This document shows positions 1 through 64,000 of a DNA stretch of 64,000 nt, in pieces (the first letter of the stretch is position 1; each line of letters opens with the position of its first letter). The notes beneath the pieces are model-generated. The model had not been told where the DNA came from and ran no database searches. It worked only from the letters and a program-made list of their open reading frames with translations. This stretch comes from Brachyhypopomus gauderio (lineage: Eukaryota; Chordata; Actinopteri; Gymnotiformes; Hypopomidae), in the NCBI RefSeq assembly GCF_052324685.1, contig NW_027506911.1, positions 62,001-126,000 on the forward strand, in the 5' to 3' direction. The translations under genes were made by a program, and so were the position numbers.

Positions 1-337
1 TGACATCTTTGCCACATCTCTTTTTACTTTTGGACAAAGGCTGTCCATAAGCCGAAGGAAGCAGAGGAAAGTCCAATTCAGTCAAAACTTAAGCATGTCG
101 TGAAGTGGTACACCTATGCTTTTGGACAACGCGTACATGCAAGTTGACACCTACACATTTCCTTCTCCAAATGCTTTATCAGCAGATGAATTGAACATCT
201 AGAGTCTCGAGTTCTGACAATCCCACTGTGAAATCTCACAACAAAACATCAAACAGTTTATGTCTGTTTATAATTTTTCAACAGAATGCACAGGTCATTC
301 AAAAGCTGAGGCTTTCCACCTAGCTAGGTCGAATTCA

Positions 338-410
338 TGCCGAAACCCGGGATCGAACCAGGGACCTTTAGATCTTCAGTCTAACGCTCTCCCAACTGAG
401 CTATTTCGGC
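338..410 (-). tRNA. tRNA-Phe-GAA: tRNA-Phe(GAA), class P
   Basis: The 73 nt intronless cloverleaf reads GCCGAAA/TTTCGGC in the acceptor stem, CTGAAGA in the anticodon loop and TTCGATC in the T loop, with discriminator A. It matches the vertebrate nuclear tRNA-Phe consensus as I know it. The A box starts with TAGCTC (nt 8-13), which is the transposon target in three other units. Confidence 0.97.
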
Positions 411-685
411 AAGCTGCAGATAAACCACGTCGAGATGCAAACGAAACTTTATCAACGACTGTTACCTTTCCTTAGGTTCTTGCAACATGCTTTCACAGCG
501 TAATGGTTTCGGCACAGTGAAATTCACGGACAGGTACGGCAAGACCTAATTTGGCAATGTTTATCATGATGCCAACATGAGAAAACCTTGTGGGTCAATG
601 CTGGATTCGGTATTATTTCCTAGTCGGGCTGAGCTGATCCGTAAGCTTTCCTTAAAACTCCAATCAAAACTATAAACTCTTGAGA

Positions 686-758
686 GGGGGATTAGCTCAA
701 GTGGTAGAGCGCTCGCTTTGCATGCGAGAGGTAGTGGGGTCGATGCCCACATTCTCCA
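686..758 (+). tRNA. tRNA-Ala-TGC: tRNA-Ala(TGC), class G54
   Basis: The 73 nt cloverleaf has acceptor stem GGGGGAT/ATTCTCC, so the G3:U70 alanine identity pair is present. The anticodon loop is TTTGCAT and the T loop is GTCGATG (G54 class). There is no run of four T within about 150 nt downstream. Confidence 0.97.
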
Positions 759-1226
759 AAGCTCTCTTACTGACTCCTTGCTTGCTTACGATAAGCATGA
801 AGCAGCCAGCTCTAGTCTTAAGGGAATAATTTCATGACCTTCAAAGGTCTCTTAGAACATGGTCACTTTGGATTCCTCCAGCAAACAGTTGACATCTTTG
901 CCACATCTCTTTTTACTTTTGGACAAAGGCTGTCCATAAGCCGAAGGAAGCAGAGGAAAGTCCAATTCAGTCAAAACTTAAGCATGTCGTGAAGTGGTAC
1001 ACCTATGCTTTTGGACAACGCGTACATGCAAGTTGACACCTACACATTTCCTTCTCCAAATGCTTTATCAGCAGATGAATTGAACATCTAGAGTCTCGAG
1101 TTCTGACAATCCCACTGTGAAATCTCACAACAAAACATCAAACAGTTTATGTCTGTTTATAATTTTTCAACAGAATGCACAGGTCATTCAAAAGCTGAGG
1201 CTTTCCACCTAGCTAGGTCGAATTCA

Positions 1227-1299
1227 TGCCAAAACCCGGGATCGAACCAGGGACCTTTAGATCTTCAGTCTAACGCTCTCCCAACTGAGCTATTTCGGC
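1227..1299 (-). tRNA. tRNA-Phe-GAA: tRNA-Phe(GAA), class Q
   Basis: C69 is replaced by U, giving a G4:U69 wobble in the acceptor stem; the rest matches class P. Confidence 0.94.
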
Positions 1300-1574
1300 A
1301 AGCTGCAGATAAACCACGTCGAGATGCAAACGAAACTTTATCAACGACTGTTACCTTTCCTTAGGTTCTTGCAACATGCTTTCACAGCGTAACGGTTTCG
1401 GCACAGTGAAATTCACGGACAGGTACGGCAAGACCTAATTTGGCAATGTTTATCATGATGCCAACATGAGAAAACCTTGTGGGTCAATGCTGGATTCGGT
1501 ATTATTTCCTAGTCGGGCTGAGCTGATCCGTAAGCTTTCCTTAAAACTCCAATCAAAACTATAAACTCTTGAGA

Positions 1575-1647
1575 GGGGGATTAGCTCAAGTGGTAGAGCG
1601 CTCGCTTTGCATGCGAGAGGTAGTGGGGTCGATGCACACATTCTCCA
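1575..1647 (+). tRNA. tRNA-Ala-TGC: tRNA-Ala(TGC), class G54, T-stem variant
   Basis: The 3' T-stem strand reads CACAC instead of CCCAC, giving a G52/A62 mismatch and altering the B box end. Function is doubtful. Confidence 0.88.
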
Positions 1648-2115
1648 AAGCTCTCTTACTGACTCCTTGCTTGCTTACGATAAGCATGAAGCAGCCAGCT
1701 CTAGTCTTAAGGGAATAATTTCATGACCTTCAAAGGTCTCTTAGAACATGGTCACTTTGGATTCCTCCAGCAAACAGTTGACATCTTTGCCACATCTCTT
1801 TTTACTTTTGGACAAAGACTGTCCATAAGCCGAAAGAAGCAGAGGAAAGTCCAATTCAGTCAAAACTTAAGCATGTCGTGAAGTGGTACACCTATGCTTT
1901 TGGACAACGCGTACATGCAAGTTGACACCTACACATTTCCTTCTCCAAATGCTTTATCAGCAGATGAATTGAACATCTAGAGTCTTGAGTTCTGACAATC
2001 CCACTGTGAAATCTCACAACAAAACATCAAACAGTTTATGTCTGTTTATAATTTTTCAACAGAATGCACAGGTCATTCAAAAGCTGAGGCTTTCCGCCTA
2101 GCTAGGTCGAGTTCA

Positions 2116-2188
2116 TGCAGAAACCCGGGATCGAACCAGGGAGCTTTAGATCTTCAGTCTAACGCTCTCCCAACTGAGCTATTTCGGC
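2116..2188 (-). tRNA. tRNA-Phe-GAA: tRNA-Phe(GAA), class R (acceptor mismatch)
   Basis: G70 is replaced by U, so C3 is unpaired in the acceptor stem; the variable loop also has G to C. The anticodon is intact. Confidence 0.88.
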
Positions 2189-2463
2189 AAGCTGCAGATA
2201 AACCACGTCGAGATGCAAACGAAACTTTATCAACGACTGTTACCTTTCCTTAGGTTCTTGCAACATGCTTTCACAGCGTAACGGTTTCGGCACAGTGAAA
2301 TTCACGGACAGGTACAGCAAGACCTAATTTGGCAATGTTTATCATGATGCCAACATGAGAAAACCTTGTGGGTCAATGCTGGATTCGGTATTATTACCTA
2401 GTCGGGCTGAGCTGATCCGTAAGCTTTCCTTAAAACTCCAATCAAAAGAATAAACTCTTGAGA

Positions 2464-2536
2464 GGGGGATTAGCTCAAGTGGTAGAGCGCTCGCTTTGCA
2501 TGCGAGAGGTAGTGGGATAGATGCCCACATTCTCCA
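2464..2536 (+). tRNA. tRNA-Ala-TGC: tRNA-Ala(TGC), class A56, probable pseudogene
   Basis: The T loop is ATAGATG: the invariant C56 (G19:C56 tertiary pair, B box core) is A. Other arms are intact. Confidence 0.85.
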
Positions 2537-3004
2537 AAGCTCTCTTACTGACTCCTTGCTTGCTTACGATAAGCATGAAGCAGCCAGCTCTAGTCTTAAG
2601 GGAATAATTTCATGACCTTCAAAGGTCTCTTAGAACATGGTCACTTTGGATTCCTCCAGCAAACAGTTGACATCTTTGCCACATCTCTTTTTACTTTTGG
2701 ACAAAGGCTGTCCATAAGCCGAAGGAAGCAGAGGAAAGTCCAATTCAGTCAAAACTTAAGCATGTCGTGAAGTGGTACACCTATGCTTTTGGACAACGCG
2801 TACATGCAAGTTGACACCTACACATTTCCTTCTCCAAATGCTTTATCAGCAGATGAATTGAACATCTAGAGTCTCGAGTTCTGACAATCCCACTGTGAAA
2901 TCTCACAACAAAACATCAAACAGTTTATGTCTGTTTATAATTTTTCAACAGAATGCACAGGTCATTCAAAAGCTGAGGCTTTCCACCTAGCTAGGTCGAA
3001 TTCA

Positions 3005-3077
3005 TGCCGAAACCCGGGATCGAACCAGGGACCTTTAGATCTTCAGTCTAACGCTCTCCCAACTGAGCTATTTCGGC
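3005..3077 (-). tRNA. tRNA-Phe-GAA: tRNA-Phe(GAA), class P
   Basis: Same as the majority sequence; no substitution noticed. Confidence 0.96.
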
Positions 3078-3352
3078 AAGCTGCAGATAAACCACGTCGA
3101 GATGCAAACGAAACTTTATCAACGACTGTTACCTTTCCTTAGGTTCTTGCAACATGCTTTCACAGCGTAACGGTTTCGGCACAGTGAAATTCACGGACAG
3201 GTACAGCAAGACCTAATTTGGCAATGTTTATCATGATGCCAACATGAGAAAACCTTGTGGGTCAATGCTGGATTCGGTATTATTACCTAGTCGGGCTGAG
3301 CTGATCCGTAAGCTTTCCTTAAAACTCCAATCAAAAGAATAAACTCTTGAGA

Positions 3353-3425
3353 GGGGGATTAGCTCAAGTGGTAGAGCGCTCGCTTTGCATGCGAGAGGTA
3401 GTGGGATAGATGCCCACATTCTCCA
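3353..3425 (+). tRNA. tRNA-Ala-TGC: tRNA-Ala(TGC), class A56, probable pseudogene
   Basis: Carries the C56A T-loop change. Confidence 0.85.
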
Positions 3426-3893
3426 AAGCTCTCTTACTGACTCCTTGCTTGCTTACGATAAGCATGAAGCAGCCAGCTCTAGTCTTAAGGGAATAATTTC
3501 ATGACCTTCAAAGGTCTCTTAGAACATGGTCACTTTGGATTCCTCCAGCAAACAGTTGACATCTTTGCCACATCTCTTTTTACTTTTGGACAAAGGCTGT
3601 CCATAAGCCGAAGGAAGCAGAGGAAAGTCCAATTCAGTCAAAACTTAAGCATGTCGTGAAGTGGTACACCTATGCTTTTGGACAACGCGTACATGCAAGT
3701 TGACACCTACACATTTCCTTCTCCAAATGCTTTATCAGCAGATGAATTGAACATCTAGAGTCTCGAGTTCTGACAATCCCACTGTGAAATCTCACAACAA
3801 AACATCAAACAGTTTATGTCTGTTTATAATTTTTCAACAGAATGCACAGGTCATTCAAAAGCTGAGGCTTTCCACCTAGCTAGGTCGAATTCA

Positions 3894-3966
3894 TGCCGAA
3901 ACCCGGGATCGAACCAGGGACCTTTAGATCTTCAGTCTAACGCTCTCCCAACTGAGCTATTTCGGC
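3894..3966 (-). tRNA. tRNA-Phe-GAA: tRNA-Phe(GAA), class P
   Basis: Majority sequence. Confidence 0.96.
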
Positions 3967-4241
3967 AAGCTGCAGATAAACCACGTCGAGATGCAAACGA
4001 AACTTTATCAACGACTGTTACCTTTCCTTAGGTTCTTGCAACATGCTTTCACAGCGTAATGGTTTCGGCACAGTGAAATTCACGGACAGGTACGGCAAGA
4101 CCTAATTTGGCAATGTTTATCATGATGCCAACATGAGAAAACCTTGTGGGTCAATGCTGGATTCGGTATTATTTCCTAGTCGGGCTGAGCTGATCCGTAA
4201 GCTTTCCTTAAAACTCCAATCAAAACTATAAACTCTTGAGA

Positions 4242-4314
4242 GGGGGATTAGCTCAAGTGGTAGAGCGCTCGCTTTGCATGCGAGAGGTAGTGGGGTCGAT
4301 GCCCACATTCTCCA
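4242..4314 (+). tRNA. tRNA-Ala-TGC: tRNA-Ala(TGC), class G54
   Basis: Majority sequence, G3:U70 present. Confidence 0.96.
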
Positions 4315-4782
4315 AAGCTCTCTTACTGACTCCTTGCTTGCTTACGATAAGCATGAAGCAGCCAGCTCTAGTCTTAAGGGAATAATTTCATGACCTTCAA
4401 AGGTCTCTTAGAACATGGTCACTTTGGATTCCTCCAGCAAACAGTTGACATCTTTGCCACATCTCTTTTTACTTTTGGACAAAGGCTGTCCATAAGCCGA
4501 AGGAAGCAGAGGAAAGTCCAATTCAGTCAAAACTTAAGCATGTCGTGAAGTGGTACACCTATGCTTTTGGACAACGCGTACATGCAAGTTGACACCTACA
4601 CATTTCCTTCTCCAAATGCTTTATCAGCAGATGAATTGAACATCTAGAGTCTCGAGTTCTGACAATCCCACTGTGAAATCTCACAACAAAACATCAAACA
4701 GTTTATGTCTGTTTATAATTTTTCAACAGAATGCACAGGTCATTCAAAAGCTGAGGCTTTCCACCTAGCTAGGTCGAATTCA

Positions 4783-4855
4783 TGCCAAAACCCGGGATCG
4801 AACCAGGGACCTTTAGATCTTCAGTCTAACGCTCTCCCAACTGAGCTATTTCGGC
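4783..4855 (-). tRNA. tRNA-Phe-GAA: tRNA-Phe(GAA), class Q
   Basis: G4:U69 wobble; otherwise class P. Confidence 0.94.
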
Positions 4856-5130
4856 AAGCTGCAGATAAACCACGTCGAGATGCAAACGAAACTTTATCAA
4901 CGACTGTTACCTTTCCTTAGGTTCTTGCAACATGCTTTCACAGCGTAACGGTTTCGGCACAGTGAAATTCACGGACAGGTACGGCAAGACCTAATTTGGC
5001 AATGTTTATCATGATGCCAACATGAGAAAACCTTGTGGGTCAATGCTGGATTCGGTATTATTTCCTAGTCGGGCTGAGCTGATCCGTAAGCTTTCCTTAA
5101 AACTCCAATCAAAACTATAAACTCTTGAGA

Positions 5131-5203
5131 GGGGGATTAGCTCAAGTGGTAGAGCGCTCGCTTTGCATGCGAGAGGTAGTGGGGTCGATGCCCACATTCT
5201 CCA
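5131..5203 (+). tRNA. tRNA-Ala-TGC: tRNA-Ala(TGC), class G54
   Basis: Majority sequence. Confidence 0.96.
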
Positions 5204-5671
5204 AAGCTCTCTTACTGACTCCTTGCTTGCTTACGATAAGCATGAAGCAGCCAGCTCTAGTCTTAAGGGAATAATTTCATGACCTTCAAAGGTCTCTTAG
5301 AACATGGTCACTTTGGATTCCTCCAGCAAACAGTTGACATCTTTGCCACATCTCTTTTTACTTTTGGACAAAGGCTGTCCATAAGCCGAAGGAAGCAGAG
5401 GAAAGTCCAATTCAGTCAAAACTTAAGCATGTCGTGAAGTGGTACACCTATGCTTTTGGACAACGCGTACATGCAAGTTGACACCTACACATTTCCTTCT
5501 CCAAATGCTTTATCAGCAGATGAATTGAACATCTAGAGTCTCGAGTTCTGACAATCCCACTGTGAAATCTCACAACAAAACATCAAACAGTTTATGTCTG
5601 TTTATAATTTTTCAACAGAATGCACAGGTCATTCAAAAGCTGAGGCTTTCCACCTAGCTAGGTCGAATTCA

Positions 5672-5737
5672 TGCCGAAACCCGGGATCGAACCAGGGACC
5701 TTTAGATCTTCAGTCTAACGCTCTCCCAACTCCGCCA
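5672..5737 (-). pseudogene. tRNA-Phe 3' part, interrupted by transposon copy 1
   Basis: This fragment keeps tRNA nt 8-73, including anticodon and B box, but nt 8-13 read TGGCGG (plus strand ccgcca) instead of TAGCTC. The 5' seven nt lie at 8783-8789 beyond the 3,039 bp insertion. It cannot give a normal tRNA. Confidence 0.93.
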
Positions 5738-5760
5738 AAGCTGGGGAACAATCGTCTGTA
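5738..5760. repeat. Transposon copy 1 left terminal inverted repeat
   Basis: The inner eight bases CGTCTGTA match the right end in inverted orientation at the same distance (16-23 bases) from the terminus. Confidence 0.7.
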
Positions 5761-6119
5761 TGAGGGGGGGAAGAAGGGGAAGAAAAAGGAAAAAAAAATT
5801 GAGAAAAGATCGGGAGGTCGCAGGTTCGAATCCAGCCTGGATATAAATATTTGTAACTGAGAATCTTGCCGTGGATATTTTGTGTGATAATATTCTAAGA
5901 AATATATTGCAAAATTTTATTTTATGGCTGTCAGCAGTGCCTACAATTACGGGGCACCCGTGTCACAATTTATATATTGTAATATATATGTGCATTTCAT
6001 ACACATACATATGAGTTGTTTCATCATATTAGGCTTATTGCTTGATTTAATAAATTCACACTCTGTATTTGTATTCACACTTTATATATTTATTCACACT
6101 TTATATACTTTATACACTT

Positions 6120-6158
<39 letters not shown>

Positions 6159-6414
6159 AACATGAATAAAATTAACAAAATGATATTCTAATACAATTAA
6201 CAAAATTATACTACAATTTACATAAAAATAAAATATTAAATCTACACTAATACATATATACACATATTAATGCCACAGCAGCTGAACTATAAAAAATTCC
6301 AATAAACTACAGCAAAACATTTACAACATTTTAAACCATTAAAGATAATAATAATTATATTTTAGTATTATAAAAATACAATAGTAATGTATGAAAATAA
6401 AGTATACACATTAA
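5761..6414. other. Left subterminal non-coding region of transposon copy 1
   Basis: It contains a purine-rich tract (about 5763-5810), a tRNA-like B box (5823-5833) and AT-rich sequence with a TA microsatellite (6124-6155). It corresponds to the 3' flank of the transposase gene. No coding exon is seen. Confidence 0.7.
5823..5833 (+). promoter_or_regulatory. B-box-like motif GGTTCGAATCC in transposon left end
   Basis: The motif equals the Pol III B box consensus and sits in a T-arm-like hairpin (GCAGG, loop TTCGAAT, CCAGC; one A/A mismatch). No A box is seen upstream inside the element, so independent Pol III transcription is not supported. Confidence 0.5.
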
Positions 6415-7766
6415 TCACAGTTTTCTCATCTTTTCCAGCCACTGTTCCTTGGTATTAGTCTCTGTCATAGGACAGAAGATCTTCCCCTTGTACTGGCTAT
6501 GGCCAGTTGCTGTTTTGCGTGACTGTCCACACTTCCTACAGGTATTATATGGGACTGTCTGCTTGTAATGTCGCTCAGTGGGGGTAGCAGGCTGAGGGAC
6601 AGAACTGGGCAACAACACCTGAGGCATGACAGACATAGCTGGTCCTGCGGGTAACATCATCAGTACAGGTGAAGGTCATCTGTATCATTCTCAAAGAGGC
6701 CTGTGAACCAGACTCCATGGAAGCAACAGGAGGCTGAATGGAAGTGTCCTGATGTCGTTGAGTAGGGGCTAATGGTGGTGTGGCACTGGGCAGAATTTTT
6801 CTAAACTTAGTTTTTGCCTGACCTGCTGTGTTTGGTGGCACCTCTACCAGCTGAAGGATGGCCTGCTCCAACACTGTCCCATTGTTTAAAACAAGCTGCC
6901 TAATGTTCCTGTAGTCCTCCAACATCAGTGCCCACCTTGACAGACTTACTTGACCTGAGTTGTGGGGCTTCTGTGGATGTTGGCCAGTCTTACAAAGATG
7001 GTTTTAATGAGCCGACAGCAGTCAGGCCACTGAGCAGGGGAGCCACTTGATCCCAGAACACACCTTTTTGTGCTCTCAACACCAGGGGTGAAAACTGCCT
7101 TCTTTTTGGGGGATCTAAAGCGGGCAGTCAGCAGCCTATCCTGATGCCGAGCTGCATACACCAGTCTGTTTTTATCAAACTGGTTTAGGTTTTGCCACAA
7201 ACTAACAATCGTGGTGGTCTGCTGGTTTGTCAGGGTGAGGCGTGTTTGAGTGCGAAGCTCAACCAGATACTCTGATAATTCATCCACCCTTTCCATTCCA
7301 GGAATGTTATGGACATCCACAGCCTAGAAATAAAAAAAATAATAATATGAAATGTTATAATGTCTGTATAAATGTGCATTTTCTATATACAATAAAGTTT
7401 TAATTACAATAAAGCATGAGAAAATAAAACATTTGTGTGTAGCATTCTTATTTGTGTGCTGTTTATTGGAGAATTTAACAATGAGCATGTTTAACAATGA
7501 AAGTAAGGTACTATCACTTACCATTTGTTGAGCTGAAGGCTCTGATGGAGACTGAATAGGCACTGGTGGAGGCTGGGCCGAGGTCACTGGTGGAGGCTGG
7601 GCCGAGGTCACTGGTGGAGGCTGGGCCGAGGTCACTGGTGGAGGCTGGGCCGAGGTCACTGGTGGAGGCTGGGCCGAGGTCACTGGTGAAGGCTGGACCG
7701 AGGTCACTGGTGGAGGCTGGGCCGAGGTCACTGGTGAAGGCTGGACCGAGTCATGGAACGTGCCTG
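6415..7766 (-). pseudogene. Transposase gene remnant, transposon copy 1
   Basis: The remnant holds the last coding exon (6415-7323) and most of the proline-repeat exon (from 7522), homologous to 36112-37206 and 37405-37743 in copy 2. The last exon has lost an internal block (the part between the segments ending LQLVEV and starting MPPNTAG) and is broken into three reading frames (pieces near 6415-6660, 6575-6925 and 6946-7320). The zinc ribbon and all catalytic exons are deleted. The zinc-binding C-terminus (CRKCGQSRKTATGHSQ) is still readable. It cannot make transposase. Confidence 0.88.
7560..7750. repeat. 24 bp coding minisatellite, copy 1 (about 8 units)
   Basis: Tandem 24 bp units encode QPPPVTSA on minus. 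The long plus-strand reading frame across it is only its complement. Confidence 0.85.
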
Positions 7767-8462
7767 AAAATGTAGCAGAAATACTTTTTAAATATAGGGA
7801 GCAAATAAATATAGTTACTAAAACTCATCATAAACAGTCAACCCTAGTAATACATTATTCTGTATTTGCAGATTGCAGGTTTAATTAAAGTTACCTTATG
7901 AAATCCACAAACACATATACTTTATAATTAAAACAAACATAAATTAACAAATAAGTCAATCCATGGCAACTAAGAATGCATGTGAGCAGTTGGTACCAAC
8001 TCACTAGTTACTAATGTGTTTTTAACCCTTTTAATAGTCCAAGGATTCGTATTACTCACTTAACCATATACTTTATAATGTTCGTTTCTACGTAGATACT
8101 TAGTAATAACAAAACAATAACATGTTAAGCAGGGGCACGTATTTTCTAAGGCGTTTAAAAACCGATAAATAACGCGTTTATATACCGGTAAATTACCTCA
8201 CGATTTCTGCAATTGTCCGTTGAAAATCGAAAAAGAGGATAGATGGCTAACACAGAAAAACATTAATTAAATTATTCTTCAAGATTAGAATTAATTTAGG
8301 CTAGTTAGAAGTTATATGATAGTTTGCTAACGAGCTACGTTCATGACAGTCACCGCAGGAGACTACTACAGAGTATTTTTTAGCTGACTACCTTTCTGAT
8401 GATCGCAAAATATATCTACAGTATTAATTTATTGGTTCCTTACACAAACAAATAAGGCATAC
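7767..8462. other. Non-coding remainder of copy 1: intron and leader-intron sequence
   Basis: Sequence from 7767 matches the intron between coding exons 2 and 3 of the full element. It then jumps near 7905-7920 from the start of coding exon 2 into the leader intron. No reading frame of interest. Confidence 0.7.
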
Positions 8463-8525
8463 CTGTGTCTTGTTGAGAAATCCCAAATCCGAGACGGTGT
8501 TTCTTCTACGCGGTGTAAGTTTATA
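8463..8525 (-). promoter_or_regulatory. Leader exon and TATA-like promoter of transposon copy 1
   Basis: A minus-strand CAG|GTATGC donor adjoins 8463 and a TATAAAC motif lies at 8519-8525, as in the full copies. This part survived although the coding exons did not. Confidence 0.5.
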
Positions 8526-8564
8526 AACTATGACGTGACCGGGGCAAGTTCACCTTCGTCGTGT

Positions 8565-8745
8565 CATTGGCCGAGGAAAAATGGAATGATGGTCAGGCAT
8601 TGGCCAGAGGAAAAATGGAATGGTGGCCAGGCATTGGCCGAGGAAAAATGGAATGGTGGCCAGGGATAGGCCGAGGAAAACGAAGAAAATGGAATGGTTC
8701 GCGCGCCATTGGCCGAGCAAAAATGGAATGGGGCTCAGGCATTGG
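8565..8745. repeat. 33 bp CCAAT-box minisatellite, copy 1 (5 CCAAT motifs)
   Basis: Degenerate 33 bp units begin at 8565, 8598, 8632, 8665, 8707 and 8740. Five retain ATTGG (CCAAT on minus); the unit at 8665 has lost it. The short proteins read across it in several frames are artefacts of the repeat. Confidence 0.8.
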
Positions 8746-8753
8746 ATGTTTTT

Positions 8754-8776
8754 TACAGACGGGTGGCTTGCAGGTA
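8754..8776. repeat. Transposon copy 1 right terminal inverted repeat
   Basis: Reverse complement begins TACCTGC and carries CGTCTGTA at 16-23, pairing with 5738-5760. Confidence 0.7.
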
Positions 8777-8789
8777 CCGCCATTTCGGC
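8777..8789 (-). pseudogene. tRNA-Phe 5' fragment right of transposon copy 1
   Basis: It holds target duplication ccgcca plus TTTCGGC, the complement of tRNA-Phe nt 1-7. Confidence 0.9.
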
Positions 8790-9064
8790 AAGCTGCAGAT
8801 AAACCACGTCGAGATGCAAACGAAACTTTATCAACGACTGTTACCTTTCCTTAGGTTCTTGCAACATGCTTTCACAGCGTAACGGTTTCGGCACAGTGAA
8901 ATTCACGGACAGGTACGGCAAGACCTAATTTGGCAATGTTTATCATGATGCCAACATGAGAAAACCTTGTGGGTCAATGCTGGATTCGGTATTATTTCCT
9001 AGTCGGGCTGAGCTGATCCGTAAGCTTTCCTTAAAACTCCAATCAAAACTATAAACTCTTGAGA

Positions 9065-9137
9065 GGGGGATTAGCTCAAGTGGTAGAGCGCTCGCTTTGC
9101 ATGCGAGAGGTAGTGGGGTCGATGCCCACATTCTCCA
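9065..9137 (+). tRNA. tRNA-Ala-TGC: tRNA-Ala(TGC), class G54
   Basis: First intact tRNA gene right of transposon copy 1. Confidence 0.96.
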
Positions 9138-9605
9138 AAGCTCTCTTACTGACTCCTTGCTTGCTTACGATAAGCATGAAGCAGCCAGCTCTAGTCTTAA
9201 GGGAATAATTTCATGACCTTCAAAGGTCTCTTAGAACATGGTCACTTTGGATTCCTCCAGCAAACAGTTGACATCTTTGCCACATCTCTTTTTACTTTTG
9301 GACAAAGGCTGTCCATAAGCCGAAGGAAGCAGAGGAAAGTCCAATTCAGTCAAAACTTAAGCATGTCGTGAAGTGGTACACCTATGCTTTTGGACAACGC
9401 GTACATGCAAGTTGACACCTACACATTTCCTTCTCCAAATGCTTTATCAGCAGATGAATTGAACATCTAGAGTCTCGAGTTCTGACAATCCCACTGTGAA
9501 ATCTCACAACAAAACATCAAACAGTTTATGTCTGTTTATAATTTTTCAACAGAATGCACAGGTCATTCAAAAGCTGAGGCTTTCCACCTAGCTAGGTCGA
9601 ATTCA

Positions 9606-9678
9606 TGCCGAAACCCGGGATCGAACCAGGGACCTTTAGATCTTCAGTCTAACGCTCTCCCAACTGAGCTATTTCGGC
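9606..9678 (-). tRNA. tRNA-Phe-GAA: tRNA-Phe(GAA), class P
   Basis: Majority sequence. Confidence 0.96.
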
Positions 9679-9953
9679 AAGCTGCAGATAAACCACGTCG
9701 AGATGCAAACGAAACTTTATCAACGACTGTTACCTTTCCTTAGGTTCTTGCAACATGCTTTCACAGCGTAACGGTTTCGGCACAGTGAAATTCACGGACA
9801 GGTACGGCAAGACCTAATTTGGCAATGTTTATCATGATGCCAACATGAGAAAACCTTGTGGGTCAATGCTGGATTCGGTATTATTTCCTAGTCGGGCTGA
9901 GCTGATCCGTAAGCTTTCCTTAAAACTCCAATCAAAACTATAAACTCTTGAGA

Positions 9954-10026
9954 GGGGGATTAGCTCAAGTGGTAGAGCGCTCGCTTTGCATGCGAGAGGT
10001 AGTGGGGTCGATGCCCACATTCTCCA
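9954..10026 (+). tRNA. tRNA-Ala-TGC: tRNA-Ala(TGC), class G54
   Basis: Majority sequence. Confidence 0.96.
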
Positions 10027-10484
10027 AAGCTCTCTTACTGACTCCTTGCTTGCTTACGATAAGCATGAAGCAGCCAGCTCTAGTCTTAAGGGAATAATTT
10101 CATGACCTTCAAAGGTCTCTTAGAACATGGTCACTTTGGATTCCTCCAGCAAACAGTTGACATCTTTGCCACATCTCTTTTTACTTTTGGACAAAGGCTG
10201 TCCATAAGCCGAAGGAAGCAGAGGAAAGTCCAATTCAGTCAAAACTTAAGCATGTCGTGAAGTGGTACACCTATGCTTTTGGACAACGCGTACATGCAAG
10301 TTGACACCTACACATTTCCTTCTCCAAATGCTTTATCAGCAGATGAATTGAACATCTAGAGTCTCGAGTTCTGACAATCCCACTGTGAAATCTCACAACA
10401 AAACATCAAACAGTTTATAATTTTTCAACAGAATGCACAGGTAATTCAAAAGCTGAGGCTTTCCGCCTAGCTAGGTCGAGTTCA

Positions 10485-10557
10485 TGCCGAAACCCGGGAT
10501 CGAACCAGGGACCTTTAGATCTTCAGTCTAACGCTCTCCCAACTGAGCTATTTCGGC
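10485..10557 (-). tRNA. tRNA-Phe-GAA: tRNA-Phe(GAA), class P
   Basis: The gene is normal, but its 3' spacer carries the 10 bp deletion that makes this unit 879 bp. Confidence 0.96.
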
Positions 10558-10832
10558 AAGCTGCAGATAAACCACGTCGAGATGCAAACGAAACTTTATC
10601 AACGACTGTTACCTTTCCTTAGGTTCTTGCAACATGCTTTCACAGCGTAACGGTTTCGGCACAGTGAAATTCACGGACAGGTACAGCAAGACCTAATTTG
10701 GCAATGTTTATCATGATGCCAACATGAGAAAACCTTGTGGGTCAATGCTGGATTCGGTATTATTTCCTAGTCGGGCTGAGCTGATCCGTAAGCTTTCCTT
10801 AAAACTCCAATCAAAAGAATAAACTCTTGAGA

Positions 10833-10905
10833 GGGGGATTAGCTCAAGTGGTAGAGCGCTCGCTTTGCATGCGAGAGGTAGTGGGATAGATGCCCACATT
10901 CTCCA
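10833..10905 (+). tRNA. tRNA-Ala-TGC: tRNA-Ala(TGC), class A56, probable pseudogene
   Basis: C56A in the T loop. Confidence 0.85.
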
Positions 10906-11373
10906 AAGCTCTCTTACTGACTCCTTGCTTGCTTACGATAAGCATGAAGCAGCCAGCTCTAGTCTTAAGGGAATAATTTCATGACCTTCAAAGGTCTCTT
11001 AGAACATGGTCACTTTGGATTCCTCCAGCAAACAGTTGACATCTTTGCCACATCTCTTTTTACTTTTGGACAAAGGCTGTCCATAAGCCGAAGGAAGCAG
11101 AGGAAAGTCCAATTCAGTCAAAACTTAAGCATGTCGTGAAGTGGTACACCTATGCTTTTGGACAACGCGTACATGCAAGTTGACACCTACACATTTCCTT
11201 CTCCAAATGCTTTATCAGCAGATGAATTGAACATCTAGAGTCTCGAGTTCTGACAATCCCACTGTGAAATCTCACAACAAAACATCAAACAGTTTATGTC
11301 TGTTTATAATTTTTCAACAGAATGCACAGGTCATTCAAAAGCTGAGGCTTTCCACCTAGCTAGGTCGAATTCA

Positions 11374-11446
11374 TGCCGAAACCCGGGATCGAACCAAGGA
11401 CCTTTAGATCTTCAGTCTAACGCTCTCCCAACTGAGCTATTTCGGC
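11374..11446 (-). tRNA. tRNA-Phe-GAA: tRNA-Phe(GAA), T-stem variant
   Basis: C50 is replaced by U, giving a tolerated U50:G64 wobble in the T stem. Confidence 0.93.
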
Positions 11447-11721
11447 AAGCTGCAGATAAACCACGTCGAGATGCAAACGAAACTTTATCAACGACTGTTA
11501 CCTTTCCTTAGGTTCTTGCAACATGCTTTCACAGCGTAACGGTTTCGGCACAGTGAAATTCACGGACAGGTACGGCAAGACCTAATTTGGCAATGTTTAT
11601 CATGATGCCAACATGAGAAAACCTTGTGGGTCAATGCTGGATTCGGTATTATTTCCTAGTCGGGCTGAGCTGATCCGTAAGCTTTCCTTAAAACTCCAAT
11701 CAAAACTATAAACTCTTGAGA

Positions 11722-11794
11722 GGGGGATTAGCTCAAGTGGTAGAGCGCTCGCTTTGCATGCGAGAGGTAGTGGGGTCGATGCCCACATTCTCCA
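11722..11794 (+). tRNA. tRNA-Ala-TGC: tRNA-Ala(TGC), class G54
   Basis: The gene is normal. The downstream spacer has AATCATT in place of AATAATT, shared with the units at 54415, 56194 and 61530. Confidence 0.96.
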
Positions 11795-12262
11795 AAGCTC
11801 TCTTACTGACTCCTTGCTTGCTTACGATAAGCATGAAGCAGCCAGCTCTAGTCTTAAGGGAATCATTTCATGACCTTCAAAGGTCTCTTAGAACATGGTC
11901 ACTTTGGATTCCTCCAGCAAACAGTTGACATCTTTGCCACATCTCTTTTTACTTTTGGACAAAGACTGTCCATAAGCCGAAAGAAGCAGAGGAAAGTCCA
12001 ATTCAGTCAAAACTTAAGCATGTCGTGAAGTGGTACACCTATGCTTTTGGACAACGCGTACATGCAAGTTGACACCTACACATTTCCTTCTCCAAATGCT
12101 TTATCAGCAGATGAATTGAACATCTAGAGTCTTGAGTTCTGACAATCCCACTGTGAAATCTCACAACAAAACATCAAACAGTTTATGTCTGTTTATAATT
12201 TTTCAACAGAATGCACAGGTCATTCAAAAGCTGAGGCTTTCCGCCTAGCTAGGTCGAGTTCA

Positions 12263-12335
12263 TGCTGAAACCCGGGATCGAACCAGGGAGCTTTAGATCT
12301 TCAGTCTAACGCTCTCCCAACTGAGCTATTTCGGC
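12263..12335 (-). tRNA. tRNA-Phe-GAA: tRNA-Phe(GAA), R-like (acceptor mismatch)
   Basis: G70 is replaced by A (C3/A70 mismatch), together with the variable-loop G to C change typical of class R. Confidence 0.87.
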
Positions 12336-12610
12336 AAGCTGCAGATAAACCACGTCGAGATGCAAACGAAACTTTATCAACGACTGTTACCTTTCCTTAG
12401 GTTCTTGCAACATGCTTTCACAGCGTAACGGTTTCGGCACAGTGAAATTCACGGACAGGTACAGCAAGACCTAATTTGGCAATGTTTATCATGATGCCAA
12501 CATGAGAAAACCTTGTGGGTCAATGCTGGATTCGGTATTATTTCCTAGTCGGGCTGAGCTGATCCGTAAGCTTTCCTTAAAACTCCAATCAAAAGAATAA
12601 ACTCTTGAGA

Positions 12611-12683
12611 GGGGGATTAGCTCAAGTGGTAGAGCGCTCGCTTTGCATGCGAGAGGTAGTGGGATAGATGCCCACATTCTCCA
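12611..12683 (+). tRNA. tRNA-Ala-TGC: tRNA-Ala(TGC), class A56, probable pseudogene
   Basis: C56A in the T loop. Confidence 0.85.
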
Positions 12684-13151
12684 AAGCTCTCTTACTGACT
12701 CCTTGCTTGCTTACGATAAGCATGAAGCAGCCAGCTCTAGTCTTAAGGGAATAATTTCATGTCCTTCAAAGGTCTCTTAGAACATGGTCACTTTGGATTC
12801 CTCCAGCAAACAGTTGACATCTTTGCCACATCTCTTTTTACTTTTGGACAAAGGCTGTCCATAAGCCGAAGGAAGCAGAGGAAAGTCCAATTCAGTCAAA
12901 ACTTAAGCATGTCGTGAAGTGGTACACCTATGCTTTTGGACAACGCGTACATGCAAGTTGACACCTACACATTTCCTTCTCCAAATGCTTTATCAGCAGA
13001 TGAATTGAACATCTAGAGTCTCGAGTTCTGACAATCCCACTGTGAAATCTCACAACAAAACATCAAACAGTTTATGTCTGTTTATAATTTTTCAACAGAA
13101 TGCACAGGTCATTCAAAAGCTGAGGCTTTCCGCCTAGCTAGGTCGAGTTCA

Positions 13152-13224
13152 TGCCGAAACCCGGGATCGAACCAGGGACCTTTATATCTTCAGTCTAACG
13201 CTCTCCCAACTGAGCTATTTCGGC
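13152..13224 (-). tRNA. tRNA-Phe-GAA: tRNA-Phe(GAA), anticodon-stem mismatch
   Basis: C40 is replaced by A, breaking the G30:C40 anticodon-stem pair; probably impaired. Confidence 0.87.
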
Positions 13225-13499
13225 AAGCTTCAGATAAACCACGTCGAGATGCAAACGAAACTTTATCAACGACTGTTACCTTTCCTTAGGTTCTTGCAAC
13301 ATGCTTTCACAGCGTAACGGTTTCGGCACAGTGAAATTCACGGACAGGTACAGCAAGACCTAATTTGGCAATGTTTATCATGATGCCAACATGAGAAAAC
13401 CTTGTGGGTCAATGCTGGATTCGGTATTATTTCCTAGTCGGGCTGAGCTGATCCGTAAGCTTTCCTTAAAACTCCAATCAAAAGAATAAACTCTTGAGA

Positions 13500-13572
13500 G
13501 GGGGATTAGCTCAAGTGGTAGAGCGCTCGCTTTGCATGCGAGAGGTAGTGGGATAGATGCACACATTCTCCA
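13500..13572 (+). tRNA. tRNA-Ala-TGC: tRNA-Ala(TGC), class A56 plus T-stem mismatch
   Basis: It combines C56A with the CACAC T-stem change (G52/A62 mismatch). It is the most damaged Ala copy. Confidence 0.82.
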
Positions 13573-14040
13573 AAGCTCTCTTACTGACTCCTTGCTTGCT
13601 TACGATAAGCATGAAGCAGCCAGCTCTAGTCTTAAGGGAATAATTTCATGACCTTCAAAGGTCTCTTAGAACATGGTCACTTTGGATTCCTCCAGCAAAC
13701 AGTTGACATCTTTGCCACATCTCTTTTTACTTTTGGACAAAGGCTGTCCATAAGCCGAAGGAAGCAGAGGAAAGTCCAATTCAGTCAAAACTTAAGCATG
13801 TCGTGAAGTGGTACACCTATGCTTTTGGACAACGCGTACATGCAAGTTGACACCTACACATTTCCTTCTCCAAATGCTTTATCAGCAGATGAATTGAACA
13901 TCTAGAGTCTCGAGTTCTGACAATCCCACTGTGAAATCTCACAACAAAACATCAAACAGTTTATGTCTGTTTATAATTTTTCAACAGAATGCACAGGTCA
14001 TTCAAAAGCTGAGGCTTTCCACCTAGCTAGGTCGAATTCA

Positions 14041-14113
14041 TGCCGAAACCCGGGATCGAACCAGGGACCTTTAGAGCTTCAGTCTAACGCTCTCCCAACT
14101 GAGCTATTTCGGC
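14041..14113 (-). tRNA. tRNA-Phe-GAA: tRNA-Phe(GAA), anticodon-loop variant
   Basis: A38 in the anticodon loop is replaced by C; the stems are intact. Confidence 0.9.
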
Positions 14114-14388
14114 AAGCTGCAGATAAACCACGTCGAGATGCAAACGAAACTTTATCAACGACTGTTACCTTTCCTTAGGTTCTTGCAACATGCTTTCACA
14201 GCGTAACGGTTTCGGCACAGTGAAATTCACGGACAGGTACGGCAAGACCTAATTTGGCAATGTTTATCATGATGCCAACATGAGAAAACCTTGTGGGTCA
14301 ATGCTGGATTCGGTATTATTTCCTAGTCGGGCTGAGCTGATCCGTAAGCTTTCCTTAAAACTCCAATCAAAACTATAAACTCTTGAGA

Positions 14389-14461
14389 GGGGGATTAGCT
14401 CAAGTGGTAGAGCGCTCGCTTTGCATGCGAGAGGTAGTGGGGTCGATGCCCACATTCTCCA
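14389..14461 (+). tRNA. tRNA-Ala-TGC: tRNA-Ala(TGC), class G54
   Basis: Majority sequence. Confidence 0.96.
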
Positions 14462-14929
14462 AAGCTCTCTTACTGACTCCTTGCTTGCTTACGATAAGCA
14501 TGAAGCAGCCAGCTCTAGTCTTAAGGGAATAATTTCATGACCTTCAAAGGTCTCTTAGAACATGGTCACTTTGGATTCCTCCAGCAAACAGTTGACATCT
14601 TTGCCACATCTCTTTTTACTTTTGGACAAAGACTGTCCATAAGCCGAAAGAAGCAGAGGAAAGTCCAATTCAGTCAAAACTTAAGCATGTCGTGAAGTGG
14701 TACACCTATGCTTTTGGACAACGCGTACATGCAAGTTGACACCTACACATTTCCTTCTCCAAATGCTTTATCAGCAGATGAATTGAACATCTAGAGTCTT
14801 GAGTTCTGACAATCCCACTGTGAAATCTCACAACAAAACATCAAACAGTTTATGTCTGTTTATAATTTTTCAACAGAATGCACAGGTCATTCAAAAGCTG
14901 AGGCTTTCCGCCTAGCTAGGTCGAGTTCA

Positions 14930-15002
14930 TGCAGAAACCCGGGATCGAACCAGGGAGCTTTAGATCTTCAGTCTAACGCTCTCCCAACTGAGCTATTTCG
15001 GC
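14930..15002 (-). tRNA. tRNA-Phe-GAA: tRNA-Phe(GAA), class R
   Basis: C3/U70 mismatch and variable-loop change; first unit of a 6-unit higher-order repeat. Confidence 0.88.
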
Positions 15003-15277
15003 AAGCTGCAGATAAACCACGTCGAGATGCAAACGAAACTTTATCAACGACTGTTACCTTTCCTTAGGTTCTTGCAACATGCTTTCACAGCGTAACGGTT
15101 TCGGCACAGTGAAATTCACGGACAGGTACAGCAAGACCTAATTTGGCAATGTTTATCATGATGCCAACATGAGAAAACCTTGTGGGTCAATGCTGGATTC
15201 GGTATTATTACCTAGTCGGGCTGAGCTGATCCGTAAGCTTTCCTTAAAACTCCAATCAAAAGAATAAACTCTTGAGA

Positions 15278-15350
15278 GGGGGATTAGCTCAAGTGGTAGA
15301 GCGCTCGCTTTGCATGCGAGAGGTAGTGGGATAGATGCCCACATTCTCCA
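15278..15350 (+). tRNA. tRNA-Ala-TGC: tRNA-Ala(TGC), class A56, probable pseudogene
   Basis: C56A in the T loop. Confidence 0.85.
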
Positions 15351-15818
15351 AAGCTCTCTTACTGACTCCTTGCTTGCTTACGATAAGCATGAAGCAGCCA
15401 GCTCTAGTCTTAAGGGAATAATTTCATGACCTTCAAAGGTCTCTTAGAACATGGTCACTTTGGATTCCTCCAGCAAACAGTTGACATCTTTGCCACATCT
15501 CTTTTTACTTTTGGACAAAGGCTGTCCATAAGCCGAAGGAAGCAGAGGAAAGTCCAATTCAGTCAAAACTTAAGCATGTCGTGAAGTGGTACACCTATGC
15601 TTTTGGACAACGCGTACATGCAAGTTGACACCTACACATTTCCTTCTCCAAATGCTTTATCAGCAGATGAATTGAACATCTAGAGTCTCGAGTTCTGACA
15701 ATCCCACTGTGAAATCTCACAACAAAACATCAAACAGTTTATGTCTGTTTATAATTTTTCAACAGAATGCACAGGTCATTCAAAAGCTGAGGCTTTCCAC
15801 CTAGCTAGGTCGAATTCA

Positions 15819-15891
15819 TGCCGAAACCCGGGATCGAACCAGGGACCTTTAGATCTTCAGTCTAACGCTCTCCCAACTGAGCTATTTCGGC
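15819..15891 (-). tRNA. tRNA-Phe-GAA: tRNA-Phe(GAA), class P
   Basis: Majority sequence. Confidence 0.96.
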
Positions 15892-16166
15892 AAGCTGCAG
15901 ACAAACCACGTCGAGATGCAAACGAAACTTTATCAACGACTGTTACCTTTCCTTAGGTTCTTGCAACATGCTTTCACAGCGTAACGGTTTCGGCACAGTG
16001 AAATTCACGGACAGGTACAGCAAGACCTAATTTGGCAATGTTTATCATGATGCCAACATGAGAAAACCTTGTGGGTCAATGCTGGATTCGGTATTATTAC
16101 CTAGTCGGGCTGAGCTGATCCGTAAGCTTTCCTTAAAACTCCAATCAAAAGAATAAACTCTTGAGA

Positions 16167-16239
16167 GGGGGATTAGCTCAAGTGGTAGAGCGCTCGCTTT
16201 GCATGCGAGAGGTAGTGGGATAGATGCCCACATTCTCCA
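16167..16239 (+). tRNA. tRNA-Ala-TGC: tRNA-Ala(TGC), class A56, probable pseudogene
   Basis: C56A in the T loop. Confidence 0.85.
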
Positions 16240-16707
16240 AAGCTCTCTTACTGACTCCTTGCTTGCTTACGATAAGCATGAAGCAGCCAGCTCTAGTCTT
16301 AAGGGAATAATTTCATGACCTTCAAAGGTCTCTTAGAACATGGTCACTTTGGATTCCTCCAGCAAACAGTTGACATCTTTGCCACATCTCTTTTTACTTT
16401 TGGACAAAGGCTGTCCATAAGCCGAAGGAAGCAGAGGAAAGTCCAATTCAGTCAAAACTTAAGCATGTCGTGAAGTGGTACACCTATGCTTTTGGACAAC
16501 GCGTACATGCAAGTTGACACCTACACATTTCCTTCTCCAAATGCTTTATCAGCAGATGAATTGAACATCTAGAGTCTCGAGTTCTGACAATCCCACTGTG
16601 AAATCTCACAACAAAACATCAAACAGTTTATGTCTGTTTATAATTTTTCAACAGAATGCACAGGTCATTCAAAAGCTGAGGCTTTCCACCTAGCTAGGTC
16701 GAATTCA

Positions 16708-16780
16708 TGCCGAAACCCGGGATCGAACCAGGGACCTTTAGATCTTCAGTCTAACGCTCTCCCAACTGAGCTATTTCGGC
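16708..16780 (-). tRNA. tRNA-Phe-GAA: tRNA-Phe(GAA), class P
   Basis: Majority sequence. Confidence 0.96.
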
Positions 16781-17055
16781 AAGCTGCAGATAAACCACGT
16801 CGAGATGCAAACGAAACTTTATCAACGACTGTTACCTTTCCTTAGGTTCTTGCAACATGCTTTCACAGCGTAACGGTTTCGGCACAGTGAAATTCACGGA
16901 CAGGTACGGCAAGACCTAATTTGGCAATGTTTATCATGATGCCAACATGAGAAAACCTTGTGGGTCAATGCTGGATTCGGTATTATTTCCTAGTCGGGCT
17001 GAGCTGATCCGTAAGCTTTCCTTAAAACTCCAATCAAAACTATAAACTCTTGAGA

Positions 17056-17128
17056 GGGGGATTAGCTCAAGTGGTAGAGCGCTCGCTTTGCATGCGAGAG
17101 GTAGTGGGGTCGATGCCCACATTCTCCA
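17056..17128 (+). tRNA. tRNA-Ala-TGC: tRNA-Ala(TGC), class G54
   Basis: Majority sequence. Confidence 0.96.
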
Positions 17129-17596
17129 AAGCTCTCTTACTGACTCCTTGCTTGCTTACGATAAGCATGAAGCAGCCAGCTCTAGTCTTAAGGGAATAAT
17201 TTCATGACCTTCAAAGGTCTCTTAGAACATGGTCACTTTGGATTCCTCCAGCAAACAGTTGACATCTTTGCCACATCTCTTTTTACTTTTGGACAAAGGC
17301 TGTCCATAAGCCGAAGGAAGCAGAGGAAAGTCCAATTCAGTCAAAACTTAAGCATGTCGTGAAGTGGTACACCTATGCTTTTGGACAACGCGTACATGCA
17401 AGTTGACACCTACACATTTCCTTCTCCAAATGCTTTATCAGCAGATGAATTGAACATCTAGAGTCTCGAGTTCTGACAATCCCACTGTGAAATCTCACAA
17501 CAAAACATCAAACAGTTTATGTCTGTTTATAATTTTTCAACAGAATGCACAGGTCATTCAAAAGCTGAGGCTTTCCACCTAGCTAGGTCGAATTCA

Positions 17597-17669
17597 TGCC
17601 AAAACCCGGGATCGAACCAGGGACCTTTAGATCTTCAGTCTAACGCTCTCCCAACTGAGCTATTTCGGC
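17597..17669 (-). tRNA. tRNA-Phe-GAA: tRNA-Phe(GAA), class Q
   Basis: G4:U69 wobble. Confidence 0.94.
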
Positions 17670-17944
17670 AAGCTGCAGATAAACCACGTCGAGATGCAAA
17701 CGAAACTTTATCAACGACTGTTACCTTTCCTTAGGTTCTTGCAACATGCTTTCACAGCGTAACGGTTTCGGCACAGTGAAATTCACGGACAGGTACGGCA
17801 AGACCTAATTTGGCAATGTTTATCATGATGCCAACATGAGAAAACCTTGTGGGTCAATGCTGGATTCGGTATTATTTCCTAGTCGGGCTGAGCTGATCCG
17901 TAAGCTTTCCTTAAAACTCCAATCAAAACTATAAACTCTTGAGA

Positions 17945-18017
17945 GGGGGATTAGCTCAAGTGGTAGAGCGCTCGCTTTGCATGCGAGAGGTAGTGGGGTC
18001 GATGCCCACATTCTCCA
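17945..18017 (+). tRNA. tRNA-Ala-TGC: tRNA-Ala(TGC), class G54
   Basis: Majority sequence. Confidence 0.96.
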
Positions 18018-18485
18018 AAGCTCTCTTACTGACTCCTTGCTTGCTTACGATAAGCATGAAGCAGCCAGCTCTAGTCTTAAGGGAGTAATTTCATGACCTT
18101 CAAAGGTCTCTTAGAACATGGTCACTTTGGATTCCTCCAGCAAACAGTTGACATCTTTGCCACATCTCTTTTTACTTTTGGACAAAGGCTGTCCATAAGC
18201 CGAAGGAAGCAGAGGAAAGTCCAATTCAGTCAAAACTTAAGCATGTCGTGAAGTGGTACACCTATGCTTTTGGACAACGCGTACATGCAAGTTGACACCT
18301 ACACATTTCCTTCTCCAAATGCTTTATCAGCAGATGAATTGAACATCTAGAGTCTCGAGTTCTGACAATCCCACTGTGAAATCTCACAACAAAACATCAA
18401 ACAGTTTATGTCTGTTTATAATTTTTCAACAGAATGCACAGGTCATTCAAAAGCTGAGGCTTTCCACCTAGCTAGGTCGAATTCA

Positions 18486-18558
18486 TGCCGAAACCCGGGA
18501 TCGAACCAGGGACCTTTAGATCTTCAGTCTAACGCTCTCCCAACTGAGCTATTTCGGC
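18486..18558 (-). tRNA. tRNA-Phe-GAA: tRNA-Phe(GAA), class P
   Basis: Majority sequence. Confidence 0.96.
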
Positions 18559-18833
18559 AAGCTGCAGATAAACCACGTCGAGATGCAAACGAAACTTTAT
18601 CAACGACTGTTACCTTTCCTTAGGTTCTTGCAACATGCTTTCACAGCGTAACGGTTTCGGCACAGTGAAATTCACGGACAGGTACAGCAAGACCTAATTT
18701 GGCAATGTTTATCATGATGCCAACATGAGAAAACCTTGTGGGTCAATGCTGGATTCGGTATTATTTCCTAGTCGGGCTGAGCTGATCCGTAAGCTTTCCT
18801 TAAAACTCCAATCAAAACTATAAACTCTTGAGA

Positions 18834-18906
18834 GGGGGATTAGCTCAAGTGGTAGAGCGCTCGCTTTGCATGCGAGAGGTAGTGGGGTCGATGCCCACAT
18901 TCTCCA
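18834..18906 (+). tRNA. tRNA-Ala-TGC: tRNA-Ala(TGC), class G54
   Basis: Majority sequence. Confidence 0.96.
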
Positions 18907-19374
18907 AAGCTCCCTTACTGACTCCTTGCTTGCTTACGATAAGCATGAAGCAGCCAGCTCTAGTCTTAAGGGAATAATTTCATGACCTTCAAAGGTCTCT
19001 TAGAACATGGTCACTTTGGATTCCTCCAGCAAACAGTTGACATCTTTGCCACATCTCTTTTTACTTTTGGACAAAGGCTGTCCATAAGCCGAAGGAAGCA
19101 GAGGAAAGTCCAATTCAGTCAAAACTTAAGCATGTCGTGAAGTGGTACACCTATGCTTTTGGACAACGCGTACATGCAAGTTGACACCTACACATTTCCT
19201 TCTCCAAATGCTTTATCAGCAGATGAATTGAACATCTAGAGTCTCGAGTTCTGACAATCCCACTGTGAAATCTCACAACAAAACATCAAACAGTTTATGT
19301 CTGTTTATAATTTTTCAACAGAATGCACAGGTCATTCAAAAGCTGAGGCTTTCCACCTAGCTAGGTCGAATTCA

Positions 19375-19447
19375 TGCCGAAACCCGGGATCGAACCAGGG
19401 ACCTTTAGATCTTCAGTCTAACGCTCTCCCAACTGAGCTATTTCGGC
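19375..19447 (-). tRNA. tRNA-Phe-GAA: tRNA-Phe(GAA), class P
   Basis: Majority sequence. Confidence 0.96.
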
Positions 19448-19722
19448 AAGCTGCAGATAAACCACGTCGAGATGCAAACGAAACTTTATCAACGACTGTT
19501 ACCTTTCCTTAGGTTCTTGCAACATGCTTTCACAGCGTAACGGTTTCGGCACAGTGAAATTCACGGACAGGTACGGCAAGACCTAATTTGGCAATGTTTA
19601 TCATGATGCCAACATGAGAAAACCTTGTGGGTCAATGCTGGATTCGGTATTATTTCCTAGTCGGGCTGAGCTGATCCGTAAGCTTTCCTTAAAACTCCAA
19701 TCAAAACTATAAACTCTTGAGA

Positions 19723-19795
19723 GGGGGATTAGCTCAAGTGGTAGAGCGCTCGCTTTGCATGCGAGAGGTAGTGGGGTCGATGCCCACATTCTCCA
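19723..19795 (+). tRNA. tRNA-Ala-TGC: tRNA-Ala(TGC), class G54
   Basis: Majority sequence. Confidence 0.96.
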
Positions 19796-20263
19796 AAGCT
19801 CTCTTACTGACTCCTTGCTTGCTTACGATAAGCATGAAGCAGCCAGCTCTAGTCTTAAGGGAATAATTTCATGACCTTCAAAGGTCTCTTAGAACATGGT
19901 CACTTTGGATTCCTCCAGCAAACAGTTGACATCTTTGCCACATCTCTTTTTACTTTTGGACAAAGACTGTCCATAAGCCGAAAGAAGCAGAGGAAAGTCC
20001 AATTCAGTCAAAACTTAAGCATGTCGTGAAGTGGTACACCTATGCTTTTGGACAACGCGTACATGCAAGTTGACACCTACACATTTCCTTCTCCAAATGC
20101 TTTATCAGCAGATGAATTGAACATCTAGAGTCTTGAGTTCTGACAATCCCACTGTGAAATCTCACAACAAAACATCAAACAGTTTATGTCTGTTTATAAT
20201 TTTTCAACAGAATGCACAGGTCATTCAAAAGCTGAGGCTTTCCGCCTAGCTAGGTCGAGTTCA

Positions 20264-20336
20264 TGCAGAAACCCGGGATCGAACCAGGGAGCTTTAGATC
20301 TTCAGTCTAACGCTCTCCCAACTGAGCTATTTCGGC
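20264..20336 (-). tRNA. tRNA-Phe-GAA: tRNA-Phe(GAA), class R
   Basis: C3/U70 mismatch; 5,334 bp after the R copy at 14930. Confidence 0.88.
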
Positions 20337-20611
20337 AAGCTGCAGATAAACCACGTCGAGATGCAAACGAAACTTTATCAACGACTGTTACCTTTCCTTA
20401 GGTTCTTGCAACATGCTTTCACAGCGTAACGGTTTCGGCACAGTGAAATTCACGGACAGGTACAGCAAGACCTAATTTGGCAATGTTTATCATGATGCCA
20501 ACATGAGAAAACCTTGTGGGTCAATGCTGGATTCGGTATTATTACCTAGTCGGGCTGAGCTGATCCGTAAGCTTTCCTTAAAACTCCAATCAAAAGAATA
20601 AACTCTTGAGA

Positions 20612-20684
20612 GGGGGATTAGCTCAAGTGGTAGAGCGCTCGCTTTGCATGCGAGAGGTAGTGGGATAGATGCCCACATTCTCCA
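20612..20684 (+). tRNA. tRNA-Ala-TGC: tRNA-Ala(TGC), class A56, probable pseudogene
   Basis: C56A in the T loop. Confidence 0.85.
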
Positions 20685-21152
20685 AAGCTCTCTTACTGAC
20701 TCCTTGCTTGCTTACGATAAGCATGAAGCAGCCAGCTCTAGTCTTAAGGGAATAATTTCATGACCTTCAAAGGTCTCTTAGAACATGGTCACTTTGGATT
20801 CCTCCAGCAAACAGTTGACATCTTTGCCACATCTCTTTTTACTTTTGGACAAAGGCTGTCCATAAGCCGAAGGAAGCAGAGGAAAGTCCAATTCAGTCAA
20901 AACTTAAGCATGTCGTGAAGTGGTACACCTATGCTTTTGGACAACGCGTACATGCAAGTTGACACCTACACATTTCCTTCTCCAAATGCTTTATCAGCAG
21001 ATGAATTGAACATCTAGAGTCTCGAGTTCTGACAATCCCACTGTGAAATCTCACAACAAAACATCAAACAGTTTATGTCTGTTTATAATTTTTCAACAGA
21101 ATGCACAGGTCATTCAAAAGCTGAGGCTTTCCACCTAGCTAGGTCGAATTCA

Positions 21153-21225
21153 TGCCGAAACCCGGGATCGAACCAGGGACCTTTAGATCTTCAGTCTAAC
21201 GCTCTCCCAACTGAGCTATTTCGGC
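21153..21225 (-). tRNA. tRNA-Phe-GAA: tRNA-Phe(GAA), class P
   Basis: Majority sequence. Confidence 0.96.
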
Positions 21226-21500
21226 AAGCTGCAGATAAACCACGTCGAGATGCAAACGAAACTTTATCAACGACTGTTACCTTTCCTTAGGTTCTTGCAA
21301 CATGCTTTCACAGCGTAACGGTTTCGGCACAGTGAAATTCACGGACAGGTACAGCAAGACCTAATTTGGCAATGTTTATCATGATGCCAACATGAGAAAA
21401 CCTTGTGGGTCAATGCTGGATTCGGTATTATTACCTAGTCGGGCTGAGCTGATCCGTAAGCTTTCCTTAAAACTCCAATCAAAAGAATAAACTCTTGAGA

Positions 21501-21573
21501 GGGGGATTAGCTCAAGTGGTAGAGCGCTCGCTTTGCATGCGAGAGGTAGTGGGATAGATGCCCACATTCTCCA
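21501..21573 (+). tRNA. tRNA-Ala-TGC: tRNA-Ala(TGC), class A56, probable pseudogene
   Basis: C56A in the T loop. Confidence 0.85.
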
Positions 21574-22041
21574 AAGCTCTCTTACTGACTCCTTGCTTGC
21601 TTACGATAAGCATGAAGCAGCCAGCTCTAGTCTTAAGGGAATAATTTCATGACCTTCAAAGGTCTCTTAGAACATGGTCACTTTGGATTCCTCCAGCAAA
21701 CAGTTGACATCTTTGCCACATCTCTTTTTACTTTTGGACAAAGGCTGTCCATAAGCCGAAGGAAGCAGAGGAAAGTCCAATTCAGTCAAAACTTAAGCAT
21801 GTCGTGAAGTGGTACACCTATGCTTTTGGACAACGCGTACATGCAAGTTGACACCTACACATTTCCTTCTCCAAATGCTTTATCAGCAGATGAATTGAAC
21901 ATCTAGAGTCTCGAGTTCTGACAATCCCACTGTGAAATCTCACAACAAAACATCAAACAGTTTATGTCTGTTTATAATTTTTCAACAGAATGCACAGGTC
22001 ATTCAAAAGCTGAGGCTTTCCACCTAGCTAGGTCGAATTCA

Positions 22042-22114
22042 TGCCGAAACCCGGGATCGAACCAGGGACCTTTAGATCTTCAGTCTAACGCTCTCCCAAC
22101 TGAGCTATTTCGGC
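22042..22114 (-). tRNA. tRNA-Phe-GAA: tRNA-Phe(GAA), class P
   Basis: Majority sequence. Confidence 0.96.
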
Positions 22115-22389
22115 AAGCTGCAGATAAACCACGTCGAGATGCAAACGAAACTTTATCAACGACTGTTACCTTTCCTTAGGTTCTTGCAACATGCTTTCAC
22201 AGCGTAACGGTTTCGGCACAGTGAAATTCACGGACAGGTACGGCAAGACCTAATTTGGCAATGTTTATCATGATGCCAACATGAGAAAACCTTGTGGGTC
22301 AATGCTGGATTCGGTATTATTTCCTAGTCGGGCTGAGCTGATCCGTAAGCTTTCCTTAAAACTCCAATCAAAACTATAAACTCTTGAGA

Positions 22390-22462
22390 GGGGGATTAGC
22401 TCAAGTGGTAGAGCGCTCGCTTTGCATGCGAGAGGTAGTGGGGTCGATGCCCACATTCTCCA
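22390..22462 (+). tRNA. tRNA-Ala-TGC: tRNA-Ala(TGC), class G54
   Basis: Majority sequence. Confidence 0.96.
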
Positions 22463-22930
22463 AAGCTCTCTTACTGACTCCTTGCTTGCTTACGATAAGC
22501 ATGAAGCAGCCAGCTCTAGTCTTAAGGGAATAATTTCATGACCTTCAAAGGTCTCTTAGAACATGGTCACTTTGGATTCCTCCAGCAAACAGTTGACATC
22601 TTTGCCACATCTCTTTTTACTTTTGGACAAAGGCTGTCCATAAGCCGAAGGAAGCAGAGGAAAGTCCAATTCAGTCAAAACTTAAGCATGTCGTGAAGTG
22701 GTACACCTATGCTTTTGGACAACGCGTACATGCAAGTTGACACCTACACATTTCCTTCTCCAAATGCTTTATCAGCAGATGAATTGAACATCTAGAGTCT
22801 CGAGTTCTGACAATCCCACTGTGAAATCTCACAACAAAACATCAAACAGTTTATGTCTGTTTATAATTTTTCAACAGAATGCACAGGTCATTCAAAAGCT
22901 GAGGCTTTCCACCTAGCTAGGTCGAATTCA

Positions 22931-23003
22931 TGCCGAAACCCGGGATCGAACCAGGGACCTTTAGATCTTCAGTCTAACGCTCTCCCAACTGAGCTATTTC
23001 GGC
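22931..23003 (-). tRNA. tRNA-Phe-GAA: tRNA-Phe(GAA), class P
   Basis: Majority sequence. Confidence 0.96.
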
Positions 23004-23278
23004 AAGCTGCAGATAAACCACGTCGAGATGCAAACGAAACTTTATCAACGACTGTTACCTTTCCTTAGGTTCTTGCAACATGCTTTCACAGCGTAACGGT
23101 TTCGGCACAGTGAAATTCACGGACAGGTACGGCAAGACCTAATTTGGCAATGTTTATCATGATGCCAACATGAGAAAACCTTGTGGGTCAATGCTGGATT
23201 CGGTATTATTTCCTAGTCGGGCTGAGCTGATCCGTAAGCTTTCCTTAAAACTCCAATCAAAACTATAAACTCTTGAGA

Positions 23279-23351
23279 GGGGGATTAGCTCAAGTGGTAG
23301 AGCGCTCGCTTTGCATGCGAGAGGTAGTGGGGTCGATGCCCACATTCTCCA
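23279..23351 (+). tRNA. tRNA-Ala-TGC: tRNA-Ala(TGC), class G54
   Basis: Majority sequence. Confidence 0.96.
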
Positions 23352-23819
23352 AAGCTCTCTTACTGACTCCTTGCTTGCTTACGATAAGCATGAAGCAGCC
23401 AGCTCTAGTCTTAAGGGAATAATTTCATGACCTTCAAAGGTCTCTTAGAACATGGTCACTTTGGATTCCTCCAGCAAACAGTTGACATCTTTGCCACATC
23501 TCTTTTTACTTTTGGACAAAGGCTGTCCATAAGCCGAAGGAAGCAGAGGAAAGTCCAATTCAGTCAAAACTTAAGCATGTCGTGAAGTGGTACACCTATG
23601 CTTTTGGACAACGCGTACATGCAAGTTGACACCTACACATTTCCTTCTCCAAATGCTTTATCAGCAGATGAATTGAACATCTAGAGTCTCGAGTTCTGAC
23701 AATCCCACTGTGAAATCTCACAACAAAACATCAAACAGTTTATGTCTGTTTATAATTTTTCAACAGAATGCACAGGTCATTCAAAAGCTGAGGCTTTCCA
23801 CCTAGCTAGGTCGAATTCA

Positions 23820-23892
23820 TGCCAAAACCCGGGATCGAACCAGGGACCTTTAGATCTTCAGTCTAACGCTCTCCCAACTGAGCTATTTCGGC
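23820..23892 (-). tRNA. tRNA-Phe-GAA: tRNA-Phe(GAA), class Q
   Basis: G4:U69 wobble. Confidence 0.94.
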
Positions 23893-24167
23893 AAGCTGCA
23901 GATAAACCACGTCGAGATGCAAACGAAACTTTATCAACGACTGTTACCTTTCCTTAGGTTCTTGCAACATGCTTTCACAGCGTAACGGTTTCGGCACAGT
24001 GAAATTCACGGACAGGTACGGCAAGACCTAATTTGGCAATGTTTATCATGATGCCAACATGAGAAAACCTTGTGGGTCAATGCTGGATTCGGTATTATTT
24101 CCTAGTCGGGCTGAGCTGATCCGTAAGCTTTCCTTAAAACTCCAATCAAAACTATAAACTCTTGAGA

Positions 24168-24240
24168 GGGGGATTAGCTCAAGTGGTAGAGCGCTCGCTT
24201 TGCATGCGAGAGGTAGTGGGGTCGATGCCCACATTCTCCA
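24168..24240 (+). tRNA. tRNA-Ala-TGC: tRNA-Ala(TGC), class G54
   Basis: Majority sequence. Confidence 0.96.
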
Positions 24241-24708
24241 AAGCTCTCTTACTGACTCCTTGCTTGCTTACGATAAGCATGAAGCAGCCAGCTCTAGTCT
24301 TAAGGGAATAATTTCATGACCTTCAAAGGTCTCTTAGAACATGGTCACTTTGGATTCCTCCAGCAAACAGTTGACATCTTTGCCACATCTCTTTTTACTT
24401 TTGGACAAAGGCTGTCCATAAGCCGAAGGAAGCAGAGGAAAGTCCAATTCAGTCAAAACTTAAGCATGTCGTGAAGTGGTACACCTATGCTTTTGGACAA
24501 CGCGTACATGCAAGTTGACACCTACACATTTCCTTCTCCAAATGCTTTATCAGCAGATGAATTGAACATCTAGAGTCTCGAGTTCTGACAATCCCACTGT
24601 GAAATCTCACAACAAAACATCAAACAGTTTATGTCTGTTTATAATTTTTCAACAGAATGCACAGGTCATTCAAAAGCTGAGGCTTTCCACCTAGCTAGGT
24701 CGAATTCA

Positions 24709-24781
24709 TGCCGAAACCCGGGATCGAACCAGGGACCTTTAGATCTTCAGTCTAACGCTCTCCCAACTGAGCTATTTCGGC
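24709..24781 (-). tRNA. tRNA-Phe-GAA: tRNA-Phe(GAA), class P
   Basis: Majority sequence. Confidence 0.96.
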
Positions 24782-25056
24782 AAGCTGCAGATAAACCACG
24801 TCGAGATGCAAACGAAACTTTATCAACGACTGTTACCTTTCCTTAGGTTCTTGCAACATGCTTTCACAGCGTAACGGTTTCGGCACAGTGAAATTCACGG
24901 ACAGGTACAGCAAGACCTAATTTGGCAATGTTTATCATGATGCCAACATGAGAAAACCTTGTGGGTCAATGCTGGATTCGGTATTATTTCCTAGTCGGGC
25001 TGAGCTGATCCGTAAGCTTTCCTTAAAACTCCAATCAAAACTATAAACTCTTGAGA

Positions 25057-25129
25057 GGGGGATTAGCTCAAGTGGTAGAGCGCTCGCTTTGCATGCGAGA
25101 GGTAGTGGGGTCGATGCCCACATTCTCCA
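25057..25129 (+). tRNA. tRNA-Ala-TGC: tRNA-Ala(TGC), class G54
   Basis: Majority sequence. Confidence 0.96.
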
Positions 25130-25597
25130 AAGCTCTCTTACTGACTCCTTGCTTGCTTACGATAAGCATGAAGCAGCCAGCTCTAGTCTTAAGGGAATAA
25201 TTTCATGACCTTCAAAGGTCTCTTAGAACATGGTCACTTTGGATTCCTCCAGCAAACAGTTGACATCTTTGCCACATCTCTTTTTACTTTTGGACAAAGG
25301 CTGTCCATAAGCCGAAGGAAGCAGAGGAAAGTCCAATTCAGTCAAAACTTAAGCATGTCGTGAAGTGGTACACCTATGCTTTTGGACAACGCGTACATGC
25401 AAGTTGACACCTACACATTTCCTTCTCCAAATGCTTTATCAGCAGATGAATTGAACATCTAGAGTCTCGAGTTCTGACAATCCCACTGTGAAATCTCACA
25501 ACAAAACATCAAACAGTTTATGTCTGTTTATAATTTTTCAACAGAATGCACAGGTCATTCAAAAGCTGAGGCTTTCCGCCTAGCTAGGTCGAGTTCA

Positions 25598-25670
25598 TGC
25601 AGAAACCCGGGATCGAACCAGGGAGCTTTAGATCTTCAGTCTAACGCTCTCCCAACTGAGCTATTTCGGC
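25598..25670 (-). tRNA. tRNA-Phe-GAA: tRNA-Phe(GAA), class R
   Basis: C3/U70 mismatch; 5,334 bp after the R copy at 20264. Confidence 0.88.
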
Positions 25671-25945
25671 AAGCTGCAGATAAACCACGTCGAGATGCAA
25701 ACGAAACTTTATCAACGACTGTTACCTTTCCTTAGGTTCTTGCAACATGCTTTCACAGCGTAACGGTTTCGGCACAGTGAAATTCACGGACAGGTACAGC
25801 AAGACCTAATTTGGCAATGTTTATCATGATGCCAACATGAGAAAACCTTGTGGGTCAATGCTGGATTCGGTATTATTACCTAGTCGGGCTGAGCTGATCC
25901 GTAAGCTTTCCTTAAAACTCCAATCAAAAGAATAAACTCTTGAGA

Positions 25946-26018
25946 GGGGGATTAGCTCAAGTGGTAGAGCGCTCGCTTTGCATGCGAGAGGTAGTGGGAT
26001 AGATGCCCACATTCTCCA
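25946..26018 (+). tRNA. tRNA-Ala-TGC: tRNA-Ala(TGC), class A56, probable pseudogene
   Basis: C56A in the T loop. Confidence 0.85.
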
Positions 26019-26486
26019 AAGCTCTCTTACTGACTCCTTGCTTGCTTACGATAAGCATGAAGCAGCCAGCTCTAGTCTTAAGGGAATAATTTCATGACCT
26101 TCAAAGGTCTCTTAGAACATGGTCACTTTGGATTCCTCCAGCAAACAGTTGACATCTTTGCCACATCTCTTTTTACTTTTGGACAAAGGCTGTCCATAAG
26201 CCGAAGGAAGCAGAGGAAAGTCCAATTCAGTCAAAACTTAAGCATGTCGTGAAGTGGTACACCTATGCTTTTGGACAACGCGTACATGCAAGTTGACACC
26301 TACACATTTCCTTCTCCAAATGCTTTATCAGCAGATGAATTGAACATCTAGAGTCTCGAGTTCTGACAATCCCACTGTGAAATCTCACAACAAAACATCA
26401 AACAGTTTATGTCTGTTTATAATTTTTCAACAGAATGCACAGGTCATTCAAAAGCTGAGGCTTTCCACCTAGCTAGGTCGAATTCA

Positions 26487-26559
26487 TGCCGAAACCCGGG
26501 ATCGAACCAGGGACCTTTAGATCTTCAGTCTAACGCTCTCCCAACTGAGCTATTTCGGC
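26487..26559 (-). tRNA. tRNA-Phe-GAA: tRNA-Phe(GAA), class P
   Basis: Majority sequence. Confidence 0.96.
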
Positions 26560-26834
26560 AAGCTGCAGATAAACCACGTCGAGATGCAAACGAAACTTTA
26601 TCAACGACTGTTACCTTTTCTTAGGTTCTTGCAACATGCTTTCACAGCGTAACGGTTTCGGCACAGTGAAATTCACGGACAGGTACAGCAAGACCTAATT
26701 TGGCAATGTTTATCATGATGCCAACATGAGAAAACCTTGTGGGTCAATGCTGGATTCGGTATTATTACCTAGTCGGGCTGAGCTGATCCGTAAGCTTTCC
26801 TTAAAACTCCAATCAAAAGAATAAACTCTTGAGA

Positions 26835-26907
26835 GGGGGATTAGCTCAAGTGGTAGAGCGCTCGCTTTGCATGCGAGAGGTAGTGGGATAGATGCCCACA
26901 TTCTCCA
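26835..26907 (+). tRNA. tRNA-Ala-TGC: tRNA-Ala(TGC), class A56, probable pseudogene
   Basis: C56A in the T loop; rightmost A56 copy in the window. Confidence 0.85.
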
Positions 26908-27375
26908 AAGCTCTCTTACTGACTCCTTGCTTGCTTACGATAAGCATGAAGCAGCCAGCTCTAGTCTTAAGGGAATAATTTCATGACCTTCAAAGGTCTC
27001 TTAGAACATGGTCACTTTGGATTCCTCCAGCAAACAGTTGACATCTTTGCCACATCTCTTTTTACTTTTGGACAAAGGCTGTCCATAAGCCGAAGGAAGC
27101 AGAGGAAAGTCCAATTCAGTCAAAACTTAAGCATGTCGTGAAGTGGTACACCTATGCTTTTGGACAACGCGTACATGCAAGTTGACACCTACACATTTCC
27201 TTCTCCAAATGCTTTATCAGCAGATGAATTGAACATCTAGAGTCTCGAGTTCTGACAATCCCACTGTGAAATCTCACAACAAAACATCAAACAGTTTATG
27301 TCTGTTTATAATTTTTCAACAGAATGCACAGGTCATTCAAAAGCTGAGGCTTTCCACCTAGCTAGGTCGAATTCA

Positions 27376-27448
27376 TGCCGAAACCCGGGATCGAACCAGG
27401 GACCTTTAGATCTTCAGTCTAACGCTCTCCCAACTGAGCTATTTCGGC
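27376..27448 (-). tRNA. tRNA-Phe-GAA: tRNA-Phe(GAA), class P
   Basis: Majority sequence. Confidence 0.96.
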
Positions 27449-27723
27449 AAGCTGCAGATAAACCACGTCGAGATGCAAACGAAACTTTATCAACGACTGT
27501 TACCTTTCCTTAGGTTCTTGCAACATGCTTTCACAGCGTAACGGTTTCGGCACAGTGAAATTCACGGACAGGTACGGCAAGACCTAATTTGGCAATGTTT
27601 ATCATGATGCCAACATGAGAAAACCTTGTGGGTCAATGCTGGATTCGGTATTATTTCCTAGTCGGGCTGAGCTGATCCGTAAGCTTTCCTTAAAACTCCA
27701 ATCAAAACTATAAACTCTTGAGA

Positions 27724-27796
27724 GGGGGATTAGCTCAAGTGGTAGAGCGCTCGCTTTGCATGCGAGAGGTAGTGGGGTCGATGCCCACATTCTCCA
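27724..27796 (+). tRNA. tRNA-Ala-TGC: tRNA-Ala(TGC), class G54
   Basis: Majority sequence. Confidence 0.96.
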
Positions 27797-28264
27797 AAGC
27801 TCTCTTACTGACTCCTTGCTTGCTTACGATAAGCATGAAGCAGCCAGCTCTAGTCTTAAGGGAATAATTTCATGACCTTCAAAGGTCTCTTAGAACATGG
27901 TCACTTTGGATTCCTCCAGCAAACAGTTGACATCTTTGCCACATCTCTTTTTACTTTTGGACAAAGGCTGTCCATAAGCCGAAGGAAGCAGAGGAAAGTC
28001 CAATTCAGTCAAAACTTAAGCATGTCGTGAAGTGGTACACCTATGCTTTTGGACAACGCGTACATGCAAGTTGACACCTACACATTTCCTTCTCCAAATG
28101 CTTTATCAGCAGATGAATTGAACATCTAGAGTCTCGAGTTCTGACAATCCCACTGTGAAATCTCACAACAAAACATCAAACAGTTTATGTCTGTTTATAA
28201 TTTTTCAACAGAATGCACAGGTCATTCAAAAGCTGAGGCTTTCCACCTAGCTAGGTCGAATTCA

Positions 28265-28337
28265 TGCCAAAACCCGGGATCGAACCAGGGACCTTTAGAT
28301 CTTCAGTCTAACGCTCTCCCAACTGAGCTATTTCGGC
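28265..28337 (-). tRNA. tRNA-Phe-GAA: tRNA-Phe(GAA), class Q
   Basis: G4:U69 wobble. Confidence 0.94.
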
Positions 28338-28612
28338 AAGCTGCAGATAAACCACGTCGAGATGCAAACGAAACTTTATCAACGACTGTTACCTTTCCTT
28401 AGGTTCTTGCAACATGCTTTCACAGCGTAACGGTTTCGGCACAGTGAAATTCACGGACAGGTACGGCAAGACCTAATTTGGCAATGTTTATCATGATGCC
28501 AACATGAGAAAACCTTGTGGGTCAATGCTGGATTCGGTATTATTTCCTAGTCGGGCTGAGCTGATCCGTAAGCTTTCCTTAAAACTCCAATCAAAACTAT
28601 AAACTCTTGAGA

Positions 28613-28685
28613 GGGGGATTAGCTCAAGTGGTAGAGCGCTCGCTTTGCATGCGAGAGGTAGTGGGGTCGATGCCCACATTCTCCA
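28613..28685 (+). tRNA. tRNA-Ala-TGC: tRNA-Ala(TGC), class G54
   Basis: Majority sequence. Confidence 0.96.
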
Positions 28686-29153
28686 AAGCTCTCTTACTGA
28701 CTCCTTGCTTGCTTACGATAAGCATGAAGCAGCCAGCTCTAGTCTTAAGGGAATAATTTCATGACCTTCAAAGGTCTCTTAGAACATGGTCACTTTGGAT
28801 TCCTCCAGCAAACAGTTGACATCTTTGCCACATCTCTTTTTACTTTTGGACAAAGGCTGTCCATAAGCCGAAGGAAGCAGAGGAAAGTCCAATTCAGTCA
28901 AAACTTAAGCATGTCGTGAAGTGGTACACCTATGCTTTTGGACAACGCGTACATGCAAGTTGACACCTACACATTTCCTTCTCCAAATGCTTTATCAGCA
29001 GATGAATTGAACATCTAGAGTCTCGAGTTCTGACAATCCCACTGTGAAATCTCACAACAAAACATCAAACAGTTTATGTCTGTTTATAATTTTTCAACAG
29101 AATGCACAGGTCATTCAAAAGCTGAGGCTTTCCACCTAGCTAGGTCGAATTCA

Positions 29154-29226
29154 TGCCGAAACCCGGGATCGAACCAGGGACCTTTAGATCTTCAGTCTAA
29201 CGCTCTCCCAACTGAGCTATTTCGGC
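29154..29226 (-). tRNA. tRNA-Phe-GAA: tRNA-Phe(GAA), class P
   Basis: Majority sequence. Confidence 0.96.
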
Positions 29227-29501
29227 AAGCTGCAGATAAACCACGTCGAGATGCAAACGAAACTTTATCAACGACTGTTACCTTTCCTTAGGTTCTTGCA
29301 ACATGCTTTCACAGCGTAACGGTTTCGGCACAGTGAAATTCACGGACAGGTACAGCAAGACCTAATTTGGCAATGTTTATCATGATGCCAACATGAGAAA
29401 ACCTTGTGGGTCAATGCTGGATTCGGTATTATTTCCTAGTCGGGCTGAGCTGATCCGTAAGCTTTCCTTAAAACTCCAATCAAAACTATAAACTCTTGAG
29501 A

Positions 29502-29574
29502 GGGGGATTAGCTCAAGTGGTAGAGCGCTCGCTTTGCATGCGAGAGGTAGTGGGGTCGATGCCCACATTCTCCA
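29502..29574 (+). tRNA. tRNA-Ala-TGC: tRNA-Ala(TGC), class G54
   Basis: Majority sequence. Confidence 0.96.
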
Positions 29575-30042
29575 AAGCTCTCTTACTGACTCCTTGCTTG
29601 CTTACGATAAGCATGAAGCAGCCAGCTCTAGTCTTAAGGGAATAATTTCATGACCTTCAAAGGTCTCTTAGAACATGGTCACTTTGGATTCCTCCAGCAA
29701 ACAGTTGACATCTTTGCCACATCTCTTTTTACTTTTGGACAAAGGCTGTCCATAAGCCGAAGGAAGCAGAGGAAAGTCCAATTCAGTCAAAACTTAAGCA
29801 TGTCGTGAAGTGGTACACCTATGCTTTTGGACAACGCGTACATGCAAGTTGACACCTACACATTTCCTTCTCCAAATGCTTTATCAGCAGATGAATTGAA
29901 CATCTAGAGTCTCGAGTTCTGACAATCCCACTGTGAAATCTCACAACAAAACATCAAACAGTTTATGTCTGTTTATAATTTTTCAACAGAATGCACAGGT
30001 CATTCAAAAGCTGAGGCTTTCCACCTAGCTAGGTCGAATTCA

Positions 30043-30115
30043 TGCCGAAACCCGGGATCGAACCAGGGACCTTTAGATCTTCAGTCTAACGCTCTCCCAA
30101 CTGAGCTATTTCGGC
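30043..30115 (-). tRNA. tRNA-Phe-GAA: tRNA-Phe(GAA), class P
   Basis: Majority sequence. Confidence 0.96.
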
Positions 30116-30390
30116 AAGCTGCAGATAAACCACGTCGAGATGCAAACGAAACTTTATCAACGACTGTTACCTTTCCTTAGGTTCTTGCAACATGCTTTCA
30201 CAGCGTAACGGTTTCGGCACAGTGAAATTCACGGACAGGTACGGCAAGACCTAATTTGGCAATGTTTATCATGATGCCAACATGAGAAAACCTTGTGGGT
30301 CAATGCTGGATTCGGTATTATTTCCTAGTCGGGCTGAGCTGATCCGTAAGCTTTCCTTAAAACTCCAATCAAAACTATAAACTCTTGAGA

Positions 30391-30463
30391 GGGGGATTAG
30401 CTCAAGTGGTAGAGCGCTCGCTTTGCATGCGAGAGGTAGTGGGGTCGATGCCCACATTCTCCA
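30391..30463 (+). tRNA. tRNA-Ala-TGC: tRNA-Ala(TGC), class G54
   Basis: Majority sequence. Confidence 0.96.
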
Positions 30464-30931
30464 AAGCTCTCTTACTGACTCCTTGCTTGCTTACGATAAG
30501 CATGAAGCAGCCAGCTCTAGTCTTAAGGGAATAATTTCATGACCTTCAAAGGTCTCTTAGAACATGGTCACTTTGGATTCCTCCAGCAAACAGTTGACAT
30601 CTTTGCCACATCTCTTTTTACTTTTGGACAAAGGCTGTCCATAAGCCGAAGGAAGCAGAGGAAAGTCCAATTCAGTCAAAACTTAAGCATGTCGTGAAGT
30701 GGTACACCTATGCTTTTGGACAACGCGTACATGCAAGTTGACACCTACACATTTCCTTCTCCAAATGCTTTATCAGCAGATGAATTGAACATCTAGAGTC
30801 TCGAGTTCTGACAATCCCACTGTGAAATCTCACAACAAAACATCAAACAGTTTATGTCTGTTTATAATTTTTCAACAGAATGCACAGGTCATTCAAAAGC
30901 TGAGGCTTTCCACCTAGCTAGGTCGAATTCA

Positions 30932-31004
30932 TGCCGAAACCCGGGATCGAACCAGGGACCTTTAGATCTTCAGTCTAACGCTCTCCCAACTGAGCTATTT
31001 CGGC
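30932..31004 (-). tRNA. tRNA-Phe-GAA: tRNA-Phe(GAA), class P
   Basis: Majority sequence. Confidence 0.96.
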
Positions 31005-31279
31005 AAGCTGCAGATAAACCACGTCGAGATGCAAACGAAACTTTATCAACGACTGTTACCTTTCCTTAGGTTCTTGCAACATGCTTTCACAGCGTAACGG
31101 TTTCGGCACAGTGAAATTCACGGACAGGTACGGCAAGACCTAATTTGGCAATGTTTATCATGATGCCAACATGAGAAAACCTTGTGGGTCAATGCTGGAT
31201 TCGGTATTATTTCCTAGTCGGGCTGAGCTGATCCGTAAGCTTTCCTTAAAACTCCAATCAAAACTATAAACTCTTGAGA

Positions 31280-31352
31280 GGGGGATTAGCTCAAGTGGTA
31301 GAGCGCTCGCTTTGCATGCGAGAGGTAGTGGGGTCGATGCCCACATTCTCCA
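31280..31352 (+). tRNA. tRNA-Ala-TGC: tRNA-Ala(TGC), class G54
   Basis: Majority sequence. Confidence 0.96.
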
Positions 31353-31820
31353 AAGCTCTCTTACTGACTCCTTGCTTGCTTACGATAAGCATGAAGCAGC
31401 CAGCTCTAGTCTTAAGGGAATAATTTCATGACCTTCAAAGGTCTCTTAGAACATGGTCACTTTGGATTCCTCCAGCAAACAGTTGACATCTTTGCCACAT
31501 CTCTTTTTACTTTTGGACAAAGGCTGTCCATAAGCCGAAGGAAGCAGAGGAAAGTCCAATTCAGTCAAAACTTAAGCATGTCGTGAAGTGGTACACCTAT
31601 GCTTTTGGACAACGCGTACATGCAAGTTGACACCTACACATTTCCTTCTCCAAATGCTTTATCAGCAGATGAATTGAACATCTAGAGTCTCGAGTTCTGA
31701 CAATCCCACTGTGAAATCTCACAACAAAACATCAAACAGTTTATGTCTGTTTATAATTTTTCAACAGAATGCACAGGTCATTCAAAAGCTGAGGCTTTCC
31801 ACCTAGCTAGGTCGAGTTCA

Positions 31821-31893
31821 TGCCGAAACCCGGGATCGAACCAGGGACCTTTAGATCTTCAGTCTAACGCTCTCCCAACTGAGCTATTTCGGC
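31821..31893 (-). tRNA. tRNA-Phe-GAA: tRNA-Phe(GAA), class P
   Basis: The gene is normal; the adjoining spacer reads GAGTTC, the right-hand subfamily state, beside a G54 Ala. Confidence 0.96.
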
Positions 31894-32168
31894 AAGCTGC
31901 AGATAAACCACGTCGAGATGCAAACGAAACTTTATCAACGACTGTCACCTTTCCTTAGGTTCTTGCAACATGCTTTCACAGCGTAACGGTTTCGGCACAG
32001 TGAAATTCACGGACAGGTACGGCAAGACCTAATTTGGCAATGTTTATCATGATGCCAACATGAGAAAACCTTGTGGGTCAATGCTGGATTCGGTATTATT
32101 TCCTAGTCGGGCTGAGCTGATCCGTAAGCTTTCCTTAAAACTCCAATCAAAACTATAAACTCTTGAGA

Positions 32169-32241
32169 GGGGGATTAGCTCAAGTGGTAGAGCGCTCGCT
32201 TTGCATGCGAGAGGTAGTGGGGTCGATGCCCACATTCTCCA
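32169..32241 (+). tRNA. tRNA-Ala-TGC: tRNA-Ala(TGC), class G54
   Basis: Majority sequence. Confidence 0.96.
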
Positions 32242-32709
32242 AAGCTCTCTTACTGACTCCTTGCTTGCTTACGATAAGCATGAAGCAGCCAGCTCTAGTC
32301 TTAAGGGAATAATTTCATGACCTTCAAAGGTCTCTTAGAACATGGTCACTTTGGATTCCTCCAGCAAACAGTTGACATCTTTGCCACATCTCTTTTTACT
32401 TTTGGACAAAGGCTGTCCATAAGCCGAAGGAAGCAGAGGAAAGTCCAATTCAGTCAAAACTTAAGCATGTCGTGAAGTGGTACACCTATGCTTTTGGACA
32501 ACGCGTACATGCAAGTTGACACCTACACATTTCCTTCTCCAAATGCTTTATCAGCAGATGAATTGAACATCTAGAGTCTCGAGTTCTGACAATCCCACTG
32601 TGAAATCTCACAACAAAACATCAAACAGTTTATGTCTGTTTATAATTTTTCAACAGAATGCACAGGTCATTCAAAAGCTGAGGCTTTCCACCTAGCTAGG
32701 TCGAATTCA

Positions 32710-32782
32710 TGCCGAAACCCGGGATCGAACCAGGGACCTTTAGATCTTCAGTCTAACGCTCTCCCAACTGAGCTATTTCGGC
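32710..32782 (-). tRNA. tRNA-Phe-GAA: tRNA-Phe(GAA), class P
   Basis: Majority sequence. Confidence 0.96.
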
Positions 32783-33057
32783 AAGCTGCAGATAAACCAC
32801 GTCGAGATGCAAACGAAACTTTATCAACGACTGTCACCTTTCCTTAGGTTCTTGCAACATGCTTTCACAGCGTAACGGTTTCGGCACAGTGAAATTCACG
32901 GACAGGTACGGCAAGACCTAATTTGGCAATGTTTATCATGATGCCAACATGAGAAAACCTTGTGGGTCAATGCTGGATTCGGTATTATTTCCTAGTCGGG
33001 CTGAGCTGATCCGTAAGCTTTCCTTAAAACTCCAATCAAAACTATAAACTCTTGAGA

Positions 33058-33130
33058 GGGGGATTAGCTCAAGTGGTAGAGCGCTCGCTTTGCATGCGAG
33101 AGGTAGTGGGGTCGATGCCCACATTCTCCA
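33058..33130 (+). tRNA. tRNA-Ala-TGC: tRNA-Ala(TGC), class G54
   Basis: Majority sequence. Confidence 0.96.
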
Positions 33131-33598
33131 AAGCTCTCTTACTGACTCCTTGCTTGCTTACGATAAGCATGAAGCAGCCAGCTCTAGTCTTAAGGGAATA
33201 ATTTCATGACCTTCAAAGGTCTCTTAGAACATGGTCACTTTGGATTCCTCCAGCAAACAGTTGACATCTTTGCCACATCTCTTTTTACTTTTGGACAAAG
33301 GCTGTCCATAAGCCGAAGGAAGCAGAGGAAAGTCCAATTCAGTCAAAACTTAAGCATGTCGTGAAGTGGTACACCTATGCTTTTGGACAACGCGTACATG
33401 CAAGTTGACACCTACACATTTCCTTCTCCAAATGCTTTATCAGCAGATGAATTGAACATCTAGAGTCTCGAGTTCTGACAATCCCACTGTGAAATCTCAC
33501 AACAAAACATCAAACAGTTTATGTCTGTTTATAATTTTTCAACAGAATGCACAGGTCATTCAAAAGCTGAGGCTTTCCACCTAGCTAGGTCGAATTCA

Positions 33599-33671
33599 TG
33601 CCGAAACCCGGGATCGAACCAGGGACCTTTAGATCTTCAGTCTAACGCTCTCCCAACTGAGCTATTTCGGC
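33599..33671 (-). tRNA. tRNA-Phe-GAA: tRNA-Phe(GAA), class P
   Basis: Majority sequence. Confidence 0.96.
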
Positions 33672-33946
33672 AAGCTGCAGATAAACCACGTCGAGATGCA
33701 AACGAAACTTTATCAACGACTGTTACCTTTCCTTAGGTTCTTGCAACATGCTTTCACAGCGTAACGGTTTCGGCACAGTGAAATTCACGGACAGGTACGG
33801 CAAGACCTAATTTGGCAATGTTTATCATGATGCCAACATGAGAAAACCTTGTGGGTCAATGCTGGATTCGGTATTATTTCCTAGTCGGGCTGAGCTGATC
33901 CGTAAGCTTTCCTTAAAACTCCAATCAAAACTATAAACTCTTGAGA

Positions 33947-34019
33947 GGGGGATTAGCTCAAGTGGTAGAGCGCTCGCTTTGCATGCGAGAGGTAGTGGGG
34001 TCGATGCCCACATTCTCCA
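33947..34019 (+). tRNA. tRNA-Ala-TGC: tRNA-Ala(TGC), class G54
   Basis: Majority sequence. Confidence 0.96.
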
Positions 34020-34487
34020 AAGCTCTCTTACTGACTCCTTGCTTGCTTACGATAAGCATGAAGCAGCCAGCTCTAGTCTTAAGGGAATAATTTCATGACC
34101 TTCAAAGGTCTCTTAGAACATGGTCACTTTGGATTCCTCCAGCAAACAGTTGACATCTTTGCCACATCTCTTTTTACTTTTGGACAAAGGCTGTCCATAA
34201 GCCGAAGGAAGCAGAGGAAAGTCCAATTCAGTCAAAACTTAAGCATGTCGTGAAGTGGTACACCTATGCTTTTGGACAACGCGTACATGCAAGTTGACAC
34301 CTACACATTTCCTTCTCCAAATGCTTTATCAGCAGATGAATTGAACATCTAGAGTCTCGAGTTCTGACAATCCCACTGTGAAATCTCACAACAAAACATC
34401 AAACAGTTTATGTCTGTTTATAATTTTTCAACAGAATGCACAGGTCATTCAAAAGCTGAGGCTTTCCACCTAGCTAGGTCGAGTTCA

Positions 34488-34560
34488 TGCCGAAACCCGG
34501 GATCGAACCAGGGACCTTTAGATCTTCAGTCTAACGCTCTCCCAACTGAGCTATTTCGGC
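34488..34560 (-). tRNA. tRNA-Phe-GAA: tRNA-Phe(GAA), class P
   Basis: Majority sequence in a right-hand subfamily unit. Confidence 0.96.
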
Positions 34561-34835
34561 AAGCTGCAGATAAACCACGTCGAGATGCAAACGAAATTTT
34601 ATCAACGACTGTCACCTTTCCTTAGGTTCTTGCAACATGCTTTCACAGCGTAACGGTTTCGGCACAGTGAAATTCACGGACAGGTACAGCAAGACCTAAT
34701 TTGGCAATGTTTATCATGATGCCAACATGAGAAAACCTTGTGGGTCAATGCTGGATTCGGTATTATTTCCTAGTCGGGCTGAGCTGATCCGTAAGCTTTC
34801 CTTAAAACTCCAATCAAAAGAATAAACTCTTGAGA

Positions 34836-34908
34836 GGGGGATTAGCCCAAGTGGTAGAGCGCTCGCTTTGCATGCGAGAGGTAGTGGGATCGATGCCCAC
34901 ATTCTCCA
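34836..34908 (+). tRNA. tRNA-Ala-TGC: tRNA-Ala(TGC), class A54, D-stem variant
   Basis: This is the first A54 (T loop ATCGATG) copy. T12 is replaced by C in the A box, which breaks the D-stem pair with A23. Confidence 0.9.
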
Positions 34909-35376
34909 AAGCTCTCTTACTGACTCCTTGCTTGCTTACGATAAGCATGAAGCAGCCAGCTTTAGTCTTAAGGGAATAATTTCATGACCTTCAAAGGTCT
35001 CTTAGAACATGGTCACTTTGGATTCCTCCAGCAAACAGTTGACATCTTTGCCACATCTCTTTTTACTTTTGGACAAAGGCTGTCCATAAGCCGAAGGAAG
35101 CAGAGGAAAGTCCAATTCAGTCAAAACTTAAGCATGTCGTGAAGTGGTACACCTATGCTTTTGGACAACGCGTACATGCAAGTTGACACCTACACATTTC
35201 CTTCTCCAAATGCTTTATCAGCAGATGAATTGAACATCTAGAGTCTTGAGTTCTGACAATCCCACTGTGAAATCTCACAACAAAACATCAAACAGTTTAT
35301 GTCTGTTTATAATTTTTCAACAGAATGCACAGGTCATTCAAAAGCTGAGGCTTTCCACCTAGCTAGGTCGAGTTCA

Positions 35377-35442
35377 TGCCGAAACCCGGGATCGAACCAG
35401 GGACCTTTAGATCTTCAGTCTAACGCTCTCCCAACTGAGCCA
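35377..35442 (-). pseudogene. tRNA-Phe 3' part, interrupted by transposon copy 2
   Basis: Same break as at 5672-5737. The terminal hexamer here is gagcca, a hybrid between gagcta (intact units) and ccgcca (copy 1). Confidence 0.93.
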
Positions 35443-35465
35443 AAGCTGGGGAACAATCGTCTGTA
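35443..35465. repeat. Transposon copy 2 left terminal inverted repeat
   Basis: Same sequence as 5738-5760; pairs with 42970-42992. Confidence 0.7.
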
Positions 35466-36111
35466 TGAGGGGGGGAAGAAGGGGAAGAAAAAGGAAGAAA
35501 AAGGAAAAAAAAGTTGAGAAAAGATCGGGAGGTCGCAGGTTCGAATCCAGCCTGGATATAAATATTTGTAACTGAGAATCTTGCCGTGGATATTTTGTGT
35601 AATAATATTCTAAGAAATATATTGCAAAATTTTATTTTATGGCTGTCAGCAGTGCCTACAATTACGGGGCACCCGTGTCACAATTTATATATTGTAATAT
35701 ATATGTGCATTTCATACACATACATATGAGTTGTTTCATCATATTAGGCTTATTGCTTGATTTAATAAATTGACACTCTGTATTTGTATTCACACTTTAT
35801 ATATTTATTCACACTTTATATACTTTATACACTTTATGTATATATATATATAATAAACATGAATAAAATTAACAAAATGATATTCTAATACAATTAACAA
35901 AATTATACTACAATTTACATAAAAATAAAATATTAAATCTACACTAATACATATATACACATATTAATGCCACAGCAGCTGAACTATAAAAAATTCCAAT
36001 AAACTACAGCAAAACATTTACAACATTTTAAACCATTAAAGATAATAATAATTATATTTTTGTAATATAAAAATACAATAGTAATGTATGAAAATAAAGT
36101 ATACACATTAA
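35466..36111. other. Left subterminal non-coding region of transposon copy 2
   Basis: It contains a purine-rich tract (35467-35520), a B-box-like motif, AT-rich 3' flank of the transposase gene and a short TA repeat (about 35839-35852). No coding exon is seen. Confidence 0.7.
35538..35548 (+). promoter_or_regulatory. B-box-like motif in transposon copy 2 left end
   Basis: GGTTCGAATCC lies 96 bp inside the left end, identical in all three copies. Confidence 0.5.
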
Positions 36112-39100
36112 TCACAGTTTTCTCATCTTTTCCAGCCACTGTTCCTTGGTAAGAGTCTCTGTCATAGGACAGAAGATCTTCCCCTTGTACTGGCTATGGC
36201 CAGTTGCTGTTTTGCGTGACTGTCCACACTTCCTACAGGTATTATATGGGACTGTCCGCTTGTAATGTCGCTCAGTGGGGGTAGCAGGCTGAGGGACAGA
36301 ACTGGGCAACAACACCTGAGGCATGACAGACACAGCTGGTCCTTCGGGTAACATCATCAGTACAGGTGAAGGTCTTGGCTGTATCATCCTCAAAGAGGCC
36401 TCCTGTGAACCAGACTCCATGGAAGCAACGGGAGGCTGAATGGAAGTGTCCTGATGTCGTTGACTAGGGGCTAATGGTGGTGTGGCACTGGGCAGAATTT
36501 TTCTAAACTTAGTTTTAGCCTGACCTGCTGTGTTTGGCGGCATGTGGTAAATATGAACCTGATGAGGGTACTGTGGAGGCTCATCAGGTTGTACATTTGC
36601 TGGCAGTAGAGGTTGAGCTGCCACTGGCCGTGCATCAGGGAGGCGCACCCCTTGAAGTAGCACAGAGACCTCCTGAGATTTGAGGCGCTCTTTGTACCAC
36701 TGCATAAGAGTTTTCTGGTTCACCTCTACCAGCTGAAGGGTGGTCTGCTCCATCACTGTCCCATTGTTCAAAACAAGCTGCCTGATTTTCCTGTAGTCCT
36801 CCAACATCAGTGCCCACCTTGACACACTTACTTTGCCCAGAGTTTTGGGGCTTCTGTGGATGTTGGCCAGTCTTATAAAGATGGATTCAATCAGCCGACA
36901 GCAGTCAGGCCACTGAGCAGGGGAGCCACTTGATCCCAGAACACACCTTTTTGTGCTCTCAACACCAGGGGTGAAAACTGCCTTCTTTTTGGGGGATCGA
37001 AAGCGGCCAGTCAGCAGCCTATCCTGATGCCGAGCTGCATACACCAGTCTGTTTTTATCAAACTGGTTTAGGTTTTGCCACAAACTAACAATCAAGGTGG
37101 TCTGCTGGTTTGTCAGGGTCAGGCTTGTTTGAGTGCGAAGCTCAACCAGATACTCTGATAATTCATCCACCCTTTCCATTCCAGGAATGTTGTGGACATC
37201 CACAGCCTAGAAATAAAAATAATAATAATATGAAATGTTATAATGTCTGTAGAAATGTGCATTTTCTATTTACAATAAAGGTTTAATTACAATAAAGCAT
37301 GAGAAAATAAAGCATTTGTGTGTCGCGTTCTTATTTGTGTGCTGTTTATTAGAGAATTTAACAATGAAGATGTTTAACAATGAAAGTAAGGTACTATCAC
37401 TTACCATTTGTTGAGCTGAAGGCTCTGATGGAGACTGACTAGGCACTGGTGGAGGCTGGGCCGAGGGCACTGGTGGAGGCTGGGCCGAGGGCACTGGTGG
37501 AGGCTGGGCCGAGGTCACTGGTGGAGGCTGGGCCGAGGTCACTGGTGGAGGCTGGGCCGAGGGCACTGGTGGAGGCTGGGCCGAGGGCACTGGTGGAGGC
37601 TGGGCCGAGGTCACTGGTGGAGGCTGGGCCGAGGTCACTGGTGGAGGCTGGGCCGAGGGCACTGGTGGAGGCTGGGCCGAGGTCACTGGTGGAGACTGGA
37701 AGGTCACTGGTGGAGGCTGGGCCGAGGTCACTGGTGGAGGCTGCTGAAGGAGTATAGGTGTAGTTTGGATTAGTGGTTTTAACAGATAAATTTTACTATA
37801 AAAAGACAAAGTAAGACTCTATCATTTACCATTTGTTGAACTGAAGGTAATGACGATGAAGGCTGGACCAAGGGCATTGGTGAAGGGTGGAGAGGTGGGT
37901 GAGGGAACACAAATTCTAATGTCTCATCAGCAACCACCAGGTCTGCCACCATTGCTTCATCCTGCAGACTGGATTCGTTGAACCCCTCATCATCTTCATC
38001 TTGGTCATGCACTTCTAAGTCCTCCAGCAGCTGGGTGGTTCTGTCAGAATTTGGGTGCATATCCTCCAGTGGCTCATTATTCTGCCTTAGCAGGTACTGC
38101 ACACCAATGAGCTCCCCTGAAAATGCATTAAATAAAAAAAGAAAAATAAACATTTTTGTGACGTATAAAGTATTCTAAAATATTAAATGCCGTATCACAA
38201 TATGCTTACCAGTGTATTTTGCAGGTGGTGTAAATGCCGGCATCAATTTCCTTTTAAAAACCTTCTGGTAGTTGTCGTTGACAAAGTGAACCAACTCCCC
38301 AGTGTAACTGCGCAGGGTTGTAGGTTCCTTTGCAAGAGCACGGTCTTTGTTCCAGCGATTCAGCCCTTCCAGTAGATATATCTGAAAGTTCAGACTATTG
38401 GCACTGTTTCCTGAAAGAATGTGTACCACAATTAATACAAGAACCATCTGTTACAAACAAAGCAAAGCAAGCTAAATTCATTGATAGTTATGTGATTTTT
38501 AATATAATCAAACATGATATATTGCAGAAAATATTTACTAAAGTTAACAGTTATCACATACCTGGAATGAAGCGATTCAAATGGCAGTGAAACGATTCCA
38601 GGGATGTGGAGCCTCTTGCACACCGGTATGTTTTTAAAACTACTCCTCCCTTGGTGATGTCTCCGGTCTCCGTGTACAATGCCACACCAGGAGGGTCTTG
38701 AATGCATGCCACATGCCGCTTCTGTACACGCCAGATGTGCTGCATTCGCACAGTGTCAAGAAGAGGAACACCAAGGGCATCGTTCCCCTTGCCACTCATT
38801 AGCTCTGTGAGTAGCTGATTAAGCAGGTGGATGGTTGTCTCTTGTCCTCGTGTTCTCCTCCTGCAGTGCAGTGCCAGCTCATCTTTTGTGATGTGTCGAT
38901 CAACATCTTTGTCGGTCAACACTGGCCAGTCTTGCTTCCTCAGCTGCTCCCTTTTGGCCCTCCTCAGCAGACTAACGTCACCTGCATCCCACTCAAATAT
39001 ACAGGCCGACAAACGTGACATGAACGTTGGATAAAGCTGATGGGCATCGGTGGTGCACCCTGTTGCCAGTCGTCGCATAAAATGCCAGATGTCTAGACGC

Positions 39101-41928
39101 ACAATCACATCTGGCCACCCACTGAATCTGGTCTTCAGCTTTGTCTCTCCCACTTCCTTACAACAGCCACAGTCCACATAAAGGGCAACAGGGGGAGCAA
39201 CACCAGCCTTGCAGTACCGGTCTACTAGACCTGCTATCATGAGGTCCAACCCAGCACCTTCATTTGTGGTAAGTACACTCATCAACACCTGGCCCTTTTC
39301 ATTCCCCACAGAAGTGAGCCATTGTGCAGTGCCCTTGGCAGGTCCAGTCAACTTCTTGGTGATCTGGCAATAAGAGAGGAACAATGTAAGAAACAAACCC
39401 AATGGCTTACCCATCATACCGAGCTTATCATAACAAAGGATCCAAACGAGGATGTCTCCTTCAGGACAAACAGACTATATGACTTATTTAGCATATACAA
39501 AAACAAACCATCATGGGCCATAATGGTTCTTCTTGCCAGACAAAGAGAGGTGACTTAAAGGGGATTTTGAAAGTAAGTGATCAATGGCCTTCTATCAACA
39601 AAACAAAATAAGTGGCCTAGACATTCATTCCTTCATTAAAGTACATTCAAACTGAGTGTTAACTGCAATAACCATAATCACACACAACAGATCAGATCCT
39701 TCCTGAGAGAATAGCTGGGTGGTGGTGTTTTAAAATTTATATATAGTGTGTATATAGTTGAGAAATAACCTGAGAAAAAAGTTTGCCAAATGATAACTAA
39801 TATAATAAATAACATCTAACCTTTTTGGTAGAATCCATTTTTAAAATGGCTCCATAGGTTGAAGTGATTCCAGCCTTGATTTCCTCCAGTCTGTTGAGGA
39901 TGTCTTGGCTGTACACAGTGAGGAGCCACTTGTAGTTGGGCACTGTGGCAGGTTCTGGGGGCTCCTGAAACTGTGGTGGAAGCACACTTGCATTTTCCAT
40001 GAAGGCAGCACACTCCGATACATATCGTGCGGCCCTCTGGAGCCACTGCTCGCTGTGGTTCTCCTTCAGCTGGCCGATGATCCGGACAGGGCCGTTTCCC
40101 AGTCCTCGCTCACGCAACAGGCGGATCACCCGAATGTCACAGGCATATCTTGGGGGAAAAAAATCTTTATTATTCTGTTATTTAGGGAAATAAGTGTCAG
40201 ATTTGCAAAAAGATATGTCCATGATGGCAAAGTAATTTAGTGTTTCATTCACCTGCGAGTAAGGATCACTCTAAACTCAGAGCGATGTGCTAGGTCCAGT
40301 TGGTGAAGGATTGTCTGGCTCCACGATACGTAGCTGGATCTACATCTGCTGCAGATCAGTGTCTCCGTCACCAGGTTGTAGTACCTATCGATGTCGAGGA
40401 CCTGCCGAACCCTCCTGTGCAGACCACCTCCACTCAGCCGATGTTTACAGTCAGGATTCGTACAGTAAAGCCGCACCTTCCACAACCTGTAAGGCATCCA
40501 CAACAACAGAGACTGCGAGAAGAAACGATCAGGAGTGGGAGACTGGTGATACAAAAGAGCTGGAGGTGGTGCATGATACCATAGTTGCAGGTTGTCGCGT
40601 AGCTCCAGCTTTCCCTTCGGCCCAAGTCTGAAGAGAGCTTCAGACACCCATTTCTGGTCATGCCGTGGCAATGTCTGCGGCCACAATAGTGGGAGCTCTG
40701 CTGTATTTTCTGGCTGATGGATTGGCTATGATGAAAAAATAGCACAAGTATACACAGATGTTATGTGTAATCATGAATGACTTGTGAATGAATCATGAAT
40801 GTACATGTGATTTATTAATGACACATTACCGTACCATGCTCATCACAACAGAAGACTCTGCAGAATGTTGCCCTTGTTCTGCAGGTTGTGGTTTTGGTGG
40901 TGGAGCAAGAAAACATGGGGACTGTAGGAGAGGCCTGTAAGGATGGAAGGATGTTGAAGGCTGAGGATCAGGAGACTGGCAAGACGTTGAACCTGCTCCT
41001 AGGATCTCCTGTGGCTGTGGAATTAATAGTTTGTTATTCAGTTAGAATAGAACAAATAGAAGAAAAAACATTAATATATAGTATTTTTTTTACCTGTACA
41101 TGCTTCCTTGTGACATTCAGGTTTGGTTTTGCTGTAGCCACATGGGTTCCACCATACCTTGATCGTTCAAACTAGTACAAAAAGAAGATCACAATATTTG
41201 TTGGAAACCATGAAGAATATTCAGCACAGCAACATCACATAATGTTCATATCTTTATAGTACAATGTATGTTACCATGGATAAAGTCAATTTAGGCCTCT
41301 TTGCAGGACTGGTGGAGGGAGAAGTGCTCAGGCTGGCAGTACTTGTTGATGGTTGAGGAGCCAGTGGATTCTTGGAACGTTCCTGAAAATGTAGCAGAAA
41401 TACATTTATATATAGGGAGAAAATATATATAGTTACTAAAACTCATCATAAACAGTCAACCTTAGTAATACATTATTCTGTATTTGCAGATTGCAGGTTT
41501 AATTAATTTAAGTTACCTTATGAAAGCTACAAACACACTTGGGCAATCCTCCCACAAGGGTTGACTGTCCCTTCAGATGCTGGGGGCATTTTTCAATCTG
41601 CAAAAAAAAATCCACATTCAGGCAAGATGTCTTCTCTTTTGTAATTGTAATTTTCTGCAATTCTCACCTGTCCTTCACAACTCCAATTAGAACTATTTAA
41701 AGAGTCAAGCAACAATAAATAAATATGGAATAATAAGGCTTAAGTTATTTTAAAATGAGAGAAATCATATTATTTTACCTTATTATAGAGTTCGTGCCAC
41801 TTTTTCTGTCTTGGAGCAGGCCTGTTGCCCTCGCTCGATGGCCAAACCCCTGTGTTGGCAAATGCTTGCAGCCGGGCAAGCCAGTCTGTGTCAGCCATGG
41901 CCTTGTGAGATTTTTTTGATGCTGACAT
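36112..41928 (-). CDS. Dada-like transposase, 12 coding exons, about 1,371 aa (copy 2)
   Basis: Predicted to cut and paste the element into tRNA genes in the nucleus. Coding exons in order: 41779-41928, 41517-41597, 41275-41382, 41094-41171, 40835-41008, 40253-40725, 39821-40148, 38562-39363, 38210-38410, 37830-38116, 37405-37743, 36112-37206. Every junction is GT-AG and the frame stays open throughout. The start MSASKKSHKAMADTDW lies 3 nt after a TTTCAG acceptor. Residues 212-354 are DUF6729-like with C285/C290/C322/C325 as a zinc ribbon. Candidate catalytic residues are D460 (in KMDSTKK), D528 (in LYVDCG), the D(2)H motif D555/H558 (in RLDIWHF) and E720 (in SLESFH), the D-D-C/D(2)H-E signature shared by MuDR, hAT, P, Kolobok and Dada. 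An acidic segment and a QPPPVTSA-repeat linker precede a C-terminal domain with C1331/C1334/H1344/C1353. Exon structure is my inference from splice consensus; no transcript was seen. Confidence 0.85.
37444..37743. repeat. 24 bp in-frame coding minisatellite, copy 2 (about 12 units)
   Basis: The units encode QPPPVTSA or QPPPVPSA on minus, inside coding exon 11. The unit length is a multiple of three, so copy-number change leaves the frame intact. Confidence 0.9.
39364..39820 (-). other. Intron 7 of transposase copy 2 (457 bp)
   Basis: Bounded by the donor after KMDSTKK and the acceptor before ITKKLTG. It separates the first catalytic D from the second. No other feature seen inside. Confidence 0.75.
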
Positions 41929-41931
41929 GAT

Positions 41932-42575
41932 CTGAAACAAGACATTGTAAATAACGAAAGTGTATGATATACTTTATAATTAAAACAAACATAAATTAAC
42001 AAATAAGTAAATCCATGGCAACTAAGAATGAATGTGAGCAGTTGGTACCAACTCACTAGTTACTAATGTGTTTTTAACCTTTTTAATACTACAAGGATTC
42101 GTATTACTCACTTAACCATATACTTTATAATGTTCGTTTCTACGTAGATACTTAGTAATAACAAAATAATAACGTGTTAGGCAGGGGCACGTATTTTCTA
42201 AGACGTTTAAAAACAGTTAAATAAAGCGTTTATATACCGTTAAATTACCTCACAATTTCGGCGATTGTCCGTTGAAAATCGAAAAACAGGATAGATGGCT
42301 AACACAGAGAAACATTAATTAGATTATTCGTCATGATTAGAATTACATAAATTATTCCTCCAATTTAGGCTAGTTAGAAGTTATCCGATAGCTTGCTAAC
42401 GAACTACGTCCATGAGCGTCACCACAGGAGATAATGTATATACAGTATTTCTTAGCTGACTACCTTTCCAATGATCGCAAAATATATCTACAGCATTTAT
42501 TTATTGGTTCCTTATACAAACAGGCATAAAACAACCCTGCGTATAAATAAATATGCTAGCAAAAATAAGGCATAC
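41932..42575 (-). other. Leader intron of transposase copy 2 (644 bp)
   Basis: It runs from donor GTATGC next to 42576 to a TTTCAG acceptor just before the start exon. The sequence is AT-rich and non-coding. Confidence 0.65.
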
Positions 42576-42645
42576 CTGTGTCTTGTTGAGAAATCCCAAA
42601 TCCGAGACGGTGTTTCTTTCTTCTACGCGGTGTAAAGTTTATATA
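42576..42645 (-). promoter_or_regulatory. Transposase promoter and leader exon, copy 2
   Basis: The minus-strand TATA box TATATAAAC is at 42637-42645. The leader exon presumably starts about 25-30 nt downstream (near 42612) and ends at 42576 with donor CAG|GTATGC. Confidence 0.6.
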
Positions 42646-42682
42646 CTTTGAAGTGACCGGGTCAAGATCGCCTTCGTCGTGT

Positions 42683-42961
42683 CATTGGCCGAGGAAAAAT
42701 GGAATGGTGGGCAGGCATTGGCCGAGGAAAAATGGAATGGTGGGCAGACATTGGCCGAGGAAAAATGGAATGGTGGGCAGACATTGGCCGAGGAAAAATG
42801 GAATGGTGGCCAGGCATTGGCCGAGGAAAAATGGAATGGTGGGCAGGCATTGGCCGAGGAAAAATGGAATGGTGGCCAGGCATTGGCCGAGAAAAACGAA
42901 GAAAATGGAATGGTTCGCGCGCCATTGGCCGAGGAAAAATGGAATGGGGCTCAGGCATTGG
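42683..42961. repeat. 33 bp CCAAT-box minisatellite, copy 2 (9 CCAAT motifs)
   Basis: Units start at 42683, 42716, 42749, 42782, 42815, 42848, 42881, 42923 and 42956. Each has GGCCAATG or similar on minus, in the orientation of the transposase gene and upstream of its TATA box. Each full unit also carries CATTCCA on minus. A regulatory role is inferred. Confidence 0.8.
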
Positions 42962-42969
42962 ATGTTTTT

Positions 42970-42992
42970 TACAGACGGGTGGCTTGCAGGTA
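42970..42992. repeat. Transposon copy 2 right terminal inverted repeat
   Basis: Identical to the right end of copies 1 and 3. Confidence 0.7.
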
Positions 42993-43005
42993 GAGCTATT
43001 TCGGC
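42993..43005 (-). pseudogene. tRNA-Phe 5' fragment right of transposon copy 2
   Basis: It holds gagcta plus TTTCGGC, the complement of tRNA nt 1-13; here the flank is the normal target sequence. Confidence 0.9.
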
Positions 43006-43280
43006 AAGCTGCAGATAAACCACGTCGAGATGCAATCGAAACTTTATCAACGACTGTTACCTTTCCTTAGGTTCTTGCAACATGCTTTCACAGCGTAACG
43101 GTTTCGGCACAGTGAAATTCACGGACAGGTACGGCAAGACCTAATTTGGCAATGTTTATCATGATGCCAACATGAGAAAACCTTGTGGGTCAATGCTGGA
43201 TTCGGTATTATTTCCTAGTCGGGCTGAGCTGATCCGTAAGCTTTCCTTAAAACTCCAATCAAAAGAATAAACTCTTGAGA

Positions 43281-43353
43281 GGGGGATTAGCTCAAGTGGT
43301 AGAGCGCTCGCTTTGCATGCGAGACGTAGTGGGATCGATGCCCACATTCTCCA
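43281..43353 (+). tRNA. tRNA-Ala-TGC: tRNA-Ala(TGC), class A54, variable-loop variant
   Basis: The variable loop reads ACGTA instead of AGGTA; all stems are intact. Confidence 0.94.
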
Positions 43354-43821
43354 AAGCTCTCTTACTGACTCCTTGCTTGCTTACGATAAGCATGAAGCAG
43401 CCAGCTTTTGTCTTAAGGGAATAATTTCATGACCTTCAAAGGTCTCTTAGAACATGGTCACTTTGGATTCCTCCAGCAAACAGTTGACATCTTTGCCACA
43501 TCTCTTTTTACTTTTGGACAAAGGCTGTCCATAAGCCGAAGGAAGCAGAGGAAAGTCCAATTCAGTCAAAACTTAAGCATGTCGTGAAGTGGTACACCTA
43601 TGCTTTTGGACAACGCGTACATGCAAGTTGACACCTACACATTTCCTTCTCCAAATGCTTTATCAGCAGATGAATTGAACATCTAGAGTCTCGAGTTCTG
43701 ACAATCCCACTGTGAAATCTCACAACAAAACATCAAACAGTTTATGTCTGTTTATAATTTTTCAACAGAATGCACAGGTCATTCAAAAGCTGAGGCTTTC
43801 CACCTAGCTAGGTCGAGTTCA

Positions 43822-43894
43822 TGCCGAAACCCGGGATCGAACCAGGGACCTTTAGATCTTCAGTCTAACGCTCTCCCAACTGAGCTATTTCGGC
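43822..43894 (-). tRNA. tRNA-Phe-GAA: tRNA-Phe(GAA), class P
   Basis: Majority sequence. Confidence 0.96.
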
Positions 43895-44169
43895 AAGCTG
43901 CAGATAAACCACGTCGAGATGCAAACGAAACTTTATCAACGACTGTTACCTTTCCTTAGGTTCTTGCAACATGCTTTCACAGCGTAACGGTTTCGGCACA
44001 GTGAAATTCACGGACAGGTACAGCAAGACCTAATTTGGCAATGTTTATCATGATGCCAACATGAGAAAACCTTGTGGGTCAATGCTGGATTCGGTATTAT
44101 TTCCTAGTCGGGCTGAGCTGATCCGTAAGCTTTCCTTAAAACTCCAATCAAAAGAATAAACTCTTGAGA

Positions 44170-44242
44170 GGGGGATTAGCTCAAGTGGTAGAGCGCTCGC
44201 TTTGCATGCGAGAGGTAGTGGGATCGATGCCCACATTCTCCA
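44170..44242 (+). tRNA. tRNA-Ala-TGC: tRNA-Ala(TGC), class A54
   Basis: T loop ATCGATG, as in vertebrate tRNA-Ala generally. Confidence 0.96.
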
Positions 44243-44710
44243 AAGCTCTCTTACTGACTCCTTGCTTGCTTACGATAAGCATGAAGCAGCCAGCTTTAGT
44301 CTTAAGGGAATAATTTCATGACCTTCAAAGGTCTCTTAGAACATGGTCACTTTGGATTCCTCCAGCAAACAGTTGACATCTTTGCCACATCTCTTTTTAC
44401 TTTTGGACAAAGGCTGTCCATAAGCCGAAGGAAGCAGAGGAAAGTCCAATTCAGTCAAAACTTAAGCATGTCGTGAAGTGGTACACCTATGCTTTTGGAC
44501 AACGCGTACATGCAAGTTGACACCTACACATTTCCTTCTCCAAATGCTTTATCAGCAGATGAATTGAACATCTAGAGTCTTGAGTTCTGACAATCCCACT
44601 GTGAAATCTCACAACAAAACATCAAACAGTTTATGTCTGTGTATAATTTTTCAACAGAATGCACAGGTCATTCAAAAGCTGAGGCTTTCCACCTAGCTAG
44701 GTCGAGTTCA

Positions 44711-44783
44711 TGCCGAAACCCGGGATCGAACCAGGGACCTTTAGATCTTCAGTCTAACGCTCTCCCAACTGAGCTATTTCGGC
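44711..44783 (-). tRNA. tRNA-Phe-GAA: tRNA-Phe(GAA), class P
   Basis: Majority sequence. Confidence 0.96.
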
Positions 44784-45058
44784 AAGCTGCAGATAAACCA
44801 CGTCGAGATGCAATCGAAACTTTATCAACGACTGTTACCTTTCCTTAGGTTCTTGCAACATGCTTTCACAGCGTAACGGTTTCGGCACAGTGAAATTCAC
44901 GGACAGGTACGGCAAGACCTAATTTGGCAATGTTTATCATGATGCCAACATGAGAAAACCTTGTGGGTCAATGCTGGATTCGGTATTATTTCCTAGTCGG
45001 GCTGAGCTGATCCGTAAGCTTTCCTTAAAACTCCAATCAAAAGAATAAACTCTTGAGA

Positions 45059-45131
45059 GGGGGATTAGCTCAAGTGGTAGAGCGCTCGCTTTGCATGCGA
45101 GAGGTAGTGGGATCGATGCCCACATTCTCCA
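45059..45131 (+). tRNA. tRNA-Ala-TGC: tRNA-Ala(TGC), class A54
   Basis: All arms intact. Confidence 0.96.
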
Positions 45132-45599
45132 AAGCTCTCTTACTGACTCCTTGCTTGCTTACGATAAGCATGAAGCAGCCAGCTTTTGTCTTAAGGGAAT
45201 AATTTCATGACCTTCAAAGGTCTCTTAGAACATGGTCACTTTGGATTCCTCCAGCAAACAGTTGACATCTTTGCCACATCTCTTTTTACTTTTGGACAAA
45301 GGCTGTCCATAAGCCGAAGGAAGCAGAGGAAAGTCCAATTCAGTCAAAACTTAAGCATGTCGTGAAGTGGTACACCTATGCTTTTGGACAACGCGTACAT
45401 GCAAGTTGACACCTACACATTTCCTTCTCCAAATGCTTTATCAGCAGATGAATTGAACATCTAGAGTCTCGAGTTCTGACAATCCCACTGTGAAATCTCA
45501 CAACAAAACATCAAACAGTTTATGTCTGTTTATAATTTTTCAACAGAATGCACAGGTCATTCAAAAGCTGAGGCTTTCCACCTAGCTAGGTCGAGTTCA

Positions 45600-45672
45600 T
45601 GCCGAAACCCGGGATCGAACCAGGGACCTTTAGATCTTCAGTCTAACGCTCTCCCAACTGAGCTATTTCGGC
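45600..45672 (-). tRNA. tRNA-Phe-GAA: tRNA-Phe(GAA), class P
   Basis: Majority sequence. Confidence 0.96.
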
Positions 45673-45947
45673 AAGCTGCAGGTAAACCACGTCGAGATGC
45701 AATCGAAACTTTATCAACGACTGTTACCTTTCCTTAGGTTCTTGCAACATGCTTTCACAGCGTAACGGTTTCGGCACAGTGAAATTCACGGACAGGTACG
45801 GCAAGACCTAATTTGGCAATGTTTATCATGATGCCAACATGAGAAAACCTTGTGGGTCAATGCTGGATTCGGTATTATTTCCTAGTCGGGCTGAGCTGAT
45901 CCGTAAGCTTTCCTTAAAACTCCAATCAAAAGAATAAACTCTTGAGA

Positions 45948-46020
45948 GGGGGATTAGCTCAAGTGGTAGAGCGCTCGCTTTGCATGCGAGAGGTAGTGGG
46001 ATCGATGCCCACATTCTCCA
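45948..46020 (+). tRNA. tRNA-Ala-TGC: tRNA-Ala(TGC), class A54
   Basis: All arms intact. Confidence 0.96.
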
Positions 46021-46488
46021 AAGCTCTCTTACTGACTCCTTGCTTGCTTACGATAAGCATGAAGCAGCCAGTTTTAGTCTTAAGGGAATAATTTCATGAC
46101 CTTCAAAGGTCTCTTAGAACATGGTCACTTTGGATTCCTCCAGCAAACAGTTGACATCTTTGCCACATCTCTTTTTACTTTTGGACAAAGGCTGTCCATA
46201 AGCCGAAGGAAGCAGAGGAAAGTCCAATTCAGTCAAAACTTAAGCATGTCGTGAAGTGGTACACCTATGCTTTTGGACAACGCGTACATGCAAGTTGACA
46301 CCTACACATTTCCTTCTCCAAATGCTTTATCAGCAGATGAATTGAACATCTAGAGTCTCGAGTTCTGACAATCCCACTGTGAAATCTCACAACAAAACAT
46401 CAAACAGTTTATGTCTGTTTATAATTTTTCAACAGAATGCACAGGTCATTCAAAAGCTGAGGCTTTCCACCTAGCTAGGTCGAGTTCA

Positions 46489-46554
46489 TGCCGAAACCCG
46501 GGATCGAACCAGGGACCTTTAGATCTTCAGTCTAACGCTCTCCCAACTGAGCTA
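46489..46554 (-). pseudogene. tRNA-Phe 3' part, interrupted by transposon copy 3
   Basis: Retains nt 8-73 with the normal hexamer gagcta next to the element. Confidence 0.93.
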
Positions 46555-46577
46555 AAGCTGGGGAACAATCGTCTGTA
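46555..46577. repeat. Transposon copy 3 left terminal inverted repeat
   Basis: Pairs imperfectly with 54104-54126. Confidence 0.7.
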
Positions 46578-47227
46578 TGAGGGGGGGAAGAAGGGGAAGA
46601 AAAAGGAAGAAAAAGGAAAAAAAAGTTGAGAAAAGATCGGGAGGTCGCAGGTTCGAATCCAGCCTGGATATAAATATTTGTAACTGAGAATCTTGCCGTG
46701 GATATTTTGTGTAATAATATTCTAAGAAATATATTGCAAAATTTTATTTTATGGCTGTCAGCAGTGCCTACAATTACGGGGCACCCGTGTCACAATTTAT
46801 ATATTGTAATATATATGTGCATTTCATACACATACATATGAGTTGTTTCATCATATTAGGCTTATTGCTTGATTTAATAAATTGACACTCTGTATTTGTA
46901 TTCACACTTTATATATTTATTCACACTTTATATACTTTATACACTTTATGTATATATATATATATATAATAAACATGAATAAAATTAACAAAATGATATT
47001 CTAATACAATTAACAAAATTATACTACAATTTACATAAAAATAAAATATTAAATCTACACTAATACATATATACACATATTAATGCCACAGCAGCTGAAC
47101 TAAAAAAAATTCCAATAAACTACAGCAAAACATTTACAACATTTTAAACCATTAAAGATAATAATAATTATATTTTTGTAATATAAAAATACAATAGTAA
47201 TGTATGAAAATAAAGTATACACATTAA
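46578..47227. other. Left subterminal non-coding region of transposon copy 3
   Basis: Purine tract, B-box-like motif and AT-rich gene 3' flank as in copy 2; the TA repeat (about 46951-46968) is 4 bp longer. Confidence 0.7.
46650..46660 (+). promoter_or_regulatory. B-box-like motif in transposon copy 3 left end
   Basis: GGTTCGAATCC, same position relative to the end as in the other copies. Confidence 0.5.
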
Positions 47228-50200
47228 TCACAGTTTTCTCATCTTTTCCAGCCACTGTTCCTTGGTAAGAGTCTCTGTCATAGGACAGAAGATCTTCCCC
47301 TTGTACTGGCTATGGCCAGTTGCTGTTTTGCGTGACTGTCCACACTTCCTACAGGTATTATATGGGACTGTCCGCTTGTAATGTCGCTCAGTGGGGGTAG
47401 CAGGCTGAGGGACAGAACTGGGCAACAACACCTGAGGCATGACAGACACAGCTGGTCCTTCGGGTAACATCATCAGTACAGGTGAAGGTCTTGGCTGTAT
47501 CATCCTCAAAGAGGCCTCCTGTGAACCAGACTCCATGGAAGCAATGGGAGGCTGAATGGAAGTGTCCTGATGTCGTTGACTAGGGGCTAATGGTGGTGTG
47601 GCACTGGGCAGAATTTTTCTAAACTTAGTTTTAGCCTGACCTGCTGTGTTTGGCGGCATGTGGTAAATATGAACCTGATGAGGGTACTGTGGAGGCTCAT
47701 CAGGTTGTACATTTGCTGGCAGTAGAGGTTGAGCTGCCACTGGCCGTGCATCAGGGAGGCGCACCCCTTGAAGTAGCACAGAGACCTCCTGAGATTTGAG
47801 GCGCTCTTTGTACCACTGCATAAGAGTTTTCTGGTTCACCTCTACCAGCTGAAGGGTGGTCTGCTCCATCACTGTCCCATTGTTCAAAACAAGCTGCCTG
47901 ATTTTCCTGTAGTCCTCCAACATCAGTGCCCACCTTGACACACTTACTTTGCCCAGAGTTTTGGGGCTTCTGTGGATGTTGGCCAGTCTTACAAAGATGG
48001 TTTTAATGAGCCGACAGCAGTCAGGCCACTGAGCAGGGGAGCCACTTGATCCCAGAACACACCTTTTTGTGCTCTCAACACCAGGGGTGAAAACTGCCTT
48101 CTTTTTGGGGGATCGAAAGCGGCCAGTCAGCAGCCTATCCTGATGCCGAGCTGCATACACCAGTCTGTTTTTATCAAACTGGTTTAGGTTTTGCCACAAA
48201 CTAACAATCGTGGTGGTCTGCTGGTTTGTCAGGGTGAGGCGTGTTTGAGTGCGAAGCTCAACCAGATACTCTGCTAATTCATCCACCCTTTCCATTCCAG
48301 GAATGTTATGGACATCCACAGCCTAGAAAAAAAAAATAATAATAATATGAAATGTTATAATGTCTGTAGAAATGTGCATTTTCTATTTACAATAAAGGTT
48401 TAATTACAATAAAGCATGAGAAAATAAAGCATTTGTGTGTCGCGTTCTTATTTGTGTGCTGTTTATTAGAGAATTTAACAATGAAGATGTTTAACAATGA
48501 AAGTAAGGTACTATCACTTACAATTTGTTGAGCTGAAGGCTCTGATGGAGACTGACTAGGCACTGGTGGAGGCTGGGCCGAGGTCACTGGTGGAGGCTGG
48601 GCCGAGGTCACTGGTGGAGGCTGGGCCGAGGTCACTGGTGGAGGCTGGGCCGAGGTCACTGGTGGAGGCTGGGCCGAGGGCACTGGTGGAGGCTGGGCCG
48701 AGGTCACTGGTGGAGGCTGGGCCGAGGTCACTGGTGGAGGCTGGGCCGAGGGCACTGGTGGAGGCTGGGCCGAGGGCACTGGTGGAGGCTGGGCCGAGGG
48801 CACTGGTGGAGGCTGGGCCGAGGGCACTGGTGGAGGCTGGGCCGAGGGCACTGGTGGAGGCTGCTGAAGGAGTATAGGTGTAGTTTGGATTAGTGGTTTT
48901 AACAGATAAATTTTACTATAAAAAGACAAAGTAAGACTCTATCATTTACCATTTGTTGAACTGAAGGTAATGACGATGAAGGCTGGACCAAGGGCATTGG
49001 TGAAGGGTGGAGAGGTGGGTGAGGGAACACAAATTCTAATGTCTCATCAGCAACCACCAGGTCTGCCACCATTGCTTCATCCTGCAGACTGGATTCGTTG
49101 AACCCCTCATCATCTTCATCTTGGTCATGCACTTCTAAGTCCTCCAGCAGCTGGGTGGTTCTGTCAGAATTTGGGTGCATATCCTCCAGTGGCTCATTAT
49201 TCTGCCTTAGCAGGTACTGCACACCAATGAGCTCCCCTGAAAATGCATTAAATAAAAAAAGAAAAATAAACATTTTTGTGACGTATAAAGTATTCTAAAA
49301 TATTAAATGCCGTATCACAATATGCTTACCAGTGTATTTTGCAGGTGGTGTAAATGCCGGCATCAATTTCCTTTTAAAAACCTTCTGGTAGTTGTCGTTG
49401 ACAAAGTGAACCAACTCCCCAGTGTAACTGCGCAGGGTTGTAGGTTCCTTTGCAAGAGCAGAAGCAGCACGGTCTTGGTTCCAGCGATTCAGCCCTTCCA
49501 GTAGATATATCTGAAAGTTCAGACTATTGGCACTGTTTCCTGAAAGAATGTGTACCACAATTAATACAAGAACCATCTGTTACAAACAAAGCAAAGCAAG
49601 CTAAATTCATTGATAGTTATGTGATTTTTAATATAATCAAACATGATATATTGCAGAAAATATTTACTAAAGTTAACAGTTATCACATACCTGGAATGAA
49701 GCGATTCAAATGGCAGTGAAACGATTCCAGGGATGTGGAGCCTCTTGCACACCGGTATGTTTTTAAAACTACTCCTCCCTTGGTGATGTCTCCGGTCTCC
49801 GTGTACAATGCCACACCAGGAGGGTCTTGAATGCATGCCACATGCCGCTTCTGTACACGCCAGATGTGCTGCATTCGCACAGTGTCAAGAAGAGGAACAC
49901 CAAGGGCATCGTTCCCCTTGCCACTCATTAGCTCTGTGAGTAGCTGATCGAGCAGGTGGATGGTTGTCTCTTGTCCACGTGTTCTCCTCCTGCAGTGCAG
50001 TGCCAGCTCATCTTTTGTGATGTGTCGATCAACATCTTTGTCGGTCAACACTGGCCAGTCTTGCTTCCTCAGCTGCTCCCTTTTGGCCCTCCTCAGCAGA
50101 CTAACGTCACCTGCATCCCACTCAAATATACAGGCAGACAAGCGTGACATGAAAGTCGGATAAAGCTGATGGGCATCGGTGGTGCACCCTGTTGCCAGTC

Positions 50201-53063
50201 GTCGCATAAAATGCCAGATGTCTAGACGCACAATCACATCTGGCCACCCACTGAATCTGGTCTTCAGCTTTGTCTCTCCCACTTCCTTACAACAGCCACA
50301 GTCCACATAAAGGGCAACAGGGGGAGCAACACCAGCCTTGCAGTACCGGTCTACTAGACCTGCTATCATGAGGTCCAACCCAGCACCTTCATTTGTTGTA
50401 AGTACACTCATCAACACCTGGCCCTTTTCATTCCCCACAGATGTGAGCCATTGTGCAGTGCCCTTGGCAGGTCCAGTCAACTTCTTGGTGATCTGGCAAT
50501 AAGAGAGGAACAATGTAAGAAACAAACCCAATGGCTTACCCATCATACCTAGCTTATCATAACAAAGGATCCAAACGAGGATGTCTCCTTCAGGACAAAC
50601 AGACTATATGACTTATTTAGCATATACAAAAACAAACCATCATGGGCCATAATGGTTCTTCTTGCCAGACAAAGAGAGGTGACTTAAAGGGGATTTTGAA
50701 AGTAAGTGATCAATGGCCTTCTATCAACAAAACAAAATAAGTGGCCTAGACATTCATTCCTTCATTAAAGTACATTCAAACTGAGTGTTAACTGCAATAA
50801 CCATAATCACACACAACAGATCAGATCCTTCCTGAGAGAATAGCTGGGTGGTGGTGTTTTAAAATTTATATATAGTGTGTATATAGTTGAGAAATAACCT
50901 GAGAAAAAAGTTTGCCAAATGATAACTAATATAATAAATAACATCTAACCTTTTTGGTAGAATCCATTTTTAAAATGGCTCCATAGGTTGAAGTGATTCC
51001 AGCCTTGATTTCCTCCAGTCTGTTGAGGATGTCTTGGCTGTACACAGTGAGGAGCCACTTGTAGTTGGGCACTGTGGCAGGTTCTGGGGGCTCCTGAAAC
51101 TGTGGTGGAAGCACACTTGCATTTTCCATGAAGACAGCACACTCCGATACATATCGTGCGGCCCTCTGGAGCCACTGCTCGCTGTGGTTCTCCTTCAGCT
51201 GGCCGATGATCCGGACAGGGCCGTTTCCCAGTCCTCGCTCACGCAGCAGGCGGATCACCCGAATGTCACAGGCATATCTTGGGGGGAAAAAAATCTTTAT
51301 TATTCTGTTATTTAGGGAAATAAGTGTCAGATTTGCAAAAAGATATGTCCATGATGGCAAAGTAATTTAGTGTTTCATTCACCTGCGAGTAAGGATCACT
51401 CTAAACTCAGAGCGATGTGCTAGGTCCAGTTGGTGAAGGATTGTCTGGCTCCACGATACGTAGCTGGATCTACATCTGCTGCAGATCAGTGTCTCCGTCA
51501 CCAGGTTGTAGTACCTATCGATGTCGAGGACCTGCCGAACCCTCCTGTGCAGACCACCTCCACTCAGCCGATGTTTACAGTCAGGATTCGTACAGTAAAG
51601 CCGCACCTTCCACAACCTGTAAGGCATCCACAACAACAGAGACTGCGAGAAGAAACGATCAGGAGTGGGAGACTGGTGATACAAAAGAGCTGGAGGTGGT
51701 GCATGATACCATAGTTGCAGGTTGTCGCGTAGCTCCAGCTTTCCCTTCGGCCCAAGTCTGAAGAGAGCTTCAGACACCCATTTCTGGTCCTGCCGTGGCA
51801 ATGTCTGCGGCCACAATAGTGGGAGCTCTGCTGTATTTTCTGGCTGATGGATTGGCTATGATGAAAAAATAGCACAAGTATACACAGATGTTATGTGTAA
51901 TCATTAATGACTTGTGAATGAATCATGAATGTACTTGTGATTTATTAATGACACATTACCGTACCATGCTCATCACAACAGAAGACTCTGCAGAATGTTG
52001 CCCTTGTTCTGCAGGTTGTGGTTTTGGTGGTGGTGGTGGAGCAAGAAAACATGGGGACTGTAGGAGAGGCCTGTGAGGATGGAAGGATGTTGAAGGCTGA
52101 GGATCAGGAGACTGGCAAGACGTTGAACCTGCTCCTAGGATCTCCTGTGGCTGTGGAATTAATAGTTTGTTATTCAGTTAGAATAGAACAAATAGAAGAA
52201 AAAACATTAATATATAGTATTTTTTTACCTGTACATGCTTCCTTGTGACATTCAGGTTTGGTTTTGCTGTAGCCACATGGGTTCCACCATACCTTGATCG
52301 TTCAAACTAGTACAAAAAGAAGATCACAATATTTGTTGGAAACCATGAAGAATATTCAGCACAGCAACATCACATAATGTTCATATCTTTATAGTACAAT
52401 GTATGTTACCATGGATAAAGTCAATTTAGGCCTCTTTGCAGGACTGGTGGAGGGAGAAGTGCTCAGGCTGGCAGTACTTGTTGATGGTTGAGGAGCCAGT
52501 GGATTCTTGGAACGTTCCTGAAAATGTAGCAGAAATACATTTATATATAGGGAGAAAATATATATAGTTACTAAAACTCATCATAAACAGTCAACCTTAG
52601 TAATACATTATTCTGTATTTGCAGATTGCAGGTTTAATTAATTTAAGTTACCTTATGAAAGCTACAAACACACTTGGGCAATCCTCCCACAAGGGTTGAC
52701 TGTCCCTTCAGATGCTGGGGGCATTTTTCAATCTGCAAAAAAAAATCCACATTCAGGCAAGATGTCTTCTCTTTTGTAATTGTAATTTTCTGCAATTCTC
52801 ACCTGTCCTTCACAACTCCAATTAGAACTATTTAAAGAGTCAAGGAACAATAAATAAATATGGAATAATAAGGCTTAAGTTATTTTAAAATGAGAGAAAT
52901 CATATTATTTTACCTTATTATAGAGTTCGTGCCACTTTTTCTGTCTTGGAGCAGGCCTGTTGCCCTCGCTCGATGGCCAAACCCCTGTGTTGGCAAATGC
53001 TTGCAGCCGGGCAAGCCAGTCTGTGTCAGCCATGGCCTTGTGAGATTTTTTTGATGCCGACAT
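47228..53063 (-). CDS. Dada-like transposase, 12 coding exons, about 1,377 aa (copy 3)
   Basis: Same gene as 36112-41928. Coding exons in order: 52914-53063, 52652-52732, 52410-52517, 52229-52306, 51965-52144, 51383-51855, 50950-51277, 49691-50492, 49330-49539, 48950-49236, 48522-48863, 47228-48322. All junctions are GT-AG and the frame is open. Compared with copy 2 it has 6 bp more in exon 5, 9 bp more in exon 9 (DRAASALAKE against DRALAKE) and 3 bp more in the proline-repeat exon. M to I at the end of exon 11 keeps the donor. The zinc ribbon, D-D-D(2)H-E residues and C-terminal CCHC cluster are all present, so this copy too could be active. No expression evidence is available here. Confidence 0.85.
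48560..48863. repeat. 24 bp in-frame coding minisatellite, copy 3 (about 12-13 units)
   Basis: Same repeat as in copy 2, but the order of the VTSA and VPSA variants differs, so the repeat has been rearranged since the copies separated. Confidence 0.9.
50493..50949 (-). other. Intron 7 of transposase copy 3 (457 bp)
   Basis: Counterpart of 39364-39820; nothing else recognised. Confidence 0.75.
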
Positions 53064-53066
53064 GAT

Positions 53067-53709
53067 CTGAAACAAGACATTGTAAATAACGAAAGTGTAT
53101 GATATACTTTATAATTAAAACAAACATAAATTAACAAATAAGTAAATCCATGGCAACTAAGAATGAATGTGAGCAGTTGGTACCAACTCACTAGTTACTA
53201 ATGTGTTTTTAACCTTTTTAATACTACAAGGATTCGTATTACTCACTTAACCATATACTTTATAATGTTCGTTTCTACGTAGATACTTAGTAATAACAAA
53301 ATAATAACGTGTTAGGCAGGGGCACGTATTTTCTAAGACGTTTAAAAACAGTTAAATAAAGCGTTTATATACCGTTAAATTACCTCACAATTTCGGCGAT
53401 TGTCCGTTGAAAATCGAAAAACAGGATAGATGGCTAACACAGAGAAACATTAATTAGATTATTCGTCATGATTAGAATTACATAAATTATTCCTCCAATT
53501 TAGGCTAGTTAGAAGTTTCCGATAGCTTGCTAACGAACTACGTCCATGAGCGTCACCACAGGAGATAATGTATATACAGTATTTCTTAGCTGACTACCTT
53601 TCCGATGATCGCAAAATATATCTACAGCATTTATTTATTGGTTCCTTATACAAACAGGCATAAAACAACCCTGAGTATAAATAAATATGCTAGCAAAAAT
53701 AAGGCATAC
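53067..53709 (-). other. Leader intron of transposase copy 3
   Basis: AT-rich, non-coding; differs from copy 2 by small indels not divisible by three. Confidence 0.65.
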
Positions 53710-53779
53710 CTGTGTCTTGTTGAGAAATCCCAAATCCGAGACGGTGTTTCTTTCTTCTACGCGGTGTAAAGTTTATATA
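53710..53779 (-). promoter_or_regulatory. Transposase promoter and leader exon, copy 3
   Basis: TATATAAAC is at 53771-53779 on minus; the leader exon ends at 53710 with donor CAG|GTATGC. Confidence 0.6.
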
Positions 53780-53816
53780 CTTTGAAGTGACCGGGGCAAG
53801 ATCGCCTTCGTCGTGT

Positions 53817-54095
53817 CATTGGCCGAGGAAAAATGGAATGGTGGGCAGACATTGGCCGAGGAAAAATGGAATGGTGGGCAGACATTGGCCGAGGAAAAAT
53901 GGAATGGTGGCCAGGCATTGGCCGAGGAAAAATGGAATGGTGGGCAGGCATTGGCCGATGAAAAATGGAATGGTGGGCAGGCATTGGCCGAGGAAAAATG
54001 GAATGGTGGCCAGGCATTGGCCGAGAAAAACGAAGAAAATGGAATGGTTCGCGCGCCATTGGCCGAGGAAAAATGGAATGGGGCTCAGGCATTGG
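53817..54095. repeat. 33 bp CCAAT-box minisatellite, copy 3 (9 CCAAT motifs)
   Basis: Units start at 53817 and every 33 bp to 54015, then 54057 and 54090. The variant order differs from copy 2. Confidence 0.8.
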
Positions 54096-54103
54096 ATGTT
54101 TTT

Positions 54104-54126
54104 TACAGACGGGTGGCTTGCAGGTA
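54104..54126. repeat. Transposon copy 3 right terminal inverted repeat
   Basis: Same as the right end of the other copies. Confidence 0.7.
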
Positions 54127-54139
54127 CCGCCATTTCGGC
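54127..54139 (-). pseudogene. tRNA-Phe 5' fragment right of transposon copy 3
   Basis: It holds ccgcca plus TTTCGGC; the hexamer differs from the left flank gagcta. Confidence 0.9.
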
Positions 54140-54414
54140 AAGCTGCAGATAAACCACGTCGAGATGCAAACGAAACTTTATCAACGACTGTTACCTTTCC
54201 TTAGGTTCTTGCAACATGCTTTCACAGCGTAACGGTTTCGGCACAGTGAAATTCACGGACAGGTACGGCAAGACCTAATTTGGCAATGTTTATCATGATG
54301 CCAACATGAGAAAACCTTGTGGGTCAATGCTGGATTCGGTATTATTTCCTAGTCGGGCTGAGCTGATCCGTAAGCTTTCCTTAAAACTCCAATCAAAACT
54401 ATAAACTCTTGAGA

Positions 54415-54487
54415 GGGGGATTAGCTCAAGTGGTAGAGCGCTCGCTTTGCATGCGAGAGGTAGTGGGGTCGATGCCCACATTCTCCA
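54415..54487 (+). tRNA. tRNA-Ala-TGC: tRNA-Ala(TGC), class G54
   Basis: Left-hand class copy next to transposon copy 3. Confidence 0.96.
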
Positions 54488-54955
54488 AAGCTCTCTTACT
54501 GACTCCTTGCTTGCTTACGATAAGCATGAAGCAGCCAGCTCTAGTCTTAAGGGAATCATTTCATGACCTTCAAAGGTCTCTTAGAACATGGTCACTTTGG
54601 ATTCCTCCAGCAAACAGTTGACATCTTTGCCACATCTCTTTTTACTTTTGGACAAAGGCTGTCCATAAGCCGAAGGAAGCAGAGGAAAGTCCAATTCAGT
54701 CAAAACTTAAGCATGTCGTGAAGTGGTACACCTATGCTTTTGGACAACGCGTACATGCAAGTTGACACCTACACATTTCCTTCTCCAAATGCTTTATCAG
54801 CAGATGAATTGAACATCTAGAGTCTCGAGTTCTGACAATCCCACTGTGAAATCTCACAACAAAACATCAAACAGTTTATGTCTGTTTATAATTTTTCAAC
54901 AGAATGCACAGGTCATTCAAAAGCTGAGGCTTTCCACCTAGCTAGGTCGAGTTCA

Positions 54956-55028
54956 TGCCAAAACCCGGGATCGAATCAGGGACCTTTAGATCTTCAGTCT
55001 AACGCTCTCCCAACTGAGCTATTTCGGC
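54956..55028 (-). tRNA. tRNA-Phe-GAA: tRNA-Phe(GAA), class Q with T-stem mismatch
   Basis: G4:U69 wobble plus G53A, which breaks the G53:C61 pair and changes the B box start (GATTCGATCC). Confidence 0.87.
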
Positions 55029-55303
55029 AAGCTGCAGATAAACCACGTCGAGATGCAAACGAAACTTTATCAACGACTGTTACCTTTCCTTAGGTTCTTG
55101 CAACATGCTTTCACAGCGTAACGGTTTCGGCACAGTGAAATTCACGGACAGGTACAGCAAGACCTAATTTGGCAATGTTTATCATGATGCCAACATGAGA
55201 AAACCTTGTGGGTCAATGCTGGATTCGGTATTATTTCCTAGTCGGGCTGAGCTGATCCGTAAGCTTTCCTTAAAACTCCAATCAAAAGAATAAACTCTTG
55301 AGA

Positions 55304-55376
55304 GGGGGATTAGCTCAAGTGGTAGAGCGCTCGCTTTGCATGCGAGAGGTAGTGGGATCGATGCCCACATTCTCCA
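55304..55376 (+). tRNA. tRNA-Ala-TGC: tRNA-Ala(TGC), class A54
   Basis: All arms intact. Confidence 0.96.
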
Positions 55377-55845
55377 AAGCTCTCTTACTGACTCCTTGCT
55401 TGCTTACGATAAGCATGAAGCAGCCAGCTTTAGTCTTAAGGGAATAATTTCATGACCTTCAAAGGTCTCTTAGAACATGGTCACTTTGGATTCCTCCAGC
55501 AAACAGTTGACATCTTTGCCACATCTCTTTTTACTTTTGGACAAAGGCTGTCCATAAGCCGAAGGAAGCAGAGGAAAGTCCAATTCAGTCAAAACTTAAG
55601 CATGTCGTGAAGTGGTACACCTATGCTTTTGGACAACGCGTACATGCAAGTTGACACCTACACATTTCCTTCTCCAAATGCTTTATCAGCAGATGAATTG
55701 AACATCTAGAGTCTCGAGTTCTGACAATCCCACTGTGAAATCTCACAACAAAACATCAAACAGTTTATGTCTGTTTATAATTTTTTCAACAGAATGCACA
55801 GGTCATTCAAAAGCTGAGGCTTTCCACCTAGCTAGGTCGAGTTCA

Positions 55846-55918
55846 TGCCGAAACCCGGGATCGAACCAGGGACCTTTAGATTTTCAGTCTAACGCTCTCC
55901 CAACTGAGCTATTTCGGC
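55846..55918 (-). tRNA. tRNA-Phe-GAA: tRNA-Phe(GAA), G37A variant
   Basis: The base 3' of the anticodon is A instead of G. G37 is the site of the wyosine-type modification in eukaryotic tRNA-Phe, which this copy could not carry. Confidence 0.9.
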
Positions 55919-56193
55919 AAGCTGCAGATAAACCACGTCGAGATGCAAACGAAACTTTATCAACGACTGTTACCTTTCCTTAGGTTCTTGCAACATGCTT
56001 TCACAGCGTAACGGTTTCGGCACAGTGAAATTCACGGACAGGTACGGCAAGACCTAATTTGGCAATGTTTATCATGATGCCAACATGAGAAAACCTTGTG
56101 GGTCAATGCTGGATTCGGTATTATTTCCTAGTCGGGCTGAGCTGATCCGTAAGCTTTCCTTAAAACTCCAATCAAAACTATAAACTCTTGAGA

Positions 56194-56266
56194 GGGGGAT
56201 TAGCTCAAGTGGTAGAGCGCTCGCTTTGCATGCGAGAGGTAGTGGGGTCGATGCCCACATTCTCCA
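56194..56266 (+). tRNA. tRNA-Ala-TGC: tRNA-Ala(TGC), class G54
   Basis: Left-hand class copy among A54 neighbours. Confidence 0.96.
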
Positions 56267-56734
56267 AAGCTCTCTTACTGACTCCTTGCTTGCTTACGAT
56301 AAGCATGAAGCAGCCAGCTCTAGTCTTAAGGGAATCATTTCATGACCTTCAAAGGTCTCTTAGAACATGGTCACTTTGGATTCCTCCAGCAAACAGTTGA
56401 CATCTTTGCCACATCTCTTTTTACTTTTGGACAAAGGCTGTCCATAAGCCGAAGGAAGCAGAGGAAAGTCCAATTCAGTCAAAACTTAAGCATGTCGTGA
56501 AGTGGTACACCTATGCTTTTGGACAACGCGTACATGCAAGTTGACACCTACACATTTCCTTCTCCAAATGCTTTATCAGCAGATGAATTGAACATCTAGA
56601 GTCTCGAGTTCTGACAATCCCACTGTGAAATCTCACAACAAAACATCAAACAGTTTATGTCTGTTTATAATTTTTCAACAGAATGCACAGGTCATTCAAA
56701 AGCTGAGGCTTTCCACCTAGCTAGGTCGAGTTCA

Positions 56735-56807
56735 TGCCGAAACCCGGGATCGAACCAGGGACCTTTAGATCTTCAGTCTAACGCTCTCCCAACTGAGCTA
56801 TTTCTGC
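56735..56807 (-). tRNA. tRNA-Phe-GAA: tRNA-Phe(GAA), acceptor mismatch
   Basis: C3 is replaced by A (A3/G70 mismatch). Confidence 0.88.
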
Positions 56808-57082
56808 AAGCTGCAGATAAACCACGTCGAGATGCAAATGAAACTTTATCAACGACTGTTACCTTTCCTTAGGTTCTTGCAACATGCTTTCACAGCGTAA
56901 CGGTTTCGGCACAGTGAAATTCACGGACAGGTACAGCAAGACCTTATTTGGCAATGTTTATCATGATGCCAACATGAGAAAACCTTGTGGGTCAATGCTG
57001 GATTCGGTATTATTTCCTAGTCGGGCTGAGCTGATCCGTAAGCTTTCCTTAAAACTCCAATCAAAAGAATAAACTCTTGAGA

Positions 57083-57155
57083 GGGGGATTAGCTCAAGTG
57101 GTAGAGCGCTCGCTTTGCATGCGAGAGGTAGTGGGATCGATGCCCACATTCTCCA
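57083..57155 (+). tRNA. tRNA-Ala-TGC: tRNA-Ala(TGC), class A54
   Basis: All arms intact. Confidence 0.96.
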
Positions 57156-57624
57156 AAGCTCTCTTACTGACTCCTTGCTTGCTTACGATAAGCATGAAGC
57201 TGCCAGCTTTAGTCTTAAGGGAATAATTTCATGACCTTCAAAGGTCTCTTAGAACATGGTCACTTTGGATTCCTCCAGCAAACAGTTGACATCTTTGCCA
57301 CATCTCTTTTTACTTTTGGACAAAGGCTGTCCATAAGCCGAAGGAAGCAGAGGAAAGTCCAATTCAGTCAAAACTTAAGCATGTCGTGAAGTGGTACACC
57401 TATGCTTTTGGACAACGCGTACATGCAAGTTGACACCTACACATTTCCTTCTCCAAATGCTTTATCAGCAGATGAATTGAACATCTAGAGTCTCGAGTTC
57501 TGACAATCCCACTGTGAAATCTCACAACAAAACACCAAACAGTTTATGTCTGTTTATAATTTTTTCAACAGAATGCACAGGTCATTCAAAAGCTGAGGCT
57601 TTCCACCTAGCTAGGTCGAGTTCA

Positions 57625-57697
57625 TGCCGAAACCCAGGATCGAACCAGGGACCTTTAGATCTTCAGTCTAACGCTCTCCCAACTGAGCTATTTCGGC
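57625..57697 (-). tRNA. tRNA-Phe-GAA: tRNA-Phe(GAA), T-stem wobble
   Basis: C62U gives a G52:U62 wobble; tolerable. Confidence 0.93.
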
Positions 57698-57972
57698 AAG
57701 CTGCAGATAAACCACGTCGAGATGCAATCGAAACTTTATCAACGACTGTTACCTTTCCTTAGGTTCTTGCAACATGCTTTCACAGCGTAACGGTTTCGGC
57801 ACAGTGAAATTCACGGACAGGTACGGCAAGACCTAATTTGGCAATGTTTATCATGATGCCAACATGAGAAAACCTTGTGGGTCAATGCTGGATTCGGTAT
57901 TATTTCCTAGTCGGGCTGAGCTGATCCGTAAGCTTTCCTTAAAACTCCAATCAAAAGAATAAACTCTTGAGA

Positions 57973-58045
57973 GGGGGATTAGCTCAAGTGGTAGAGCACT
58001 CGCTTTGCATGCGAGAGGTAGTGGGATCGATGCCCACATTCTCCA
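57973..58045 (+). tRNA. tRNA-Ala-TGC: tRNA-Ala(TGC), class A54, G26A
   Basis: G26 is replaced by A between D and anticodon stems, a common alternative base. Confidence 0.94.
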
Positions 58046-58514
58046 AAGCTCTCTTACTGACTCCTTGCTTGCTTACGATAAGCATGAAGCAGCCAGCTTT
58101 TGTCTTAAGGGAATAATTTCATGACCTTCAAAGGTCTCTTAGAACATGGTCACTTTGGATTCCTCCAGCAAACAGTTGACATCTTTGCCACATCTCTTTT
58201 TACTTTTGGACAAAGGCTGTCCATAAGCCGAAGGAAGCAGAGGAAAGTCCAATTCAGTCAAAACTTAAGCATGTCGTGAAGTGGTACACCTATGCTTTTG
58301 GACAACGCGTACATGCAAGTTGACACCTACACATTTCCTTCTCCAAATGCTTTATCAGCAGATGAATTGAACATCTAGAGTCTCGAGTTCTGACAATCCC
58401 ACTGTGAAATCTCACAACAAAACACCAAACAGTTTATGTCTGTTTATAATTTTTTCAACAGAATGCACAGGTCATTCAAAAGCTGAGGCTTTCCACCTAG
58501 CTAGGTCGAGTTCA

Positions 58515-58587
58515 TGCCGAAACCCGGGATCGAACCAGGGACCTTTAGATCTTCAGTCTAACGCTCTCCCAACTGAGCTATTTCGGC
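58515..58587 (-). tRNA. tRNA-Phe-GAA: tRNA-Phe(GAA), class P
   Basis: Majority sequence. Confidence 0.96.
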
Positions 58588-58862
58588 AAGCTGCAGATAA
58601 ACCACGTCGAGATGCAATCGAAACTTTATCAACGACTGTTACCTTTCCTTAGGTTCTTGCAACATGCTTTCACAGCGTAACGGTTTCGGCACAGTGAAAT
58701 TCACGGACAGGTACGGCAAGACCTAATTTGGCAATGTTTATCATGATGCCAACATGAGAAAACCTTGTGGGTCAATGCTGGATTCGGTATTATTTCCTAG
58801 TCGGGCTGAGCTGATCCGTAAGCTTTCCTTAAAACTCCAATCAAAAGAATAAACTCTTGAGA

Positions 58863-58935
58863 GGGGGATTAGCTCAAGTGGTAGAGCACTCGCTTTGCAT
58901 GCGAGAGGTAGTGGGATCGATGCCCACATTCTCCA
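58863..58935 (+). tRNA. tRNA-Ala-TGC: tRNA-Ala(TGC), class A54, G26A
   Basis: Same G26A change as the preceding copy; the two units are probably a local duplication. Confidence 0.94.
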
Positions 58936-59403
58936 AAGCTCTCTTACTGACTCCTTGCTTGCTTACGATAAGCATGAAGCAGCCAGCTTTTGTCTTAAGG
59001 GAATAATTTCATGACCTTCAAAGGTCTCTTAGAACATGGTCACTTTGGATTCCTCCAGCAAACAGTTGACATCTTTGCCACATCTCTTTTTACTTTTGGA
59101 CAAAGGCTGTCCATAAGCCGAAGGAAGCAGAGGAAAGTCCAATTCAGTCAAAACTTAAGCATGTCCTGAAGTGGTACACCTATGCTTTTGGACAACGCGT
59201 ACATGCAAGTTGACACCTACACATTTCCTTCTCCAAATGCTTTATCAGCAGATGAATTGAACATCTAGAGTCTCGAGTTCTGACAATCCCACTGTGAAAT
59301 CTCACAACAAAACATCAAACAGTTTATGTCTGTTTATAATTTTTCAACAGAATGCACAGGTCATTCAAAAGCTGAGGCTTTCCACCTAGCTAGGTCGAGT
59401 TCA

Positions 59404-59476
59404 TGCCGAAACCCGGGATCGAACCAGGGACCTTTAGATCTTCAGTCTAACGCTCTCCCAACTGAGCTATTTCGGC
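59404..59476 (-). tRNA. tRNA-Phe-GAA: tRNA-Phe(GAA), class P
   Basis: Majority sequence. Confidence 0.96.
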
Positions 59477-59751
59477 AAGCTGCAAATAAACCACGTCGAG
59501 ATGCAATCGAAACTTTATCAACTACTGTTACCTTTCCTTAGGTTCTTGCAACATGCTTTCACAGCGTAACGGTTTCGGCACAGTGAAATTCACGGACAGG
59601 TACGGCAAGACCTAATTTGGCAATGTTTATCATGATGCCAACATGAGAAAACCTTGTGGGTCAATGCTGGATTCGGTATTATTTCCTAGTCGGGCTGAGC
59701 TGATCCGTAAGCTTTCCTTAAAACTCCAATCAAAAGAATAAACTCTTGAGA

Positions 59752-59824
59752 GGGGGATTAGCTCAAGTGGTAGAGCGCTCGCTTTGCATGCGAGAGGTAG
59801 TGGGATCGATGCCCACATTCTCCA
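59752..59824 (+). tRNA. tRNA-Ala-TGC: tRNA-Ala(TGC), class A54
   Basis: All arms intact. Confidence 0.96.
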
Positions 59825-60292
59825 AAGCTCTCTTACTGACTCCTTGCTTGCTTACGATAAGCATGAAGCAGCCAGCTTTTGTCTTAAGGGAATAATTTCA
59901 TGACCTTCAAAGGTCTCTTAGAACATGGTCACTTTGGATTCCTCCAGCAAACAGTTGACATCTTTGCCACATCTCTTTTTACTTTTGGACAAAGGCTGTC
60001 CATAAGCCGAAGGAAGCAGAGGAAAGTCCAATTCAGTCAAAACTTAAGCATGTCGTGAAGTGGTACACCTATGCTTTTGGACAACGCGTACATGCAAGTT
60101 GACACCTACACATTTCCTTCTCCAAATGCTTTATCAGCAGATGAATTGAACATCTAGAGTCTCGAGTTCTGACAATCCCACTGTGAAATCTCACAACAAA
60201 ACATCAAACAGTTTATGTCTGTTTATAATTTTTCAACAGAATGCACAGGTCATTCAAAAGCTGAGGCTTTCCACCTAGCTAGGTCGAGTTCA

Positions 60293-60365
60293 TGCCGAAA
60301 CCCGGGATCGAACCAGGGACCTTTAGATCTTCAGTCTAACGCTCTCCCAACTGAGCTATTTCGGC
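60293..60365 (-). tRNA. tRNA-Phe-GAA: tRNA-Phe(GAA), class P
   Basis: Majority sequence. Confidence 0.96.
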
Positions 60366-60640
60366 AAGCTGCAGATAAACCACGTCGAGATGCAAACGAA
60401 ACTTTATCAACGACTGTTACCTTTCCTTAGGTTCTTGCAACATGCTTTCACAGCGTAACGGTTTCGGCACAGTGAAATTCACGGACAGGTACAGCAAGAC
60501 CTAATTTGGCAATGTTTATCATGATGCCAACATGAGAAAACCTTGTGGGTCAATGCTGGATTCGGTATTATTTCCTAGTCGGGCTGAGCTGATCCGTAAG
60601 CTTTCCTTAAAACTCCAATCAAAAGAATAAACTCTTGAGA

Positions 60641-60713
60641 GGGGGATTAGCTCAAGTGGTAGAGCGCTCGCTTTGCATGCGAGAGGTAGTGGGATCGATG
60701 CCCACATTCTCCA
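60641..60713 (+). tRNA. tRNA-Ala-TGC: tRNA-Ala(TGC), class A54
   Basis: All arms intact. Confidence 0.96.
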
Positions 60714-61181
60714 AAGCTCTCTTACTGACTCCTTGCTTGCTTACGATAAGCATGAAGCAGCCAGCTTTTGTCTTAAGGGAATAATTTCATGACCTTCAAA
60801 GGTCTCTTAGAACATGGTCACTTTGGATTCCTCCAGCAAACAGTTGACATCTTTGCCACATCTCTTTTTACTTTTGGACAAAGGCTGTCCATAAGCCGAA
60901 GGAAGCAGAGGAAAGTCCAATTCAGTCAAAACTTAAGCATGTCGTGAAGTGGTACACCTATGCTTTTGGACAACGCGTACATGCAAGTTGACACCTACAC
61001 ATTTCCTTCTCCAAATGCTTTATCAGCAGATGAATTGAACATCTAGAGTCTCGAGTTCTGACAATCCCACTGTGAAATCTCACAACAAAACATCAAACAG
61101 TTTATGTCTGTTTATAATTTTTCAACAGAATGCACAGGTCATTCAAAAGCTGAGGCTTTCCACCTAGCTAGGTCGAGTTCA

Positions 61182-61254
61182 TGCCGAAACCCGGGATCGA
61201 ACCAGGGACCTTTAGATCTTCAGTCTAACGCTCTCCCAACTGAGCTATTTCGGC
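61182..61254 (-). tRNA. tRNA-Phe-GAA: tRNA-Phe(GAA), class P
   Basis: Majority sequence. Confidence 0.96.
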
Positions 61255-61529
61255 AAGCTGCAGATAAACCACGTCGAGATGCAAACGAAACTTTATCAAC
61301 GACTGTTACCTTTCCTTAGGTTCTTGCAACATGCTTTCACAGCGTAACGGTTTCGGCACAGTGAAATTCACGGACAGGTACAGCAAGACCTAATATGGCA
61401 ATGTTTATCATGATGCCAACATGAGAAAACCTTGTGGGTCAATGCTGGATTCGGTATTATTTCCTAGTCGGGCTGAGCTGATCCGTAAGCTTTCCTTAAA
61501 ACTCCAATCAAAAGAATAAACTCTTGAGA

Positions 61530-61602
61530 GGGGGATTAGCTCAAGTGGTAGAGCGCTCGCTTTGCATGCGAGAGGTAGTGGGATCGATGCCCACATTCTC
61601 CA
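61530..61602 (+). tRNA. tRNA-Ala-TGC: tRNA-Ala(TGC), class A54
   Basis: All arms intact. Confidence 0.96.
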
Positions 61603-62070
61603 AAGCTCTCTTACTGACTCCTTGCTTGCTTACGATAAGCATGAAGCAGCCAGCTTTAGTCTTAAGGGAATCATTTCATGACCTTCAAAGGTCTCTTAGA
61701 ACATGGTCACTTTGGATTCCTCCAGCAAACAGTTGACATCTTTGCCACATCTTTTTTTACTTTTGGACAAAGGCTGTCCATAAGCCGAAGGAAGCAGAGG
61801 AAAGTCCAATTCAGTCAAAACTTAAGCATGTCGTGAAGTGGTACACCTATGCTTTTGGACAACGCGTACATGCAAGTTGACACCTACACATTTCCTTCTC
61901 CAAATGCTTTATCAGCAGATGAATTGAACATCTAGAGTCTCGAGTTCTGACAATCCCACTGTGAAATCTCACAACAAAACATCAAACAGTTTATGTCTGT
62001 TTATAATTTTTCAACAGAATGCACAGGTCATTCAAAAGCTGAGGCTTTCCACCTAGCTAGGTCGAGTTCA

Positions 62071-62143
62071 TGCCGAAACCCGGGATTGAACCAGGGACCT
62101 TTAGATCTTCAGTCTAACGCTCTCCCAACTGAGCTATTTCGGC
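62071..62143 (-). tRNA. tRNA-Phe-GAA: tRNA-Phe(GAA), G57A variant
   Basis: The T loop is TTCAATC; purine 57 is kept and the B box consensus still holds. Confidence 0.94.
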
Positions 62144-62418
62144 AAGCTGCAGATAAACCACGTCGAGATGCAAACGAAACTTTATCAACGACTGTTACCT
62201 TTCCTTAGGTTCTTGCAACATGCTTTCACAGCGTAACGGTTTCGGCACAGTGAAATTCACGGACAGGTACAGCAAGACCTAATTTGGCAATGTTTATCAT
62301 GATGCCAACATGAGAAAACCTTGTGGGTCAATGCTGGATTCGGTATTATTTCCTAGTCGGGCTGAGCTGATCCGTAAGCTTTCCTTAAAACTCCAATCAA
62401 AAGAATAAACTCTTGAGA

Positions 62419-62491
62419 GGGGGATTAGCTCAAGTGGTAGAGCGCTCGCTTTGCATGCGAGAGGTAGTGGGATCGATGCCCACATTCTCCA
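62419..62491 (+). tRNA. tRNA-Ala-TGC: tRNA-Ala(TGC), class A54
   Basis: All arms intact. Confidence 0.96.
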
Positions 62492-62959
62492 AAGCTCTCT
62501 TACTGACTCCTTGCTTGCTTACGATAAGCATGAAGCAGCCAGCTTTAGTCTTAAGGGAATAATTTCATGACCTTCAAAGGTCTCTTAGAACATGGTCACT
62601 TTGGATTCCTCCAGCAAACAGTTGACATCTTTGCCACATCTCTTTTTACTTTTGGACAAAGGCTGTCCATAAGCCGAAGGAAGCAGAGGAAAGTCCAATT
62701 CAGTCAAAACTTAAGCATGTCGTGAAGTGGTACACCTATGCTTTTGGACAACGCGTACATGCAAGTTGACACCTACACATTTCCTTCTCCAAATGCTTTA
62801 TCAGCAGATGAATTGAACATCTAGAGTCTCGAGTTCTGACAATCCCACTGTGAAATCTCACAACAAAACATCAAACAGTTTATGTCTGTTTATAATTTTT
62901 CAACAGAATGCACAGGTCATTCAAAAGCTGAGGCTTTCCACCTAGCTAGGTCGAGTTCA

Positions 62960-63032
62960 TGCCGAAACCCGGGATCGAACCAGGGACCTTTAGATCTTCA
63001 GTCTAACGCTCTCCCAACTGAGCTATTTCGGC
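62960..63032 (-). tRNA. tRNA-Phe-GAA: tRNA-Phe(GAA), class P
   Basis: Majority sequence; last Phe gene in the window. Confidence 0.96.
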
Positions 63033-63307
63033 AAGCTGCAGATAAACCACGTCGAGATGCAATCGAAACTTTATCAACGACTGTTACCTTTCCTTAGGTT
63101 CTTGCAACATGCTTTCACAGCGTAACGGTTTCGGCACAGTGAAATTCACGGACAGGTACGGCAAGACCTAATTTGGCAATGTTTATCATGATGCCAACAT
63201 GAGAAAACCTTGTGGGTCAATGCTGGATTCGGTATTATTTCCTAGTCGGGCTGAGCTGATCCGTAAGCTTTCCTTAAAACTCCAATCAAAAGAATAAACT
63301 CTTGAGA

Positions 63308-63380
63308 GGGGGATTAGCTCAAGTGGTAGAGCGCTCGCTTTGCATGCGAGAGGTAGTGGGATCGATGCCCACATTCTCCA
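63308..63380 (+). tRNA. tRNA-Ala-TGC: tRNA-Ala(TGC), class A54
   Basis: Last tRNA gene in the window, 96 bp before the array break. Confidence 0.96.
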
Positions 63381-63476
63381 AAGCTCTCTTACTGACTCCT
63401 TGCTTGCTTACGATAAGCATGAAGCAGCCAGCTTTTGTCTTAAGGGAATAATTTCATGACCTTCAAAGGTCTCTTA

Positions 63477-64000
63477 TGGCGCATTTCCACTAGGGCCTGC
63501 TTGGCGCGGTACGGTTCGATACGGGTCGCTTCGCAACGGAACGGTACGGTCGCGTTGTGTTTCCATTACAATGGTGAACCACCCCAATGTGGGTGGAGTC
63601 GCTGTTGGCGCGCGGGTTTTAGTGTCGTGACATCATTTGTATGCGACCACAACACCGGCACAACACCCCTTAACAAATAGCATTATTGTATCTTATTTAT
63701 CTTTATCTTCATTATTGTATGTGGTTGCTCTAATTATTGATAATAATTTGGTATTACTCAAACAGGCTGAACACACCCTGCATAAAAAGCATCAGTCATA
63801 CAATCAAATGAAATCAAACTTTATTATGAAATATAGATATTTAAAGTACAACATATGTAAATAATATAGTTATAGTTTTAAAAAGTGCAAAAAGCAAATA
63901 TATACGTATAGCTTTATATGAAATAAATATTTATAGTACTACAAGCAACATTTTGTGTGCTTTTACTGGCGTCTGTCTCGCATGGTGTTCACAAGTTCGC
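63477..64000. mobile_element. Left end of an unrelated repeat, possibly PIF/Harbinger-like (partial)
   Basis: The array sequence stops immediately after TTA (63474-63476). GC-rich sequence starting TGGCGCATTTCCAC follows, with internal GGTACGG-type repeats, then AT-rich DNA. Insertion at TTA fits the 3 bp TTA/TAA duplication of PIF/Harbinger elements, and a minus-strand gene seems to end inside. The other end is outside the window, so neither the duplication nor the family can be confirmed. Confidence 0.4.
63963..64000 (-). CDS. Possible 3' end of a minus-strand gene (partial)
   Basis: The minus strand reads ELVNTMRDRRQ then TAA (63963-63965). An AATAAA polyadenylation signal lies downstream at 63820-63825 on minus. 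The visible part is too short to assign; a transposase of the surrounding repeat is a guess. Confidence 0.25.
   Translation of the reverse strand, partial: ELVNTMRDRRQ

Follow-up and report, generated by a model that had tools for sequence, protein, structure and literature searches.

The array of tRNA-Ala and tRNA-Phe genes analysed here raises the question of which kind of element interrupts three of its tRNA-Phe genes at exactly the same point, and how such an insertion comes to alter the six bases on its flanks. The window, meaning the whole stretch of DNA that was analysed, comprises 64,000 nt from Brachyhypopomus gauderio (GCF_052324685.1, NW_027506911.1, positions 62,001-126,000, forward strand), in which we counted 51 tRNA-Phe and 51 tRNA-Ala positions. 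A sequence-only reading had reported elements of 3,039, 7,550 and 7,572 bp (c1, c2 and c3) that split three tRNA-Phe genes at one point, and both the coordinates and the site at the hexamer of tRNA nt 8-13 were confirmed (Table 1). Its spacing rule, 889 + element + 6, agrees with the measured tRNA-Ala to tRNA-Ala distances across c1, c2 and c3 of 3934, 8445 and 8467. Units without an element (47/50) are 879-890 bp long and a search of the whole window revealed no further element ends; the tRNA-Ala genes and the spacer are therefore free of any copy, as had been stated for all 51 units. For three insertions to meet by chance at a single point of an 889-bp unit, the probability is about (1/889)^2. 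Avoidance of tRNA-Ala was rejected as a stand-alone proof of specificity, since TAGCTC is present in both tRNA-Ala and tRNA-Phe genes and three hits in tRNA-Phe have a chance of 1/8.

Table 1 Features of the three elements in the window. Flanking hexamers are given as read on the gene strand.
Feature	Position	Strand	Description
c1	5738..8776	(-)	3039 bp, non-autonomous, internally deleted Dada element
c1 3' flanking hexamer	5732..5737	(-)	TGGCGG; TAGCTC in empty genes
c1 5' flanking hexamer	8777..8782	(-)	TGGCGG
c2	35443..42992	(-)	7550 bp, full-length Dada element
c2 3' flanking hexamer	35437..35442	(-)	TGGCTC, mosaic-like between TGGCGG and TAGCTC
c2 5' flanking hexamer	42993..42998	(-)	TAGCTC, same as empty genes
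c2 transposase gene	36112..41928	(-)	12 exons, 1373 aa, without internal stop; splice sites assigned in this analysis
c2 exon 8	38562..39363	(-)	Second catalytic D530, DxxH 557/560, E722
c2 subterminal inverted repeat CGTCTGTA	42970..42977	(-)	Bases 16-23 counted from 5' end
c2 partner repeat TACAGACG	35458-35465		Bases 16-23 counted from 3' end
c3	46555..54126	(-)	7572 bp, full-length Dada element
c3 3' flanking hexamer	46549..46554	(-)	TAGCTC
c3 5' flanking hexamer	54127..54132	(-)	TGGCGG

Membership of the window elements in the Dada superfamily, which the sequence-only reading had proposed, is supported by the catalytic motifs, both zinc fingers, the subterminal repeats and the multicopy tRNA target. 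The protein contains a match to PF20499 (Pfam). Its first catalytic residue, D462, lies at the end of exon 7, and the DDE triad and the DxxH motif are conserved in the rows of the alignment (D462, D530 and H560 in 41/42, D557 in 42/42, E722 in 40/42). The substituted catalytic residues are scattered over five different rows, and a likeness to the domesticated dDada was rejected. An N-terminal CCCC zinc finger (C287/C292/C324/C327) is conserved in 42/42 rows. The C-terminal CCHC finger (C1333/C1336/H1346/C1355), read in c2 only, has the spacing of 3, 10 and 9 that follows from the published Dada positions (PMC3706591). Applying the c2 exon map to c3 gives an intact reading frame of 1379 aa, and c1, which has the orientation of the tRNA-Phe gene, lacks exons 1 and 4-10 wholly and the remaining exons partly. 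Pfam searches with the exons of the catalytic and C-terminal parts returned nothing useful, Rfam on c2 gave seven matches, each below its family's cut-off and all inside the coding repeat, and NCBIfam gave a single match below cut-off. Comparison of an Astyanax relative with solved structures yielded no match in the catalytic part; the best one (E 0.0003) and most others fell into the repeat-rich part.

Dada elements are described as having a 6-7 bp target site duplication and short subterminal instead of terminal inverted repeats, which recur in the target at equal distance (PMC3706591). The window elements likewise carry subterminal inverted repeats (CGTCTGTA/TACAGACG) and lack terminal ones. 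The agreement of the subterminal repeat with the target is weak (5/8 letters), a level that 2.6% of unit positions reach.

A family specific for the tRNA-Phe A box had been regarded as possibly undescribed. We rejected this, since Kojima (2022, PMC8869645) describes for Dada-tY the same site, insertions in tRNA-Phe and the same replacement of TAGCTC by TGGCGG. According to that description, Dada-tY_CaAu of goldfish is inserted at nt 8-13 of tRNA-Tyr (7) and tRNA-Phe (2), the target being TAGCTC followed by AG, and TGGCGG replaces TAGCTC, frequently on both flanks and in some cases on a single one. The target TAGCTC at nt 8-13 with the following AG, the tRNA-Phe insertions and the replacement are shared by the window family. 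In a phylogenetic tree its protein falls into a 100/99 clade with proteins of Astyanax, Carassius, Megalobrama, Conger and Takifugu that carry no target label; the nearest of these, from Carassius, are 81% identical over residues 230-760. On the grounds of target, hexamer replacement and this tree without target labels, we assign the window family to the known lineage Dada-tY as a probable new member. The two differ in that 15/15 visible 5' flanks of the window family are tRNA-Phe, whereas goldfish Dada-tY sits mostly in tRNA-Tyr (7 versus 2). Moreover, the host groups by its RAG1 with Electrophorus, whereas the 2022 table lists Dada-tY for Cyprinidae only (PMC8869645), which extends this type of insertion beyond Cyprinidae. 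Among the complete copies in B. gauderio, the 3-kb non-autonomous form (8) outnumbers the full-length one (6).

Dada-tL, the sister lineage of Dada-tY (Kojima 2022, PMC8869645), has four copies in the B. gauderio genome, and its 3' end ATTGTTCCCCAGCTT adjoins tRNA-Leu GAACGCAGCGCCTTAG. This tRNA-Leu family of the host lies outside the window-family clade, with a protein identity of 62-66% over residues 209-804 and 36-68% in other pieces. Its site is the anticodon region of tRNA-Leu, whereas the visible flanks of the window family are tRNA-Phe. For Dada-tA, GCGCAA is described to replace the flanking TAGCAT 'by an unknown mechanism' (Kojima and Jurka 2013, PMC3706591), which is the same phenomenon; the target of Dada-tA is tRNA-Ala, whereas the tRNA-Ala genes of the window are untouched.

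Genome-wide, the window family comprises 15-16 copies. The strict tRNA targeting claimed earlier was examined by looking for many non-tRNA sites, and pieces of tRNA-Phe were found in all 15 visible 5' flanks. Thirteen of these copies sit within tRNA-Ala/Phe arrays. Many tRNA letters are masked in the searchable genome, and the target call for the C21 and C69 copies relies on 7-8 letters of 5' flank each because their 3' sides are masked. Gene letters on the 3' side are readable in 5/15 copies (c1, c2, c3, L040 and L044), and all five are tRNA-Phe; eight further array copies run on into array spacer beyond the mask. The exclusive occurrence in tRNA-Phe was rejected as a sign of altered specificity: only seven tRNA-Tyr starts were found, so that the preference may reflect target abundance.

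The clean 6-bp target duplication of the sequence-only reading did not hold. In the window, 4/6 flanking hexamers are changed from TAGCTC (TGGCGG three times, TGGCTC once), compared to none in the uninterrupted genes, which carry TAGCTC at nt 8-13 in 48/48 cases (Fisher p = 4.7e-5, flanks taken as independent). Genome-wide, the 5' hexamer is TGGCGG in 13/15 copies, and the 3' hexamer is TGGCGG in ten, TGGCTC in two, TAGCTC in two and masked in one. With a 6-bp slot on either side, TGGCGG/TGGCGG accounts for 10 of the 13 readable pairs and TAGCTC/TAGCTC for none. The TGGCGG gene start GCAGCTTGCCGAAATGGCGG adjoins an element in 10/10 genome matches, although an empty TGGCGG gene might go unnoticed due to the masking of many tRNA letters. 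The hexamer state does not follow element ancestry: c2 and L044 share the pair TAGCTC/TGGCTC, yet no site is exclusive to both, and L039, the nearest kin of c2, has TGGCGG/TGGCGG. In the Dada-tL copy on C1, which also lies in an array, the 5' hexamer AAATCC is that of empty genes and the 3' hexamer GAACGC is foreign. A TAGCTC or TGGCTC side was seen in c2, c3, L040 and L044, all of which lie in tandem arrays, with later gene conversion from empty neighbours as a possible source.

The distribution of these copies could reflect either transposition or the dynamics of the array itself. The C21 copy is 99.97% identical to c1, both are flanked by TGGCGG/TGGCGG and their 5' neighbours are unrelated; the 3-kb non-autonomous form has moved recently between contigs. 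That most array copies arose by segment duplication or homing-like gene conversion between units and not by separate transposition is in line with the 100% identity of the c1 and L034 elements and with L042 and L043, which are separated by 6,556 bp and share an identical element and, where readable, identical flanks. We nevertheless regard it as improbable in view of the C21 copy and of the units themselves, as those of c1, c2 and c3 differ from empty units by 0, 1 and 1 in about 748 flank positions and the near-identical units of c1 and c3 hold elements that differ by about 4%. Independent insertion of c1, c2 and c3 is supported, and multiplication of one insertion by array duplication was rejected as their source based on tRNA-Ala spacing, element identities and flank comparison. 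An insertion into pre-existing TGGCGG variants of tRNA-Phe with ordinary target duplication would account for the 10/13 identical TGGCGG pairs, but it is extremely improbable given that the two hexamers differ from each other in c2, c3 and L044, and it was rejected based on TAGCTC in 48/48 empty genes and on the position of all TGGCGG starts beside elements.

We consider it likely that the window elements are DDE transposons of the Dada-tY lineage, which target the A-box start of abundant tRNA-Phe genes and carry a hexamer with them. The transposase would recognise the A-box start (tRNA nt 8-13) together with surrounding sequence and cut element and target, presumably with a 6-base stagger. 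TGGCGG carried at the element ends would then usually end up replacing the TAGCTC of the target. The carried overhang may be annealed or ligated and the six mismatched base pairs repaired, or an equivalent strand exchange may occur, and the target's own six bases would not be filled in on both sides. Partial repair, or later conversion from the gene side, could account for the two occurrences of a TGGCTC side. The data favour such a carriage into the target by a putative strand exchange, since TAGCTC/TAGCTC is missing among 13 pairs, the TGGCGG start occurs only beside elements, the hexamers do not follow ancestry, the 3-kb form moved recently between contigs and Dada-tL has a foreign hexamer on one side. 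A simple flap model expects mostly one-sided replacement, whereas 10/13 pairs are two-sided; a biased repair would hence be needed.

Alternatively, TGGCGG could be fixed at both element ends and always replace six target bases, with the TAGCTC and TGGCTC sides produced by later gene conversion. We hold this to be somewhat unlikely. It fits the restriction of such sides to array copies, the TGGCGG/TGGCGG state of C21 and C69 outside arrays and the target-like letters of TGGCTC on the gene side. The copies outside arrays are only two, however, the end of a conversion tract would have to coincide exactly with the boundary of the element in four cases (c2 5', L044 5', c3 3' and L040 3'), and Dada-tL on C1 has an empty-gene-like hexamer on one side, though in an array too. 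More tentatively, and with greater doubt, Dada-tY might make no true target site duplication at all but perform a conservative exchange over a 6-bp overlap, its own hexamer being carried from site to site like the coupling sequence of an integrase-type element despite the DDE enzyme. The coupling sequences of Tn916-type elements are six donor-derived bases that a tyrosine recombinase carries to the new site. Six donor-derived bases would be carried in both systems, whereas the protein here has the Dada DDE motif.

New in the present data are the tally of hexamer pairs, the TGGCGG start only beside elements, the mismatch with ancestry, the recent movement of the 3-kb form and the one-sided foreign hexamer of Dada-tL. 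DNA transposons with a strict choice of site are rare, and their interest lies in a use as tools for safe-harbour integration. The tRNA-Ala/Phe array, in which about 357 nearly identical units occupy a single contig and both coding and recently moved non-autonomous forms are present, constitutes a natural test bed. Here, a six-base mark distinguishes donor letters from target letters, and the array opens the unexplained replacement of hexamers in Dada to direct testing.

The window consists of 889-bp units repeated in tandem, every one carrying a tRNA-Ala gene on the forward and a tRNA-Phe gene on the reverse strand, and holds 51 positions for either gene. As the sequence-only reading had stated, three of the 51 tRNA-Phe genes are split at exactly the same site, in gene orientation, by the elements c1, c2 and c3, across which the tRNA-Ala to tRNA-Ala distances are 3934, 8445 and 8467 bp. 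The remaining 47 of the 50 units measure 879–890 bp, which confirms that the window contains no further insertion. Flanks of the three element-bearing units differ from the nearest empty (uninterrupted) units at 0, 1 and 1 of ~748 positions. Units of identical type recur along part of the array, in many cases at a distance of six units (u13/u19, u15/u21/u27), and u3/u20 match as well; this higher-order pattern points to segmental amplification. One tRNA-Ala copy missed by ARAGORN is present within 8 edits and is probably degenerate.

Features of the window, with hexamers at tRNA nt 8–13 given on the gene strand
Feature	Positions	Strand	Size or copies	Hexamers 5'/3'
c1, non-autonomous	5738-8776	-	3039 bp	TGGCGG/TGGCGG
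c2, full-length	35443-42992	-	7550 bp	TAGCTC/TGGCTC
c3, full-length	46555-54126	-	7572 bp	TGGCGG/TAGCTC
24-bp minisatellite, c2	37444-37743		~12.6 copies	
33-bp tandem repeat, c2	42683-42961		8.2 copies	
B-box-like sequence, c2	35520-35560			
Recurring unit types	684-34837			
tRNA-Ala copy missed by ARAGORN	13495-13567			

The transposase gene of c2 comprises 12 exons (splice sites read by us) and encodes 1373 aa, and that of c3, on the same exon map, 1379 aa, both free of internal stops; c1 lacks exons 1 and 4–10 entirely and parts of the others. The protein contains a PF20499 domain and two zinc fingers, one CCCC and one CCHC; its DDE triad is accompanied by DxxH. No terminal inverted repeat was found at the element ends. 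A subterminal inverted repeat (CGTCTGTA/TACAGACG) lies at bases 16–23 and agrees with the tRNA-Phe sequence at equal distance in 5/8 letters, a weak likeness that 2.6% of positions match as well. The 33-bp repeat, which lies within c2 close to its 5' end and is shorter in the eight non-autonomous copies, may represent transposase binding sites. The minisatellite in exon 11 encodes QPPPVTSA/QPPPVPSA repeats; c2 and c3 differ in its pattern, and a proline-rich repeat of another kind lies in the later part of the Astyanax relative P0001. Near the 3' end, on the strand opposite to the transposase, GGTTCGAATCC resembles the B box consensus; neither ARAGORN nor Rfam gave a match there.

The Dada superfamily was defined by Kojima and Jurka in 2013 (PMC3706591) and Dada-tY, with target nt 8–13, by Kojima in 2022, who reports tRNA-Phe insertions in goldfish and a change of TAGCTC to TGGCGG on both sides or one (PMC8869645). 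The family, which the sequence-only reading thought might be undescribed, thus belongs to a kind already described. For tY, the 2022 table gives Cyprinidae and no other group, and among the Dada transcripts that the paper reports from Gymnotiformes none is of tY (PMC8869645); the family in Brachyhypopomus gauderio thus extends the reported range beyond Cyprinidae. Transposase residues 230–760 reach 86% identity with an Astyanax, 82% with a Megalobrama and 81% with Carassius proteins, among 120 listed of 363 matches. A tree including 40 of these 120 placed the transposase with proteins of these three genera (100/99) and the host's tRNA-Leu family apart; host RAG1 groups with Electrophorus (99/97, 24 chosen rows). 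Five rows of the protein alignment (Fundulus, Priapulus, Ptychodera and two Triplophysa proteins) each depart from the catalytic residues at a single position, so some of the listed proteins may lack activity or have faulty gene models.

Throughout the 796.5-Mb assembly, the 21-base 3' end occurs with up to three mismatches at 24 places: 15, each with at most one mismatch, belong to the window's family, four adjoin tRNA-Leu letters and five have no tRNA gene within ~1.5 kb. The 23-base 5' end has 15 exact places (contigs C67 10, C351 3, C21 1, C69 1) and one with three mismatches and no tRNA gene. This amounts to 14 complete copies, one 5' and one 3' fragment, the fragments lying at contig starts and possibly being one broken copy. 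C67 (locus L046) and C351 (L040) both start inside a copy, in opposite senses, and may be neighbours separated by an assembly break within it. Collecting the insertion sites, the check set by the sequence-only reading, yielded tRNA-Phe letters at all 15 5' flanks (13 ending in GCCGAAA, one in GCCGCAA, one with five bases missing). At the 3' ends, gene letters are readable in five of 15 (c1–c3, L040, L044), all tRNA-Phe, and eight more run on past the mask into array spacer. Those of C21 and C69 do not, so that there the assignment comes from the 5' letters alone. On C67, with 56 visible tRNA-Phe genes over ~357 units, 52/55 intervals deviate by no more than 14 bp from a multiple of 889 once the eight internal elements are subtracted; outside the remaining three intervals (residuals −70, −317 and −361) the array thus shows no further large insertion, in a test blind to an insertion of exactly a multiple of 889. 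Since we found at least 7 tRNA-Tyr starts versus hundreds of tRNA-Phe units, target abundance may explain the tRNA-Phe-only flanks.

The supposed 6-bp duplication held only as far as the six-base slots on either side; TAGCTC, read in 48/48 empty genes of the window, is not cleanly duplicated, as 4/6 hexamers beside elements are altered (0/48 in empty genes; Fisher p 4.7e-5). Genome-wide, with c2 and c3 taken from the window sequence, the 5' hexamers (n=15) are TGGCGG 13 and TAGCTC 2, and the 3' hexamers (n=15) TGGCGG 10, TGGCTC 2, TAGCTC 2 and masked 1. The 13 pairs readable on both sides comprise TGGCGG/TGGCGG 10, TGGCGG/TAGCTC 1 and TAGCTC/TGGCTC 2; TAGCTC/TAGCTC occurs in none. The altered hexamers are absent from visible empty genes, and GCAGCTTGCCGAAATGGCGG, at up to one mismatch, has 10 places in the searchable genome, 10/10 adjoining an element; this count is a lower bound, since of the 48 empty genes in the window the parallel TAGCTC search listed just 10.

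TAGCTC/TGGCTC is common to c2 and L044, and no two-state site among long copies is exclusive to these two. Five such sites are common to c2 and L039, a TGGCGG/TGGCGG copy, which indicates, on sequence comparison, that the hexamer state changes at or after insertion. The element would carry a 6-base staggered end that is exchanged at the target. Two-sided replacement (10/13 pairs) exceeds the expectation of a plain flap model, suggesting either that repair after such an exchange is biased to the strand brought in, or that the element has TGGCGG as a fixed part and the exceptions are conversions within the array. An ancestral flank travelling with the element was a speculation of Kojima 2022 (PMC8869645), and for Dada-tA the 2013 description gives hexamer replacement by an unknown mechanism (PMC3706591).

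The sister family bears on the same question. Four 3' ends with three mismatches adjoin GAACGCAGCGCCTTAG, the target given for Dada-tL in its published description. Two copies on contig C1, probably duplicates of each other and counted as one independent event, sit in a tRNA-Leu array of 691-bp units. This second tandem array (L061–L063) has genes with TAG and AAG anticodons. The 5' hexamer AAATCC equals that of empty array genes. The 3' hexamer GAACGC differs from that of the empty array genes (AAATCC or TAATCC); it also stands beside the C16 copies, where further letters are those of another tRNA-Leu type. Both C1 flanks are of one array gene type, which confines the foreign part to a short segment with the hexamer in it. 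Carriage fits this better than the 2013 proposal for zebrafish Dada-tL, in which one-ended transposition fuses two different genes (PMC3706591). The 5' end of this family is defined from the C1 event alone because the C16 5' sides are masked.

Identity is 99.05–99.54% among the six long and 99.38–100% among the eight short copies, and ~96% between the forms. Five deletion points are common to 8/8 short copies, with one extra in L035; the frame is open on the c2 exon map in 5/6 long copies, L039 having a stop at codon 577. The short copy on C21 is 99.97% identical to c1 despite unrelated 5' neighbours; the short form has thus moved recently, presumably in trans. L042 and L043 look like an array duplication.
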